Made by a program: the position numbers and the translations under genes. Below the pieces are notes generated by a model, which had not been told where the DNA came from, made no database searches, and saw only the letters and a list, made by a program, of their open reading frames with translations. DNA of 64,000 nucleotides. Origin: Tetradesmus obliquus. Its lineage: Eukaryota > Chlorophyta > Chlorophyceae > Sphaeropleales > Scenedesmaceae. The stretch covers positions 3,038,001 to 3,102,000 of the forward strand of contig CP126203.1 of the NCBI GenBank assembly GCA_030272155.1, given 5' to 3'. The stretch's first letter is position 1; every line of letters begins with the position of its first letter. This document shows, in pieces, positions 1 through 64,000 of the stretch.

Positions 1-420
1 ATGCATGCGGGGGTGTGCGCGCGTGTGCATAGTGTTGCATCTGCGTGTGTGCATGTGCGCATATGCGCACACGCTTGTTTTTGCATGTGTGTGTATGTGC
101 GTGCTTGTGTGAGCACGTCTTTGTGCTTACATGTGTAAATGTCTGTGTGCTTACATGTGTAAATGTCTGTGTGCTTACATGTGTAAATGTCTGCGCGCGC
201 GTGCGTGCCTGCACTAGTGCGTGCCTACGTGCATGAATGCGTGCGTGCGTGTTTGCAGAAGCATACCGACGTGTGTGCTCATATGTGTGTGCGTGCCTGC
301 GCGCATCTGCGTGCGTGCGCGTCTGCGTGTGTGCGCGTCTGCGTGCATGTGCGTGTGCGCGTCTGCGTGCATGTGCGTGCGCGCGTCTGCGTGGGTGCAT
401 TTGTGTGCGTCAATACAGCC

Positions 421-467
<47 letters not shown>

Positions 468-660
468 ATGCATGCATCTGCATACGTGCCTGTGTGTGCC
501 ACACACGGTGTGTGTGCGTGTCTAAACGTGTGCGCGCATGCACGCATGCAAGTGCGTACGCGTCAGCATGTCCATATGCGGGGTGGGTGCATGCATGCAT
601 GCACAAACATATGTTTGTGTGCGTGTGTGTGCGCGAGGGTGCATATGAGCGTGTGCGCTT
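1..660. repeat. GT/GC-rich low-complexity tract
   Basis: This stretch is almost entirely alternating purine-pyrimidine DNA (TG, CG and TGCG/TGCA units), with a clean run of CGTG tetramers near 421-468. Every frame on both strands translates to Cys/Val/Arg/His-rich nonsense (or the Thr/His mirror), so the long open frames are by-products of the repeat. No gene is supported here. Such DNA could adopt Z-form; that is inference. Confidence 0.85.
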
Positions 661-892
661 GCGCAGGTGCATGTGCTCTTGGTGGTGGTGCCGCACCATC
701 AATTTGACGAGAAGCTTGGTGTTGCTGTGTGCACATGCATGCACATGCGTGCGTGGGCGTCAGCCTGTATAGGCGTAGCCTGCTTGCTGCGTCCCACTGC
801 TGTTGCAACCGTTCTTGCCGTTCCGACTTCATCCTGCTCTGCCTGTGTTGCATTTGTTCGTGGTCATTCAACAGGCGACCCCATCATTGCAG

Positions 893-2264
893 AGCGCGGC
901 TTTGAGCTGGTTGTGCTAGACGAGGCAACACAGGCGCCGGAGCCTGCAGCACTAGTGGCAGTAGCGGCACGGGTGGGTTGGCAGCATTGTGGCAGTAGCA
1001 GCACTAGTGGTAGTGGGGGCACGGGTGGCAGCAGCAGGGGTGGCGGTATCATGGCTGGCGGCAGTGACGGCACTGGTGAGCATGCAGCAGGGGTGAGCAT
1101 GCAGCAGGGGTGGCAATAGCAGCGCCAGTGTTGTTTGTAGCACTGGTGGCAGTAGCAGCACGGGTGAGGCCTATATTGAGTGGCACCCTTCAGCAGCAGC
1201 TTTTACAAATACGTGACTTACGCCTTGGAGGCCACGAGTGTCAGCTACAGTTGCCACCAATGACAGCAGCAGCTTTCCTCTCCAACGGTCGTAACAGCAA
1301 CTTCCAATGAAAAGGCAGCAACAACAGTTGCGCACAACAGCAGCAACATTGTTGCCTCAGCACCAGCAACTGCCAACGCTTGGCACAGCGTGTTATGAGC
1401 CAATGCCATGTGTGCTGCTTCTGCTGCACAGGCCCAAGCACTGCAAGCATATTAACAGAGCAGTGGCGGTTGCCACAACACCAGCTAGCCCAAGCATTGG
1501 CCGCATTGTCGGTGGCACCCCATGTTGCTATGTTGCTGCTTCTGCTGCACAGGCCCAAGCGCTTGTCATGGTTGGAGACCCAAAGCAGCTGCCGCCGACA
1601 GTCAAGTGCCGCGAGGCAGAAAAGCTCGGCCTAGGCCTCAGCATGTTTGACAGGCTGCAGGCAATGGGCCTACCTCCCCTGTTGCTGGATGTGCAGTACC
1701 GCATGCACCCAGCGCTGTGCGACTTTCCTTCGCAGCAGTTTTATGGCGGGCTGCTGTGCAGCTGGCCGCAACCGCAGGACCGGCCGCTGCCGGGCGGCAT
1801 TGCGTGGCCAAACCCTGAGGTGTGTGTGACGAGGACTTGATGATGTTCGTGGTTGTGTTGTGCGTCGTGCTTTGGTGGAAGTGCACGCATGTGGGTGTAG
1901 TCGATAGCATGGCACAGCTCTGCTCAAATTGTGTTGCCGTGTTGTGAGGCATGAGTGTTGCATCTATGTGCAGGTGTTTGCTGAACCTGGGGCATGCCGC
2001 CTGAGATGGTGCCAGGGCCCGCATGTTGTCTAAGATGGTGCCAGGGCCCGCATGTTGTCTAAGATGATGCCAAGCCCCTGCTAATCCTCTCTCGAACCTA
2101 ACTCTAAGCTGTAACTTGTGGTGTGTTGCAGGTGCCGGTCATGTTCATCCAATGCAATGGGCCTGAGAGCCGCACACAGGCCAGCATGGGCATCAGTAGG
2201 CAGCGGGAGGCAGGCGCATCAACGGACAGGGAAGACGAACCTGCAGGTCAACGTGGCAGCAACA

Positions 2265-2295
<31 letters not shown>

Positions 2296-3246
2296 TGTTG
2301 CTGGGGGTGGCGGTGGTGGGTTCAGCTTCTTCAACGCTGCGGAGGCTGCTGTTGTAGTGGGGTGCCTGGAGCAACTGCTGCTGCAGGGAGGGCTGGCGTC
2401 TGCTGACGTGTGTGTCATCACACCATACAGCGGGCAGGTGAGCGGCTAGTATGTATTTGAAAAATTTCATTACATATGCTTGGAAAGTAACATTGCTGGT
2501 ACCCATCCATTACATGACCACATATGTCAACACAGCATGTAACGATGCCCCAAAAGGCGATGCCTCTGAGCCTCGATTCCGGCCTATAGACCCCGTCACG
2601 TTACACAGCATGTAGAGCATTGCATGTGGATCCTGGCACCAGATGGTTTGACCGACACTAACACATGCACATGCTTTCGATGTATAACAAACATTTACGA
2701 ACCCTGTCATGCTGACATTGTAGGACGGACGCTCTCAACTTTGACACGCCGTCCTTGCACACTTACCACTGCCCGCATCCTGTGCAGGTTCGGGCGATCC
2801 AGCAGCTGCTGCCGCGGTATGCAGTCGGCTCTGCCAGTGGCAGCGATGGGCCAGACAAGGCTGGCAGGACTCGCAGCGGCAACCGTAATGGCAGCAACAG
2901 CAGCAGTAGCAGCAGCAGTAGCAGCAGCAGCAGCAGTACAAAGTTGACAGGAGGGTTGCTGGCAGATCTGGAGGTCAAGTCAGTGGATGGCTTCCAAGGC
3001 AGGGAGAAGGAGGTTGTCATTTTCAGCGCAGTGCGCAGCAACGCCAGCCGCCGCGTGGGCTTCTTGTCAGATGCGCGGCGTCTGAATGTCGCCATAACGC
3101 GTGCTAAGCGTGGCCTGGTGGTGGTGGGTGATGCTCGCACGCTTGCTGCTGATGGTGTGTGGGCTGCGTGGCTGAAGTGGGCAGCGCAGCAAGGGGTGGT
3201 GGCGCAGGGTGCAGTTACTGCTGAGGTGCTGCTACCAGGTCGGTAG
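893..3246 (+). CDS. UPF1/SEN1-type superfamily 1 RNA/DNA helicase, C-terminal part (5' end outside window)
   Basis: Exons seen: 893-972, 1553-1819, 2132-2437 and 2788-3246 (stop TAG); all junctions are GT-AG and in phase 0. The product carries the second half of a helicase core: motif II as DEATQ, motif III as GDPKQLPP, motif IV as QYRMHP, then TPYSGQ, the [11 protein letters not shown] motif V block and the NVAITRAKR motif VI block. This order is that of the AAA_11/AAA_12 helicases (UPF1, SEN1, IGHMBP2), which unwind RNA or RNA:DNA hybrids in nonsense-mediated decay or transcription termination. Motif I (Walker A) is absent, so the gene must begin left of the window or in exons I could not place before 893; the acceptor at 891-892 is the best fit. 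Ser- and Gly-rich inserts lie in the third and fourth exons. I cannot tell which paralogue this is. The 580-bp first intron is filled with degenerate GGCAGTAGCAGCAC-like repeats. Confidence 0.85.
973..1552 (+). repeat. Helicase intron with short degenerate repeats
   Basis: This intron separates the DEATQ exon from the GDPKQL exon. From about 950 to 1180 it repeats variants of GGCAGTAGCAGCACGGGTG, and two related copies of TGCTTCTGCTGCACAGGCCCAAGC end at 1440 and 1560, the second being the real 3' splice site. The first copy is therefore a decoy acceptor about 120 bp upstream. Confidence 0.6.
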
Positions 3247-3276
3247 CAGGCTTGAAGTGTGGTCTGCAAAGATCTA

Positions 3277-3281
3277 TGTAA
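3277..3281 (+). terminator. Likely polyadenylation signal TGTAA
   Basis: TGTAA lies about 30 nt after the helicase stop codon. TGTAA is the usual green-algal poly(A) signal. The distance is short, so a longer transcript ending further downstream is also possible. Confidence 0.45.
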
Positions 3282-3316
3282 AAAGGCATTTGCAGCTTGG
3301 TTTTGGTTGTACGTGT

Positions 3317-3408
3317 GGGCCGCATGGCTGAAGTGGGCAGCGCAGCAAGGGGTGGTGGCGCAGGGAGCAGTGACTGCTGAGGTGCTGCTCCCAAGTCCCA
3401 GGTAGCAG
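3317..3408 (+). repeat. Duplicated helicase 3' terminal coding segment
   Basis: This block repeats about 90 bp of the helicase last exon (near 3155-3250), including the codons for [18 protein letters not shown] and the tail to the stop, with a few substitutions. It lies downstream of the functional stop. It could be an unused copy or an alternative terminal exon; no clear acceptor precedes it. Confidence 0.75.
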
Positions 3409-3762
3409 CCTGGGCCTGGCTTTATGGTTTGAACAGATTTGTGTACATGAGCAATAGCAAGTCGTTGTGAGCTGTCATGACTGCGATCACAGCTACGCAG
3501 TATGTACAGCGTGAACGCTGCTGTGAAGCGCCCCATCATGCAACTGCAGCACCAGCTGGTAAGGGTAATGGTGGGGCTGGTGGGTGCAAATCTTGTGTGC
3601 GGTGTCTGTGGGGTGAGGGCAGTCAGTAAACTCTCTGGTCAGAGGTCATGGTCATGAGTGGTTGCCACCCTTACTTACACCCATGCGGCATGACTGGCTG
3701 CCCGTTGACTTTGCTTCAACTGCAAATCAAAACAGCATCATCGGCCAGCGAATTGCCGTTCA

Positions 3763-4926
3763 GCGTCAGGTCTGACGTGGCACACTGTTACACGCCTGGC
3801 ACCGAATTTACTGCAGCCACAGCCCGCCACGTCAGACTCGAACTCGGTCATCGAATTCCGTTCGACCGGGGATTTCGCAGGTTTTCGCCTGCTGCAGGAT
3901 GGCAAAGTAAGTCTTCTATGCTGATTCGTCATTTTCATGGCTAGAAAACGACTCTTGCCCTCATGCTGAAATGCTCATGGCGTGCCATGATGCCACACTG
4001 TGGCAGGCCCTAGGGCCCACGCTGTTGGTTGCCGGACGTTTTTCCCCAGCCGAATTAGCTCAAAACGGATAGACTTTAGGGACTTACACTACTTGACACG
4101 ACGTTTGTTGCCACCTACGACTTTGAGTCTGACGTGGCGCTCTGTGCAGCTAGGTATGGTACAAACGTAGCATCTGCATTTTGCAACAAATCAACACAGC
4201 TTGCAAGCAGACAGCCATGCTGGCATAGCAACCTGCTGTATGTGGCAGGCACAGTAAGGCACAGCTGCCAGTGCTGCTGCTTTGGTTTGCTTGCATCCCA
4301 GTTGCACAGCAGGGCCCTCACCTGCCAGCAGCAGCAGCTCCAAACTGCTAGTGATTTTGAGCTCCAGAATTCGCCTTGATCACACAGCATGGATGTTTGC
4401 AGGAAACTGTGTAGAATACTAGTACTACACAAACTCTGTGCAGCCACACTAGCTGCACGCGCGCAGCAGCTGCCGGTGGGCCTGAAGCGGTGTTGAGCAG
4501 TATGTAACAGATATGACAGTTGAAATGGCATGTGCAGCGCACAGCGCAAAGCAGCAGAGCGCAACCGCAGCGGCAGGGCACTTGGCACACCAGAACTGCA
4601 GTGCCTGATCAGCCAGCAAGGGAAGCCCAGAAGTATTACAATACACATCAAAACATGTTGCAGGCAGCAGCACCCACAGCAACACTCTACAGCGCAAGTT
4701 AACACATGTAACAGCCGAGTCGGGGCACTTCAGGGCAACGTGTTTTCAGCACTTTTCTTGCAGCACACTGTGCCACTGCTAACAGCTCAAATTGATTTAG
4801 ATTCGTCGTTGAAAGCTTGACATTTATATGTAGGCCATTTGTTCGCTACGTTTGTACCATGCCCAGCTGGTGGTGACAGGAAAGTCGCTGCGAGGCGTGT
4901 AACACTGCGCCACGTCAGACCTGACG
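3763..4926. repeat. Inverted-repeat structure, possible non-autonomous DNA transposon remnant
   Basis: The block at 3763-3810 matches the reverse complement of 4880-4926, sharing GTCAGGTCTGACGTGGC and TGTTACACGCCT. A third, internally deleted copy at 4128-4171 matches the reverse complement of about 4844-4918 (TCTGACGTGGCGC and TATGGTACAAACGTAGC). The core TCTGACGTGGC also appears inverted at 3827-3837. No transposase frame lies between the arms and no clear target-site duplication is visible, so the element type is uncertain. Confidence 0.5.
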
Positions 4927-6100
4927 TTAAGCAGCACGGCAATCACGTCTTTTCTCCTTTCAAAGACTGCCGCACGTGCTGGCCACGGGTGTACTGTTGC
5001 ACGCCTCCCGGCGGGTGCCCTTCCGCCGGTGAAACTTGAACCCCGGGGATCCAGGACCCAGGTCATCAACCAGCTGGGTACTGGACTGATTTGAATACAC
5101 TATCGCATCAAAAGTGAAACGCGTAGAGCGGCGACATGCTTACCGGGGGTGGAAACATCAAACACAGCTCATCACTGCCAGTAGCACCTGCCGGAGGCAA
5201 CAACAGCACAGAACTCATCAGCATTGTTGCAACAACGCTATCAATCCAAAGCCTGAGCGATAACATGAGAAGGATAATCAACCTCAGGACCAGCGTCCGG
5301 GTGATACAGCAGCGGTGCACAAAAAGCTGCCACCAAAGAAGGCGCCTCAGGCCGAAGCAGTGCTTCACACACATCATGCAGCCATATTCCACCACAGGAC
5401 AGCGGGGTGCAGCAAACATCACCAGTACTGCAGATATCACATATAATGATTTATCAATACTGCACATGTGTTGGGTCAAATTACACTGCACCTTGTGCGC
5501 CCAAAGGATCACAATGGCAGCTGTTAGCAGCGCTCTGGACGCAGCTGCTCCCTGTCCACTTCAAGTCAGTGACAACGCCATATGTTCAGGCCAAACAGCA
5601 ACAGTCAGCCGGCAGATACCTCTGTTGTGTTGGTGACAAGCCGCTGCTGCCTGCACGGCCCTGTACTGACCAAACAGCACCCCCTATGTACAGGTTGTGG
5701 TGCACTGCTGGCAGCAAGCAGTTGACACCCCACGCTTGGAGCTCTGTTGCAAGCCTTCAGTAGCCAAACATGCCGCAGTTGAAGCAGCCTGACTGCGGAG
5801 CCCTGCAGCACGGAAGCACAGCATCACAGCCAGGTTCATGATTTGGGATAAACAGCACCGTACAACATTGTTTCTGCAGGTGCAGTGTTACTCAAGACAT
5901 CACAGAGCGCAGCACAGTCTGCTTATAAGTGATTACGTGCAAGGACGCTACTGCAACATAAGCCTGAATCATTGTGCGGCAAAAACCTTGTCTGCATGGC
6001 CGGACAGCTTCGACACGCATAATCATATCACCAATCAAGGCATAGCCTCTACATGTATCATCACATCACCAATCAAGCCATAGCTTCTCATGCATAAGGC

Positions 6101-9100
6101 TCACATGTACGGGTCCCAGCCCGCGCCCCAGTTGTCTGCTGAGCCATCTTGTGCTGCCCTCAGCGCCGACTTGATGTCTTGCTGGCGGAAGATGGTGGGG
6201 TAGCTGCAAATTCATGGCAACAGGCGCAGCAGCAAGAATGGCAGCTCAAAAGTGAGGGCAGGAGGATTGTGTTTCATGCCATGCCAATTACTTGATGGCC
6301 TGCTGGCGGAAGATGGTGGGGTAGCTACAAGTGCATGGTAACAGGCGCAGCAGCAAGAATGGCAGCACATGGATAAGTGTCTGATTATTGTGCTTCACAT
6401 TATCATGCCAAGTCAGCAACTTGATGTCCTGCTGGCGGAAGATGGTGGTGTAGCTGCAAGTGCATGGCAGAGTCGATGAAAGCTGTACAGCTATCACATA
6501 CGCAGCTGCGCACTCCCCCCTACTACTTATGTAAGGTAACATAACATATTCAAACACATTATTGGCGGGGGCCCGTAGGTGCTACTTAAGCGGACGTTTC
6601 GAAACTTGGCTTGTGGCTACTGTCGTTGTTTTCGCATCGCAGGTTCGATTCGTAACGTTGATGTTAACGTTCAACAAAAATAGAGTACATTAGGTCCCTG
6701 CCACATTGATGCGCACAATCGTATGGCCTGAACGCATTGAATCACACTTGTGTGTTTTGTGCTGCTTGGATGAAACCAATTTATCTTTCACAAAACGTGG
6801 TTGATGTTATGCAATATTGCGTTTCGTGCGGTCAATGTCCACTTACAACGAGCGGAAAGGGGCCAACTTCCTGTATACGCAACAGAACGCCCAATGTATA
6901 CCGAACCAAAGATTGATGATATAACGTATAGAACGTATTCCACAGGATGGTTAGGGGAAATGCGCGTTGACACCAAAGTTCAAGACATCGTTCTGCTGGA
7001 ACTCTTGCTTTTCGGCGTGCTTACTAGGCACTGGAAATGCTGCATCACAGCTGCAGTAACTTGAAACAGCTGTTGAACAGCAGCCACTGCTGCGTATGTG
7101 TAATATCATGTACCGCCATTGCGTTCGGCACTGTATGTGCTGCCGTCGTGCTTCTTCATAAAAATTTCTTTGATAAGCTATCAAGAGCTGTTAAACGCGC
7201 TAAGCGGTATCTTCCTTTTCAGCAGTCATAATGTCGCGGGTGACACTCAGTGCAGTGGCTGCACAGCTTTGCCATACACGCGTGTCGAACACAGTGGTGG
7301 CGCTGCCGGTTTCGATCAACAACGAGTTGGCTATCACTTGATGGCTGATTCGATATCGCTTCATTGATCATGTTTCGCTGGCCGCTGACTCAGCTAGCTA
7401 CGTCAGCATAAGGCTCTGTCACCTTGTGCAGCTTCTTAGGGGGGGGGGGGGGGGGGGTAAGGTACTACCAACCCCCTAAGGGGGTGGGAGGCCAGGGTCG
7501 GAAGGGAGCTGGCTTAAACCCTTAAGCTAGGCATCCTCTTCTTCTAGTGGTGACCTTTCATTGCACTTTGCATATGCCTTTGCTTGACACCAACTGTAAC
7601 AAGCATTCTTATCCTTACACCCCTAAGCTAGCTTCACTACTGCTGAGGTATCAACTGCAGCACAACTTGCAGTAGGGCCCCGCCGAGTAAGCGTAGCCTA
7701 TAATAATGTGTTTAATCAAACACTCACCCCTGGTAGTATCCCATGGTGGCTTCATTGAAGGAGGGGTAGTTTGTGCCCACCCAGTTCTGCAGCAGAGCCC
7801 TTGCAAGCAGCATGCGGCGGCCACTGGCAGACGCAGGCGCTGCGCGCTTTGCAGTAGAGGTTGCGGAGGCAGCTGTAGCAGCTGGCGTCAGCAGGCCATC
7901 GACACCGTGCAGGATGTTCTGCACGCGGCACAGCACCACAGCAAGTGTTACTAATCCCTGCTACTAGCAGTGGTATAGCATAAGTGGTTCCATAGGTAGC
8001 AGTATCATCAGCAAGGACATAGGCGTTGCTGGCATGCTGTCAAACTGCAGGCAGCCATGTCATGTAACCTGGCTCTGCTGAAGCAGTAGCACCGCCATTA
8101 GTACAAGCAGCACCCTGGTGGCTGTTATGCCAGCACAACACCTTGCTACGTGTCCTAGCCAGTAAAACTGTAGCCAGACGGGTAGAGGGTGCGGAGCCCA
8201 GGGGCGCCGCCCTTGGCCACACACACCCTCTGAGCCTTAACTTACCCAGGAGCTGCAGAGCTGCCTGGGTAGTCACTCACTCACTCACTGTAGCCAGAGT
8301 TCCCTGCAAAGCTCATCATACCTCCTGCAATCACACCCTGCAGTGGCTCACCTTCCCGACGAAGATGTTGTAGATGTCCAGCTTTGCCTTGCTGCCGGAC
8401 TCAGGCACCACAGCCACCAGTTGCACAGCCTCCTTGCCTTTGCGGCTCCACGGCTGAGGCAGCGTGCTGAACATGCACAACAGAGTTTGCAGACAGGCGG
8501 CAGTGATCCAAGCAGCACAATGTGGTTATAATACAGTAGAAGGCCTTGGTTGCCCTTGCGCCTCCACGGCTGAGGCAGCGTGCTGCACACGGACACACAG
8601 GCAGCAACATCAGTAGTGAGCCAAGCACCGCGATGCCAGTGTTAGCACCGGGAGGCCTTGCAACGAAATTCAATGGTTGCTGCACAGCCTCCTTGCCCTT
8701 GCGGCTCCACGGCTGTGGCAGCGTGCTGCACACGGACACACAGGCAGCAACAACAGTAGTGAGCCAAGCACCGCGATGCCAGTGTTAGCATCGGAAGGCC
8801 TTGCAACGGTATTCAATGGTTGCTGCACAGCCTCCTTGCCCTTGCGGCTCCACGGCTGAGGCAGCGTGCTGCACATGCACAGCACAACACGGGCAGAAAG
8901 GCGGAAACAGCTATTAAAATGAGCCATCGCTGCATCATGGGCCATGAGCACCTGTCATGCCAACATGGCATATCTGGCTGAATGAACCAGCTGCCTTGCT
9001 CAGCTGCCGTGCCCTCCATGCTGCTTGGCGCACCTTGGCGTACACGTAATGTTATGTGTCACACGTTACAGGTTCTACACGTCGAAAGCAGGCAAGCCTG

Positions 9101-11191
9101 CTTGAGCCTACCTTGGTGTGTACTCCAGCTTCAGCTTCTTGCCTGCCAGCTGAGTTGCCAGCTCATTTGACTTTGCATTGGGTTGGGGGAACGACACCGC
9201 GCGGGTTGCAACGTGGTACTTCAGCGTGTCTGCTGCCTGCTGTGCATTGAGGGCTGCAATGGCCTGCTGGCTCTTCTTGAAGGCCTCATTGTCTGCGGGC
9301 ACCATCATGTGTTTGTGGTCGGGCAGCAGCATGTGGATTGTACAAGTTGTTATTGCTGCTGGATTGATCTGATCCAACAGACCCCAGCACCTATCTGCAG
9401 AGCCCAGATGTTCATCACGCACAGCGCTGTCCTGGTGCCATGTGTGCAACAAGATCCCCCACACGCAACATGTGGCTGCGCTGGGCGTGCCCTGCAACAT
9501 GCATGTTGTACAATGCGGGGACAATGTACACTATATATATGCTTGCAAGCTGCTGAAGCAGCTCAAGCAACTCACTAGGCACGAAGAAGCTTGAGCCGCC
9601 AGACAGGTTGATGCCACCTCCATGCTTGCGGTAGAAATCGTAGGCTGCCTTCCACTGAGGGTAGTACTTGAGCGCATCCTCAATGTTGGGGAAGTATGCA
9701 CCTGCGCGCCGCACATAAACGGCAACAGCAAGCCCAGGTGTTGTTGTGGTATGTTTGCCAGGACTACAGCTGACATTGCAAAATTGCATGCAACAGAGTG
9801 CATGCAACAGAGTGCATGCGGTGCCGGCACTCCACCTCCATCTTGAAGATGCAAGCGTAACACCAGTCCACTCACCGCTCATGAGCAGGCTGTCAACAGG
9901 GATGATAGCCATCTTGTTGACCATAGCAGGCTTGCCCAGAGTCACATTGTTACCCTGTGTGTCCTGCACCCAAGCCTTGTCTGTTTTTGGGTCACGGTAC
10001 ACCCTCCAGATGTAACTGGCGTCACCTGCAGTACAGCATATAAGGCATGCAGGGGTGGGCAACTGCTGCTGCTGCTGCTGCTGCTGCCGCAGTTGATACT
10101 CACAGCTGTCATGCAGTGAGAGTCCAGCAAGAGTTCATCACTCTGAACAGACGCAAATGCGCACGGGCTGGGACTGCAGCGCTGAGGCTGCAGTAAATTG
10201 ACTTCAAATGCAGCCGCTGGAGCCCTTCAGCCGTCATACTGGTGCAACGCTGTGCGTTAGGTGCGCAGCATTCTGTACATGGCTGGACCAACAAGTTGGC
10301 AAGGCAACACTGCATATCTCAAGCACCTACCGCTGATGCCCTTGGTGGATTTTGTGGTGCCATGCGCTGGGATGTTAGCCGTGCTGTTGATGGCGTACTG
10401 AGGCATGAAGTGGTACGCCAGCAGCTGGTCAACCAAGGCAGGCCTTGCAAGCAGCTCCTTTTCTGTCAGGCCCATCTTTTTGGCAAAGTCGGCAATGGCC
10501 TTGTCAGATGGCACCAGCATGGTGCCGGTGATTTTTCTGTCGCCGATTGTCACGCCGAGAGACTTGAGCAGCTGCAGGAACTTGCTGTTGCCCGTCTTCT
10601 GCAGGTGCTGCTCGAATGTGGGGCCTGCATTTGCGCACACCTGCAGCAGTTGCAGACGTTGCAGGAGACAGATATACAGGCATTGAACAGCAGTTGGTGC
10701 CGCTGACAGTGAAAAAAGAAAGAAAAAAAGCATTTAAACACCTGCACTGCAGCTGGTAAGGCACCAGCGGGTGTGCAAAGCCTGCCTACATGCTGCTGCC
10801 GCCAGCCAGATTTGAAATGTCGCGTCACTCTTGCGGCTCAGTGGCAGCCACTGGCAGGCTGTGTCATTAGCAGCACACTACCACTGCAAGTGCCCCGTCC
10901 TCCTTCGCGTGCATGCATGTGCAATGAACAAGGAAAATTCCAGGCACAGTGAAGTTGCGTTCATGCGTTCCTGCTACTCCGCATGTTCACAGCATTGGCC
11001 TGCAGCTGCAGCTACACTGCTCAAGTGACTGCAGCTGCCTGATGCTCTACTGCTCAGTGCCCATGCAGAGACCTGCGTGCACTGCCGCTGGGCCAATGCG
11101 TTTCACAAAGTTCAAATAGACGTTTGTGTTGCTCTGAGTGTACCTGGGATCCGAGTAATAGCGTCACGAAGAGAAGCGCTCGGAAAGCCAT
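6101..11191 (-). CDS. Secreted fasciclin-like protein with two FAS1 domains
   Basis: Minus-strand exons in transcript order: 11191-11144, 10640-10331, 10025-9876, 9701-9576, 9292-9112, 8466-8352, 7918-7728, 6203-6101 (stop). The phases close exactly to 407 codons. Exon 1 encodes a textbook signal peptide, MAFRALLFVTLLLGSQ, so the protein is predicted to be secreted or wall-bound. FAS1 domain 1 covers about residues 22-169, with the H1-type GTMLVPSDKAIADFAKK and an ending in MVNKMAIIPVDSLLM. Domain 2 covers about 171-325, with FFVPNNEAF formed across a phase-1 splice and NILHGVDGLLTP at its end. FAS1 domains mediate cell adhesion in algae such as Volvox and in plants. The C-terminal tail of about 80 residues (ending NWGAGWDPYM) has no family I recognise and no GPI-type hydrophobic end. 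The gene is divergent to FLVB, with about 1.1 kb between start codons. Confidence 0.88.
6169..6475 (-). repeat. Triplicated start of FAS1 last exon (125-bp tandem units)
   Basis: Three tandem units of about 125 bp begin near 6169, 6294 and 6419. Each holds a 3' splice acceptor and the first 34 or so coding bases (YPTIFRQQ.IK) of the last exon. Only the 6169 unit continues into the rest of the exon and the stop. The other two copies lie in the intron as decoy exon starts. Confidence 0.85.
7439..7457 (+). repeat. Poly-G tract, 19 bases
   Basis: An uninterrupted run of 19 G lies in the large last intron of the FAS1 gene, followed by a short CCCCCTAAGGGGG palindrome. On the transcribed strand this is poly-C. 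It is a likely sequencing and G-quadruplex hot spot. Confidence 0.9.
8427..8880 (-). repeat. Four copies of the start of a FAS1 exon
   Basis: The segment encoding STLPQPWSRKGKEAVQ plus its upstream acceptor region occurs near 8430-8475 (the functional exon), 8545-8590, 8690-8735 and 8835-8880. Units two to four also share about 100 bp of flanking intron (GTGAGCCAAGCACCGCGATGCC). Only the 8352-8466 copy continues into the rest of the exon. Confidence 0.85.
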
Positions 11192-12280
11192 GGCGCTTAG
11201 GAGCAGATAGACAGCTGATAGGTGCCGGGTTTAAGAAAAGTCCCAAACAACTGCTGGTGACAGTTGCGCCGATCCACAGTATGAACTGTCCGCGTTGATG
11301 TTCTTTCACTGTCGTTGCCCGTCAGCCTGCAGGCACGATTACCGGAATCCGTGAGACGTCCACCACCGTCTTTCACCCGCTCAAACATATAAAAAGTATG
11401 TACAAAGATTTGCTGGCGGTAGTGTGCCACGCTACATGCACTGATGCTGATGATCGGGAGCAACCCTGAGGGTCGCACATTGCTTCCTGCAGGGGAGGAC
11501 CAGCTGGACAAGCGTGATGCAGCGTGAAGAAGCGGTTGACCAGGCCCGAGATGTGTCCAAACGTAGGCTCTGAGTGCTTCAAGTTCATACAGGTTGTTGT
11601 TGTTCAAGTGATCTTGATGCGCTGTGCATGCTGGGTGACCAGCGCGCGGTGACCGCGCCCAGTTTCATGGATGTCCATGGTCTTTGTCGAGTGTCCATAC
11701 CGCACATCACCACTCTGTTTTCTTCACCTGCTCGTAGTACTGTGTATATGCATTCACTGCCCCTGTATTGCTGGCCGACATTCCCATATGCGAGTGCAAC
11801 TCGAGCCCAGCATGCCACTGGCAGCATCTGTCCTGCGGCAGGACGGCTGGAAAGGGGATTGCTGTGCGGTAATCACCCACGGATGTTTGATGGACCGATC
11901 AGTGTAAAAATTGCTGGCTTTGACGGCTTTGTTGAAGTCGAGTGGCCATACAGCAAAGGATGGGGGCTTGGGCGGTGCCTTCAAGGCCAATGGCTGCAAA
12001 CTGCGGACAGCTCAGCAGCATGACAGTGTCACTGAGCATGAGAAGCTTGCTGAGGTTCTCCAAGGGTTCCCAAACAACATGTTGCACCTCCACCAGGTTG
12101 TTCATAGCTGTGATGTGTTGGCAAACGGCATTCTCACAGTGACGTGGCCTCCAACCTCGAATCAAACACTACTCCTCCTACACCCAGTGGCCCCAAACGA
12201 ACTCCACGCCCCTGCTGCGACAGTGCTCGTTTGCCGTGTTCACACTCTTTCCAGCGTGTTAAGCGAACCAAACAGCAACC
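11192..12280. promoter_or_regulatory. Divergent intergenic region between FAS1 and FLVB
   Basis: About 1.1 kb separates the FAS1 start (minus) from the FLVB start (plus) and must hold both promoters and 5' UTRs. A possible TATA-like stretch ACATATAAAAAG lies near 11386-11397. Open frames here are not supported by motifs or splicing. No operator or light-responsive element could be named with confidence. Confidence 0.4.
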
Positions 12281-15200
12281 ATGCTGGGCAAGACGTTGAC
12301 CAACAAGCACGCCTGCGTAGGCAGCAAGACCGCAGGAGTCAAGATGGCCCCTGTGGCTCTGCGGGCGCCGAAGGTGAGCGCATTAACGATATGTTGCGTG
12401 TTACCTTCTTATTCTGCGAGATCAGCTGGCGTGGCGTGACATTTCGTGATTGGAGTGTGCACTGCTGTCAACCGAAGCACCCGGTGCAAGCTAAGCCCAT
12501 CAGCAGCCAATTTCCTCCTTGTACACCTTGGCGCACTGATGAAACTCACGATTGACCTGCAGGTGGCACGGCAGTGCGTTGTCAGGGCCAGCATGAAGCC
12601 AGAGGCAGCAGGAGCAGCAGCGCGCGCTGTCTCCACTGCTGCAGCAGCAGTTGAGGCACCTGTGGAGTCTGCCAGCGCAGCAAAGCTGTCTTCAGTGGAG
12701 ATGTGGAACGGCAACAAGCGGCTGCAGACGCAGGTGCTGCCACTGGCGCAGAACACCATTGCCATCCGCTCCCTTGACTATGACAGGGACAGGTTTGACA
12801 TTGAGTTCGGGTGAGTTGTGTTGGATACTGGATTTGATCCTGAATGGAGCTGCAGCGTATTTTCAAGGGGTTCGCCCTCTCCCGGCCTGCTGGTGCTAGA
12901 CAGACCGGTGCTGCTCAGGCTCCGCAGTGCTGCGGGGGCAGGTGCTGCAGTGCTGCAGCATGCGCTTGTGCAAAGACGGGCTGTGCATAGAACACTAGGC
13001 AGTGCGCAGCCTTACAGCATGTCATTCAGCGCGCAGTTGTAAGGGTTGCAAGCCCAGCAGCAGCACTCAGGTAGCCCGTGCTGCAGGTGGCGAGCCAAAC
13101 AATCAAGCATACTCGCTTCCGGCAACTCAGCAGTGCTGGCTGCAGCAACAGGGGTGGTGCTACTCTGGCGCAGCAGCAACGTTGTTCCGCTGTCGTGTCG
13201 CGCCACTTGACAACAGCTCTTGCACACAATGCCTGAAGCTGCAGTGGTACAGGAGCATGCAGTAACTTCCAGCATTGTTGCAGGAGAGCTATTTTGGCAG
13301 TTGCCTGCAGCTATGGCGCGTGGTTGTGTGATAGCTGGCATTTCTGGTCAGTCTAACAATGCTGCAGATGTTGTGCACACCCGGTTAAAGAATAACAGTA
13401 TAGCGCACGTCTCGCACCAAGCAAGGCACAAGAACAGCAATGCTGTTGAGCAAGTGTCGACGTGCGTACACTCACCGGTATTGTTGCAATGACTGCTACT
13501 GCTGCCCTTCTTGCTGCTGCCGCTGCTGCTGCTGCCGCTGCTGCTGCTGCTGCTGCTGCTGCAGGCTTGAAAAGGGCACCACCTACAACGCGTACCTCAT
13601 CTTTGGCGAGACGCATACCGCGCTGGTGGACGCGAGCCACGAGAAGTTCAGCAACCTGTTCATCGCCACACTCAAGCAGGAGCTGGCTGCAGCGGGCCGC
13701 AGCATCGACTACATCCTGGTGCGCAGCTGTTGCAATGTTTATTTTGTGGGTTTGGTGTGGTTATGACTCTACTTACGCTAGTTAAACAGGAGGTGGTGGC
13801 GTTGATTATGTCCTGACGCGCAGGCGGCGGTACAGGCCGGTCTTTTGCACCGATTGGTTACGTTCTTGGGGATCGGACAGCCATGAGAAGTCAGCAACCT
13901 GTTCATCGCCACACTCGAGCAGGAGCTGGCTGCAGCGGGCCGCAGCATCGACTACATCCTGGTGCGTGTGTCGGCTTGTTTTTGCATACGCGCATGTTGT
14001 TTTGTGCATAGAGTGTATTGCTGGTTCGCGCCGGCAAAGCAGGAGCTGCTGCAGCGGGCTGCAGCATCGGCTACATCCTGGTTTGCAGCTGGCTGTTTTG
14101 GGTTCGCGCATGGATACAAGCATGAGGTGTGTTGCTGCTTCGTGCTGGCAAAGCAGGCGCTGGCTCATTAGGCCGCAGCATCAACTACATCTGGGTGTGC
14201 AGCTGGCTGATGTGGCCTGGCTCATGCGTATGCGTTGGTTTGCAAGCGTCGTTGTTACAGCAACAGTACAAGGGAAGTTGCCTGCTTCTCAACACCGCCA
14301 TGCAAATATGAGTATGACACGCTGTTGATGCGCTTTCAGGTGTCCCACACTGAGCCTGACCACTGCTTCTTGGTGCCTGCCGTGCTGGACCTTCTAAAAC
14401 ATTTTAGGAGTCAATATACATAACAGCGCTTGCTCTGTTTGTGCTTGTTGCAGGTGTCCCACACCGAGCCTGACCACTCCTTCCTGGTGCCTGCCGTGCT
14501 GGACCTACTAAACTATTTAGAAGTCAATATACATAACAGTGCTTGCCTGTTTGTGCTTGTTGCAGGTGTCCCACACGGAGCCCGACCACTCCTTCCTGGT
14601 GCCTGCCGTGCTGGATCTGTACCCCGAGGCCACTGTGGTGGCCAGCAAGGTGGCAATCGCCTTCCTGAAAGGCCTCACCAACAGGTGCGACAACAGTCAG
14701 TACCAAGCTCGCAGGCCTGAGCACCGGTTTCTGCTGCTCTTGTAGTGCCGCGGACGATTTTTGGAGGCAGGGTGTTGTCTGTGGTGCAATGCTAGCAGTT
14801 TTGCATGTGTGTGAGGCCTCCAGGCGACTGTGGTGGCCAGCAAGGTGGCCATCGCCTTCCTCAAGGGACTCACCAACAGGTGCGGGACACAGCCTAGAGT
14901 GTATCTTGTGTTTTCACTTTCCCGCTGAAGGCTCTCAGCACAGTACCATGCGGGAAGCTTGGGGCTCCTGGTTGCTGAGGTGGGCAGCAGCGCATGGGTA
15001 CACAAGCTCGAAGTGGCACTCAACCTGCACTGGCCAGACACCATGTTCTGACTTGTAATTTGCTGTTTTTATTGTCTGCTGCTTCCACACTTGACTTGCA
15101 GGGACTTCAACAACCAGGCAGTCGAGGGTGGCGACAAATTCGACCTGGGCGGTGGCCACGTGATGGAGTTTGTGTTGTTTTCAAACGCTTGCCTGCTGTT

Positions 15201-17964
15201 TTTACTTTGCTTTGCAGGGACTTCAAGAACCAGGCAGTCAAGGGCGGCGACAAAATCGACCTAGGCGGCGGCCACGTGATGGAGTTTGTGATGGCTCCCA
15301 ACCTGCACTGGCCTGACACCATGTTCTCCTACGACCACGCCACGGGTGTGATGTACACCTGCGATGCATTCGGCATGCACTACTGCACGGAGGAGCCTTT
15401 TGACACAGACGTGCAGGCCATCATGCCCCACTACAGGTGAGCACTGCAATGCAAGTTGGCGCGTGTTCTGCACCGAAGGCATTGGGACTGTTGTGCCATC
15501 TGTGCCGTGCCATTGCCAGCTCCAACCTGGCCTCATGTCAATCACTCGGTGCCGCCTATGCACCCCGCAGGTTCTACTACGACTGCCTGATGAAGCCCAA
15601 CGCCAAGTCAGTGACCACTGCGCTGCGCAAGGTGAGGCGCAGCTTGAAGTGCGAATGAAGCCACATGCAGATGATGAGTTACATGCAGGCATGCTGGGTC
15701 TTGCAGGAAACGCGCTTGTGCCCACCCTGTTCAAATATGCAATTGAATATTGACAGTGCACTTCAGCCCTTCTAGGGTCACAACTGAGCAGCATGCAGGC
15801 AAGCTTGCTTATGTAATGTTCACAGGATACACCCGCGCACGCATGCGTTGTCCTCTGCTGCTGCTAGTTGCGCACCTGTGCAGCTGCACACACACACATG
15901 TTCACTCGGTTGCTGCCGCCTCTCAGCTGTTGCTGCTGCTCCTGCTGGTTCAATCTTATAGGTGGCTGACCTGAAGTACAACACGCTGGCCAATGGCCAC
16001 GGCCCCATCCTGCGCTACAATGTGGAGCAGCTGGTGACCAACTACAGGGACTGGAGCATGGCCGTGGAGAAGGGTAGCACACAGGTGCGCATGGTGTGGT
16101 TGTGGCTTTGTGCCGCCTTGCCGCCGGCATAAGAGCTGCTGGCAGGTGCCTGGCGGTGGAGAAGCGCAGCACAGGCAACTACTGGAAGATGTGAAGCACG
16201 GCTGCTGCTGTGCTGCAGGTTGCCGTGCTGTACGTTGAGGACTGTGGCTACTCCAACAGGCTGAGCCAGACACTGGCCAAGGGCATCGCCAAACACTGTT
16301 GCTGCTGCTACTGCTGGTGCTGCTGGTGGCCGTGCTGTACGCTGCTGACCATGGGTACTCTTGACAGGCTGAGCCAGACACGGGCCAAGGGCATCACCAA
16401 CAACTGCTGCTGCTGCTGTTGCTGCTGCGCCGCAGGTTGCTGTGCTGTGCGCTGCTGACTATGGCTACTCTGACAGGCCCCAAAGAAGGCCCATAGACAA
16501 TTATACTCAAACCCCACTGCTGCTGCTGCTGCTGCTGCTGTTGCGCAGGTGGCGGTGCTGTATGCCGCCGACTATGGCTACTCTGACAGGCTGAGCCAGA
16601 CACTGGCCAAGGGCATCACCAAGGCTGGCGTGAAGACTGAGATGGTGGACGTGCTGTCAGTGGACCCCCAGGTGAGGCCCACGTGCAGGAACTGGATGCA
16701 AGTCGGTTAAAGTAAGCAGCAGCAGCAGCACCAAGCAGGCAGTCACCACAGCATCTCGTCACCACGCGCAGCTGCTGGTCAATGGTCATTCATTGCTGCT
16801 GGACAGCTTTTCAAGGCTGACACATATACCTTTTGGGTGTCGTAACAGTCCCATGATGCTGCTGCTGCTACTGCTGCTGCTGTAGGAGCTTGTGGGCATC
16901 ATGGCTGCCAGCAAGGGCCTGGTGCTGATGGCGCCACCCTCGGGCAACACAGAGGCCAAGAGGACCATGGCTGCGCTGCTGTCGGCAATCAAGCCCAAGA
17001 CAAAAGTGCGGCTCTCAGTAGGCTGGTGTCTGTTACTAGTCTTCTGTTGATGAATCGTGCTCGCCAAGCAGTGGGACACGTGCTGTGTTGGTCAGACAAC
17101 TGCCTGCGCTTTCTGTGGCTGTATGCTATGCTAGCATCTGATCTGCTGCTGCTGCTGCCGCCGCAGGTCATTGTGGCAGACTCCTATGGCGGCTCCGATG
17201 AGCCTGTGGACACGCTGGTGGCTGGCCTGCTGGGTGTGGATGCACAGGTGAGCCTGGTGCCAGAAATGCCTCATAGTTAAGCTGTTGCTGATAGGGTGAA
17301 AGTTCTGGAATGTCGTGTGTGGTGACAGCTGCAAATAATCCAGCTTTCATCAATGTGAGCTGTGCGGCTGTGTGGCTGTAGCTGGTCAGAGAGTACTGTC
17401 CGCCTTTGTGCATGTGCAGGTGCTGGGTGATGCGCTGCGCGTGAAGGAGGAGCCCACACACATGCTGTACCAGGCCTTCGAGGAGGCGGGCACTGACCTG
17501 GCACAGGTGAGGCATTGTTTTTGTTGCATGAAGTTTGCAATATACACATGCTGTATATGCATGACCAACACGCATGCCGTACCAGGCTCTTGAGCAGGCA
17601 GGCACTGACCTGGCACAGGTGTGTGTGACAGTGTCTGTTGTACAGTAGTTTCGTATGCTTTAATGGTGGCACATGCCGAACCAGGCCTTTGAAGAGGCAG
17701 GCACTGACCTGGCACAGGTGAGGCGCATTGCTTTCTGCTGCTGCTGCTGCTGCTGTGTTGTGGTTTCCGCATGACTGGCATTTGTGAGCTGTGCCAGGTG
17801 TTGTGCAAGGGCATTCTGCAGTGGTTTGCTGGGTGAGTCTGTGTAGCTGCTGGCGCTGCTGCATGCTTTGCATAGTTCACAGGTCATCCTGCTGGTATCT
17901 GCGCAGTGCTCACGCAAAGTTCAGCTCCCGCGCTCTCCTGCAAGCAACACACTGCTCAACCATC

Positions 17965-18000
<36 letters not shown>

Positions 18001-20343
18001 GCCAGGCGCTGACCACCAAGGAGGTCATTGCGCGCAAGAAGGCGGCCATGTGTGGCGAGGTGGCCAAGGCACTGGGGCGCATCAGCAGCGGGCTGTACAT
18101 CGTGGCGGCTGCTCAGGACAACGCACGCAGGTGCGTCTAGACCAGGTGTTTGATGCTGTTGCTGCTGCTGGCGTGTTGTGTTTGGTGGTGTGGCGAGGTG
18201 GCCAAGGGGCTGGGTTGCATCAGCAGCGGGCTGTACATCGTGGCGGCTGCTCAGGACAACGCACGCAGGTGCGTTTAGGCTGGAGCTTAGATGCTGGTGG
18301 TGCTGTTTGTTTGCTGGTGGTGATGGGCTGCTGCTGTACAGTAAAACCTCGAAGTAACGACACTTGAAGTAACGACTTTCGCATAGTAACGACACGTCAG
18401 GCTGTCCCCAAAGTGCTCGATTTGCCGCAAAACTGTGCAAAGTAACGACAAACACATAGTAACGACAATTTAGGCTGTCCCCAGTAGTGTCGTTACTTCG
18501 AGGTTTTACTGTAGTATTATCGGGGCTGGTACATCGTGGCGGCTGCACAGGACAACGCACTCAGGCACGCTGACTGAGTTTGTTTAGTGCTGTTGCTGCT
18601 GTGGCGTGTGATGTGCCGCATCAGCAGAGGGCTGTACATCGCGGCGGCTGCACATGACAACGCCCGCAGGTGCGCGGGAGTTTGTATGTATCTGCTGCTG
18701 GTTCTGATGCTTGGCTCCTGCCCTGGCATGTTCATGTTACGTGCTGTTGCAAGCTGCGCTGACATATCCGACTGCTGCTGCTGCTGCTGCTGCTGCTGCA
18801 GTGGCATGGTTGCCAGCTGGGTGAGTCAGGCCAGCTTTGAGCCGCTGGGCCTGACCATCTCCGTGGCCAAGGACAGGGCCATCGAGAGCATGATGCAGGT
18901 ACGGGGCATTGCAGCATTTGCTTTCAAGCAACATTGTAGCTAGCAGGCAGCAGCAATGTGTGTGGCCAAGGATAGGGCCATTGAGAGCATGATGCAGGTG
19001 GGCTGCTGCTGCTGATGTGCTGCTGTGATGCAGCACCAGACAGAGGTTGACAACCAGCTGGCAAGGCACTGCAGCAGGCGTGCAGCACAGCACTTTTTGA
19101 GGCGGCGGAGTGCACAGCATGCAGCAGGTTTTGCAGTGTATGCACAGCATGCAGCAGGTTGTGCAGTATGCGGCCGCACAAAGCATGCGCAGCATGAAGG
19201 AACATGCTGCTTGATGGTTAGACAGGCATACCAGGGCAACAGCCTGGCACGTTCGCAGCGTTACGCAACCTTTAAAACAGCACATAGCCATACCCGACAC
19301 ATTGTAGTTTGGCGCAACTGCTCTGACACACATTTGTAAACTGTATGTGGTTATAGGCGGGCAACAAGTTTGTGCTCAACTGCCTCACCACCCTCTGTAG
19401 TTATCTCTAGGTGTACGGTGTACCCTCAACTCCCAACTTGATTTGCTGAGGCTGTGCTGTGTGCTGTGTGCTGCTGCCTGTTGCAGGTGGGCGACAAGTT
19501 TGTGCTCAACTGCCTGGGTGAGAAGGGCGCGGACCCCATCATGAAGCACTTTCTCAAGCGCTTCGCTGCGGGAGAGGACCGCTTCCAGGTGAGGCCTGAG
19601 CAAGAATACGAGTGGAATTTGAATCAGATCTGAGACGTGTTTTTGATTGGTGTTGGACCCCATCATGAAGCACTTCCTCAAGCACTTCGCGGCAGGAGAG
19701 GACCGCTTCCAGGTAAGGCCCGCAGCAATCAGGCGAAAGTGGAGTAGATTCAGATTCCAGCTGTGCTTTGCTTGGTGCTGGATGTCACCTGTGTAGGACG
19801 TAGGTGAAGACTGCAGCCAGGCGAGGCCTGCAGCCAGAGCTTTGATGATAACTTCATCATCACAAATGCATCTGCATCTTCCGCCCTGTGTGTTGCGCAG
19901 GGCGTGGAGTGGTTCCCTGCCTGTGGCAACCAGGGCCCAGTGCTCAAGGATGCAATCGCCTACATGGAGTGCCAGGTGGTCAGCCGTGCACACCAACCCC
20001 ACCCCTGTCACGTGTGTCGTTTTCTTTTGTGCTGCGCAGGGCATGGAGCGCTGTCGTGCCTTCGCACTCACTACTTTCATTTAACAAGAACAGCTCTGTG
20101 TACTGAACCCCCGCATCTCCTGCACGCCCTTTCTGTGCTGCGCAGGGCGTGGAGTGGTTCCCTGCCTCTGGCAACCAGGGCCCTGTGCTGAAAGATGCAA
20201 TTGCCTATATGGAGTGCCAGGTGGTGAGTCGCATGGAGACGCCAGACCACTGGGTCACCTACGCACACGTGACCGGAGGCGAGGTGATGAACAGCGACGA
20301 GCGCACCGCAGTGCACCGCCGCAAGGTCGGCAACTACTACTGA
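12281..20343 (+). CDS. FLVB: Plastid flavodiiron protein, FLVB (Flv3-like)
   Basis: Exons: 12281-12373, 12563-12810, 13565-13718, 14566-14684, 15218-15436, 15571-15631, 15962-16084, 16549-16671, 16886-17005, 17167-17247, 17420-17506, 18006-18130, 18802-18898, 19487-19588, 20146-20343; 650 codons, all phases closed. FLVA/FLVB reduce O2 to water using photosynthetic electrons and protect photosystem I. The first 50 or so residues look like a transit peptide (Lys/Ala/Val-rich). The metallo-beta-lactamase-like domain has the full diiron ligand set: H168, E170, D172, H173 (HTEPDH), H235 (HWPD), D254 and H311 (NGHGP). A flavodoxin-like domain starts near residue 340 (AVLYAADYGYSDR). A flavin-reductase-like domain fills the end (ASWVSQASFEPLG). 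Canonical ligands favour the Flv3/FLVB branch over the Flv1/FLVA branch, which has substitutions. Many introns contain partial copies of the adjacent exons. Confidence 0.93.
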
Positions 20344-20604
20344 GCGCTGCAGTGCAGTGTTCTGCTGCGTGGTCTGCGGGTTGCCTATGCACACGTGACC
20401 GGAAGGGAGGTGATGAACAGCGACGAGCACACCGCAGTGCACCGCCGCAAGGTCGGCAACTGCTGTTGAGCGCTGCAGTGCAGTGTTCTGCTGCGTGGTC
20501 TGCGGCTACTGCTGTTAAGCGCTGCAGGGCAGTGCACGGCTGCTTTGTCTGCGGCTACTGCTTTTGAGCGCTGCAGTGCAGTCCACTGCTGCAAGGCCGG
20601 CAAC
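13885..20604 (+). repeat. Partial exon copies inside FLVB introns
   Basis: Extra copies of FLVB exon pieces, each next to a splice-like junction. Exon 3 end: near 13885-13961, 14034-14080, 14150-14196. Exon 4 start: 14340-14394, 14453-14510. Exon 4 end: 14822-14880. Exon 5 start: 15102-15174. Exon 8 start: 16219-16290, 16325-16405, 16432-16478. Exon 11 end: 17576-17619, 17672-17719. Exon 12 end: 18187-18268, 18528-18565, 18612-18669. Exon 13 end: 18959-18998. Exon 14 start: 19356-19390; end: 19654-19712. Exon 15 start: 19896-19981. Last exon end after the stop: 20383-20470 and smaller pieces to about 20604. Copies carry substitutions and some in-frame stops, so most are not usable exons. Confidence 0.85.
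18339..18511. mobile_element. Tc1/mariner-pogo-like MITE in FLVB intron 12
   Basis: A 173-bp element has perfect terminal inverted repeats of about 25 bp (CAGTAAAACCTCGAAGTAAC at the left, its complement at the right). It is flanked by TA on both sides (18337-18338 and 18512-18513), the target-site duplication of Tc1/mariner-pogo transposons. Internally it repeats AGTAACGACA and AGGCTGTCCCC. It has no coding capacity, so it would depend on a transposase made elsewhere. Confidence 0.9.
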
Positions 20605-23600
20605 TGCTATTGCGCGCTGCAGTGCACTGAGGTGCGGCTACTGCCTACACTGCCTCACAGTGGCCTGTGAGAGATGCAGTTGCTGGTTGTGTGTGCGTAC
20701 ATGTACCTACACCACACGCATTGCGTGTCACGTCGAGGATTATCAGTGTGCTGGCGTTGAGTCCGCTGTGTTTCAGAGTTGCACCTTGCCACAAAGTTGT
20801 TGCATGAGGGGTGTCTGCAACCTGGCTGCCGATGCTGCAAAATGCAGTGTGAGTGTGTAGGCTGGCAGGTACACAGCATCCCAAGTAGCAGCAGGCGAGT
20901 GGTTTTACCCCTGCTAGGTGATGCAGCTGCTGCGTTGCAACCTTTGGTACTTTTTTTGCTAGAGTGTAGGGGCATCATTGCTGTGTGCATGAGTTTTGAG
21001 CTGTTTGTCAGGAGCTGGTTTGTCATATGCTGTATGTCATGCTGTTGTGTGGTGGAGGGCGTTGTGTGGTCACTTTTAGTTCCTGCAGTTGCCTTGTGAG
21101 CACGTGTACTGAGTGATAAGAGTGCAGTGTTCTGGATACTGTCTTTTCGACAGTTGTGCTGTTCCTGCTGTTGCCCCTATGAGGTTTGAGGCTACAGTCA
21201 CAAGTCCATTGTGCCGGCAACTGCAGCAGCGCAGTGTATGCATGTTGTATGCTCTACATTTTTGCCATGCATTCCGCAGTGCCAGTATGTGTCCTTGCTG
21301 CGGCACGAGTGTACTTTTTGGAAACACCTGCAATGAACTGTGGAGTGAGTCGAGAGTGCGCAAACAATGAAAAGCGCAGGACAGGTTGCTGCGCAGTGCC
21401 GACGAGCACAAAGCATCTCTACTTGTAGTCTACTCACGTATCCTGTCTGTGGCGTTGATAGTAATGCAGCAGCGCAGCAGCTGCTGCTGTTGTTTGGATG
21501 GTGCCTGATCCCTGCAGATGCCACGTGCCCCCTGGCGTCTGCAGAGGATGTGCTGCATCTGCTGCTGGGTTTGACTTTAAGGCCCAGCAGCAGCTGGCTT
21601 GTGGCAGCAGTGCACATCATATCTTGCGGCGGCCTGCAGACCACATGTGTTTTACTCTTCGTGCATTCATGCAGGCCCCGTGGTTGCTACACGTTTCTTG
21701 CGCCGCGGTGGACGAGTGCATGCAGCTTAAAATTGAAGGAGACTGGGAAGCTTTGCCATGATCTCGGCGTGGCAGTGTAACACAAGTTGGGTGCCTTGAT
21801 CAAGGTTGTCGTGAAGTGCCAGGTTCGTAACTGCATGATCCGTCAATGCAATGTCTTACTGCAACTCATAATAGGTTCGTGCACGCTGCGGTGTTTTGTG
21901 CAGCCTGCAGCGCAGCTACCTCTTCCCTCCCCACCCTGATCCTGCACCTTGCAGCATAAAGACTTGCAACGTGCATGCAGGTCAGCATTACCAGCAAGCA
22001 TATTGCTACATGATGTGCAGCATGCAGCACCTCTGGCTGTTCGCTAAATTTAAGTACCTGTGGCTGGCTCAGGGGTCATCATGATGCTTGAACTTCGTTT
22101 GAAATGACCGCACTGCAGCTATTGCAGAATGTAATGTCTTTCCTGCAACTCTGTATACACCCTTACCTGTGCTGTCAAGGCTTGCTAACATCCATCAGCG
22201 TTACCTGTACGACTCATAAATAGGTAGAGAGCTGCTGTACATGTCAGAGAGTCTGGATGTTTCGCTCCTCAAAGCGTCAAGTCCCTGCTGCTTAATGTAT
22301 GCCAGCACAGCAACATGCAGGGCAGCAGTTGCATCTCATCTTGTCACTAAAATGCATCAAACATTACCGATCAGCCCGGTGAACGAATTACGAGTGCCAA
22401 CACCCTTCACTCATCACAACTGCTCGAGCAGTAATCCGTGTTGTTGAAGAGTATGTTTAAACGATCCGTAATCACAACACCTCCGTTACATAAAACGTTT
22501 CTACGTCCAAGTTATATCTCTTATGGAACGATTGATTTATTGGGCCACCTGCTGACTGACCTAATACTGAGACCGGTTGATGAGCAAACTCCTGGGTGCT
22601 GTGCGCCTTGATGGTTCTTGCTATAAACCCCTTAAGTACTCATATTAATTGTATTATGTAAGATATACCGGTTTGTATGGGCCGCGACGCCTTCACAGTA
22701 TGTGCACGCCTTGTTGGTGTTCTGGCATGGGTTAGTGACCGCAACCTGTGTCAGACTAAATGCATCAAGAGATATTGATTATTCCAATGAAAGTAATACA
22801 AGTTTTAGTCACCCGTCACGCGTCACAAGTGCCTGACCACGGCCGTAATCCGTGTTGGTGAAGAGTATCTTTGAAAGACCCTTAACCACAACAATTTACG
22901 TTCCCAAAGCGGTTTTTATGTTCTAGATGTATAATTAATGGAACGAATGTTTCATTCGACCACCTGCTGACTGACCTAATGTTGCGGCCGTGTGCTGAGA
23001 ATATCCTAGGGTGCTGTGCGCCTTGATGGTTCTTCATATAAACTCATTCAATAATCTTCTCCAACAATTAATGTAAGGAAAACTGGCTGTATCGGCCGCG
23101 ACGCTTTTACAGTATGCGCACGCCTTGTTGGTGTTCTGGCAATGGGTCACCGCGACCTGCGTCAGACTTGACAGGCGAATACCGATGATGATGGGTCGCA
23201 TGAATTACTTTATAAAACGTGGCAGCGGTTTCATACCTTTAGAAGAAATGTATCTGGCCTGTGTGCTGCAACATGGCATACTAATCGCGTTGGCCAACGC
23301 TCGAGGCTTGCTGATTCGGTGACTGGCGGAAGCTCCGCTCTCACAGGCAGATGTGCACCGGCACAGATAATTGTCAATGCAATAAAGAGCCTTCCTAGAC
23401 TGTGTGATCGGTTCGAGGTTCTCTTGTATCACTTCAAGCGTTCCAACAATCGCATCACCTCAGCGGAAGTTCAGGGCCGGAATTCGCACAGAGTTCCGGG
23501 GGCTCGCAGCAAGCCTGCACCGCGGCCTTATTGCCAGCAGCATAAGAAGGGCAACAGCAAAGTTCGCAGCAGTCGTGTTGCTTCATACATCCACTGCTGT

Positions 23601-23725
23601 GGACCGAAGTTGTGCCCGCAGCCACATCACCCTTATCCCAGTGTATCCTTACAACTGGGCAGCATTCGACAAGCAGCACTGGCACCGACCACAAAAACAC
23701 AGTCACATAAGCATATTCGTTCAGT
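20344..23725 (+). other. Intergenic region after FLVB
   Basis: About 3.4 kb without a supported gene. It begins with further copies of the FLVB tail (to about 20604), contains a TGTAA at 21776-21780 that could end a long FLVB 3' UTR, and then becomes more AT-rich with a diverged tandem repeat at 22420-23172. The last 500 bp precede the giant wall-protein gene and should hold its promoter. Open frames near 21.4-21.8 kb and 23.3-23.9 kb have no recognisable motifs. Confidence 0.55.
22420..23172. repeat. Diverged direct repeat with conserved blocks and TATA-like boxes
   Basis: Two copies of roughly 340 bp (about 22420-22770 and 22831-23172) share ordered conserved blocks: GTAATCCGTGTTG, CCACCTGCTGACTGACCTAA, GGTGCTGTGCGCCTTGATGG followed by TTCTT, a TATAAAC box, CGGCCGCGACGC-like sequence and GCACGCCTTGTTGGTGTTCT, ending in TGCGTCAGACT or TGTGTCAGACT. 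Spacers differ freely. No protein is encoded in common. The block order with a TATA box suggests duplicated promoter-like or non-coding RNA sequence, or an old repeat family; neither is proven. Confidence 0.65.
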
Positions 23726-25077
23726 ATGCGGGGCGTTTGGCAACCCCGGCTGCCTGCAGGGGCGAGTGCCATCGTTATGGCGCTCTGCCTGCTGCACGCC
23801 TGTGGCGCTTTGGCTCAGACTGCCGAGCCCAACCACTACTGGAAAACATGTGACGTGCCTTACTGCTCAAGGTGACGCACAGAACAGCCTCGTCGGGGGG
23901 CTCGCAGAAGTTGACAGCGCCCGTGTTGCTAATCAACGGCTGTCGTGATCGACGAAACAGCCACGAGCGTGCAGCAGCTGTGTTGATGATACATAGAATT
24001 TTTCCTGTGATGCATGAGGTACACTTCAGCCGCATCTTCCAAAGGTTCCATGTCCGCTTCTAGGCGACACGTTGCAGCAACCCGAAAAATGAAACTTGCC
24101 CTGCTGACCGTGTGCATCTGCACATTGCCTTTGCTGTCTCTTTTTTTCATACGTGCAGCTGCTCCAGTGGCGGATCCAGGTCTCTGCTGGCAGCTGCCTC
24201 CCGCATGAGGCACTGCTACAAGTTTAAGAACCAGTGCTCATCCTGCCAGGCACCCTACCAGCTGATGGGCGGCGCTTGCGGTGAGTGCGGAAGCGGATTG
24301 GCACACTCCGTAGTGGTACTGCGACACAGTCAGGCTGACAGATGTGCACTGCACAGGACTCCTGTGATTTGGCTTCACCCATTTGTACATGATGGTTGTT
24401 TACCCAGGAACGATGCATCGTTACATGATGCAGCCACCAGGTGTTACCGAATCTCCATGCAAGACCTGCCATGCAAGTCTGGGCGCCGTCGTTCTTATGC
24501 AGATGCTGTGGTGAGGTCTGCTGCAATCATTCTCCTGCACACTTACGTGGTTTTTTGCACATTTGTTGCCTCAATCTCTGCAGGCTGTTCGGATGGCTTC
24601 TTCAGCGACTGCCTGAAGGACTTCCACAGCTACTACACACCTCCCAAGGGTGGAGCCTCCCCCATGGGCGCTGCTGAAATCAACGCCTGCTTCAACGACG
24701 TCACACCCAGCCTGTCCAAGCTGCCGTCCGGCCAGCCCGCCACCAACCTGTCCTGCATTAGCTGTGCATGCTGGGCAGGCATTGGAGGCAAGGCCAATGC
24801 GCGCGTGGCCCCTCTGCACAAAGACCACTGCAGGGGCAACAAGGGTGTGGCTGCAAACTACTTCTGCAGGTAAGGATCAGCCTGCGCCTGACTTTCGAGT
24901 GCTACTGAAAGGGTGCTTTGCGCCACACTGCGTTCTCAACACACCACACTTTGCTGGTGACACGGCGCGTCTCGTGTGCAGTACTCTTGCCATACAGCGT
25001 GCAGCCTGGCCCTGTTGGTGTAGGACTCTGCTGCTAGAGCAACACACAACAAAATACGCCCCATCAAATGTGCTTGA

Positions 25078-25111
<34 letters not shown>

Positions 25112-28100
25112 GCTGCTGCTGTGTCATGGCTGCAGCCCCTGCCCTGCTGGGTCAGTGGCCGTGGCAAGCCCTCTGGGAGTCATCACTCAGTGCACCCCCT
25201 GCCCAGGTGAGGCTCTGGATGGAGGTTATTGCTGCGTTTGTCAATGTCCCGTGCAGATTAGACATGCCATCAATGCCATCCATGAGCTTCCTTTCTGTCA
25301 CTGCACTTGCCGCGTTCTTTGGCGGCCGATACATGCCCCCTGCATTCACCAACCTCACCATAAAACTGCGAACGCACCATGCACATGTGCTACGCTCACT
25401 GCTGCTGTTGCCGCGTGTGCCCTGCCCTGCCCTGCCCTGCCCTGCAACACTTGCACATGCAGCCGGCACTGTTCCCAACGCTGCCAAGTCGCAGTGTGTG
25501 GCAGCAAACCTGGCTCCCTACGAGATTGCCCCTGGGGCAGGCGCAGCCCCAGGCCTGACCCTGAACAGGATTCTGTCATACGTCAGTGCTGGCGGCGTTG
25601 CTGCCACTGCTGGCACCTACAGGTGTGTTGAGGCTGCCAGACTGCAAGATTGCCCTCTGCTGCTGTGATCTGGGCGTTGCTGAAGGAGTTCATGTGACTG
25701 TTGGCTCTGATCTGTGTCATGGCCAGTAGAATGGGTGTTTTGATGTATGCGGTGCTTTGTATGCGACACAACTTGGGTGGATGCATCCAAGTCAAAATCA
25801 TGCACGCAGGCTCCAGATGTCTTCAAAACCCAATGAACTCATCATCATCATCTGTGCCTTTTTGCACGTGTTGTGTTCCCTTCATGCAGCGATGGCAAGA
25901 CCAGCTCCGCTGCTGGCACAACCACTGGTTTGAAGCCCACCATCACCCAGCTGCCCGCCTGCAAGGGTGTGAGCTCTGTTGAGGTGAAGCAGACATCTGC
26001 CGGCATCGACAGCATAAAGTACTACGTGAACTACGGCACCCAGAAGGTGCTACTGTCTGCCAGCGGTAACCTGGCATCTGCTGTCGCTGCCACCACCTTC
26101 AACGCACCTGCTGCTGACTCCCTCCTCGCTGGATTGTCTGGAAACCTGTCCGGCACAACAATGGTGAGTGCTTTTTGACATTGTTTGTGCCTGAATGAGA
26201 GAGGTTGGCTGCCATTGGCTTGTTGAATCTGCTCACAAGCATGCTGCCGGCAGCTCCACCTAGCACGCAACTTCTGGAGCCTCATCCAAAGCAAATTCTG
26301 CCCATGGCCATGTTGCTAGCACCTTGAACAAGCATGCTGCTGGCATGTTTCCGGCAGCTCTACCAAGCAAAACCCCATTCAAACTCGGAAATCCGCTTCA
26401 AATGCTTTTTTCATTTGCTTCAACGCCTTTGCAGGTCAGCGTCAAGGACGCGGCGTGGGCTGCTCCCGGTGCTTGCACCACCCCCAACCGCTGCATCAAG
26501 CAGATCACTGCATTTGTGCAGAGTGGCCGCATTGTTGGCATCCAGACTGACTACAACACCGGCGCGCCAGACAAGATCGGCAGGCAGAGGGGCACCAAAG
26601 TGACCCAGGTGCTGCCAGACTGCACCACTGACCCGACTGTGGCCATGTCACTGTGCCAGGTACGTGCATGAGACTGGCAAAAAGCTTTGTTGGTTGCAAA
26701 ACATGTGTCTGACGTTGTGGTGTTGCCATTGTGTGCATCAAAGCTGCACGCTCTGGGGGAGTGGGTTTTGGTTGGACAGCACGCACGAAGCACGGCTCTG
26801 CCAGTGCGGGCGCTGTGTTGGTGTTGAGTGCTTTTGAAAAGTCGCCGTGGTTGTGGGTCTTTCTGCATCTGCTTGACTTGGCTGGGGTGCTGCTGGCACG
26901 CATGCCTGGCTGCTGGTGGCATCATTTGTCTTCGCCACGTGTGCGTGGCAAAGACAAATGACGCCGCCGGCCGCCGGCCAAGCGTGCAGCACAACCCAGC
27001 CAAATCAAGCCATATGCTGCTGCTGTGCATATTTCACACCAATGGGTTCATGCCGGCATGTGCCTTGTTTATCATTGTTGAGGAAGGCCAAGACAAAACC
27101 ACAAAGACATGATAAGCACACACGCTGCAGGACTTGCTGGGGGTTGGTGGCAAGCGCTCATGAATACAACCCACTGCAACGTATCCTGACACGGGTGCTG
27201 CACTCGGCGTGCAGCTCCTGTGCCCGTGCTGTTAGCTGTCAACTGCTGAGTGCTATATGCTGGTGCTGTGCATCTGTAATGCCGGGTGCACGCAACTTGC
27301 TCATGCCTGCACTGTAAGAAACCCATACTGAGTGCTGCACTCTGCCTGCAGTTCTTATACATGTGTGACTCTTGTGTTCCGTGTTGTTGGCTGTCAACTG
27401 CTGTTGTTTTGGGCAATCATGCCCGCCGCGCGGCTTGCTGCATGCAGACTGCTGCCGGCGGCCTCACAGGCTTCTCCATCAAGACAGCAAGCGGCAAGTC
27501 CTTCAACTATGGAAGCAGCGCCTGCTCCAGCCCTGTTTCCATCACAGCGACATCCCCAGGCACCGCCAAGCCAGCCATCACTTCCTTTGGCTTTTCCACC
27601 AGGACCGACTCCACCCTTAACACCCTGCTGCCGGGCCCCGGCTGCCCCTCTCTGCCCTCTGACCCTGTGACAACTAAGCCCCTGTGCATCAAGTGCCCCG
27701 CCGGAAACCGCGTGGTGGCAGTTGCAGGCTGGTGGGATGCTGCAGCCAAGCTGGTCAATGGTCTGGAGGTCACCTGCTCCAATGGTGCCACACTGCTGAG
27801 CGGACTCAGGGACGGCATCACCAGCCGTGTCATCATCCCTGACGGTGACCTGCTTTCCGAGGTAAGGATTTACCTTATATCGGATGCCGCTGCAGTGGTT
27901 GGGTGTCATTGTTTGCAAGCATGTTGATGCCTCTGTTTTTTTCCTGGAAGCGTTGTGAGCTCGTGCTTGATAATTATGTGGTTTTCCATTCCTTTGCGAA
28001 GCGCGTGCTCAGCATCACGTTTCTACTCTTCTGTCCTGCAGGTACGAATCAGCCAGAAGACCACCACCACTGCTCAGTACGGCGCCATGACAAAGCTCTC

Positions 28101-31100
28101 CCTCTACTCCTCAACGGGCAAGCTGCTCGGCCTCTTTGGCAATACAGACACCACTGAAAGAGAAAGTGTGATCAAGGCCACAAAGTCTGGCCAGAGCTTG
28201 AATGGCTTCTGCACCAAGGTGGTGGCTGGAGCTGGCTTGGCACCTCGTGTGGCTGATCTTACAGATGCCACATATGCGGACTGGACCCCACCAATCCAAG
28301 CTGCGCAGAAGCGCATCACCAAGGTCACTGGCTACTACATTCCTGGTGATCCCGACAAGACTATCGTTGGCTACCTGTACACCTACACTGATGGCACGAC
28401 TGAGCTGGTTGGCTTTTCCACATCTGAAAGCGAGACCAAGAATGTGCCAACTGGCCAGATCCTGACCAAGGTTGAGAGCAACCAGGTGCGTGAAAATCTG
28501 GCTGTTTTGCCGCTGATGCATAGTGCTTGGGAATTTTCGGTTGCAAGTGCATGGTACAAGTGCATGCTGACAGTTTTAGAGGAAGACATCATCAGTTTCA
28601 AGCATCTCAATAGTTGTGACACCGTGTGCTTGCTGCTGGCAGCATGTCAGCTGCGGTGAAATCTCATGTATGTTGCTGCTGCTGCTGCTGCTGCTGTTTG
28701 ATCTGCTGCTGGAGTGCCAAACCAAAGCAGCACATCACCTTGCACTAAGCTTCACGCATAAAGATGTAATGAGTAACATTGTTTGGTTGTTATGGCTGCA
28801 GGATGACAAGGGCATTGAGCGCATTGTCTTCACAACGGACAAGGGCGTGCCCCTGGACTTTGGAAGGCCTGAATCCGAGGTGAGACTCCTGGATGCATGC
28901 CAGAAAGTTATAACAGTGGTCTGGCCAGATTTTGGCACCTCTCAATCATCTGCTGTGCCACTGCCAAGCACGTTCTTATAGTTCTGCATGTTGGACGAAC
29001 ATCCCAGCTCCTGCGCCAGCAAAAGCTCCACGCTGCTGCATGTGCCCTGGATGCCTGACATGAAGTTAGATTGTTTTCAGCCAGTCCTCAGCGCTCTTTC
29101 TGGCTAGCCTGAAACAATCCGCTGCTGCTGGAACCACCTGCAGGTGACCAAGCCCAAGACCACTGTCGTGGCACCACCCGGGGAGCAGGTGCAGGTCACT
29201 CCTGTGTACGGCACCGACGGCACCAACAGCCTGCAGGGCATCGGCGCAGAGGAGATTCTGCAGATGACTGTGCTGAAGCCCAGCCTTGATGTGGGCAGCC
29301 CATCCGAGCTGCAGGGTGAGTGCTGCTGGGTTTTTCAAGTTTGTAGGTCTTGCAGGAAATCACCGCTGCTTGTCCTGCTGCTGTAACACATGCACAGCAT
29401 TGGCAGCTTGTTAGACATCTGCTTGGCTTCCTGCTGCTGTACTTTTCAACTGACACAACGCTGCTGCGCGTCTTGTTATCTGTTGCGCACATTGAAGCCG
29501 TGTACACGTATGGAGGCAAGCCCGTTGCCGGCAAGGTCGTTACTTTCACTGTCACTGACAGCAAGACCGGCGCAGTGAAGACCTACACGGGCACCACAGA
29601 TGCCAATGGCCTGGCCAAGGTGGTTGTGGATGCCAGCGAGGTGCCTGCTGTGGGCAAGGTGTATGCATCAGTGCCCAGCAGCAAGCCAGATGCCAACGGC
29701 CCTGTGGCTGCAACCCTGGCGCCCGGCAGCGGTGAGATTTCATTGCAATGATTCGGCTACAACTGAAAATCACAGCTTGTGCGACGTAGCCTCTTGTTTT
29801 TGTCAATCAGTGTTGCATGCGTGCTTGGTTGGGCGAGCATCTAGGCTCTCCATCCTACATGGAACTACAATTCAATGACGATGGCGTCCAACACAACGGC
29901 CAAGTTCTCAAATGGACATGTGCTGCTGCTGCTGCTACTGTTACTGCTGCGCTTTCCTTGCTGCAGGCTCTACAATCACCTGGATTGCCCCGACCCCTGG
30001 TGATGAGAAGTTGGTGCTGTCTGCTGGCCCCACTCAGGTGCCTGTCAATGGCAGCATCACCCTGACCGCCACATACACAGGTGCGCGAAAGAACTGACCT
30101 TGACACATTGTTGCAAGAGCCGCAGCAGCTTGGGTTTGCGTAACAAGGTATCATGTCAGATTGAAGTGACTGATTTCTGCGCTTAGCTGAATGTGCAGAC
30201 AGATGCCACACCATCTCCGTACGCAGTGTGTATATCACCTGATCCCCCTCATCGAATATTTACAGCACATACCTTCCTCACATATGCCTCGACTCACTTT
30301 TCAATTTGCGCGTGTGTGTCGTCCATGAACTCTGCTGCTTGCAGTCAACGGCACCGCCACGCCCGGCAAGACAGTTACATTCGAGGTCACACTGCCCAAC
30401 GGCCAGAAGGTGTACCCCACCTGCACCACCGGCACCAGGCGTGCAGGTGCAGCACGCCAGACCTCTCCTGGCACCTGCTCTGTCACTGTCAGCAGCCCTG
30501 TGCCAGGCGATCTCACCGCCACTGCTACTGTTCCCGGCACAAGCGGCCCCATCTCCTCAACCTCCCCTGGTCCTGATGGCAAGCCTACCAACGGCCAGAG
30601 CAGCACAGTGACGGTTGTGACCCCACCACCACCACCTCCAGGGAAGGAGCTGCTGGTGCTGTCTGCTACACCCTCTCAGGTGCCTGTCAACGGCAGCATC
30701 ACCCTGACTGCTTCATACTCAGGTGAGCTTGCTAAGCGATCTGTCAAGAAAGTGACACAATGCTGTCAGAGGGTGCTACAGACTCCCGCAGGCGGGTCAT
30801 GCATAAACTGTCCAGTAGTGCATTGGCATTTGACGCGCGGCAAATAGATATCAACTTACATCAGAAAACTTACTTGTGCCTTTTTGTGGCTGCCTGCCTC
30901 GCCATCACCTCATGCAGTCAACGGCACTGCCACTCCCGGCAAGACAGTTACATTCGAGGTCACCCTGCCCAACGGCCAGAAGGTGTTCCCCACCTGTACC
31001 ACCGGCACCAGGCGCGCAGGTGCAGCACGCCAGACCTCTCCTGGCACCTGCTCTGTCACTGTCAGCAGCCCTGTGCCAGGCGATGTTGTGGCTACTGCTT

Positions 31101-34100
31101 CAGTGCCCGGCACAAGTGGAACCATCTCCTCAACCTCCCCTGGTCCTGATGGCAAGCCTACCAACGGCCAGAGCAGTACCATTCCTGTTGTTGTACCAAG
31201 CACTCAGAAGCTGACCATCACCGGCGGGCCTACCACTGTGCCTGTTGGCGGCAACACAACTCTGACTGCCACCTACACAGTTGATGACAAGCCAGTTGCT
31301 GGCAAGGTTGTTACTTTCGAGGTCACTCTGCCAGACGGTGAGTGTTACTTTTGGCCCCACCCAGACAACTGTGCTGCTGCAATCACTTCAGTATGTTGCG
31401 TACGTTGCAATATTGCAACCCCCTATGAGCCTCTCGTTGGCTCCTGACTGGGGTTCCCACTCCTCGTTGAGTGGAGCATGTAATGTAATGTAATGTATGT
31501 ATGCAACAATGTGTAACATGCGAGTCCACTGGCCAAGGAAACATAACATTGTCGACAGCATTGCCGTGCCAGCTTTTACAACTGTTCCAAGGATATGAGG
31601 CAGACATACGGAGTTGCATGAGCCGCCAATCGTGTCCAGACGTGCACATGGCACTGCTCATGATCATGTTGTGCATGCTAACCCGTGCTGCTGCTGCTGC
31701 TGCTGCTGCTGTTGTGCAGGCACCAAGCGCAACCCCAGCTGCACAACTGGTGCAGACGGCAAGTGTGACGTCTTTGTCAGCAGCCCCGTGGCTGGCCCTA
31801 TGACCACTACTGGAAGCACACCAGGATCAAATGGCACCCCTGTCTCTGCAACCGGCCCTGTTATCACATGGACTCAGCAGCTGGCTAGCCCATCTCCCAA
31901 GCCAGACACAGAGAAGCTGACCATTGCCGCCACACCCAACCAGGTGCCTGTGAACGGCTCTGTTACTGTTTCTGCTACCTACACTGTCAATGACAAGCCC
32001 ACCGCCGGCAAGGTTGTCACGTTTGAGGTCATCAGGCCTGACGGCACCAAGATCAACCCCACCTGCACCACGGACGCCACAGGTGCGTTGTTTCCTTAAG
32101 CCCTGGATGTTTGTTATGTACAACAATTTCATCCCCATGCCTGGATTCAACCCATCCTGCACCACTGATGCCACAGGTAGGATGCAGGCTCGAGCCGTGC
32201 TTGCAGTCTGCAATGCGTCTGCAGCGTGCAGTGCGGTTTGATGCTGCAGCTTGCAGTTGAACCTTGGCAGCGCTTCCTGCTAGCTGCAGTTTCGTTTCCT
32301 CCTGCAACTTCTGGAGTGCTTCACCTTCAGCAGCGCTCAACTGCTTGTGCTTTGTGTCTTCAAACACCAACGTTACTCAGCACATGCTACCGTTGTGCTG
32401 GCGCGCTTCTGCTTTTGCTTCAGGCACATGCTCTGTCACAGTCTCCTCAACCGAGCCCGGAACCATGTCGGCAACTGCCACAACCCCCGGCACCGATAGC
32501 CCAGTGAAGTCCACCTCTCCCGGTGCAGACGGCATCGCAACCGGAGGCCAGAGCTCCACCATCCAGGTGGTGTCTCCACAGAAGCCCAACACGCTCACAT
32601 ACACAGTCGTTGACCCCATGAACATTGTGGGCGACACAGCAACTGCCACTGCCACACTGCTGGACCCCACAGGCAAGCCTGTGGCAGGTCAGCCGGTGAC
32701 GTTCACCATGAGGGACCCTGCCACTGGCGGAGTGATTAAGAACCTTGTGGGCACAACCAATGCACAGGTGCGGCACAGCCTGGCAGGGATTGTGAAGTGC
32801 CTGCTAGAAGCATCTGCAGAAAGATTGTGTACCGTTGGGCCGGTGTGGTTTGTTCTGCACCTGCAGTAACGCGCTGCATTGGTCAGAATGCAGGTTGTGC
32901 TGAAAGAGCAACAAAATAAACAGGCACATGCATGGGCACACAATGCAGCAGATGTGAGCCCTCTTACCTCAGTCTCACCGGGTTTGTCACTCACCTGCAC
33001 TGCCTGGCATATGCACATGCATGCCTACTGCAGGGAGTTGCAAGTGTCACTTTGCCGCCAGGCATCAGGCCTGGCTCAGTGCTCATCACAACAAGCGCGC
33101 CATCAGGCACCACAGACTGCAGGAGGCGTGCAGCAGCTCGGCAGACCCCTGGCTGCTCAATCCCCGGTACTGTTGCACCAGGTGGCACCCCCACAGCCAC
33201 ATGGGTCTCTGAAGGTGTGACCATCACTCCTGGGACCACACAGGTTGCTGGCACGCAGGTGCCTGTGTCAGCCAGCTATGTGATTAACGGAGTGCCTCAG
33301 CCTGGCAGGACGATTACATTCACGGTGAGGGGGCCCTCGTGCAGTGCAGTGCAGATAGGTGCAGTGTCGTACGCTATTTGCACGTTGCTTAGCAGTCAGT
33401 TCAGCTACTAGTTCTGGAAACACGCCTTCAGTACATTGTCGCAGCGCTGCAGCTGTGCCTGTATGGTGAGGCCTTGTCGCTGAGACTGCTACTGAGACTT
33501 GTCTGCCAGCTTCAATTCATCCACTAGCCACCCTGTTGACCATGCTTTGTGCTGCTGTGCCTGCCGACATTTTTACAGATCACCAACCCCGCCACTGGCA
33601 CCACCACCACCCGCACAGCAGTCACAGACTCTACGGGAGTTGCCACGCTGCCAGACCTTGTGTCCAATGGCCCGGGCCAGCTGCAGGTGACAGCCAGCAC
33701 CCCAGGTGGCATGGGAACTGCCTCATCCAGCCCTTCAACATACACCTGGTGAGCTGCCGGGGCTTTTCAGACGAGAGAAACAACCAGGAATTAATGCTAG
33801 CCATGGGTTTCATAGGATGAGAAAACTGAAGCGTTGGCTGAAGAGCGTGCATCCGGAGGACGCCTCGGCAGACTAGTGGCTTCAATCCTCGCCTCATCAA
33901 AAAATCATTGTCACATCCGCTGGTTGCTGAGCTTCCACTGCTGCTGCTGCCTGTTACTGCATTTGCTGCTTTTCTGGCCTGCAGGACAAATGGCCCGCCA
34001 ACTGCCAACGCAGACACCTACACCTACACCCCCCACCCCAGGCCCCTGCTCAACCGGCTTCATCTGCAACAACCCTTTCGTTGTTGCTGCTGTTAACGGC

Positions 34101-37100
34101 GTGCTGAAGAACGACGTCGACCCAGAGGGCCAGCCCCTGACTGCCACGCTGCTGACATCAACAACAAACGGAGCCCTGACCTTCAGCGGCAACGGCTTTA
34201 CATACGCACCCAACCCTGGCTACTCAGGTATGCAAGCTGAGGTTCGGCTAGCGAGATAATCGCTTTGCACAACCCTCGTGCATTTGAAAGGGACTGTTGA
34301 TGCCTGCATGGGGGGTTGCTGCACCATGGCATTATACGTACTTCTTGCAGCGTAACTTACGCACGGCTGCTTTCTGTTTTGTCCTGCAGGCACCGATTCT
34401 TTCACCTACAGGGTGTGTGACGCCTTCAACGCCTGCGCCTCCGCAACCGTCACCCTCACTCCAAACCCGCAGCCACCAAACGTGGCTCTGCTGGTGAAAC
34501 TCCCGGCCGCGTACACTGGCCCTTACCCCATCCTGACAGCAGACCGGCCAGGTGTTGCAGGCACTGACTGCACAGAGAGCCCAGCCACTGAGCAGACGGG
34601 AACTGTGACAGTCAGCAGCCCAGGGCTCGGACAGTGCACTGGACCCATGCCTGCTGGTGACCTCACACTCGGCGAGGATTCATCCAGCTCTGATGGCTGG
34701 CTGTTGTTTGACGGCTGGAGCTGCTACAAGGCAAACACCCTCAACGGTGAGTGCGTTGCTGTTTATGTTTACTGCACAAAGGCTGGCAGGCTGTGAAGAA
34801 AAGGACCAGGGCAGAAGCCTCTGCAGGAGCTGAGCAACCTCTGAGTGTTGTGCTGGTGTGGTTGGGGTGCAAGCTTGTTGGGGTTTTTGGTAGCTCTGCA
34901 GGGACAGCTGCTCATGGCAGCATTGCATGTGCTGCTGTCTTCGCAAGCTGCTGCGAGAGCTGAGAGATCGTGTGCTTGGATGCAATGCTGCTGTGCAGCC
35001 AGGGACGCTCTCTCATTGCAAAGCCCTGCAGCACAGGCAACCCTAGACCTATGCAAACCAACACCTGCATTACCTTTTGCTTGCTGCCTGACACCTGTTG
35101 CCATTCCAGGCGTATCAACGGCAAAGACGGCGGTGTCAGAAGGGGTGTACAACTTCCCACTCGGCGAGAGTGCGACTTGCGTTGCTACATACTCAATGTA
35201 TATGCCGCCGACAGTGAGCCTTCAGGTGGGTGCCAATGCCTGCCAGGGATGCAGCGAGAATGAGCGAGTGTGAGAGAGCGTGAGAGAGTGAGAGGTGGAG
35301 GTTTGCTCATGCGGGTGCTGGCGTCAACTTCAATTGTTTGACAGGGTGCAACCTATTTGTGTCAAAATGTAAGCACTTCGCATGACGCAGCAGTTTAGCA
35401 GGCCTTGGTTTACGGGCCCAGCATAGTTCAGTGGCAAGTAGCATGCTGTGCTACGGAACAGTCAGGCTTTGCTGCCAAGCATCCCACTATGAATGCTTGC
35501 AGCTGTTGCTTGAAGTCCAGACGGCTAAGCAGGTTGCATCCATGTGCTTGCAGCATGGCAGTTGCTGAATCTATGCTCCTGCTGCATGCTGTGTGTGCTG
35601 CCATGCTTCTGCCTCACCTGCTACTGCCTTTCTTTCCCTTCCGGTGGCTGATCCATCTCCCCTTATAGGTCAAGTGGCCCTGCACCAGCAATCTTATAAC
35701 TGGAACAGACCGTCCTGAGCTGCATGTCAACAACGTTAGAACAACCTCCACGCTTGTCTGCAGTATCAATGATGCGCCCACCCTGATAAGCCCAAACACA
35801 GTCAGCCCAGCAGGCAGCTCCACCTGCAACTCTGCAACCCTCAAACCTGGCCCCATGCTGGTAAGCGCTGTTACAGCATCCTTCGCCTGCGGCTTGTGTT
35901 TTTGCGTTGTTGCAACAAAGGGGACTCTCGCAACCTTTGCATCGCTGCCATGCACCACCCCAGCAGCTGCGCAGCAGACCTGGGAAGTGGCTGGCCTCTG
36001 ACACTGTGAGACCGCATCTTGCCTTGCAGATCGATGCACCTACACTGGATACCTACCCCGTGGAAGCACCCACCTTTGCCTGCTATGAGATCAATGGTGG
36101 CGTTGCCACCCTAGTGTCAAGCGATGGCTCTGTTCCCAACAGTGGCCGCGGAGGAGTGATCAGCTGCATCGTGGAGTATGCAAACCTGGGTGCAAGCTGC
36201 ACCCCTGGCTATTACCAGCCAAGCAGGACCACGACTTGTACCCCCTGCGGCCTGGACCACTACTGCCCAGGTGAGCAGATTCAGGACATTCATAGCTTGC
36301 ATATTCATGTGTTTCTTGCCTGCACTGCTAACCTTGGAAACTACTGATGTGCTCAGTCGAAGGAATCCTTTTTGGAGGAACATGATGCGAAACATGCGTT
36401 GTGCAACTAGGTTGACCCTTTAAAACGGCGTGCTGGGTCGGTGCGCTGGTGTAACAAGCATGTTGGCTAGGTCCCAGAAGCACCTGGTGCACGAGCACTT
36501 GCAGCTGAAAGTTCCTGCTTGACAACACAATTCCAGATACCAAACAGTGGTTGACATGGGTGCACTGCTGTCAACGCGCTAGACACGTCTGGTAATTATT
36601 CTAGAAGGATACCAGCAACGCACGATTGCGAGAGATCCCCCGTCATTAACTGTTTGTTTACAGCATGATCAGCCCGTGGTTGTGCATCAACTGCCAGCAG
36701 GCACAAGCGGATGAAACAGGGTGTCAAGCAAGGTCATGCTGTGTTGCTGAGAGGTTTTGCTTGGCTGCGGTTCTATCCTGCAGGTGGCGCAGTTTGCAAA
36801 GCCAGGACTGCCTGCCCGCCAGGTGAGCTGTTTGAAACAGAGGATATAGTACACTTCCTGCTTTGAGTTACGCAGAGAGCATAGGACACGCAGGCTTGCC
36901 TGCTTCCCATGTCTAGCACTTGTGACTTGCAATCATAGTACTCACCACAGTGTCTGCGCAGGCATGCCTTGGCTGTTTGTGTCTTTTGAACTGCAACTGC
37001 CTCGCGCGTTGGCTGACGCCTGCCTTGTGGCCTGCTGTGGCATTCCTGCTGTCCAGGCACGGTCACCTTGGACAAGCCTGAGATATCAACTGTTGTGGAC

Positions 37101-40100
37101 GAATGTGTGGCACTGAAGTGCAACCCATGCCCTGATGAGTACCCAAGTAAGACGAAACGCTAGCAACAATCGCGTCCAAAGTGCATGTTGAGTTTAATAT
37201 GCAATGGATACGTGCATTTGTTGCCACGCAAACATGTGTGGGCTGAAACAGTAAGACGTCTCTGGACATAACATGAGAGATCAGGTGCTCAAGGGTGTGC
37301 ATTGTGTGTTGCGGCGCTCACTCTCCTTCTCTGGTCTCAGACCTTGTGTTCAACCTGTTGTGGCTCATACCATCCAAGATGGTGCCAGGACCCACATGTA
37401 ACTGTCCTTTCTCAAAACACAAGGCTGGCGTTGTGATGGCTGCGTGCTGCTCATGCATGAGGAAAGTGACTGGCCTGCCACATGTGCATACAGCTGCAAC
37501 GCGCATGATAAACTAAAGCCTATGTTGTGTGATGATCTGCTTGCAGATGTTGCCATTTCAGCTGGAGGGATCATTTGGAAGGTCGACAATTACTATGCTC
37601 CAACGGGGACCGGTGAGCAGCTTGCTGATTTGTCGTGCATTGACTTTTATAAGTCAGCAGCTATGCTACATACTACGAATGTATACACAATGCACTATGT
37701 AGTATGCATTAAGTAAGTAAGTTGTGCAAACTAATTCTTCTAATAGTGCTGCCAAACATGTTGGAGGTTGAGTGACCAGCTGGTGGGATGGCGCTCCCCG
37801 CTGTACACAACAAAACAGAATAGTCAGAGGCTGCCTGTGCGGGTGTACATGTTGCATGAGAGACGATTCCTGGGCACATAATCACAGCACGTCTTACGCC
37901 ATATCACAGGATGCCTTAAACCACATCATTTGGGTTGGGTCACTGGACCCACATGCAACCACAAGGTTTAGACGCAAAGCCCTCTCTCAAGCAGGTGTTG
38001 CATGTGTGCTGAAACTGTTGCTGTGAGCAGGTCCCAATACCGCCATGGAGGAGCATTGCACATCCCTGACAGATAGCTCGGGATCAAGCCTGATTTGCAT
38101 TGACATCGCAATGATTTACACAGGAGACATTCTGTTGAATTCCGGTTCCTCGATGTGAGTCCTTGGTGCAGAGATAAAGCTGAACTGCGTGCACGGCAGG
38201 CCATGTTGTTGGTGTGATCAAGTCCACCCCAACAAGCTGCCTTGTTCGCTTTTGAGATCGGCACCCTCAACGCAGCTCTGCAGCGACGCACCAGCTCAAA
38301 TGCATAGCTTGTGTGACACGTGTGTTCCCGTGTCCAGTTGCTGCAGCATCAACTGCTGCTGTTCTGTGGCTGCACTGCAGGTACTTCCTGCCAGCTGCAA
38401 ACTGGGCAGCAGGAGGGCCATGTGTGGCAACCAAGCTGCTGACCTACCCGAACAATGCAATCTTCAATGGTGAGCATGATGTTGCCGGCAGCGTGCAAGT
38501 GTGCAGAATGGTCAAGACACTGACGGCGGTATGTTGTGTCGTTTGATCATGTTTTATCACTTGCGTTGTTCAGAGTTGGCTACACTCGTCACGGTAGTAA
38601 CAGCACGGTTGTGATCAAAGCTTCTACTGCACAGGTGGCGTGACTGCTGCATGGAACTACCGTGTGCAACCTCCATCATCCTAGGAACATCACTGGAACA
38701 GCGCTGACACAATGATAATGCATTGCATGCAGGTCTGTCCCAGGGCTACGTCAGCAATGTGAGTCGTACACCGTTCAACTGCACAGCTTCTTAAGGCCTG
38801 AACAACTGCGCAGCGTATTGTACCAGAATAATGATTGCAGCAGTGACAGCAGCAAGCTACTGGCTCGTTCTTGCGCTGCCCGGCTGCGTCTTTTGGAGGA
38901 GGATGGACTGTTGCATTTGCCGAAGAACGCTGCTCAATGGCTTACTGAGGTAAACCTAATTGGTGGGGTAAACCTTGGCACTTCATATCAACGGAGTCGT
39001 TCATAATTGACATGCAAAGCAAGCTGTGTTGTTGATCTGCCACTGACGTATTACAACTTGCTTGCTGCTGCAGCTGGTGTATGCTTCATCAGGAGCAAGT
39101 GGCACTGTTATCACTTTCAAGGTAGGCAGTGCAAAACGCCATCATTGCACCTAGCGCAGCAGCCTATATGCCATGAGCTGAGTGCTGAAACCCCCAACTT
39201 GTACATGTCACACATTGAGACCGTCTCAATAGCTGCCGTGCATTATTACCGTTTGCATTGACTTTGGGCCAGGTAATTCTGGACTGCTGAACACTCTGGT
39301 CACACCGCATGTACTCATCATACATTGTATGCCGCATTGACATCGCTCTGTCTGCATGGCACTGCTGCGCTCTGCCAGATCATTGCCGATGACAACTCGC
39401 CCACTGGCATCTCCCTCGAAAATGTGAAGCAGGGTGTAGTGGCTGGCTGCTCAGGAGGTTCAGGTGAGGCTGCATTCGATCCAAGCTCTAACATTACATT
39501 ACATTACATTACATGCGCCACTCAACGAGGAGTGGGAACCCCAGTCAGGAGCCAACGAGAGGCTCATAGGGGAATAACATCACAAACTAAATAACATCAC
39601 ACATCACAATCAGATACGCCTTGGAAGCTCACATGATGCAATGGATCGCCTTCGCGCGCCGGTGCAGCCACATCTGATCATGTGCAATCCAAATACGTCT
39701 GTAATAACCGCCCAATTTGCCCGCACTTGCGTTTGTGTGCTGCAGACATCACCACGGGGCCAGATAGCAATGTCTACTTGTGGTAAGTGCAGGCGGCTTG
39801 GCATGATGGTGCCTATGATTTTCAGCCAGCCTGTCAGTGCACTAATTAAATCAGCTGAACTGACCTGAATACTGCCAGTTCAGCTCAATTTGCCAAATCT
39901 AAGAAAACATAAGGAATGTAATGTAATGTAATGTAATGTATGAAATTTTTGCGAGCAGTCCTTGAGCCTGCATTGCCTCGCCTCACTATCTGGGTTCAAC
40001 CGCCAAAGCCGGTAACTTCTGACATAGATGTCTGCAGTGACTCATGCTGAAGGTTGCAGCACCGTGTACACACATTGAAACAGAAGCCTCAGCCCATATT

Positions 40101-41720
40101 GCATGTTACCAGGCATGAATATACATCAACGGAGACAAGTAGGAATCAGCAGAGGTACATAGCCTGCACCAGAGCACGCCAACGCAGATCAACTCAAATG
40201 ATAAAAGCTTATTTTGTTGTGCCCCACGTGCTTCCACATGTGTGTCACGTGCAAATACCAATTTGTGTATGCCCTACATGAGTGTCCATATGTGTGCCGC
40301 ACGTGTATCCATGGTGTTTATGGTATATATCTTCTATGTTTTACCGCAGGTGTTCCGGCAACGGCTACAGGGGCTTCCGCATCCCAGTTTTCAAGGACGG
40401 CCCCGAGATGGGCTTCCTGGATCTTTCTGCTGCTGTGAAGGTCAACGAAGGCCTGGGCGATGGTGGCACAAACAACGGCAACGCAGGGACATTCTGCACA
40501 GCCACGTATGCAGTGGGACTCTCCTTGGGATCCCCAGCCACGACATCCAACTTCTGGTGTGTGCTCGGCTGCGCAGCATGCTTGCAAAGATAATGGCATG
40601 CAGCCTTGTGGTTTGCCTGGCTTCCAATCCTGCAGACTGAGGCTCGCCTGCATGCTAGTGCTGTTAGTACTGACAGCAGCACCCAGATGATTCTGAATTG
40701 CGGCTGAATATGTGATGATGTATTGCACGGGTGATTTGGATGTCTTCAAACCGTCAACGATGCGCCAGTCTCCATTGGCGGCCTATAACTGCTGTAATCA
40801 ACACAGCCATAAACACAGGCGGGGATCTGTTGTGGAACCGCTGCATCAGTCATGCCTGAAATGACATGCCAAGTTGCTGTTGCTGCCCACTGTTCACGTG
40901 CGCAGGGAGTTTGGCGTCGGTTTCTCCGCTGGCGCTGTCGCACCTAGGGTGAGGAATGATGTTTTTGCTTCTATGTGTTACCAACAGTGGCTCAAACCAC
41001 GCACTGTGGCAGCTGCTGAAGCAACCTCTCAGCCTTGCCCCAATCGTTTGTAGCAGTGGCAAAATCTGCTAGTCCTGTCAGCATGCTGTTGTCTATGCTG
41101 GTAGCATGTTGGCACGTGATGATATGGCGTCGGCTCCTGACTGGGGTTCCCACTCCTCATTGAGTGGAGCATGTAATGTAATGTAATGCAATGATTTGAC
41201 AGGCTGCGCAGTGTTGATTATAATTGAAGTACAAGGCGCTCCTCTCATTGCTTGCACTTCCAAGTTCACCGTGCACAGTAACTGACTGATGTTGCTGCTG
41301 CTGTTCTGCTCCCTTGCATGAGCAGCTAACATTCTTTGACGCAGCCAAGTCTGTAGGCACAACAGGAGGCGCTGTGAAACCAGATTGCCCTCGCTCAGCA
41401 ACGCCTGATTACAGGTGAGCGTGCGTTGCCAAGGGATGGACGGCACATGGCAGCTGCGTTTCAAGGAGGCAAGACTGCACTCACATGTGCACAGTGGCAG
41501 TTGTCTTTTTGGCGCCTGCAGGCAGCCACCAAAGCAATGCTAGAACCCAAACATCCTGTGTCAACCACATGCTCAGTGATCGCTGATCACCTTCGGACTT
41601 GAGGCAAACTGCCCCTCACACTTGACATGCTCAATGATGGCGCCACGGCAGGTTCCAGGCAATTATTGTGCAACTGTATCCTGGCATCTGCTGTGGGTTG
41701 CTAATGAGGATGTCTACACT

Positions 41721-41753
<33 letters not shown>

Positions 41754-42876
41754 AGCTTCCTGCCGCCTATTGCCGTGGCAGACACCTATAACGCCGACAC
41801 AACAACCGACCTGCAGTACTTCACTGTGCTTTCCAATGATATTGATCCTTATGAGAACGCACTGGCAACCATCAAGCTGATTGATGCTTCTGGAGCCGAG
41901 GTCCCAGAGCTCACAATCATTGGCGGCAAACTGACTGTGGTGAGCATCTGCCATAGAATATGCCATACAGTGAACTGCCAGAGATAGCACGCGGGGCGCT
42001 TTGCAAAAGAGCAGCCACAGTGTTCAATTCAAACCTGGCGCCAGCTGACTTCTGCCTTTGATCGCCACAGATTTCTGCATATGGGGACATATTTGTGAGC
42101 CTGCTGCAACCTTGTCAATTTCCAGGGCCCTTGTTAGAATGACACATGTAGAAGTTGGAAAACTCTGCTATTGACCCCATCTGCATTTAACTATTGAAAT
42201 TGTCACATTGATAGTTTGCAGAATCTGACATCAGTGAATACCATACTGAAGAGTTGCTGTGTCACCTGGCCGCTCGTCCTGCCATTGACAGGACACCAGT
42301 ACTTCTCCTGACCAGGTTCAGTTCATTCCCGATGGGACAGCCCTAAGTGAGTAACAACAGGGCTGCACCACTAAGAGATATGCTCTGGCAGGAGCACACC
42401 ATAGCAGGGATAGCCACTGACATGGATTTGCATGTATTTACGCTGACAAGTACCGTCGTAGAAAGCAGCTGATGACATCAGTGTATTGAAACCCAAGAAG
42501 CATCTGCAATCCACTTGACAGTGTAGCGCATTCCGCAGTCAGCGTGCAGAAGTGATTTTCTTGAGCAACAACTTGCGACAGCCTCAGCAGCCAAGGTCCA
42601 TGGCCTGATGCCATGCGATGCTGTGTCCAATTTGTTCATTGCTCCCGCCACCCCACAACCCCCCCCCCCCTGCGGCCCCCCTCTGGTGCTGGATGCGCAC
42701 GCAACACGCGAGTGTTCACAGTGTATTGTGTGTTCCTGGTTTTTACGCAATCTTGAACTGCCGCTGCAACGTATTGGACTGCAGGTGGAGACCAGGCGAC
42801 CTTCAAGTACAAGGCTGTTGACGCCTCAGGGATTGTGTCGAAGGCTGCTGCAACAGTCACGTTGAACTTCACCTGA
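23726..42876 (+). CDS. Giant secreted wall/matrix protein: Cys-rich, jacalin-like, Ig-like and cadherin-like modules
   Basis: Exons: 23726-23871, 24159-24280, 24584-24869, 25136-25206, 25463-25622, 25890-26163, 26435-26659, 27448-27861, 28042-28485, 28802-28879, 29144-29315, 29498-29731, 29967-30080, 30345-30722, 30918-31337, 31720-32082, 32424-32767, 33034-33324, 33579-33748, 33985-34227, 34390-34746, 35110-35225, 35669-35860, 36030-36270, 36784-36822, 37057-37146, 37547-37612, 38031-38154, 38381-38469, 38635-38661, 38733-38758, 38899-38949, 39074-39121, 39379-39463, 39746-39782, 40350-40556, 40906-40948, 41326-41414, 41756-41939, 42071-42094, 42316-42346, 42785-42876. About 2,401 aa after one single-base correction in exon 20. 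It starts with a signal peptide (to ALAQ; an alternative Met is at 23777). Then come Cys-rich repeats (residues about 40-260), jacalin-like stretches ([16 protein letters not shown], 260-740), about seven invasin-type Ig-like repeats ([13 protein letters not shown], 740-1570), a cadherin/VCBS-type module ([14 protein letters not shown], about 1570-1670), another Cys-rich region ([17 protein letters not shown], about 1940), and a last cadherin-like module. There is no membrane anchor. Exons 30-32 are the least certain. Confidence 0.82.
30345..31337 (+). repeat. Nearly identical tandem Ig-like exons
   Basis: Exon 14 (30345-30722) and exon 15 (30918-31337) of the wall-protein gene are phase 1-1 exons. 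Their first 265 or so bases are almost identical and encode [20 protein letters not shown] onward, while the intervening introns differ. Symmetric phase allows such exons to be added or lost without a frameshift. Exons 13 and 16 are also phase 1-1 and carry the same fold. Confidence 0.85.
31419..31500 (+). mobile_element. Retroelement 3' end fragment with (TAATG)n tail, copy A
   Basis: A block containing GGCTCCTGACTGGGGTTCCC and CACTCCTC(G/A)TTGAGTGGAGC, followed by an ATGTAATG tandem tail. The same block occurs at 39490-39573 (opposite strand) and 41130-41191. The shared 3' end, short tandem tail and varying 5' limit fit 5'-truncated LINE- or SINE-type copies. It sits in an intron of the wall-protein gene. 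Confidence 0.7.
39490..39573 (-). mobile_element. Retroelement 3' end fragment with (TAATG)n tail, copy B
   Basis: This is the inverted copy of the block at 31419-31500: a CATTA tandem run followed by the complement of the conserved block, extending to CTCATAGGGG. It lies in an intron of the wall-protein gene. A tail-only tandem (TAATG) run at 39914-39941 may be a fourth remnant. Confidence 0.7.
41130..41191 (+). mobile_element. Retroelement 3' end fragment with (TAATG)n tail, copy C
   Basis: Shortest copy: it starts inside the block at GGCTCCTGACTGG, so it is 5'-truncated relative to copy A, and ends in the same TAATG tail. It lies in an intron of the wall-protein gene. Confidence 0.7.
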
Positions 42877-43712
42877 TGAGCTGGCAACAATGGCCCTTTG
42901 GCGCGGAACAATTTGGCAGCACCAGTTGCGTGAGAATCTACAGAGCCGCTGTGCACTGCAGTTCCAGCATACTGTGCCACAAGGAACACGCTCACAGAGC
43001 ATGCATTATGATGCAGGGCAGCCACGGCCATGTTGTCTCCTGCATGTCCATGTTGTTGCCTACATGTACATGACACATGTGTTGTATGGTGGGCTAGAAC
43101 ATCACTGTGGCTTGTCCTCTAGAATGACTGCAGCATTTTCCGCCCAGCAAAGGGCGTCTGGTGTTGCATCAGCACCATGCTTGATGCATGTGCCTCAACA
43201 GTTAACTGCAAGCGTCACACATGGTTAGGTCGATGTGTGACGGCTGCATAACACGCGATTGGGTGGCCTCTTGCGCATAGTTTCGTATTTGTATGCATGT
43301 GAATGCTTTTTCTCCTGCCATTGTGTTGCACAACATTACTGTGGCAGTATCTGCATTGATTAGGACTTGAATGATTAGATTTTGCCTTTGGTTGCTCTCT
43401 TGAAAGATCTGACCGTTGGCACGCACCAGCCTGCTAATGAACCACCACATGTGAGTGCTCAGGTGGACACATTTGTTGTTGCACTTTGCACAGTGTGGTG
43501 CCATCTCTTGGTGCTGTGAATGAATGAATGAGCTACGCGTGGTGTGTTCACACTTGACACCCGCGTAAGTTAAGGAAGGGGACGTGTGTGGCAATGAGGG
43601 TACCTCATGCGCCTCCACGCCTCCTACCATCCCCACCGTACCCGTTGGTCTTGGTGCTGTGCATATCAACTGTAGCGCCTGGTGTGAGCAGCACTCCCTG
43701 GCAGCACTCACT

Positions 43713-43748
43713 GACGTATAGCTATACGTCGCGCATCTATAGATGCGC
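43713..43748. repeat. Two adjacent perfect 18-bp palindromes
   Basis: GACGTATAGCTATACGTC (43713-43730) and GCGCATCTATAGATGCGC (43731-43748) are each perfect inverted repeats with no spacer between them. Each could form a small cruciform or be bound by a dimeric protein. Confidence 0.95.
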
Positions 43749-44578
43749 CATGATATGGGCGCTGCATATGTGCTACCATATTTTACATATTCTATTATAC
43801 TACAACACGCGGGCTGCTTGTTGGCACGCTGACTGTTGATTCTGTGTTGTGATACTCCCTGCCAGACAATGATAATTTGTATGCCTGCTGTCGACTGCGG
43901 GTTTAGATCGCCACACGGCGCACTTTGCTGTCATATATGTCAACGTATGCATGATACTGTGTGCACTGCTGGTGCACTGGCAATATGCAGAATGATGTGC
44001 TTTACACGCACCTTTGCAATGTATATGGTTAGGATTCAAGCGACATACATGTGTGTACGTGGGGTGTATTTGGCACACTCTGCCAAGAGCACTTCTTGTG
44101 AACACACAGGAGGTCCCGCTGTACGCTGACATTTTGAGCTATGTGCACAGCTGTGCGGCGAGATATGTGCCACTTGTGAGCACCCATGTGCATGCAGCAT
44201 TGCAACAGGATACAAATATTGCATTTGCTTGAGCTTAATTAGTGCATCCTCATGTTCCTACGTGCTGAACCATTCAGGAAGAGTAATGTGTATGTGTTAT
44301 GTAACTCCTTAGCCCCCCTGTGGCTATCATCACCACACCAGATGGCGAGGTGTTCAAGGGCTTTCAGGTTGCAGCCAGCGCTGTGTAGATCTGCATTGCC
44401 TGGTATACAACATTCGTACTTTTCGAAAAGTATAATTCTATAATGCTTACATGCACATGTGATTGCTATATCAACAGCTTGCTTACAAGTTGCTTACACA
44501 TACACAGCTACGCACTGAAACTGCACGTCACCCGAGGTGCCGGTATAAACTTCAGCACTGATCAGGGACGACAGCTGC

Positions 44579-44742
44579 ACAAGAAGAGCACAGCAGCCTG
44601 GCTCGGCCCAGCTGTGCGTTGTGCACACAGCGCTGGACTAGTACGTACTAGTGCGCACTACGTGTACAACATGTACGTACTAGTCCAGTGCTTTGTGCAC
44701 AACGCACAACTGGGCCGAGCCAGGCTGCTGTGCATTTCTTGT
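44579..44742. repeat. Long hairpin with 70-bp arms and 24-bp loop
   Basis: The arm at 44579-44648 is the reverse complement of 44673-44742 with 5 mismatches in 70 positions. The arms contain GCACAGCAGCCTGGCTCGGC and CTGGACTAGTACGTAC. Transcribed in either direction it would fold into a long stem like a small-RNA precursor or a foldback element. No terminal duplication was recognised. Confidence 0.9.
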
Positions 44743-45081
44743 ACAGGGGCAGCACCCGCCCTGTCATGCAATTCTGAATTCAATACCAGGCTCGATGCAG
44801 TGATTGGCTGGAAAGCCTGGTTAACAACGTTGTTACTCAGACACTGGACTATTGTTTCCTTTTCAATCTGGCTGGATTCTAACAATTTTGCCATGCTGAC
44901 TACAGGTGCTTGTCCGCAAGCAGTCTGCAGTAGCATTGTATCCCAAGGTCTGTTAGCAGCCACACGTGTCTGCTGCAGAAAGTGCTGCTGACCTTCTGCT
45001 GCTGCTTGCTCTGTCCATGACACCCTTCGTATTGGATGCTGGAACCTGACAGCATGCATAAGCCGGCGGCACAGCTGCTGC

Positions 45082-47294
45082 TCAGCAAAGCTCCACTGGC
45101 CTCACTTGCTGTGTCAGATGCTGCTGCTGCTGCTGCTGCTGCTGCTTGCCAGGCAGGCTGACCTTCTCCAGGCCTCCACTCAGCAGCTCTGCAGAGGCCT
45201 TTGGAGTGACCTCAGCCACCACAGCAATCTGCTGCTGGCCCTCCGCTGCTGCTGCTGCTGCTGCTGTTGCTGGCTCCAATCCATTCTCTCCACCCGCCAT
45301 TGGTGCAGCAGCCCGTGCAGCAGCCACAGGGTTGACTGCTGCCAGGCCCATGGCTACTACTGAATCTGCTGCTGCTTGCACAGAGTCCTCCAGGGAAATG
45401 TAAGAGAAGCCTGGCAGCACGCGTGCCAGCTTGCTTGCATCCACCTTGTATGGCTTGTTGTGCATTGCCCTGCAAATATGACAGAGAAAAGCATGAAAAC
45501 GGCTGCGTTATTGAGCAGCCTTGATTGAATGAAGCCTAGCAGCAAGCATACCAGCTTGCTTGCCTCCACCTTGCAAGGCTTGTTGTGCATTGCCCTGCGA
45601 GTATGACAGAGCAAAGCGTGGACAATGGCTGCGTCATAGCTCAGCCTTGACAGAATGAAGCCTGGCAGTCCACGCCAGCTTGCTTGCATCCACCTTGTAT
45701 GGCTTGTTGTGCATGGCCCTGCACATCATAACAGGAGGACAGCATGCAGCATTGCCTCAAGTTTCCCATGGTGTTGATGGAAAAGGACGAATTGCATGAT
45801 GGCTTGAAGGTTGCATGTATCCATCGTGTACGGCTTGTTGTGCATTGCCCTGCAAGTATGAAGGTGAAAAGCATGAAGATGGCTGCGTCATGCATGAGAC
45901 TTGACAATGAAGAAGCCAGGCAGCACACGTGCCAGCTTCCTTGCATCCGCCATGTACGAGTTGTTGTGCATTGCTCTGAGGTTCAAGCGTGACAAGGCGT
46001 TGCTAAGCATTGGAAACGGCTGTGGCGCAAAAAGAGGTGAATTGCAGCTCGTCTGTGTCCACCTTGTTTGGCTTGCAGTGCATCGTCCTGCTATTTGAAC
46101 AGGAGTAAGTAGGTGGTGTGAGACACAGTGTTCATAAACACGCTTGCAGCAGCAATCACTTAAACTTTGGCAGATCAAAGCCCAGCTTTGCGCTTGTAAA
46201 CTTTGACAGGTACACATGTGCGTCATGGCGCCATCTCAGATGGTATTTATGGTATTTGAACCACATGCATTCCAGAGAACTCTGGTCATCAGCACCTCTC
46301 CCTCTACAGTGGTGGAAACCACAGCACGTATTGCATCTCTTGCCGGTGTAGGGCAGATGGTCCCTGCGTCTGTGAAGCGGCAATCTGTGTGGGGGCCCAG
46401 CATGCTTGCAGCAGCGCTCACTTAAACTTTGGCAGGTCGAAGCCCAGCTTTGCGCTCTTGAACTTTGCCAGGTACATCACCGACCACTCGGGTGCCGTCA
46501 GCGGCGGCACCTTGGCTCCCGGGTATGCTGCCGACAGCAGCCTGGCAATCTGTGGCATGCTGGGCGGGTTGCTGGAAGACATCATGATGTGCCTGCATGC
46601 AATGATCAGAATACAGCAGTGCAGTGATGAGCGAAAGGCGAGACTTTCGGATGTTGCATGCTGGGCCGGTCGCTTGAGGACACCATTATGTGCCTGCGGG
46701 ATGATAATCAAGATACAGCACTGCTGTATGGAGCGGAAGGGGATGTGTGGCATGCTGGACGGTTTGCTTGAGGACATCATTATGTGCATGCAGGCAATGT
46801 AACGGGATACAGCAGAGCCGCAAGAGTGTGGGAGTATACTTGTCTGCAGCATGTGTTGCAGGAGGTGCTCAGGATACCAGGTGATACAGCAGTTACTGCG
46901 CGGCACAGCTGCTTGAACACAGTGCTGCTCTGCTGGCCAGCACAGATGTACAGCATAAAGCTGCCTGTTTCTGCCACTTGACATTAGCATGTCAAGCCTG
47001 CAGCCGCACCTGCCAGCAGTCCGCAGATGCCAGCAGCCACATCATCATGCTCTGCAGCAGATGCCTGCCCGCACCTCTCTGAATATGGTTCACAGCAACA
47101 CAACCACTGTGACAGACGCTTCCCAGCACAGCCTCGGCACCCCAGGCTGCCTGAGATCCCCGCTCTACACGGTGCATGCCCGTTTGCGCACCTGCCAGCT
47201 GCGCCTGGTGTGGCCAGCAGTCCGCAGATGCCCGCAGCAACATCGTCCAGGTCGACATGGCTCATACTCAAGTTACTGGTCCAGGGGTACCTGC

Positions 47295-47357
<63 letters not shown>

Positions 47358-48567
47358 GCAGCAGCCGTCGGCAGATTGATGGTGAGCTCACACAACATTC
47401 AGATATTCGTCATGCGATCTTTGTAAACAAGCGCAGCGATGGCTGCGTTAAGCAAGTGGGCTATACATGCACGCCTGCAGCAGCGCGGTATGTATCCGTG
47501 CTAGTGCAGCATAGCAGCTGCCGTGTTGTGTACTACGGTGTCTCTGGCTGGCAGCATGACCAGGAAAGCAACAGCAGCACGATGTGGATGCACCAACATA
47601 ACATCTGACCGAACTGCAGCTTGAGAGATGATGTAAGCATGGACAAAGCCGCTCACTTCATGCCGTTCATGTGGTTCACAATTGGCGCCAGCACAGAGAT
47701 GCTCTGAGCCAGCTTGCGCGTTGCCACAGGCCCAAACACAATGCCTGGGTTGATGGTCACAAGCTCCCAGCTGCAGCAGCAACAGCAGCAGCACAATCAG
47801 GTTAGGTTGGGTACAGGATGAACGAAGCGCAACTCCCTACTAAAGCAAGGCACCTTGTAGAATGCAGGCCTGAAAACAGCGTCTGTGTGTGCTGGCTGGC
47901 TGTAGTAGGTAGCAGCTGTAAGCGCACTCTCGCAGGGATGCAGCTGAGACAGACCTAGTGTACAGTAGGGCTGCTCAATCAAACTATCAAAGACAGCAGA
48001 GTAGTGAACAGTGAACAACAATCACATCAGGACAACCCCATTCTCAGCACTGCTCTCTCACCTCTTGCCCTCCGCCAGCTTGTATGCAAGCCGCTCGCTC
48101 TCCCGCTTGCAGTACGCGTATGTGTTGAGCTGCACACTTTTGTCAAGTGTCCAATCCTCCTCTGTGTACACGTGGTCCCTGCCACGCTCCCACCAGTCCC
48201 ACATGACAGACACAATGCTGCTGCACAGCAGCACTTTGCGCATGCTGCCAGCAGCAGTAGCAGCATCTGCAGGGCAGAATATAGTGAGTCGTAGCCGCAG
48301 TGGTTCAGTCAATCTTTGCTTTCAACACCGATGCTAAGATGGCGCAGTGGATACTACAGTGCTTGAGGCAGGTGATCAATGCGCAGCCCACACATTCCCA
48401 CGTATGTGGGTTTCATACGGGCTGCAGCAGCAGCACCCATACAGAGGGTCTGCGAGCTCTGCTGCCGCTGCTGCCTTTGCTGCTGCTGCTGCTGCGGCTG
48501 CTGTCTTTCCAACAGAAGATGCTAGCAGCATGCAGCAGTTTGGATGTGCTGCAGTTGCTGGTTGTGA

Positions 48568-48599
<32 letters not shown>

Positions 48600-49682
48600 T
48601 CCTCCAGTTTGAACAAAAGCACTAGTGCTGTGCTCACCCAGCACCATCTTGGTGCCCTCCACAGCAGTCTGCACCATCTGCTGCCGCTCCTTCTCATCCT
48701 TTGGCTGCAGCAGCTCCACCACTGCCGCCAGGTGCACCAGCTGATCGCAGCCATGCATTGCTGCTTTAAGGGCATTGGGGTCCGTCACATCGCCGCTGAT
48801 GACATGCAGCTGCTTGGCTGCACCCGGCAGGCTCTGCAGGCAGCATTGCAGATCAAGTGAGGGAGCGGCCAAATGTAAGCGGCAAGCTGCAAAGCAGCAG
48901 ACCACATTGTCTGCTGCGATAACGCAGCTTGCATTAAGGCAGGAGTGTGGCTGACCTGTTGCGGTGATCTGAGGCAGAGGAGAGGCAGCTTTTCTACAAA
49001 ATCTGTGTCGATGCAATCATGGTTGGCAGCTAGGTATCCATGTAGCGATGATTCTGGAACACATACCTTCAAGTACAGCAGCATGTCTTCAGGGTCTGGC
49101 TTGGTTCGTGGCCTTGCCAGCACTTGAACTGTATGTCCAGCAGCCAGCAGCCTCTCCACAACACGGCTACCTGTAAGCCAGATGCAGCAGCGAAGTGAAC
49201 ACCATATCTGCTGTGGCCAGGCCAGCACAACAGCTGCCACTGCGTGCCTTGTCAGCACACCAGCGCATAGCTTCAATCGCACCGATGTAGCCGGTTGCTC
49301 CGGTAACAAGTATTTTTTGTTTCACTGCGTTGACCTCTGCTGGCAGCAGGGGCTTGCGCGCCACGCTGGGTGGTGCGAAAAGAGCCATGGTGGCGCCATT
49401 GCTGTTCGCGCCCACCAAGCGCAACGCTCGCCTGCAGCGGCTGCTGGCAGTACTCTGCAGTTCATCTTCAACGCGTTTTACTCTTTCCGGCGAGCAATGG
49501 ACTAGTTTGTCCAAGGCCTTGAGCAGTACACCAGTTAGGCCGCAAGTGCAGCAATCAAACACCACAATCAGCGGCAGGAGAATGATATACCATAGATCCA
49601 TGGCTGCGAATGACGCTGTCGACGATGTTGCTGTCAGCTTTTCTCGCGATTCGGAACTGTCCTCGTTCAACGGACTTGTCAT
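45082..49682 (-). CDS. Membrane-anchored extended SDR (3-beta-HSD / dihydroflavonol-reductase-like)
   Basis: Minus-strand exons: 49682-49283, 49170-49067, 48833-48638, 48266-48062, 47770-47657, 47290-47192, 46592-46422, 45469-45082 (stop); 559 codons, all phases closed. The N-terminal 30 residues are polar, followed by a hydrophobic segment (about 28-53, MDLWYIILLPLIVV), so the enzyme is probably membrane-attached. The Rossmann NAD(P)-binding motif is TGATGYIG, formed across the first splice at residues 127-134. The catalytic Tyr/Lys pair is Y283/K287 (YAYCK), with upstream CSSI as the catalytic Ser region and NPGIVFGP downstream. This arrangement is that of extended SDRs acting on sterols, flavonoids or isoprenoids; the substrate cannot be read from sequence. 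The last 90 residues are Ala/Gln-rich with low complexity. It is divergent from the alpha/beta hydrolase gene. Alternative start: Met at 49601. Confidence 0.88.
45430..46090 (-). repeat. Six copies of the start of the SDR last exon
   Basis: The acceptor plus the coding start AMHNKPYKVDASKL recurs near 45430-45470 (functional), 45558-45600, 45670-45722, 45815-45855, 45930-45976 and 46045-46087, with growing divergence (for example AMHNNSYMADARKLARVLPG and TMHCKPNKVDTDEL). All extra copies are in the last intron. Confidence 0.85.
46150..47045 (-). repeat. Partial copies of SDR exons 6 and 7
   Basis: The end of exon 7 (SAKLGFDLPKFK) recurs near 46150-46212. The start of exon 7 (HIMMSSS.PSMP) recurs near 46645-46695 and 46745-46795. 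The end of exon 6 (DDVAAGICGLLAG) recurs near 46995-47048 with its own GT. They flank the functional exons at 46422-46592 and 47192-47290. Confidence 0.8.
47296..47355 (-). repeat. (CAG)20 tract forming an intron 3' end
   Basis: Twenty uninterrupted CAG units on the plus strand read (CTG)20 in the SDR transcript, ending 5 bases before the exon 6 splice site. It replaces a conventional polypyrimidine tract and is long enough to be length-variable. Confidence 0.95.
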
Positions 49683-49826
49683 GAGGTTCTCGGACAGTTT
49701 GGGCCCCTGTTGATCAACGCAGCTCCGTCAAAAACACCTCACATCCTTTTGTTTCGTTTCCTACTTTTAGATTGTCTTGCTTTTTTGCGGCACCGCAAAA
49801 ACGGTTAGGCAAGACACAGCAGAAGC
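49683..49826. promoter_or_regulatory. Short divergent promoter between SDR and alpha/beta hydrolase genes
   Basis: Only 144 bp separate the two start codons, so both promoters and 5' UTRs must share or overlap this stretch. It is pyrimidine-rich (TTTTGTTTCGTTTCC) with no clear TATA box. Confidence 0.5.
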
Positions 49827-52800
49827 ATGGGTTGCCCGCTTACTATGGGCGGCAGCTGCTGCCCCTGGGCGGCAACTGTCGCTATTCTCGCATGCGGGTT
49901 AGCCGCTTTGGCTTACCTGCCCCCTTTGGAGCCGGCTGTCCACGTAGGAGCACCTGCTCGCACCCAACTGCAAACCGAGGCTACCCAGCCCTTGGACACT
50001 CCGGCCTACACCCGGCGTTCTATTGAGTTCCCATGCGTGGATGCAACCTGTGAGGCCTGGCTCTACATGCCCAAGGGCTTGCCTGAGGGAGAGCTGCCCC
50101 CTGTTGTGGTCATGGCGCATGGCATGGTGCGCTACTGCTGATTACGATGATGGTAGGGAGAAACAGCAGCCTTGTGCAGCTGTACAGCATATGTATGTCT
50201 TTTTCACCTGATTTTGAACGTGTATGAGCAGTCCAGGTGTCTTGACTAGCTGTGGACTTCATCCTGCAACTTTCATGTCGTTGTACTGCCAACTGACTTT
50301 GCCCTGTTGCTGCTGTTGCTCTTTTGTAATGCCTTTCACTGCAGGGAGGCCAGAAGGTGGGGCTGATGCGTATCAACAATTTAATTTTCCTGCAGCAGTT
50401 ACAACAGCAGCAGCCATGCGGGCCACTGAATTTGGCGATATCAGACAGTGCAGATCATGCAGCAGGCAGTACAGTGCAACCGCCTTGGTCAACAGCAGCA
50501 GCTAGTTGCCTGGCCACCTAGCGCCACTATGTTTAGAGCAGTAGTGTGTTTCCTATCACACAGCATACACAGACTGCAGCAAAAGTAGCGCTATGCAGTG
50601 CTGAAGCACAGCCACGCCAGCAGCACCTGCCCAGTTGCAGGAACACGCATGTGCGCACTGGCTGTTGCCATGTAACGGGACCACCAACAAACACTGTAGG
50701 CCGGTTCCTTGTTGATCAAGAGCTCCCTCATCACCACTCACGCCATGCAATGGCCGCACGTGTGCTGCCTCGCCCTCTCCTGCAGGACTTCGGCCTGCAC
50801 AAGTACGCCGAGAACTTTGCACAGAACAGCATGGCAGTCTTCGTGTTTGACTACCGTGGCTGGGGAGGCTCAGGCGGCGAGCCCCGCCACTGGCTATCAG
50901 CCAAGCGTCACATGGCAGACTGGCGTGCAGCAATCGCCTATGTGCGCAGCAGCATGGCAGGCAGTGTTGATATCGACAGGCTGTGCTTGTGGGGCAGCAG
51001 CTTTGCAGGAGGACATGTACTGGTGGTGGGCTCAGAGCCAACCATTGCACCGCACATCACTGCTATCGTGTCACAGGTGCGTGCTCTTTTCGCACACAGT
51101 ATGCGTGGTTCAAGCAAGAATAAGGCAGGAGGCAAGCGGTGCAGCAAGATGGGTGTGGTAATAGGGCTTATACACTGCTGCAGCGCTGTGCCAGGCCCTG
51201 TCCTGCAAGCAGCTTCCCTACCATTCCTTTCCAGCACTCCGCCTGATGCACCTCAGCACGTGCGCGTGTTCGCCACGAAGCAGCAGCATGGCTCCCTTCC
51301 ACCCCACCGTATATCACGCACTTGCCTCACGTGGTCATGCCAAGACCAAAAGGCAGGGCTGACTAATTCCTCCTCACATGCATCAAACACACACCACACA
51401 TGCCCAACCTGCCGCAGGTGCCCAACCTGGACGCCGCCGCCAGCACCAAGACCTCCATCAAGCAGCGCGGCGTGCCCAAGTCGCTGCGCATGTTGGCAGC
51501 CGGCCTTGTTGACTTGCTGCGCACCGCTGTGGGCCGCGAGCCGCTGTACCTGCCTCTGGCTGGGCTGCACGGCTCGCTGGCGTTCATGCAGATGACCCCA
51601 AGCGAGCTGGAGCGCTACCACGCCAACCACCCCAAAAACCCGCAGGTGCGCACTTTGCAGTCTTGTTTTTTGTTTGTTTTATATTGTTGTATCCTGAGAA
51701 TGCACACTATTGGAAAAAGACTACGACAAGTGACAACGGTGGGCCGCGAGCCGCTGTACATGCCGCTAGCTGGGCTGCACGGCTCGCTGGCGTTCATGCA
51801 GATGACCCCAAGCGAGCTGGAGCGCTACCACGCCAACCACCCCAAAAACCCGCAGGTGCGCACTTTGCAGTCTTGTTTTTTGTTTGTTTTATATTGTTGT
51901 ATCCTGAGAATGCACACTATTGGAAAGAGACTACGACAAGTGACAACGGTGGGCCGCGAGCCGCTGTACATGCCGCTAGCTGGGCTGCACGGCTCGCTGG
52001 CGTTCATGCAGATGACCCCAAGCGAGCTGGAGAGCTACCACGCCAACCACCCCAAAAACCCGCAGGTGCGCACTTTGCAGTCTTGTTTTTTGTTTGTTTT
52101 ATATTGTTGTATCCTGAGAATGCACACTATTGGAAAAAGACTACGACAAGTGACAACGGTGGGCCGCGAGCCGCTGTACATGCCGCTAGCTGGGCTGCAC
52201 GGCTCGCTGGCGTTCATGCAGATGACCCCAAGCGAGCTGGAGCGCTACCACGCCAACCACCCCAAAATCCCGCAGGTGCGCACTTGCAGTTGTTTCTTTG
52301 TTGTTATCTTGTGATGCTTGATCCTGACGGTACACTCTGAACCTGCGACGCGAATCACGGGCACTACCACGCCAGCCACCCCAAGAACCCACAGGTGCGC
52401 ACGGGGTAGATTGTGCCATGCTGTTTGCGGTGCGTCGCGCACTTGTATGCACTCTTACAAGCCACGCTGTTGTACCACAGTTGGCTATGCTGCTGTACCA
52501 CAGTTAACTTCCGCTGCCTGAGGGGAGATGCAACACATGCTGCAGAGCCAGAAGATTGCTTCTCGGGCACCCCCCATCCCCTGGCCGTTCATCGTGTTCA
52601 ACAATGCACTCTCTTAGCTGCCTTGCTGCTGTCAAAGTTATGCAGCGCACATCGTCAAAACTGTGGCTGGAAGACCTTGGTGCGCGCAGCACAAACTGCC
52701 TTGGTCCTTGTGCTTCCTTGCTTTGTGTTCTGCTCGCTGCTGCACTTCCACTCCTCGTGCCTCTGGCATTGCTTCTCCATCCATGTCTCAACTCGTGGCT

Positions 52801-53244
52801 CCTTATCGCCGCTTTGCTGCTGTAAATGCATGCGCTGCACTCCTTCAGGGTGGCTGGAAGAACCTGGCACGTGCGGCCTACTCTGCCGAGCACGCACTCT
52901 TCAAGACCAGCCCCATCAAGCACGTGCACGCCATCACAGCACCAGTTCTCTACATGGGCGCCGACAAGGACACGCTGTGCCCCATGGACATCATCAAGCG
53001 CGCAGTGGCCCTCACACCAAACGCAGAGCTGTATGCGGCTGACTGCGACCACTTTGAGCTCTTCACGCCGCAGCACATGCCTGGCCTGCAGCAGCGGCAG
53101 CTGCAGTTCCTGCTGCAGCACGTGGGGCAGCGCAAGGAGGCGAATGCTATGCAGCGGGAGCAGGACGAGGCGGTGGCAATGGCTATGGCTGCTTCGTTTG
53201 AGCAGGGTGGGGAGTATGAGGAGGAGGCGGTGGCCATGTCTTAG
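49827..53244 (+). CDS. Alpha/beta hydrolase with N-terminal signal/anchor
   Basis: Exons: 49827-50126, 50345-50356, 50786-51076, 51418-51645, 52849-53244; 409 codons. The second exon is a 12-nt microexon that restores AHGMGGQKDFGLHKYAENF, a block conserved in bacterial-type alpha/beta hydrolases. A hydrophobic N-terminal segment (WAATVAILACGLAALAYL) suggests a signal peptide or anchor. The fold shows the oxyanion HGMGG loop, FDYRGWGGSGG, the nucleophile elbow GSSFAGG (Ser176), the acid Asp318 in GADKD, and His345 in DCDHFELF. Relatives hydrolyse esters or peptides; the substrate here is unknown. The C-terminal 30 residues are acidic and Ala-rich. The start is the first Met in the open frame. 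Intron 4 contains repeated copies of exon 4. Confidence 0.88.
51529..52310 (+). repeat. Four tandem 210-bp exon-intron units in the alpha/beta hydrolase gene
   Basis: Units start at 51529, 51739, 51949 and 52159. Each has the last 117 or so bases of exon 4 (GREPLYMPLAGLHGSLAFMQ onward), the CAG|GTGCGC donor and about 90 bp of intron. The first three are almost identical; the fourth diverges after the donor. A fifth remnant (YHASHPKNPQ) is near 52358-52395. As 210 is divisible by 3 and the intron part has no stop, the whole array is one open frame from 51400 to 52314. Confidence 0.95.
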
Positions 53245-54106
53245 AGCAGGCTGGGGGATTGTGTGTGTGTGTCCCTGCGGCAGCACATGCAATTTGCTAC
53301 AGCAGAGTACGCATGGCATCGCAAGCCTGGTGGTGCTGGTCGGGCTGTGCATGCTGAGACCAGAATGTGATGCTCGGTTTACTGGATGGCCTGATTGTTT
53401 TGCGCTGTGTGCTGCGAACGCTGGTGCTTGTGTGCTGTTGTTGGTCTGTGTTTTGCAGTTCTGACTAGTCAGACACAGTACTGTGTGTGAAGCTGGGAGG
53501 CATTGCAGTACCTTGTCGTTTGCATGCAGGTTTTGCATATGTTTGCTGCATGAGGGTTATGCTGCATGGCCTTGGCTGGAGTGTTCGCACCTTGCTTGCC
53601 GCACGTAAGCGGTCACACCTGATGGCATCTTGGCAGCCGGCTATGGGTGGCAGCTCATCCACAAGCAGTAGTGCTGACGTGCAGGCGGGGCTGCGAAAAT
53701 TTTAGCTTTCCAAATGTACTGGAACATGCCCCTTGTACCAATGCTTGGAAGCAGGTGTTGTGGCTTAGAATGACACTACTTGTATGTGCGAGCGCTTGAG
53801 CACAACTTGCATTGGGCTGGCTGTATGATTAGTGTTTGGTGAGTAACAAGGCTGGCAACTAATCGTCTTTGAGAACAGAGTGCTTCAACTGCAACTGCTG
53901 CATTGGCGCGCTGGTGATTGGCTGCAATGCTCTTTTCCTCGTTAGGCACAGCGTATGACAAGGGCGCAGTCAGAGCAGTAGTTGACCCAGTAACACTGCG
54001 CAGATGTACATCTCACAGCCCCTTCACTGCCCGTCAAGGTCTAAGAGCAATGAATGTGCAGCTGGCACCGTGTGAAGCACAGTGCCCCAATCGTGTCATG
54101 ATTGCT

Positions 54107-54228
<122 letters not shown>

Positions 54229-55170
54229 CAGCAGCCCACTCATCATCATCACGTTACCATTTAAGCCATAGCAACGTCGCCATCGGCCCCAGCAGCCCAC
54301 TGCACTCGTCAACATCTGCAGACATCCTGTCTGTATGCACACGCGTTATTAACATGTTACGGTGTACACCAAGCTCCGTGGCTCAGGCAAAGCTTGGCTC
54401 AAATAGACACAGCTTGATGAAGTATCTCTCGGGTGAGCTCAGCCCGCCCGCAATGCAGTTAGTGCATGGCGGCCATGTGTTCTCTGTGCATTGCTTGCCG
54501 TCACTGACACTGCTGGCAGCACTTGATTTTCCACGTCTCGTGAGGTACATTTACTGGGGCGAACTGTGTGGAGTAAGGAAGGCCGCTGTGCTAGCATGGC
54601 CATATGCCGAAACTTACACACGGGGGCCATTCTCTGGGGTTGGGCCTCGCATGAGTGACGGTCTGTGCTGAGCTTCCTGCAGTTTTCCTGTGTTTTTGGG
54701 TGTTCGTTGCAACGTAGTTGCCTGTGCACACCGTCTAACCCCTCTTCTGAAGTATCTCTGCCAATTCTGCACTTGGTAAAGTCTCAGACTGCACGTTGAA
54801 TGTGACTCACCGCTGTCTCGATGCAGCACTGCAACTGCTACGTGTGGCTACATGCAGAAAGGCATGCAGGGCTGCGGCATTTGCTAGAGCGCAGTAAAAT
54901 TTCCCTGTATCCTTTAAATGATACCGCCACCCTGTGTTCCAAACACATCACATCAACTAAGCGACTTGCATTAGAACATATGGCTGTGCCGCCGTAAAAA
55001 GTGCAGTATGAGAACAGAACTCACAGAAACATTGCCAACTGCTCTGTCTGGAACCAATAAGACACACTTAGTTCATCTGAGCTGCAGCGGGCATAGCCAC
55101 CACCACACATCAGGCATCGCCAACTTGCACTGCAGCATCCTACAACCTGCCTATGCTAACCATCGAAGCA

Positions 55171-55175
55171 TTACA
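55171..55175 (-). terminator. Likely polyadenylation signal TGTAA (minus strand)
   Basis: Plus-strand TTACA lies 43 nt beyond the stop codon of the patatin-like gene, giving TGTAA on its sense strand. Confidence 0.5.
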
Positions 55176-55217
55176 TGCCTGGCGTGTGCAGAGCACAGCG
55201 ACTCAGCCTCTGCCCCA

Positions 55218-58200
55218 CTAACCACGCATCCAAAACGGCAGCCTCTTTGCTGCAGGGCTGCCTGAGGCAGCAACATCAGAGTTCACATCCCTACTCCTGG
55301 CAACAGCAGCACCTCCTTTTGAACCTGCAACCACAGCGTCAGCCACGCTGCCAGCTGCAGCTGCAGCAACAGCGTCCTTGCTAGCAGCCACATCAGCAGC
55401 AGGAGCATCAGTAACACCAGCAGCAACTGACACAGCAGCACCCCTGCCAGCAACCACCACAGCATCAGACTGCTGCTGCTGCTTGACGCTGTCAGCAGCA
55501 GCAACCACGCTGGAGGTACTGCCGACAAGTACATGGTCAGCAGGAGGGCCAGCAACAACACCAGACTCAGCATCATGATGCTGATCAGCTGCTGCACTAC
55601 CAGCATCGCCACTGCTGGGCAGCTCAGGTGCAGCAGCTGCTCCCTTATCTGCATTTAAGCTTTCTGGCACTGTCACCGCTGCAGCATCGTCAACTGTACC
55701 AGCAGCAACAGCTGCACCATCGGCGCCGGCAGCAGCAGCACCTATACCACTGCTGCTGCTGCATTCCGCTAGGTTCGAAAGCCCCACCTCAGCTGCCCAC
55801 GCCGCCCCGTCTGCCTTGCCGAGGCTAAACAGATAATCCAGATCCGCCTTTGTCCCCGGTGTCAGTGCCATCGTATACGCCAGCTCGAGCGGCGTGTACT
55901 TGCACTTGTTATATTTGCCGGGATAGATATCTCCCGGCTGCGGCGCCGGGGGCTCGCTCGGATCAAACCAGCGCGAGCTCGCGATGTCGAGTACGTTCTC
56001 GATCGCGCGCACGCTCGGGCTGTCGAACATGCTGCGGAGGCTGCTCAGGGTACCTTCCTTGGCCATGAGGGGGCCAGGGAAGCGGGAGGACAGTCGCACA
56101 CAGACAGCGGCTCCAGCAGGGCATGGCATGGGGTTGCTGTGCAGAGGTGGGGAGGGACGGTGTCCAACAAACAGCAGCAGGCAGGGCAGCCAAGCATGTT
56201 AGTGGCAGGGCTCAAAGGCGAGAGGGCAGGGCAGCGCATCGGAAGAGCGGAGGTGGAGGCAGCAGGCAGGGCAGCCAAGCATGACAGTGGCAGGGCTCAA
56301 AGGCAACAGGGCAAGGCATTGGGTTGCTGCGCGGATGAAGAGAGACGGAGGAAGCAGCAGGCAGGGCAGCCAAGCATGTTCGTGGCAGGGCTCATAGACG
56401 AGCGTGATGCTGAAGCATGAAGCTGTGTTATGTCAAGCACTGCAGCACATGCAGAGGGAGGCTGGCCTGTACATGCTAGCAGCGATGCACAGTGTGCGCG
56501 CGCTGTTTTCAGCTATGCCATGCTCTCTGCCAGCCATGCAGTAGCTACGCAAATGAAGCTACACAGGTGAAGCATACAGAGCACGCTGCGTGCTGATACA
56601 AATCATGTTGCTTGCAGATAACTTGCCTGTAGAAGCCCTCATAGGCCGGCATGCCTTGGTACTCAGTGGCGAATGAGTTGAGGCCGCTCCAGTAGGGGAT
56701 GTACCAGGTGGCCACAATGCCCTCCACAAACGCCTGCAGCAACGCATATCATGCAAACACAGCCGGCGCATTGCAATAGCCGACGTAAATCTGGCTGTGC
56801 GGCGTGATGCTGCGCAAAGGAATGATACATACAGGTGGCAACAATGCCCTCCACAAAGGCCTGCAGCAAGGCATGTAATGCAGTGTAGTGCAGCAGGTTG
56901 GCTGATAAGGGTTGACATGGCACTGGCTGGCGGTTAGTACATGCGCAGGAGCGTCACAACAATACATGTAGCAATACTGCCATACACAGAACCTGCGCCT
57001 AGCCAATGCAGTGCAGATGGCCAGCAGGTTGCAGATGGCACTAGCAGTGCTGTTCAAAACAGAGGCCAAAGACTCCGAAGCAAACGCATGAAGCAGCAGG
57101 AAACAGGACTGCCTCTTGTGCTGCAACAGTTCGTGCTGCATGCGCTGCTGGCGGAAAACCCGTGCCACCGCCAAAGCTATAGCCAAGTACTACGCCAACG
57201 CTATAGCCAAGTACTAGTAAATACTTGGCAGCAGCTGCACCAGGATTGCCATACATTCCTGTCACTGTCACACATTCTTTGTCGACAGTACTGCTGCTGT
57301 TTTTGACTCTGCAGGCATTCACAACGCAGCTGGGTGGCCACACTGCCGGCACGTCAACTCACATCTGCATCGCTGCTGTTGACTCTGCGCGGCGTAGACC
57401 CAGCAAAGTTGGACCCTCCGCGTGCGATGTGTATCTTCGGGTGCCCTTCCGATACATAGATGTCTGTGCTGTTGTGGCAGCGCTCCAGCAGTGAAGCGTT
57501 TGATGCTGCTGGCATTAGCAGAGTCTTCAAACTGGGTCCCATCATGCTTGCTAGTGTTCCAGCACACATGTTTCTGGACCTGCAGAGAGCTGCTGTTGTC
57601 TGCACTGCAGGCATGATGTAGCCTTCAAAATCTAAGCCTAGGCAGGATGCTGCTGCTGCCACTGAGCCGCCTGACACTGCTCCAATGGGTGTACTGCCGG
57701 GGTTGATCACGCCAACCTTTTGAAGTGCCCAGATGACGCCAAAGTACCTGACGCAAACACAGGCAAGGATGTAAAACTGCTGGATCGCTGTTTTGGTCGT
57801 TTGATGTCGGTGCCCGTATGAGAAGGGGTGGCAAACCCATAAATCTTTTCGCTGCCAGTTTCGTGTGCAGAGCAAACAAAGCCCATGCTCTGACAGGGAT
57901 TCGCTGCACGCAGCAATGTGCTTCTTCCACAATGCTTTTACATGGGGTGTGCAGCACGCGTCACAGCACACAGTGACTGGGTGTGTGCTAGAACGGCTAC
58001 TTGTGTGGGCTGGAGTAGCCAAAATTCAAGCAACTATCGCGATGCAACATTCAGGACGACTCATGTGCGTTGCTTAGGATCCAACGCAACCTTGAGACAG
58101 CATACACACATGCCATGCTCCGCAAGCAGGCATGCAAGCATGTGACAGGCCTGTGCTGAATGCTGTACGCTCTCACCATGGCATCAGCCAGCCAGAATCT

Positions 58201-58791
58201 GACAGAGCAAAGCCCAGCTGCCCCGTTTGAAATGCCTGTATTACTGTAGCGTGCACGTCATGGTGGAAAGCTGTGTTGAACGGTGGGAATCTACTGTATT
58301 GCTGGCGGGATGTACGAAAGTGTGCTGCGTGCGCTGAGACGCCGCTAAAATACTGATTTAAAGCACATTACTACTGAAATAGATTGATCTTGCAGCGACT
58401 GAAAGCTAGGGCTGAGCAGGTACGGCGCAGTTGAGAAGTTGGTGAATGGGTGAGGGCGGGAGGCAGGGCTGGAGTAATGGGTGAATGATGTGAGACGTGG
58501 TCTGAAATTCCGAACCTTTCAGCATGAGTAGATAGGGTGTAGAGTGGCATCCAGCACTACAGTGCTACCTCATCCTCGGCTCACATGTTACACGTCATTC
58601 AAGCTCTTCGAGCTTTGATGAACTTGCATGGCAGACAGCAGCGATCTCATAGGCTGAACAGAGCTTGATAAATTATTGTTTGTCATCGTTCTTTCAGCAG
58701 CTCTACCTCCCCGTGGCAGCAGCAGTAGCAGGTGCAACAGCAGGAGCCCAGGTGCAAGCATCGCCAGTTGTTTAGTGCGGCACGAAAACAT
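55218..58791 (-). CDS. Patatin-like phospholipase-family protein with altered active-site motifs
   Basis: Minus-strand exons: 58791-58594, 58235-58177, 57747-57363, 56733-56627, 56136-55218 (stop TAG); 556 codons, phases closed. The order matches a patatin domain: FALSDSGWLMPWYFGVIWAL at residues about 74-94 where the family has a Gly-rich oxyanion loop; IGAVSGGSVAAAA with the nucleophile at S111; VEGIVATWYIPYWSG; AYEGFY at 244-249 where the family has DG(G/A); then PGDIYPGKYNKCKYTPLELA. The loop reads D-S-G-W, the elbow is A-V-S-G-G, and the dyad Asp is replaced by E246, so activity is uncertain. A hydrophobic stretch near the start (LAPGLLLLHLLLLLPRGG) may be a signal peptide. The first exon is the least certain. 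The last intron uses a GC donor (CAG|GCAAGT). The C-terminal 190 residues are an Ala/Val/Ser-rich low-complexity tail. Confidence 0.8.
56190..56405 (-). repeat. Three tandem units of about 85 bp in patatin-like gene intron
   Basis: The sequence GCAGGCAGGGCAGCCAAGCA followed by a GTGGCAGGGCTCA block occurs three times (near 56189, 56263, 56359), separated by related GA-rich spacers. It lies next to the last acceptor of the patatin-like gene. It does not copy coding sequence. Confidence 0.75.
56831..56867 (-). repeat. Partial copy of patatin-like exon 4 start
   Basis: A second CAG-preceded copy of AFVEGIVAT lies about 130 bp upstream (in transcript direction) of the functional exon at 56627-56733, then diverges. 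Confidence 0.8.
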
Positions 58792-58837
58792 TCAAAGTAG
58801 CAGCCTGATCATTGAACCCAGTTTGATCAGAGCCAGC
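58792..58837. promoter_or_regulatory. 46-bp gap between divergent start codons
   Basis: The patatin-like start (58791, minus) and the SMP-protein start (58838, plus) face away from each other with 46 bp between them. Either the 5' UTRs overlap in opposite directions, or one of the two first exons is mis-set. Using the internal Met at 58761 widens the gap to 76 bp. Confidence 0.4.
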
Positions 58838-59491
58838 ATGTCTGAGTACGAGCGAGCAGCGTTGGACAAAGCCAACTTGACCATTGGCAGGTGCGAGGAT
58901 ACATGATATGCTGAGCATGGTATACACTGCAGAGGAATGCAGCACTGCCAATTTGCAGCACGTGAAGCAGCAATGGCATCACAATGCACCTGATGGCACA
59001 GCAAACAGCTCACAAAGCATGCCCTGCAACCCATAACAGTTGGTAACTGTGCTCCTCTCACAGTTCTGCAACAGCAGCTTCCTAGCAGCAGTTACCGCTG
59101 CACCTGCTACCCAGCATACCAATTAACCCCTTCTATTAGCTCATACTGTACAAACCCAGACCATACTGTAACCACCAACTAATAGCAACATCCCTTATGC
59201 TGCACACTCACACGCTTGCAGGCAGGACTGGTCCCCTGAGGGCCGAATGCTTGGGGCTGGCACCGGCGCAAATTCAAATTTCAGTGAAATGGGCCTATCA
59301 GCTGACCCAAGGGCAATGGGGCACGGCATAAAGCCCATGCCGCAGACAGCCGCTGCTACCAGCGATGTAACGGCCGCCAGAGACACTGGCATGCGGCTGC
59401 ATGTTGCGCAGCCTGGCAGCGTCCAGAGCAGCGGCCCTGCAGCAGCAGTCAGCGGCAGCGCTCAGCCCATGCTGGTGCCAGCTGTACCTCT

Positions 59492-59530
<39 letters not shown>

Positions 59531-59558
59531 CCAGCAGCAGCAACAGCAGCGCCAGCAG

Positions 59559-59605
<47 letters not shown>

Positions 59606-61759
59606 GTTCAACAGCAACAACCAGCAAGCAACCAGCGGCAGCAGCAGCAATGCGAACGAGCAGCCAGGCAAGGTCAAGCGGGCTGCGCCAGCAGGGCAGG
59701 AGCAGCAGCCTTGGTATGCTGCTGCCTGGCACTGGTTCCGCAGCACTGTGTGGGGCACTCCAGTGGACATCATGGAGCTGGGGCCGCCTTGGACAAAGTG
59801 GCCAGGTGGGCAGTGTGTTATTCTGTATCGCTTCACGTTGTGGTGACATGCATCGCAGTTGTCGCACTGCTGCCGCTTGCAGCACGTGTGGTGCGGCCTG
59901 CGCATTACGGGCTGTAGGTCAAACGTGTCAGCTGCGCGCGTGGCAGTGAAGGCCGATGGGTTTGTATGTTGATGCTAGTGCACATGCTGTGTGGGGCACG
60001 CCAGTGGACATCATGGAGCTGGGGCCGCCTCGGACAAAGTGGCCAGGTGGGCAGTGTGTTATTCTGTATCGCTTCATGTTGTGGTGACATGCATCGCAGT
60101 TGTCGCACTGCTGCCGCTTGCAGCACGTGTGGTGCGGCCTGCGCATTACGGGCTGTAGGTCAAACGTGTCAGCTGCGCGCGTGGCAGTGAAGGCCGATGG
60201 GTGTATATGTTGATGCTAGTGCACATGCTGTGTGGGGCACTCCAGTGGACATCATGGAGCTGGGGCCGCCTCGGACAAAGTGGCCAGGTGGGTGTGAAAA
60301 CACGTGTCAGCTGTGAAAGTGGCAGTGAATTGTGTTTGTGTTTCCAAGTTTTGAGTATAACTGCTGTGTGGGGCACTCCAGTGGACATCATGGAGCTGGG
60401 GCCCCCTTGGACAAAGTGACCAGGTGGGTGTGAAAACACGACAGAACTGCTGGTTTCTGGTGCTGTTGTATTGTGCATGTGGCAATGCTGCCGCTTGCAG
60501 CATGTCTGATGCTACCTGCGCATTCCGGGGCTGTAGGTACACGTGTCAGCTGTGAAAGTGGCAGTGAATTGTGTTTGTGTTTCCAAGTTTTGAGTGTAAC
60601 TGCTGTGTGGGGCACTCCAGTGGGCATCATGGAGCTGGGACCTGCTTGGACAAAGTGGCCAGGTGGGCAGTATGTTATGTTCTCTGCTGCATTATGCACA
60701 AGCAACCTGCATTACGTATGCAGCGCTGTTGCTGCAGCTTGCAGCACGTGTGATGCATTCATGGGCTGTAGGTGTACTTGTCAGCTGTGCGCGTGGCAGT
60801 GACGGCTGATGGGTTTGTATGTTGATGCTAGTGCAAGTGCTGTGTGGAGCACTCCAGTGGACATCATGGAGCTGGGGCCGCCTTGGACACAGTGGCCAGG
60901 TGGGCAGTGTGTTATTCTGTGCCGCTTCACGTTGTGGTGACATGCATCGCATTTGTCACACTGCTGCCGCTTGCAGCACGTGTGATGCGGCCTGCGCATT
61001 CTTCAGCTGTAGTATATTTGTCAGCTGTGCGCCTGGTAATGAACGCTGATAATTTTTCATATGCATATGTTGATTTATCAGTTGATTTATCAGTATAATG
61101 TACGTGCATGTGCTGTGTGGGGCGCTCCAGTGGACCTCACGCAGCTGGGGCCTCCTTGGATAAAGTGGCCAGGTGGGTTGACCTGGTTTTGCTGTGCGCA
61201 TCTAGAGTGATGCTGCCTTATGCGCATACTGCTGTTGTTCTGTCGTGCTGTGCCTGTGCAGGCTACCGCTGTTGCAAGCGCTACTGGTAGTACTGGCTCT
61301 GCTGCCGCATCGGCGGCGGCTGCCGCTGCTGTGATGGTTTCTTGCGTGCTGGTCGCACGCAAATCACAATTTGCTGAACTACACCAACGCACCATGGCTG
61401 CTGCTGCTGCTGCTGCTGCTGCTGTCTTGCAGATTATGACCGGCTGAACAACACCAATGCACTCATGGCAGGGCTGTGGGCAAGCCTGTCTGAGGCAGTG
61501 AGCCAGCAGCTGGTGCTCATCTCCTGCTGCTGCTGCTACTGTCTCACCACAGACTACAATCGCCTCAACAACACCAATGCGCTGATGGCAGGGCTGTGGC
61601 AAAGCCTATCTGAGGCGGTGAGCCAGCAGCTGGCGCTCATCTCCTGCTGCTGCTGCTGCTACTACTGTCTTGCCACAGACTACGATCGCCTCAACAACAC
61701 CAACGCGCTGATGGCAGGGCTGTGGCCAAGCCTGTCTGAGGCAATCAGCCAGCAGCTGG

Positions 61760-61843
<84 letters not shown>

Positions 61844-62885
61844 TTACCATAGACTATGACCGTCTCAACAACACCAATGCACTCATGGCAGGGCTTTGGG
61901 CAAGCCTGTCCGAGGCAGTGTTCCATCAGCTGGTGCTCATCTCCTGCTGCTGCTGCTTCTACTGCTGCTGCTGCTGCTGCTGCCGTCTCACAGACTATGA
62001 CCGTCTCAACAACACCAATGCGCTTATGGCAGGGCTGTGGCCAAGCCTGTCTGAGGCAATCAGCCAGCAGCTGGTGCTCACTGCTGCTGCTGCTGCTGCT
62101 GGTGCTGGTGCTGCTGCTGCTGCTGCCGTCCCGCAGACTATGATCGCCTCAACAACACCAACGCGCTTATGGCAGGGCTGTGGCCAAGCCTCTCCGAGGC
62201 AGTCAGCCAGCAGCTGGTGATCACTGCTGCTGCTGCCCCTGCCATGGTTTCGCACGTGCGGTCCTAAGCATAACTACTACCTTCTGAGCAACACCAACAC
62301 AGAACCACTGCTGATGCTACCCGTCTTGCAGATTACGATCGCCTCAACAACACCAATGCGCTTATGGCAGGGCTGTGGCCAAGCCTCTCCGAGGCAGTCA
62401 GCCAGCAGCTGGTGCAGGCCATGGCGCCCGGCCTGATGCAGCAGGCTGCTAAGGACTACGGTGCTGGCTACCTGACTGACCTCAAGCTGGTGCAGTTTGA
62501 ACTGGGGGAGGTGCGAGGCTGGTGCTGCTCTGCTTCACTGTGTTGATTGTGACCGGTTCTAAGTGTGGTTGCGCATGTGCATGGTGTTAATGTTTGTAAA
62601 AGTTTGCACAACAGCACACAGCGCTGCCTGTGTGTACAAGCAGCAGCAGCTGGTGCAGGCCATGGCGCCTGGCCTGATGCAGCAGGCTGCTAAGGACTAT
62701 GGTGCTGGCTACCTGACTGACCTGAAGCTGGTGCAGTTTGAACTGGGGGAGGTGCGAGGATGGCGCTTTGCTGCTTGTGCCTGGCGCTTCGCCGTCGCTG
62801 CTACGACTGCTGCGGCTGCTGTGCCAAGTGCAGACATCACAAGGGCTTGATGGCTTGAATGTGTAGCATCATCTTGCGTTTCTTC

Positions 62886-62917
<32 letters not shown>

Positions 62918-64000
62918 GCCATATGCAGATTGCGCCGCGGCTGGATGGCATGAAGGTGTACGATCAAATAAGCGATGAGCAGCTGATGCTGGAGGTGGCG
63001 GCGAGCTGGGGCAGCAGCAGCAAGGTGAGGATGCAATTACTTTGGCTGTGCTGCATGACAGTAATGTGTTGATGAGTTGGCAGGGGCAGCAGCACTGGCA
63101 GCTGATGCTGCAGGTAGCGGTGAGCTGGGGCAGCAGCAGCACGGTGAGGGCGCATTTCTGTGTCTCTCACCACCTAGTAGTAGTAGCAGCTGCAGCAACA
63201 GCTGTGGTGAGGTTGAGGGTTGTGGTGGGCAGCTGATGCTGGGGGTGGCGGCGAGCTGGGGCAGCAGCAGCAAGGTGAGGATCTAACTGTGCTGCCTGAC
63301 ACTACTCCAGCTGTGCTGCTCAAAACTATTGTGGTGATGGGCTGGAAGGTGCAGCAGTCTTAGCAGCTGATGCTACAGGTGGTGGCGAGCTGGGGCAGCA
63401 GCAGCGGGGTGAGGGCTCAATTGGTTGATGTCGATGGTGTAATGATGGGCTGTCATGTGCAGCAGCTTTGGTGGGGGCATAGGATGATGGTGGTGGGGAT
63501 GCATGTTACAGCTGCAACGCTGAGTGGAGGTTAGGCTTGCAACGTTGATCATCATGCTGCTACTGCTGCTGCTGCCGATTCTGAACAGGTCGCCGTTGCT
63601 GCCACGCTGCAGCTGTTCGGGCACACGTTCTCCATCCCCCCCACCATTATGCAGCTACAGTATTTGTGGGTGCTTCATTGTTTGTGCTGCCACCATTGCC
63701 AATGCTGCCGCTGCAATAACACCATCCTTGCTGCTGCTGCTGCTGTTGCTGCTGCCTCGCAACAGGTCTCCATTGGCGCCACGCTGCAGCTGTTTGGCCA
63801 CACCTTCAGCATCCCTCTCACCGTTGAGAAGCTGCAAGTCCACGCCATCGCACGCATCAGCGCGCAGCCGCTGCTGCCGCACTATCCTTACGTCGGCAGC
63901 GTGGGAGTGAGCCTGCTGGAGCCTCCCCACATTGATTTTGAGCTGCCGCTTGGTGGGGTGGATGTGATGGCGCTGCCGATGCTGCGGGGGGCGGTGCGGC
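58838..64000 (+). CDS. SMP-domain (extended-synaptotagmin-like) lipid-transfer protein, N-terminal part
   Basis: Exons: 58838-58890, 59222-59805, 62332-62510, 62929-63024, 63766 to beyond 64000; phases agree. The first 200 residues are low complexity, with a long poly-Gln run (59489-59604). The SMP domain runs from about residue 212 to the edge: LNNTNALMAGLWPSLSEAVS, LKLVQFELGE, PRLDGMKVYDQ, LTVEKLQVHAIARIS, PYVGSVGVSLLEPPHIDFEL, GGVDVMALPML. This pattern is that of extended synaptotagmins and plant SYTs, which carry lipids at ER-plasma membrane contacts; C2 domains would be expected downstream, outside the window. No N-terminal membrane hairpin is visible, although WYAAAWHWFRSTVWG could bind a membrane. 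The 2.5-kb second intron is packed with copies of the flanking exons. Confidence 0.85.
59745..61172 (+). repeat. Seven copies of the end of SMP-protein exon 2
   Basis: The segment encoding VWGTPVDIMELGPPWTKWPG plus the CAG|GTGGG donor occurs near 59745-59805 (functional), 59988-60046, 60229-60290, 60361-60424, 60602-60664, 60839-60900 and 61111-61172. The first two repeat units are about 240 bp and nearly identical over their intron part as well. Later copies vary (for example VDLTQLGPPWIKWPG). Confidence 0.92.
61432..62420 (+). repeat. Seven copies of SMP-protein exon 3 start with (TGC)n spacers
   Basis: The acceptor and first 80 coding bases (DYDRLNNTNALMAGLWPSLS onward) occur at about 61436, 61552, 61678, 61851, 61993, 62136 and 62332. 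Only the last continues into the whole exon. Spacers are (TGC)n, reaching 24 units at 61771-61842. Units keep one open frame from 61465 to 62220, giving LNNTNALMAGLW... separated by poly-Cys when unspliced. Confidence 0.95.
62641..62754 (+). repeat. Copy of the end of SMP-protein exon 3
   Basis: About 114 bp encoding QQLVQAMAPGLMQQAAKDYG to VQFELGE and its GTGCGAGG donor, nearly identical to 62404-62518. No acceptor immediately precedes it, but CAGCAG at its start could serve as one. Confidence 0.9.
63094..63655 (+). repeat. Copies of SMP-protein exon 4 end and exon 5 start
   Basis: The end of exon 4 (QLMLEVAASWGSSSK and the GTGAGG donor) recurs near 63094-63147, 63229-63278 and 63363-63414. 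The start of exon 5 (ATLQLFGHTFSIP.T) recurs at 63587-63655 with a GAACAG acceptor, before the functional exon at 63766. Confidence 0.88.

What the first reader, a model, noticed from the sequence alone, without database searches (positions are those of the whole stretch)
6101..63655. Partial exon copies spanning splice junctions fill the introns of nearly every gene
In seven of the eight genes, pieces of exon adjoining a splice site are tandemly repeated inside the neighbouring intron: exon ends with their GT donor, or exon starts with their AG acceptor. The helicase has only a copied 3' terminal segment after its stop. The copies match only their own gene, range from near-identical to old, and number up to seven. 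Intergenic regions show little of this. Tandem duplication across an AG|GT junction is a proposed route for intron gain and growth. This window may show that process running repeatedly, with decoy exons as a by-product. It could also affect splicing regulation.
Basis: partly seen in the sequence, partly recalled or inferred. Interest (0 to 1): 0.88.

Follow-up and report, generated by a model that had tools for sequence, protein, structure and literature searches.

The report
Half-exon copies that lengthen algal introns
In the green alga Tetradesmus obliquus, short tandem duplications of about 120 bases that straddle an exon edge pile up as apparently unused half-exon copies inside introns, making the introns longer without changing the proteins.

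Summary
The window is Tetradesmus obliquus (C13 of a 104.66 Mb, 17-contig assembly). In three genes modelled from homologous proteins (FLV and SMP/E-Syt in or overlapping the window, Der GTPase elsewhere), 26 of 38 exons have partial copies beside them: 77 same-strand copies against 7 inverted. 71 of 77 run up to their own exon junction; none holds a whole exon. Nearest-copy spacing peaks at 120-130 bp in 254 kb. Local direct repeats cover 35,242 of 190,000 readable bases outside the window, with no local inverted ones. Introns with copies are longer (median 588 vs 263 bp).

Best reading: recurrent ~120 bp tandem duplication, kept when it straddles a coding/non-coding border because the outer splice site, or first stop codon, stays in use. 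This is intron growth, not intron gain. Copies decay with relaxed constraint (decoy-only changes N113 S64; real exon N3 S19), so they are mostly pseudo-exons. Young copies lie nearest the real exon. Whether duplications are directed to junctions beyond geometry is open (P 6e-6 to 0.3, by assumed ancestral intron length). New variant of a known kind.

The parts
12281..20340 (+). FLV flavodiiron-protein gene, 15 coding exons; 7 of 14 introns and the 3' end hold partial exon copies
   Evidence: spliced alignment to P0001 (last exon run on to the stop codon by hand); copies
13674..14226 (+). FLV exon 3 end plus donor (real exon 13565-13718), copies at 13879, 14037, 14151; each copy has a frame-shifting gap
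14334..14618 (+). FLV exon 4 start plus acceptor: copies at 14334 and 14448 before the real exon at 14566; period 114
14822..14884 (+). copy of FLV exon 4 end plus donor
15072..15177 (+). copy of FLV exon 5 start plus acceptor
16201..16622 (+). FLV exon 8 start plus acceptor: three copies before the real exon at 16549
17565..17734 (+). two copies of FLV exon 11 end plus donor
18188..18674 (+). three copies of FLV exon 12 end plus donor (one has lost GT), with a terminal-inverted-repeat element between them
18962..18999 (+). copy of FLV exon 13 end plus donor
19655..19782 (+). copy of FLV exon 14 end plus donor
19889..19986 (+). copy of FLV exon 15 start plus acceptor (7 synonymous, 1 nonsynonymous difference)
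20252..20629 (+). FLV coding end plus stop codon, period 126; copies in the 3' flank; the AAG|GTC pair could act as an AG|GT intron
51529..52402 (+). S33 hydrolase exon end plus donor, 3.7 near-identical units of 210 bp and one older copy
45406..46001 (-). acceptor plus exon start, five copies counting the one taken as real, spacing about 125
46139..46476 (-). coding end plus stop codon (by open frame) copied once
8422..8886 (-). acceptor plus exon start, four copies counting the one taken as real, spacing 116-143; taken as fasciclin gene
6169..6469 (-). acceptor plus exon start, three copies counting the one taken as real, spacing 121; taken as fasciclin gene
56705..56882 (-). acceptor plus exon start, two copies counting the one taken as real; patatin-like gene named by eye
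3157..3411 (+). helicase coding end and stop region copied once after the stop
59746..61178 (+). SMP exon 2 end plus donor: real exon end and six copies
61397..62415 (+). SMP exon 3 start plus acceptor: six copies before the real exon (62332-62510), most with a CTG tract
62644..62776 (+). copy of SMP exon 3 end plus donor
62976..63422 (+). SMP exon 4 end plus donor: real exon end and three copies
63555..63659 (+). copy of SMP exon 5 start plus acceptor

Best explanation
The T. obliquus nuclear genome undergoes frequent tandem duplication of DNA units of about 120 bp. Where a unit straddles an exon-intron border, the duplicate is silent: the outermost copy, still attached to the exon body and to the exon's other splice site, goes on being spliced. 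The second copy, a half-exon with one splice site, becomes intron sequence. The same holds at the stop codon, where the first stop ends translation and the copy lies in the 3' flank. Units inside an exon, or holding a whole exon, change the protein and are removed by selection. Repetition from the real exon edge builds arrays with young copies next to the exon and old ones further off; copies may also recombine with each other. The copies then decay under relaxed constraint. Net effect: growth of existing introns, with pseudo-exons as a by-product. Shown: copies, one-sidedness, unit length, nearest-youngest order, relaxed constraint, longer introns. Inferred: the selection filter, use of the outer site through exon definition, and the DNA event itself (for example fill-in repair of staggered breaks).
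For: Three genes, 38 exons: 77 same-strand copies vs 7 inverted; 71 of 77 reach their own junction, 0 of 77 hold 90% or more of an exon; 34 arrays (18 donor, 14 acceptor, 2 stop; a few are doubtful). Nearest-copy spacing: 161 values, 91 between 90 and 150 bp, highest bin 120-130, second rise at 240-260; similar spacing beside exons of 87 and 1025 bp and 696 bp. 215 local direct vs 0 local inverted matches in 190 kb; shuffled 0. Nearer copy more identical in 64 of 82 untied pairs, permutation P 2e-4. Real-exon-only changes S19 N3, decoy-only S64 N113. 21 introns with copies, median 588 bp, vs 14 without, 263 bp, P 3.7e-5. Stop-end copies in helicase, FLV, SMP and probably the 46 kb gene, none beside exon 1 in the three modelled genes. 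Exon-end pieces found once and not repeated in homologous proteins: FLV P0001 30 of 30; SMP P0121 25 of 26, 1 not found.
Against: Intron-only arrays are rarer than random placement predicts if ancestral introns were 200 bp or longer, which may mean direction to exon edges rather than a filter. Raw decoy-exon differences are more synonymous than a simple neutral-decoy model gives (third position 242 of 436 vs 0.43 expected), and exon parts outlive intron parts even between decoys; conversion or repeated copying from the real exon must be invoked. Only 11 of 63 copies hold a stop or a frame-shifting gap. A coarse coding-overlap test was weak in spread loci (46 of 92 arrays vs 40.8 expected). No RNA or raw-read data could be examined.
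Confidence: 0.68

Rival explanations
1. Junction-directed duplication: the event itself is tied to exon edges, through transcription, splicing, R-loops or nucleosomes phased on exon ends, and so produces units that nearly always contain a splice site or coding end.
For: In the three modelled genes, compact arrays (gap between copies at most 60) touch an exon in 21 cases and do not in 6; of the 6, three are made of decoy copies, one lies inside a terminal-inverted-repeat element (18337-18513) and 2 are intron-only. For 21 vs 2 and introns collapsed by 122 bp per copy, P is 5.7e-6. 5 of 66 compact arrays lie more than 700 bp from coding segments vs 11.7 expected, P 0.016. Nearest copies are youngest.
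Against: If ancestral introns were 150 bp or shorter the excess vanishes (P 0.1 to 0.3). Stop-codon ends are copied as well, with no splice site. Some arrays lie away from predicted coding segments.
Confidence: 0.17
2. Functional alternative exons: the copies are kept because they are sometimes spliced in, giving protein or expression variants.
For: Mostly synonymous differences in several arrays (SMP exon 3, FLV exon 15 upstream copy); pooled pN/pS 0.27; GT kept in 25 of 28 donor copies, AG in 21 of 27 acceptor copies; only 11 of 63 copies broken by a stop or frame shift. The C-terminus of P0001 (NCC) matches a decoy copy, while the 12 other FLV proteins printed end in YY.
Against: No copy holds a whole exon (0 of 77). 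Decoy-only changes are mostly nonsynonymous (113 vs 64). Several strongly synonymous copies lie at offsets that are not multiples of three (for example 245 and 224), so reading through to them would break the frame.
Confidence: 0.06
3. AG|GT tandem-duplication intron gain (Rogers model): duplicated exon segments become new introns.
For: At the FLV end a 126 bp duplication contains AAG|GTC twice, and splicing out one unit would give the NCC ending seen in P0001.
Against: The copies counted in the modelled genes lie inside introns or past stops, and 71 of 77 reach an existing junction or coding end; P0001 differs from the window protein elsewhere, so its ending may be an allele, a recombinant or a deletion. 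Donor GTCGGC is weak.
Confidence: 0.05
4. Assembly artefact.
For: A few arrays are 97-98% identical.
Against: 49 of 63 copies differ from the real exon by 5% or more, local copies are in the same direction, spacing is regular in 254 kb, and assembly errors do not as a rule create diverged copies.
Confidence: 0.02

Closest known systems
Junction-crossing tandem duplication in potato RdRp (PMC4974935; passages read)
   Same: Tandem duplication of an intron's 3' part plus the following exon's 5' part
   Different: One gene and one event that created a new intron; here dozens of copies in several genes, donor and acceptor side alike, with a typical unit length, and no new intron shown
Intron gain by tandem duplication of exonic AGGT segments (review PMC3443670; Drosophila cases PMC2891723; passages read)
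   Same: Short tandem duplication within genes that can be silent at the protein level
   Different: There the unit is exonic and becomes an intron; here it contains an existing splice site and lengthens an existing intron
Short tandem duplications from staggered breaks (Pol alpha-primase fill-in, PMC8355091; rice insertions as told in PMC7407515; passages read)
   Same: Short local direct duplications without a mobile element
   Different: No unit length near 120 bp and no exon-edge pattern in the passages read; mechanism in this alga untested
Introner elements (passage in PMC3443670; start of abstract of PMC9860276 in a listing)
   Same: Repeated sequence within genes, also in a green alga (Micromonas)
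   Different: Introners are dispersed families; two arrays searched here match only their own locus apart from CTG microsatellites
Tandem mutually exclusive exons (recalled)
   Same: Tandem exon-derived copies in introns
   Different: Whole exons with both sites under coding constraint; here half-exons with relaxed constraint

Membership tests
AG|GT tandem-duplication intron gain | duplicated segment is exonic and its two AGGT motifs become the new splice sites | tested here: not met
   copies hold an existing splice site and, when young, intron sequence; one ambiguous candidate at 20326-20451
AG|GT tandem-duplication intron gain | an intron at a position where relatives have none | not testable with these tools
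   no DNA of related algae was at hand
Junction-crossing tandem duplication (potato RdRp type) | duplicate crosses an exon-intron boundary | tested here: met
   71 of 77 copies reach their own junction or coding end; 32 of 34 arrays on a donor or acceptor side, 2 at stop ends
Junction-crossing tandem duplication (potato RdRp type) | the duplicate gives a new spliced intron | not testable with these tools
   no RNA reads
Introners | dispersed copies in many genes | tested here: not met
   whole-genome DNA searches with two arrays found only their own locus, apart from CTG microsatellites; only the best candidates are scored by that tool
Mutually exclusive tandem exons | each copy is a whole exon with acceptor and donor | tested here: not met
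   0 of 77 copies hold 90% or more of an exon
Mutually exclusive tandem exons | coding constraint on each copy | tested here: not met
   decoy-only changes N113 S64 overall; the SMP exon 3 array is less clear: decoy-only S5 N7, shared sites mostly synonymous
Break-repair tandem duplication | junction microhomology or filler at breakpoints | not tested
   breakpoints of multi-copy arrays could not be fixed

The most novel reading that the evidence does not exclude
A duplication process with a quantum of about 120 bp is aimed at exon edges in this alga, for instance through transcription, co-transcriptional splicing or nucleosomes phased on exons. Each exon edge then acts as a growth point that keeps feeding half-exon copies into the neighbouring intron, a directional mechanism of intron growth that exon-definition splicing makes silent.
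Probability: 0.16. Interest if true: 0.86.

Novelty: new variant of a known kind. Interest (0 to 1): 0.66.

Why it matters
How introns get longer seems less studied than how they arise. Here the growth steps are visible as one-sided exon copies of graded age, with a typical unit length, in an alga whose mean intron (462 bp, in another strain) was the longest of five green algae compared in one table (PMC5966456). If genome-wide, the process may account for a sizeable part of a 105 Mb genome. Most decoys keep splice sites yet appear to be ignored, so they are a natural test of exon-definition splicing; and they seem to mislead gene annotation. Sister strains would allow the duplication rate and target to be measured directly.

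Tried and rejected
Functional decoy exons: looked likely at first because the SMP exon 3 array and several others differ mostly at third positions (27 arrays, nearest copy: 85 of 137 at third position). Assigning changes to branches removed most of the support: the synonymous excess sits on the real-exon branch (S19 N3) and on shared sites (S24 N14), not on decoy tips (S64 N113) (a first version gave real S25 N3, decoys S55 N91). The decoy tips still have fewer nonsynonymous changes than the roughly 3:1 site ratio, so weak constraint or mis-assigned changes remain. Translation by splice-site extension was rejected because several offsets are not multiples of three.

Copies from a paralogous gene: rejected for two arrays; whole-genome searches found no second locus. 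Recombination among copies: suggested for SMP exon 3 (11 informative sites; P 0.0012, 0.042 and 0.093 for three window sizes; a first version with a faulty formula gave 0.0005). In one search SMP exons 13 and 9 gave 0.069 each with that faulty formula, and SMP exon 2 had too few sites.

Junction targeting: left open. Its input of 21 and 2 was first counted by hand; the recount gives 21 and 2 at a gap of at most 60, after leaving out three arrays made of decoys and one inside an inverted-repeat element. At a gap of at most 30 it gives 19 that touch an exon and 3 that do not (two made of decoys, one in that element).

Coding-overlap tests: (coarse, coding threshold 18): spread loci 46 of 92 vs 40.8, window 23 of 38 vs 13.4, flanks 13 of 24 vs 10.3. 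(compact arrays, spread loci): 32 of 35 vs 25.7, 28 vs 22.6 and 24 vs 19.7 at thresholds 12, 15 and 18. The coding caller was trained on the same 28 exons on which it found 26, and gave 3-5 false segments per 12 kb of shuffled sequence.

Inverted repeats inside two scattered short elements: none found. Pfam: references submitted (18 distinct, one given twice), 7 with a match at E<=0.01, some below the curated cut-off. The names epimerase-like and patatin-like are by eye; Pfam gave no match for them.

Papers: 10 searches (three name T. obliquus, one Scenedesmus). I saw the listings, and passages of seven papers; none described this pattern in T. obliquus. PMC12571836 has no occurrence of 'intron' or 'tandem repeat' in its held main text. 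Rogers, Hellsten, Gao and Lynch, and Vaughn and Bennetzen were seen only as cited there.

Rows dropped before counts: matches in which one triplet made up more than a quarter; gapped copies from the branch counts; locus L006 (all N); in gene models the FLV 16th exon of 15 nt (exon 15 was run on to the stop codon), and SMP exon 13 was extended to 70766. Doubtful copies kept in the 77 include several Der ones (a 16 nt piece; three at 69-78% identity) and FLV pieces of 27 and 29 nt.
Full report
What the window is. G000, the genome around the window, has 104,662,953 bases in 17 contigs. A protein listed as OEZ86_009229 of Tetradesmus obliquus comes from a contig of 5,023,913 bases, exactly the length of C13, which holds the window. 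PMC12571836 (passages) lists T. obliquus GCA_030272155.1 as 104.70 Mb in 17 sequences. So the window is from a chromosome-level assembly of this green alga.

Observation. The window compared with itself gives 80 direct and 3 inverted matches; 78 of 80 direct ones are within 3 kb. I modelled exons with a spliced aligner of my own: FLV (flavodiiron protein; 15 exons, from P0001, a protein from an unnamed contig of 3402 bases, too short to hold this gene's introns) and SMP/E-Syt (13 exons, from P0121 of Scenedesmus sp. NREL 46B-D3). For a place outside the window I took the Der GTPase gene in L008 on C4 (10 exons, from P0135 of another T. obliquus strain). That gene was chosen because its locus had many arrays and a recognisable protein, so it shows that the pattern recurs, not how common it is.

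In these 38 exons, copies of exon pieces in the neighbouring introns or flanks number 77 on the same strand and 7 on the opposite strand, the latter a measure of chance and low complexity. 26 of 38 exons have at least one. 71 of 77 reach their own junction; 0 of 77 hold 90% or more of the exon; the median piece is 60 nt. They form 34 arrays: 18 donor side, 14 acceptor side, 2 at the stop codon. A few of these, mostly in Der, are short or weak and may be chance. Other window genes show the same by reading the sequence: minus-strand genes at 6-9 kb (taken as fasciclin), 45-46.8 kb and 56.7 kb, and the hydrolase; the helicase only at its stop end.

Genome scale. Twenty 10 kb stretches (18 spread over 17 contigs, 2 beside the window; one reads all N) hold 215 local direct matches at offsets of 60-1500 and 0 local inverted; 35,242 of 190,000 readable bases are covered. 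Of the 17 readable spread stretches, 13 have at least one. The spacing to the nearest copy has a clear peak: of 161 values, 91 lie between 90 and 150 bp, the fullest bin is 120-130, and there is a second rise at 240-260. Ten block-shuffled controls gave none. Spacing does not follow exon size: 112 beside an 87 bp exon and 127 beside a 1025 bp exon, 118 beside a 696 bp exon. So the unit length looks like a property of the duplication, not of gene geometry.

Relation to genes. Results are mixed. Compact arrays overlap predicted coding segments in 32 of 35 cases in spread loci (25.7 expected) and 22 of 22 in window plus L003 (14.1 expected) at the loosest coding threshold; stricter thresholds give 28 vs 22.6 and 24 vs 19.7. 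A coarser test on merged arrays was weak in spread loci (46 of 92, 40.8 expected) and stronger in the window (23 of 38, 13.4 expected). Coverage is 19.8% near and 10.4% more than 700 bp from coding segments. Of 66 compact arrays 5 lie far from coding, 11.7 expected, P 0.016; one of these 5 is in fact in an SMP intron. The coding caller was trained on the 28 FLV and SMP exons and found 26 of them, so 'far' may still hide genes.

Do duplications seek junctions? A random 122 bp unit in these genes would span one junction or the stop in 33-35% and lie in an intron only in 33-39% of placements when introns are collapsed by the copies they hold. With 21 junction or stop arrays and 2 intron-only the excess has P 5.7e-6 to 6.6e-5; with ancestral introns of 200, 150 or 130 bp P is 0.004, 0.099 or 0.32 (recount). 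Introns without copies have a median of 263 bp, which favours the excess, but they may hold unrecognised old copies. I leave direction open. No copies lie beside exon 1 on its upstream side in the three modelled genes, against four stop-codon side cases, one of them by open frame only, and none at the Der stop. A tolerance filter predicts this: a second stop is harmless, a second start is not.

Are the decoys used? Fifteen-residue pieces from exon ends were looked up in homologous proteins: FLV in P0001 once in 30 of 30 and in P0002 in 27 of 30 (3 not found); SMP in P0121 25 of 26 (1 not found), P0126 13 and P0123 12 of 26 (the rest not found); Der in P0135 18 of 19 once and one more than once, P0137 15 once, 3 not found, one more than once. 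Raw differences between decoy and real exon are biased to third positions (103, 91, 242; pN/pS 0.27; 63 copies), more than a model with a neutral decoy and a constrained real exon (third fraction 0.43, sd 0.02). Only 11 of 63 copies hold a stop or a frame-shifting gap. Exon pieces also differ less than the adjoining intron pieces (medians 0.10 and 0.20, unrelated introns 0.258; intron larger in 47 of 61), also between decoys. Assigning changes in arrays with two or more gapless copies explains most of this: changes found only in the real exon are S19 N3, only in one decoy S64 N113, shared by several copies S24 N14. The real exon is strongly constrained, decoys are nearly free, and the shared changes are intermediate, as expected if copies are spawned repeatedly from a real exon that itself drifts at silent sites. 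In line with this, of two copies in one array the one nearer the real exon is the more identical in 64 of 82 untied pairs (permutation P 2e-4). One array, SMP exon 3, looks mosaic, with P from 0.0012 to 0.093 by window size. What remains unexplained is why exon pieces outlast intron pieces so clearly; conversion from the real exon is a guess. This also means that old duplications are seen only through their exon part, which inflates the impression that exons alone are copied.

Effect on introns. Of 35 introns in the three genes, 21 with copies have a median of 588 bp and 14 without 263 bp (P 3.7e-5), and length rises with copy number (Spearman 0.80). Total intron length is 19,326 bp, against 9,205 if all had the no-copy median. 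T. obliquus (strain UTEX393) was reported with a mean intron of 462 bp, against 230-302 bp in four other green algae, and 15.7% coding (PMC5966456, passages).

How it works. Shown: tandem, same-strand, one-sided copies with a typical unit near 120 bp, youngest nearest the real exon, relaxed constraint, longer introns. Inferred: the outer splice site stays in use because the real exon alone has both of its splice sites at exon distance (exon definition), so half-exon decoys are ignored; whole-exon or exon-internal duplications are lost by selection. The DNA event is unknown; fill-in of staggered breaks is the nearest described route (PMC8355091 and PMC7407515, passages), but no breakpoint test was made.

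A candidate for a new intron or for decoy use: the 12 other FLV proteins printed (13 of 120 fetched were looked at) end in YY, while P0001 ends in NCC, which is what the second copy of the FLV end encodes. Splicing from AAG|GTC in the first copy to AAG|GTC in the second would give exactly that; so would a deletion or allele in that strain.

Compared with the literature. The potato RdRp case (PMC4974935, passages) is the same kind of event, once, with a new intron. The AGGT model (PMC3443670, PMC2891723, passages) differs in its unit and outcome. In ten searches I found no account of this pattern in T. obliquus; most subscription-journal papers are missing from that library. I call it a new variant of a known kind: the event is known; the scale, unit length, one-sidedness and growth order are what seems new.

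Noticed in passing
window 20326-20466: The FLV terminal duplication carries AAG|GTC twice; P0001 from an unnamed source ends in NCC like the second copy, whereas the 12 other FLV proteins printed end in YY. Possible AG|GT intron or decoy take-over.
   Followed up: partly
window 58838-64000 and L003: The submitted gene model OEZ86_009229 (P0125, 460 aa) starts in about exon 7 of the SMP gene and lacks part of the large exon, so the arrays may have misled annotation; the homologue P0121 supports 13 exons.
   Followed up: partly
window 18337-18513: Element with perfect 28 nt terminal inverted repeats, TA at both ends and taacgac motifs, inside FLV intron 12 between decoy copies; looks like a small DNA transposon remnant.
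   Followed up: partly
window 31420-31497, 39492-39572, 41128-41193: A short scattered element of 60-78 bp at 94-99% identity in both orientations, unlike the tandem copies; possibly a mobile element fragment.
   Followed up: no
window 13493-13562, 61770-61842 and others: CTG tracts lie close before some acceptors, apparently as pyrimidine tracts, and recur across the genome (one search found dozens of places).
   Followed up: no
window 24592-34796: A gene with bacterial Ig-like domain matches (Big_9 above, Big_1 just below the curated cut-off); its 30340/30913 repeat is a whole-domain repeat, not a half-exon copy.
   Followed up: partly
L012 4378-5478 and 8387-9335: Spread locus whose coding-like segments include the same peptide piece about five and four times; looks like further half-exon arrays, not modelled.
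   Followed up: no
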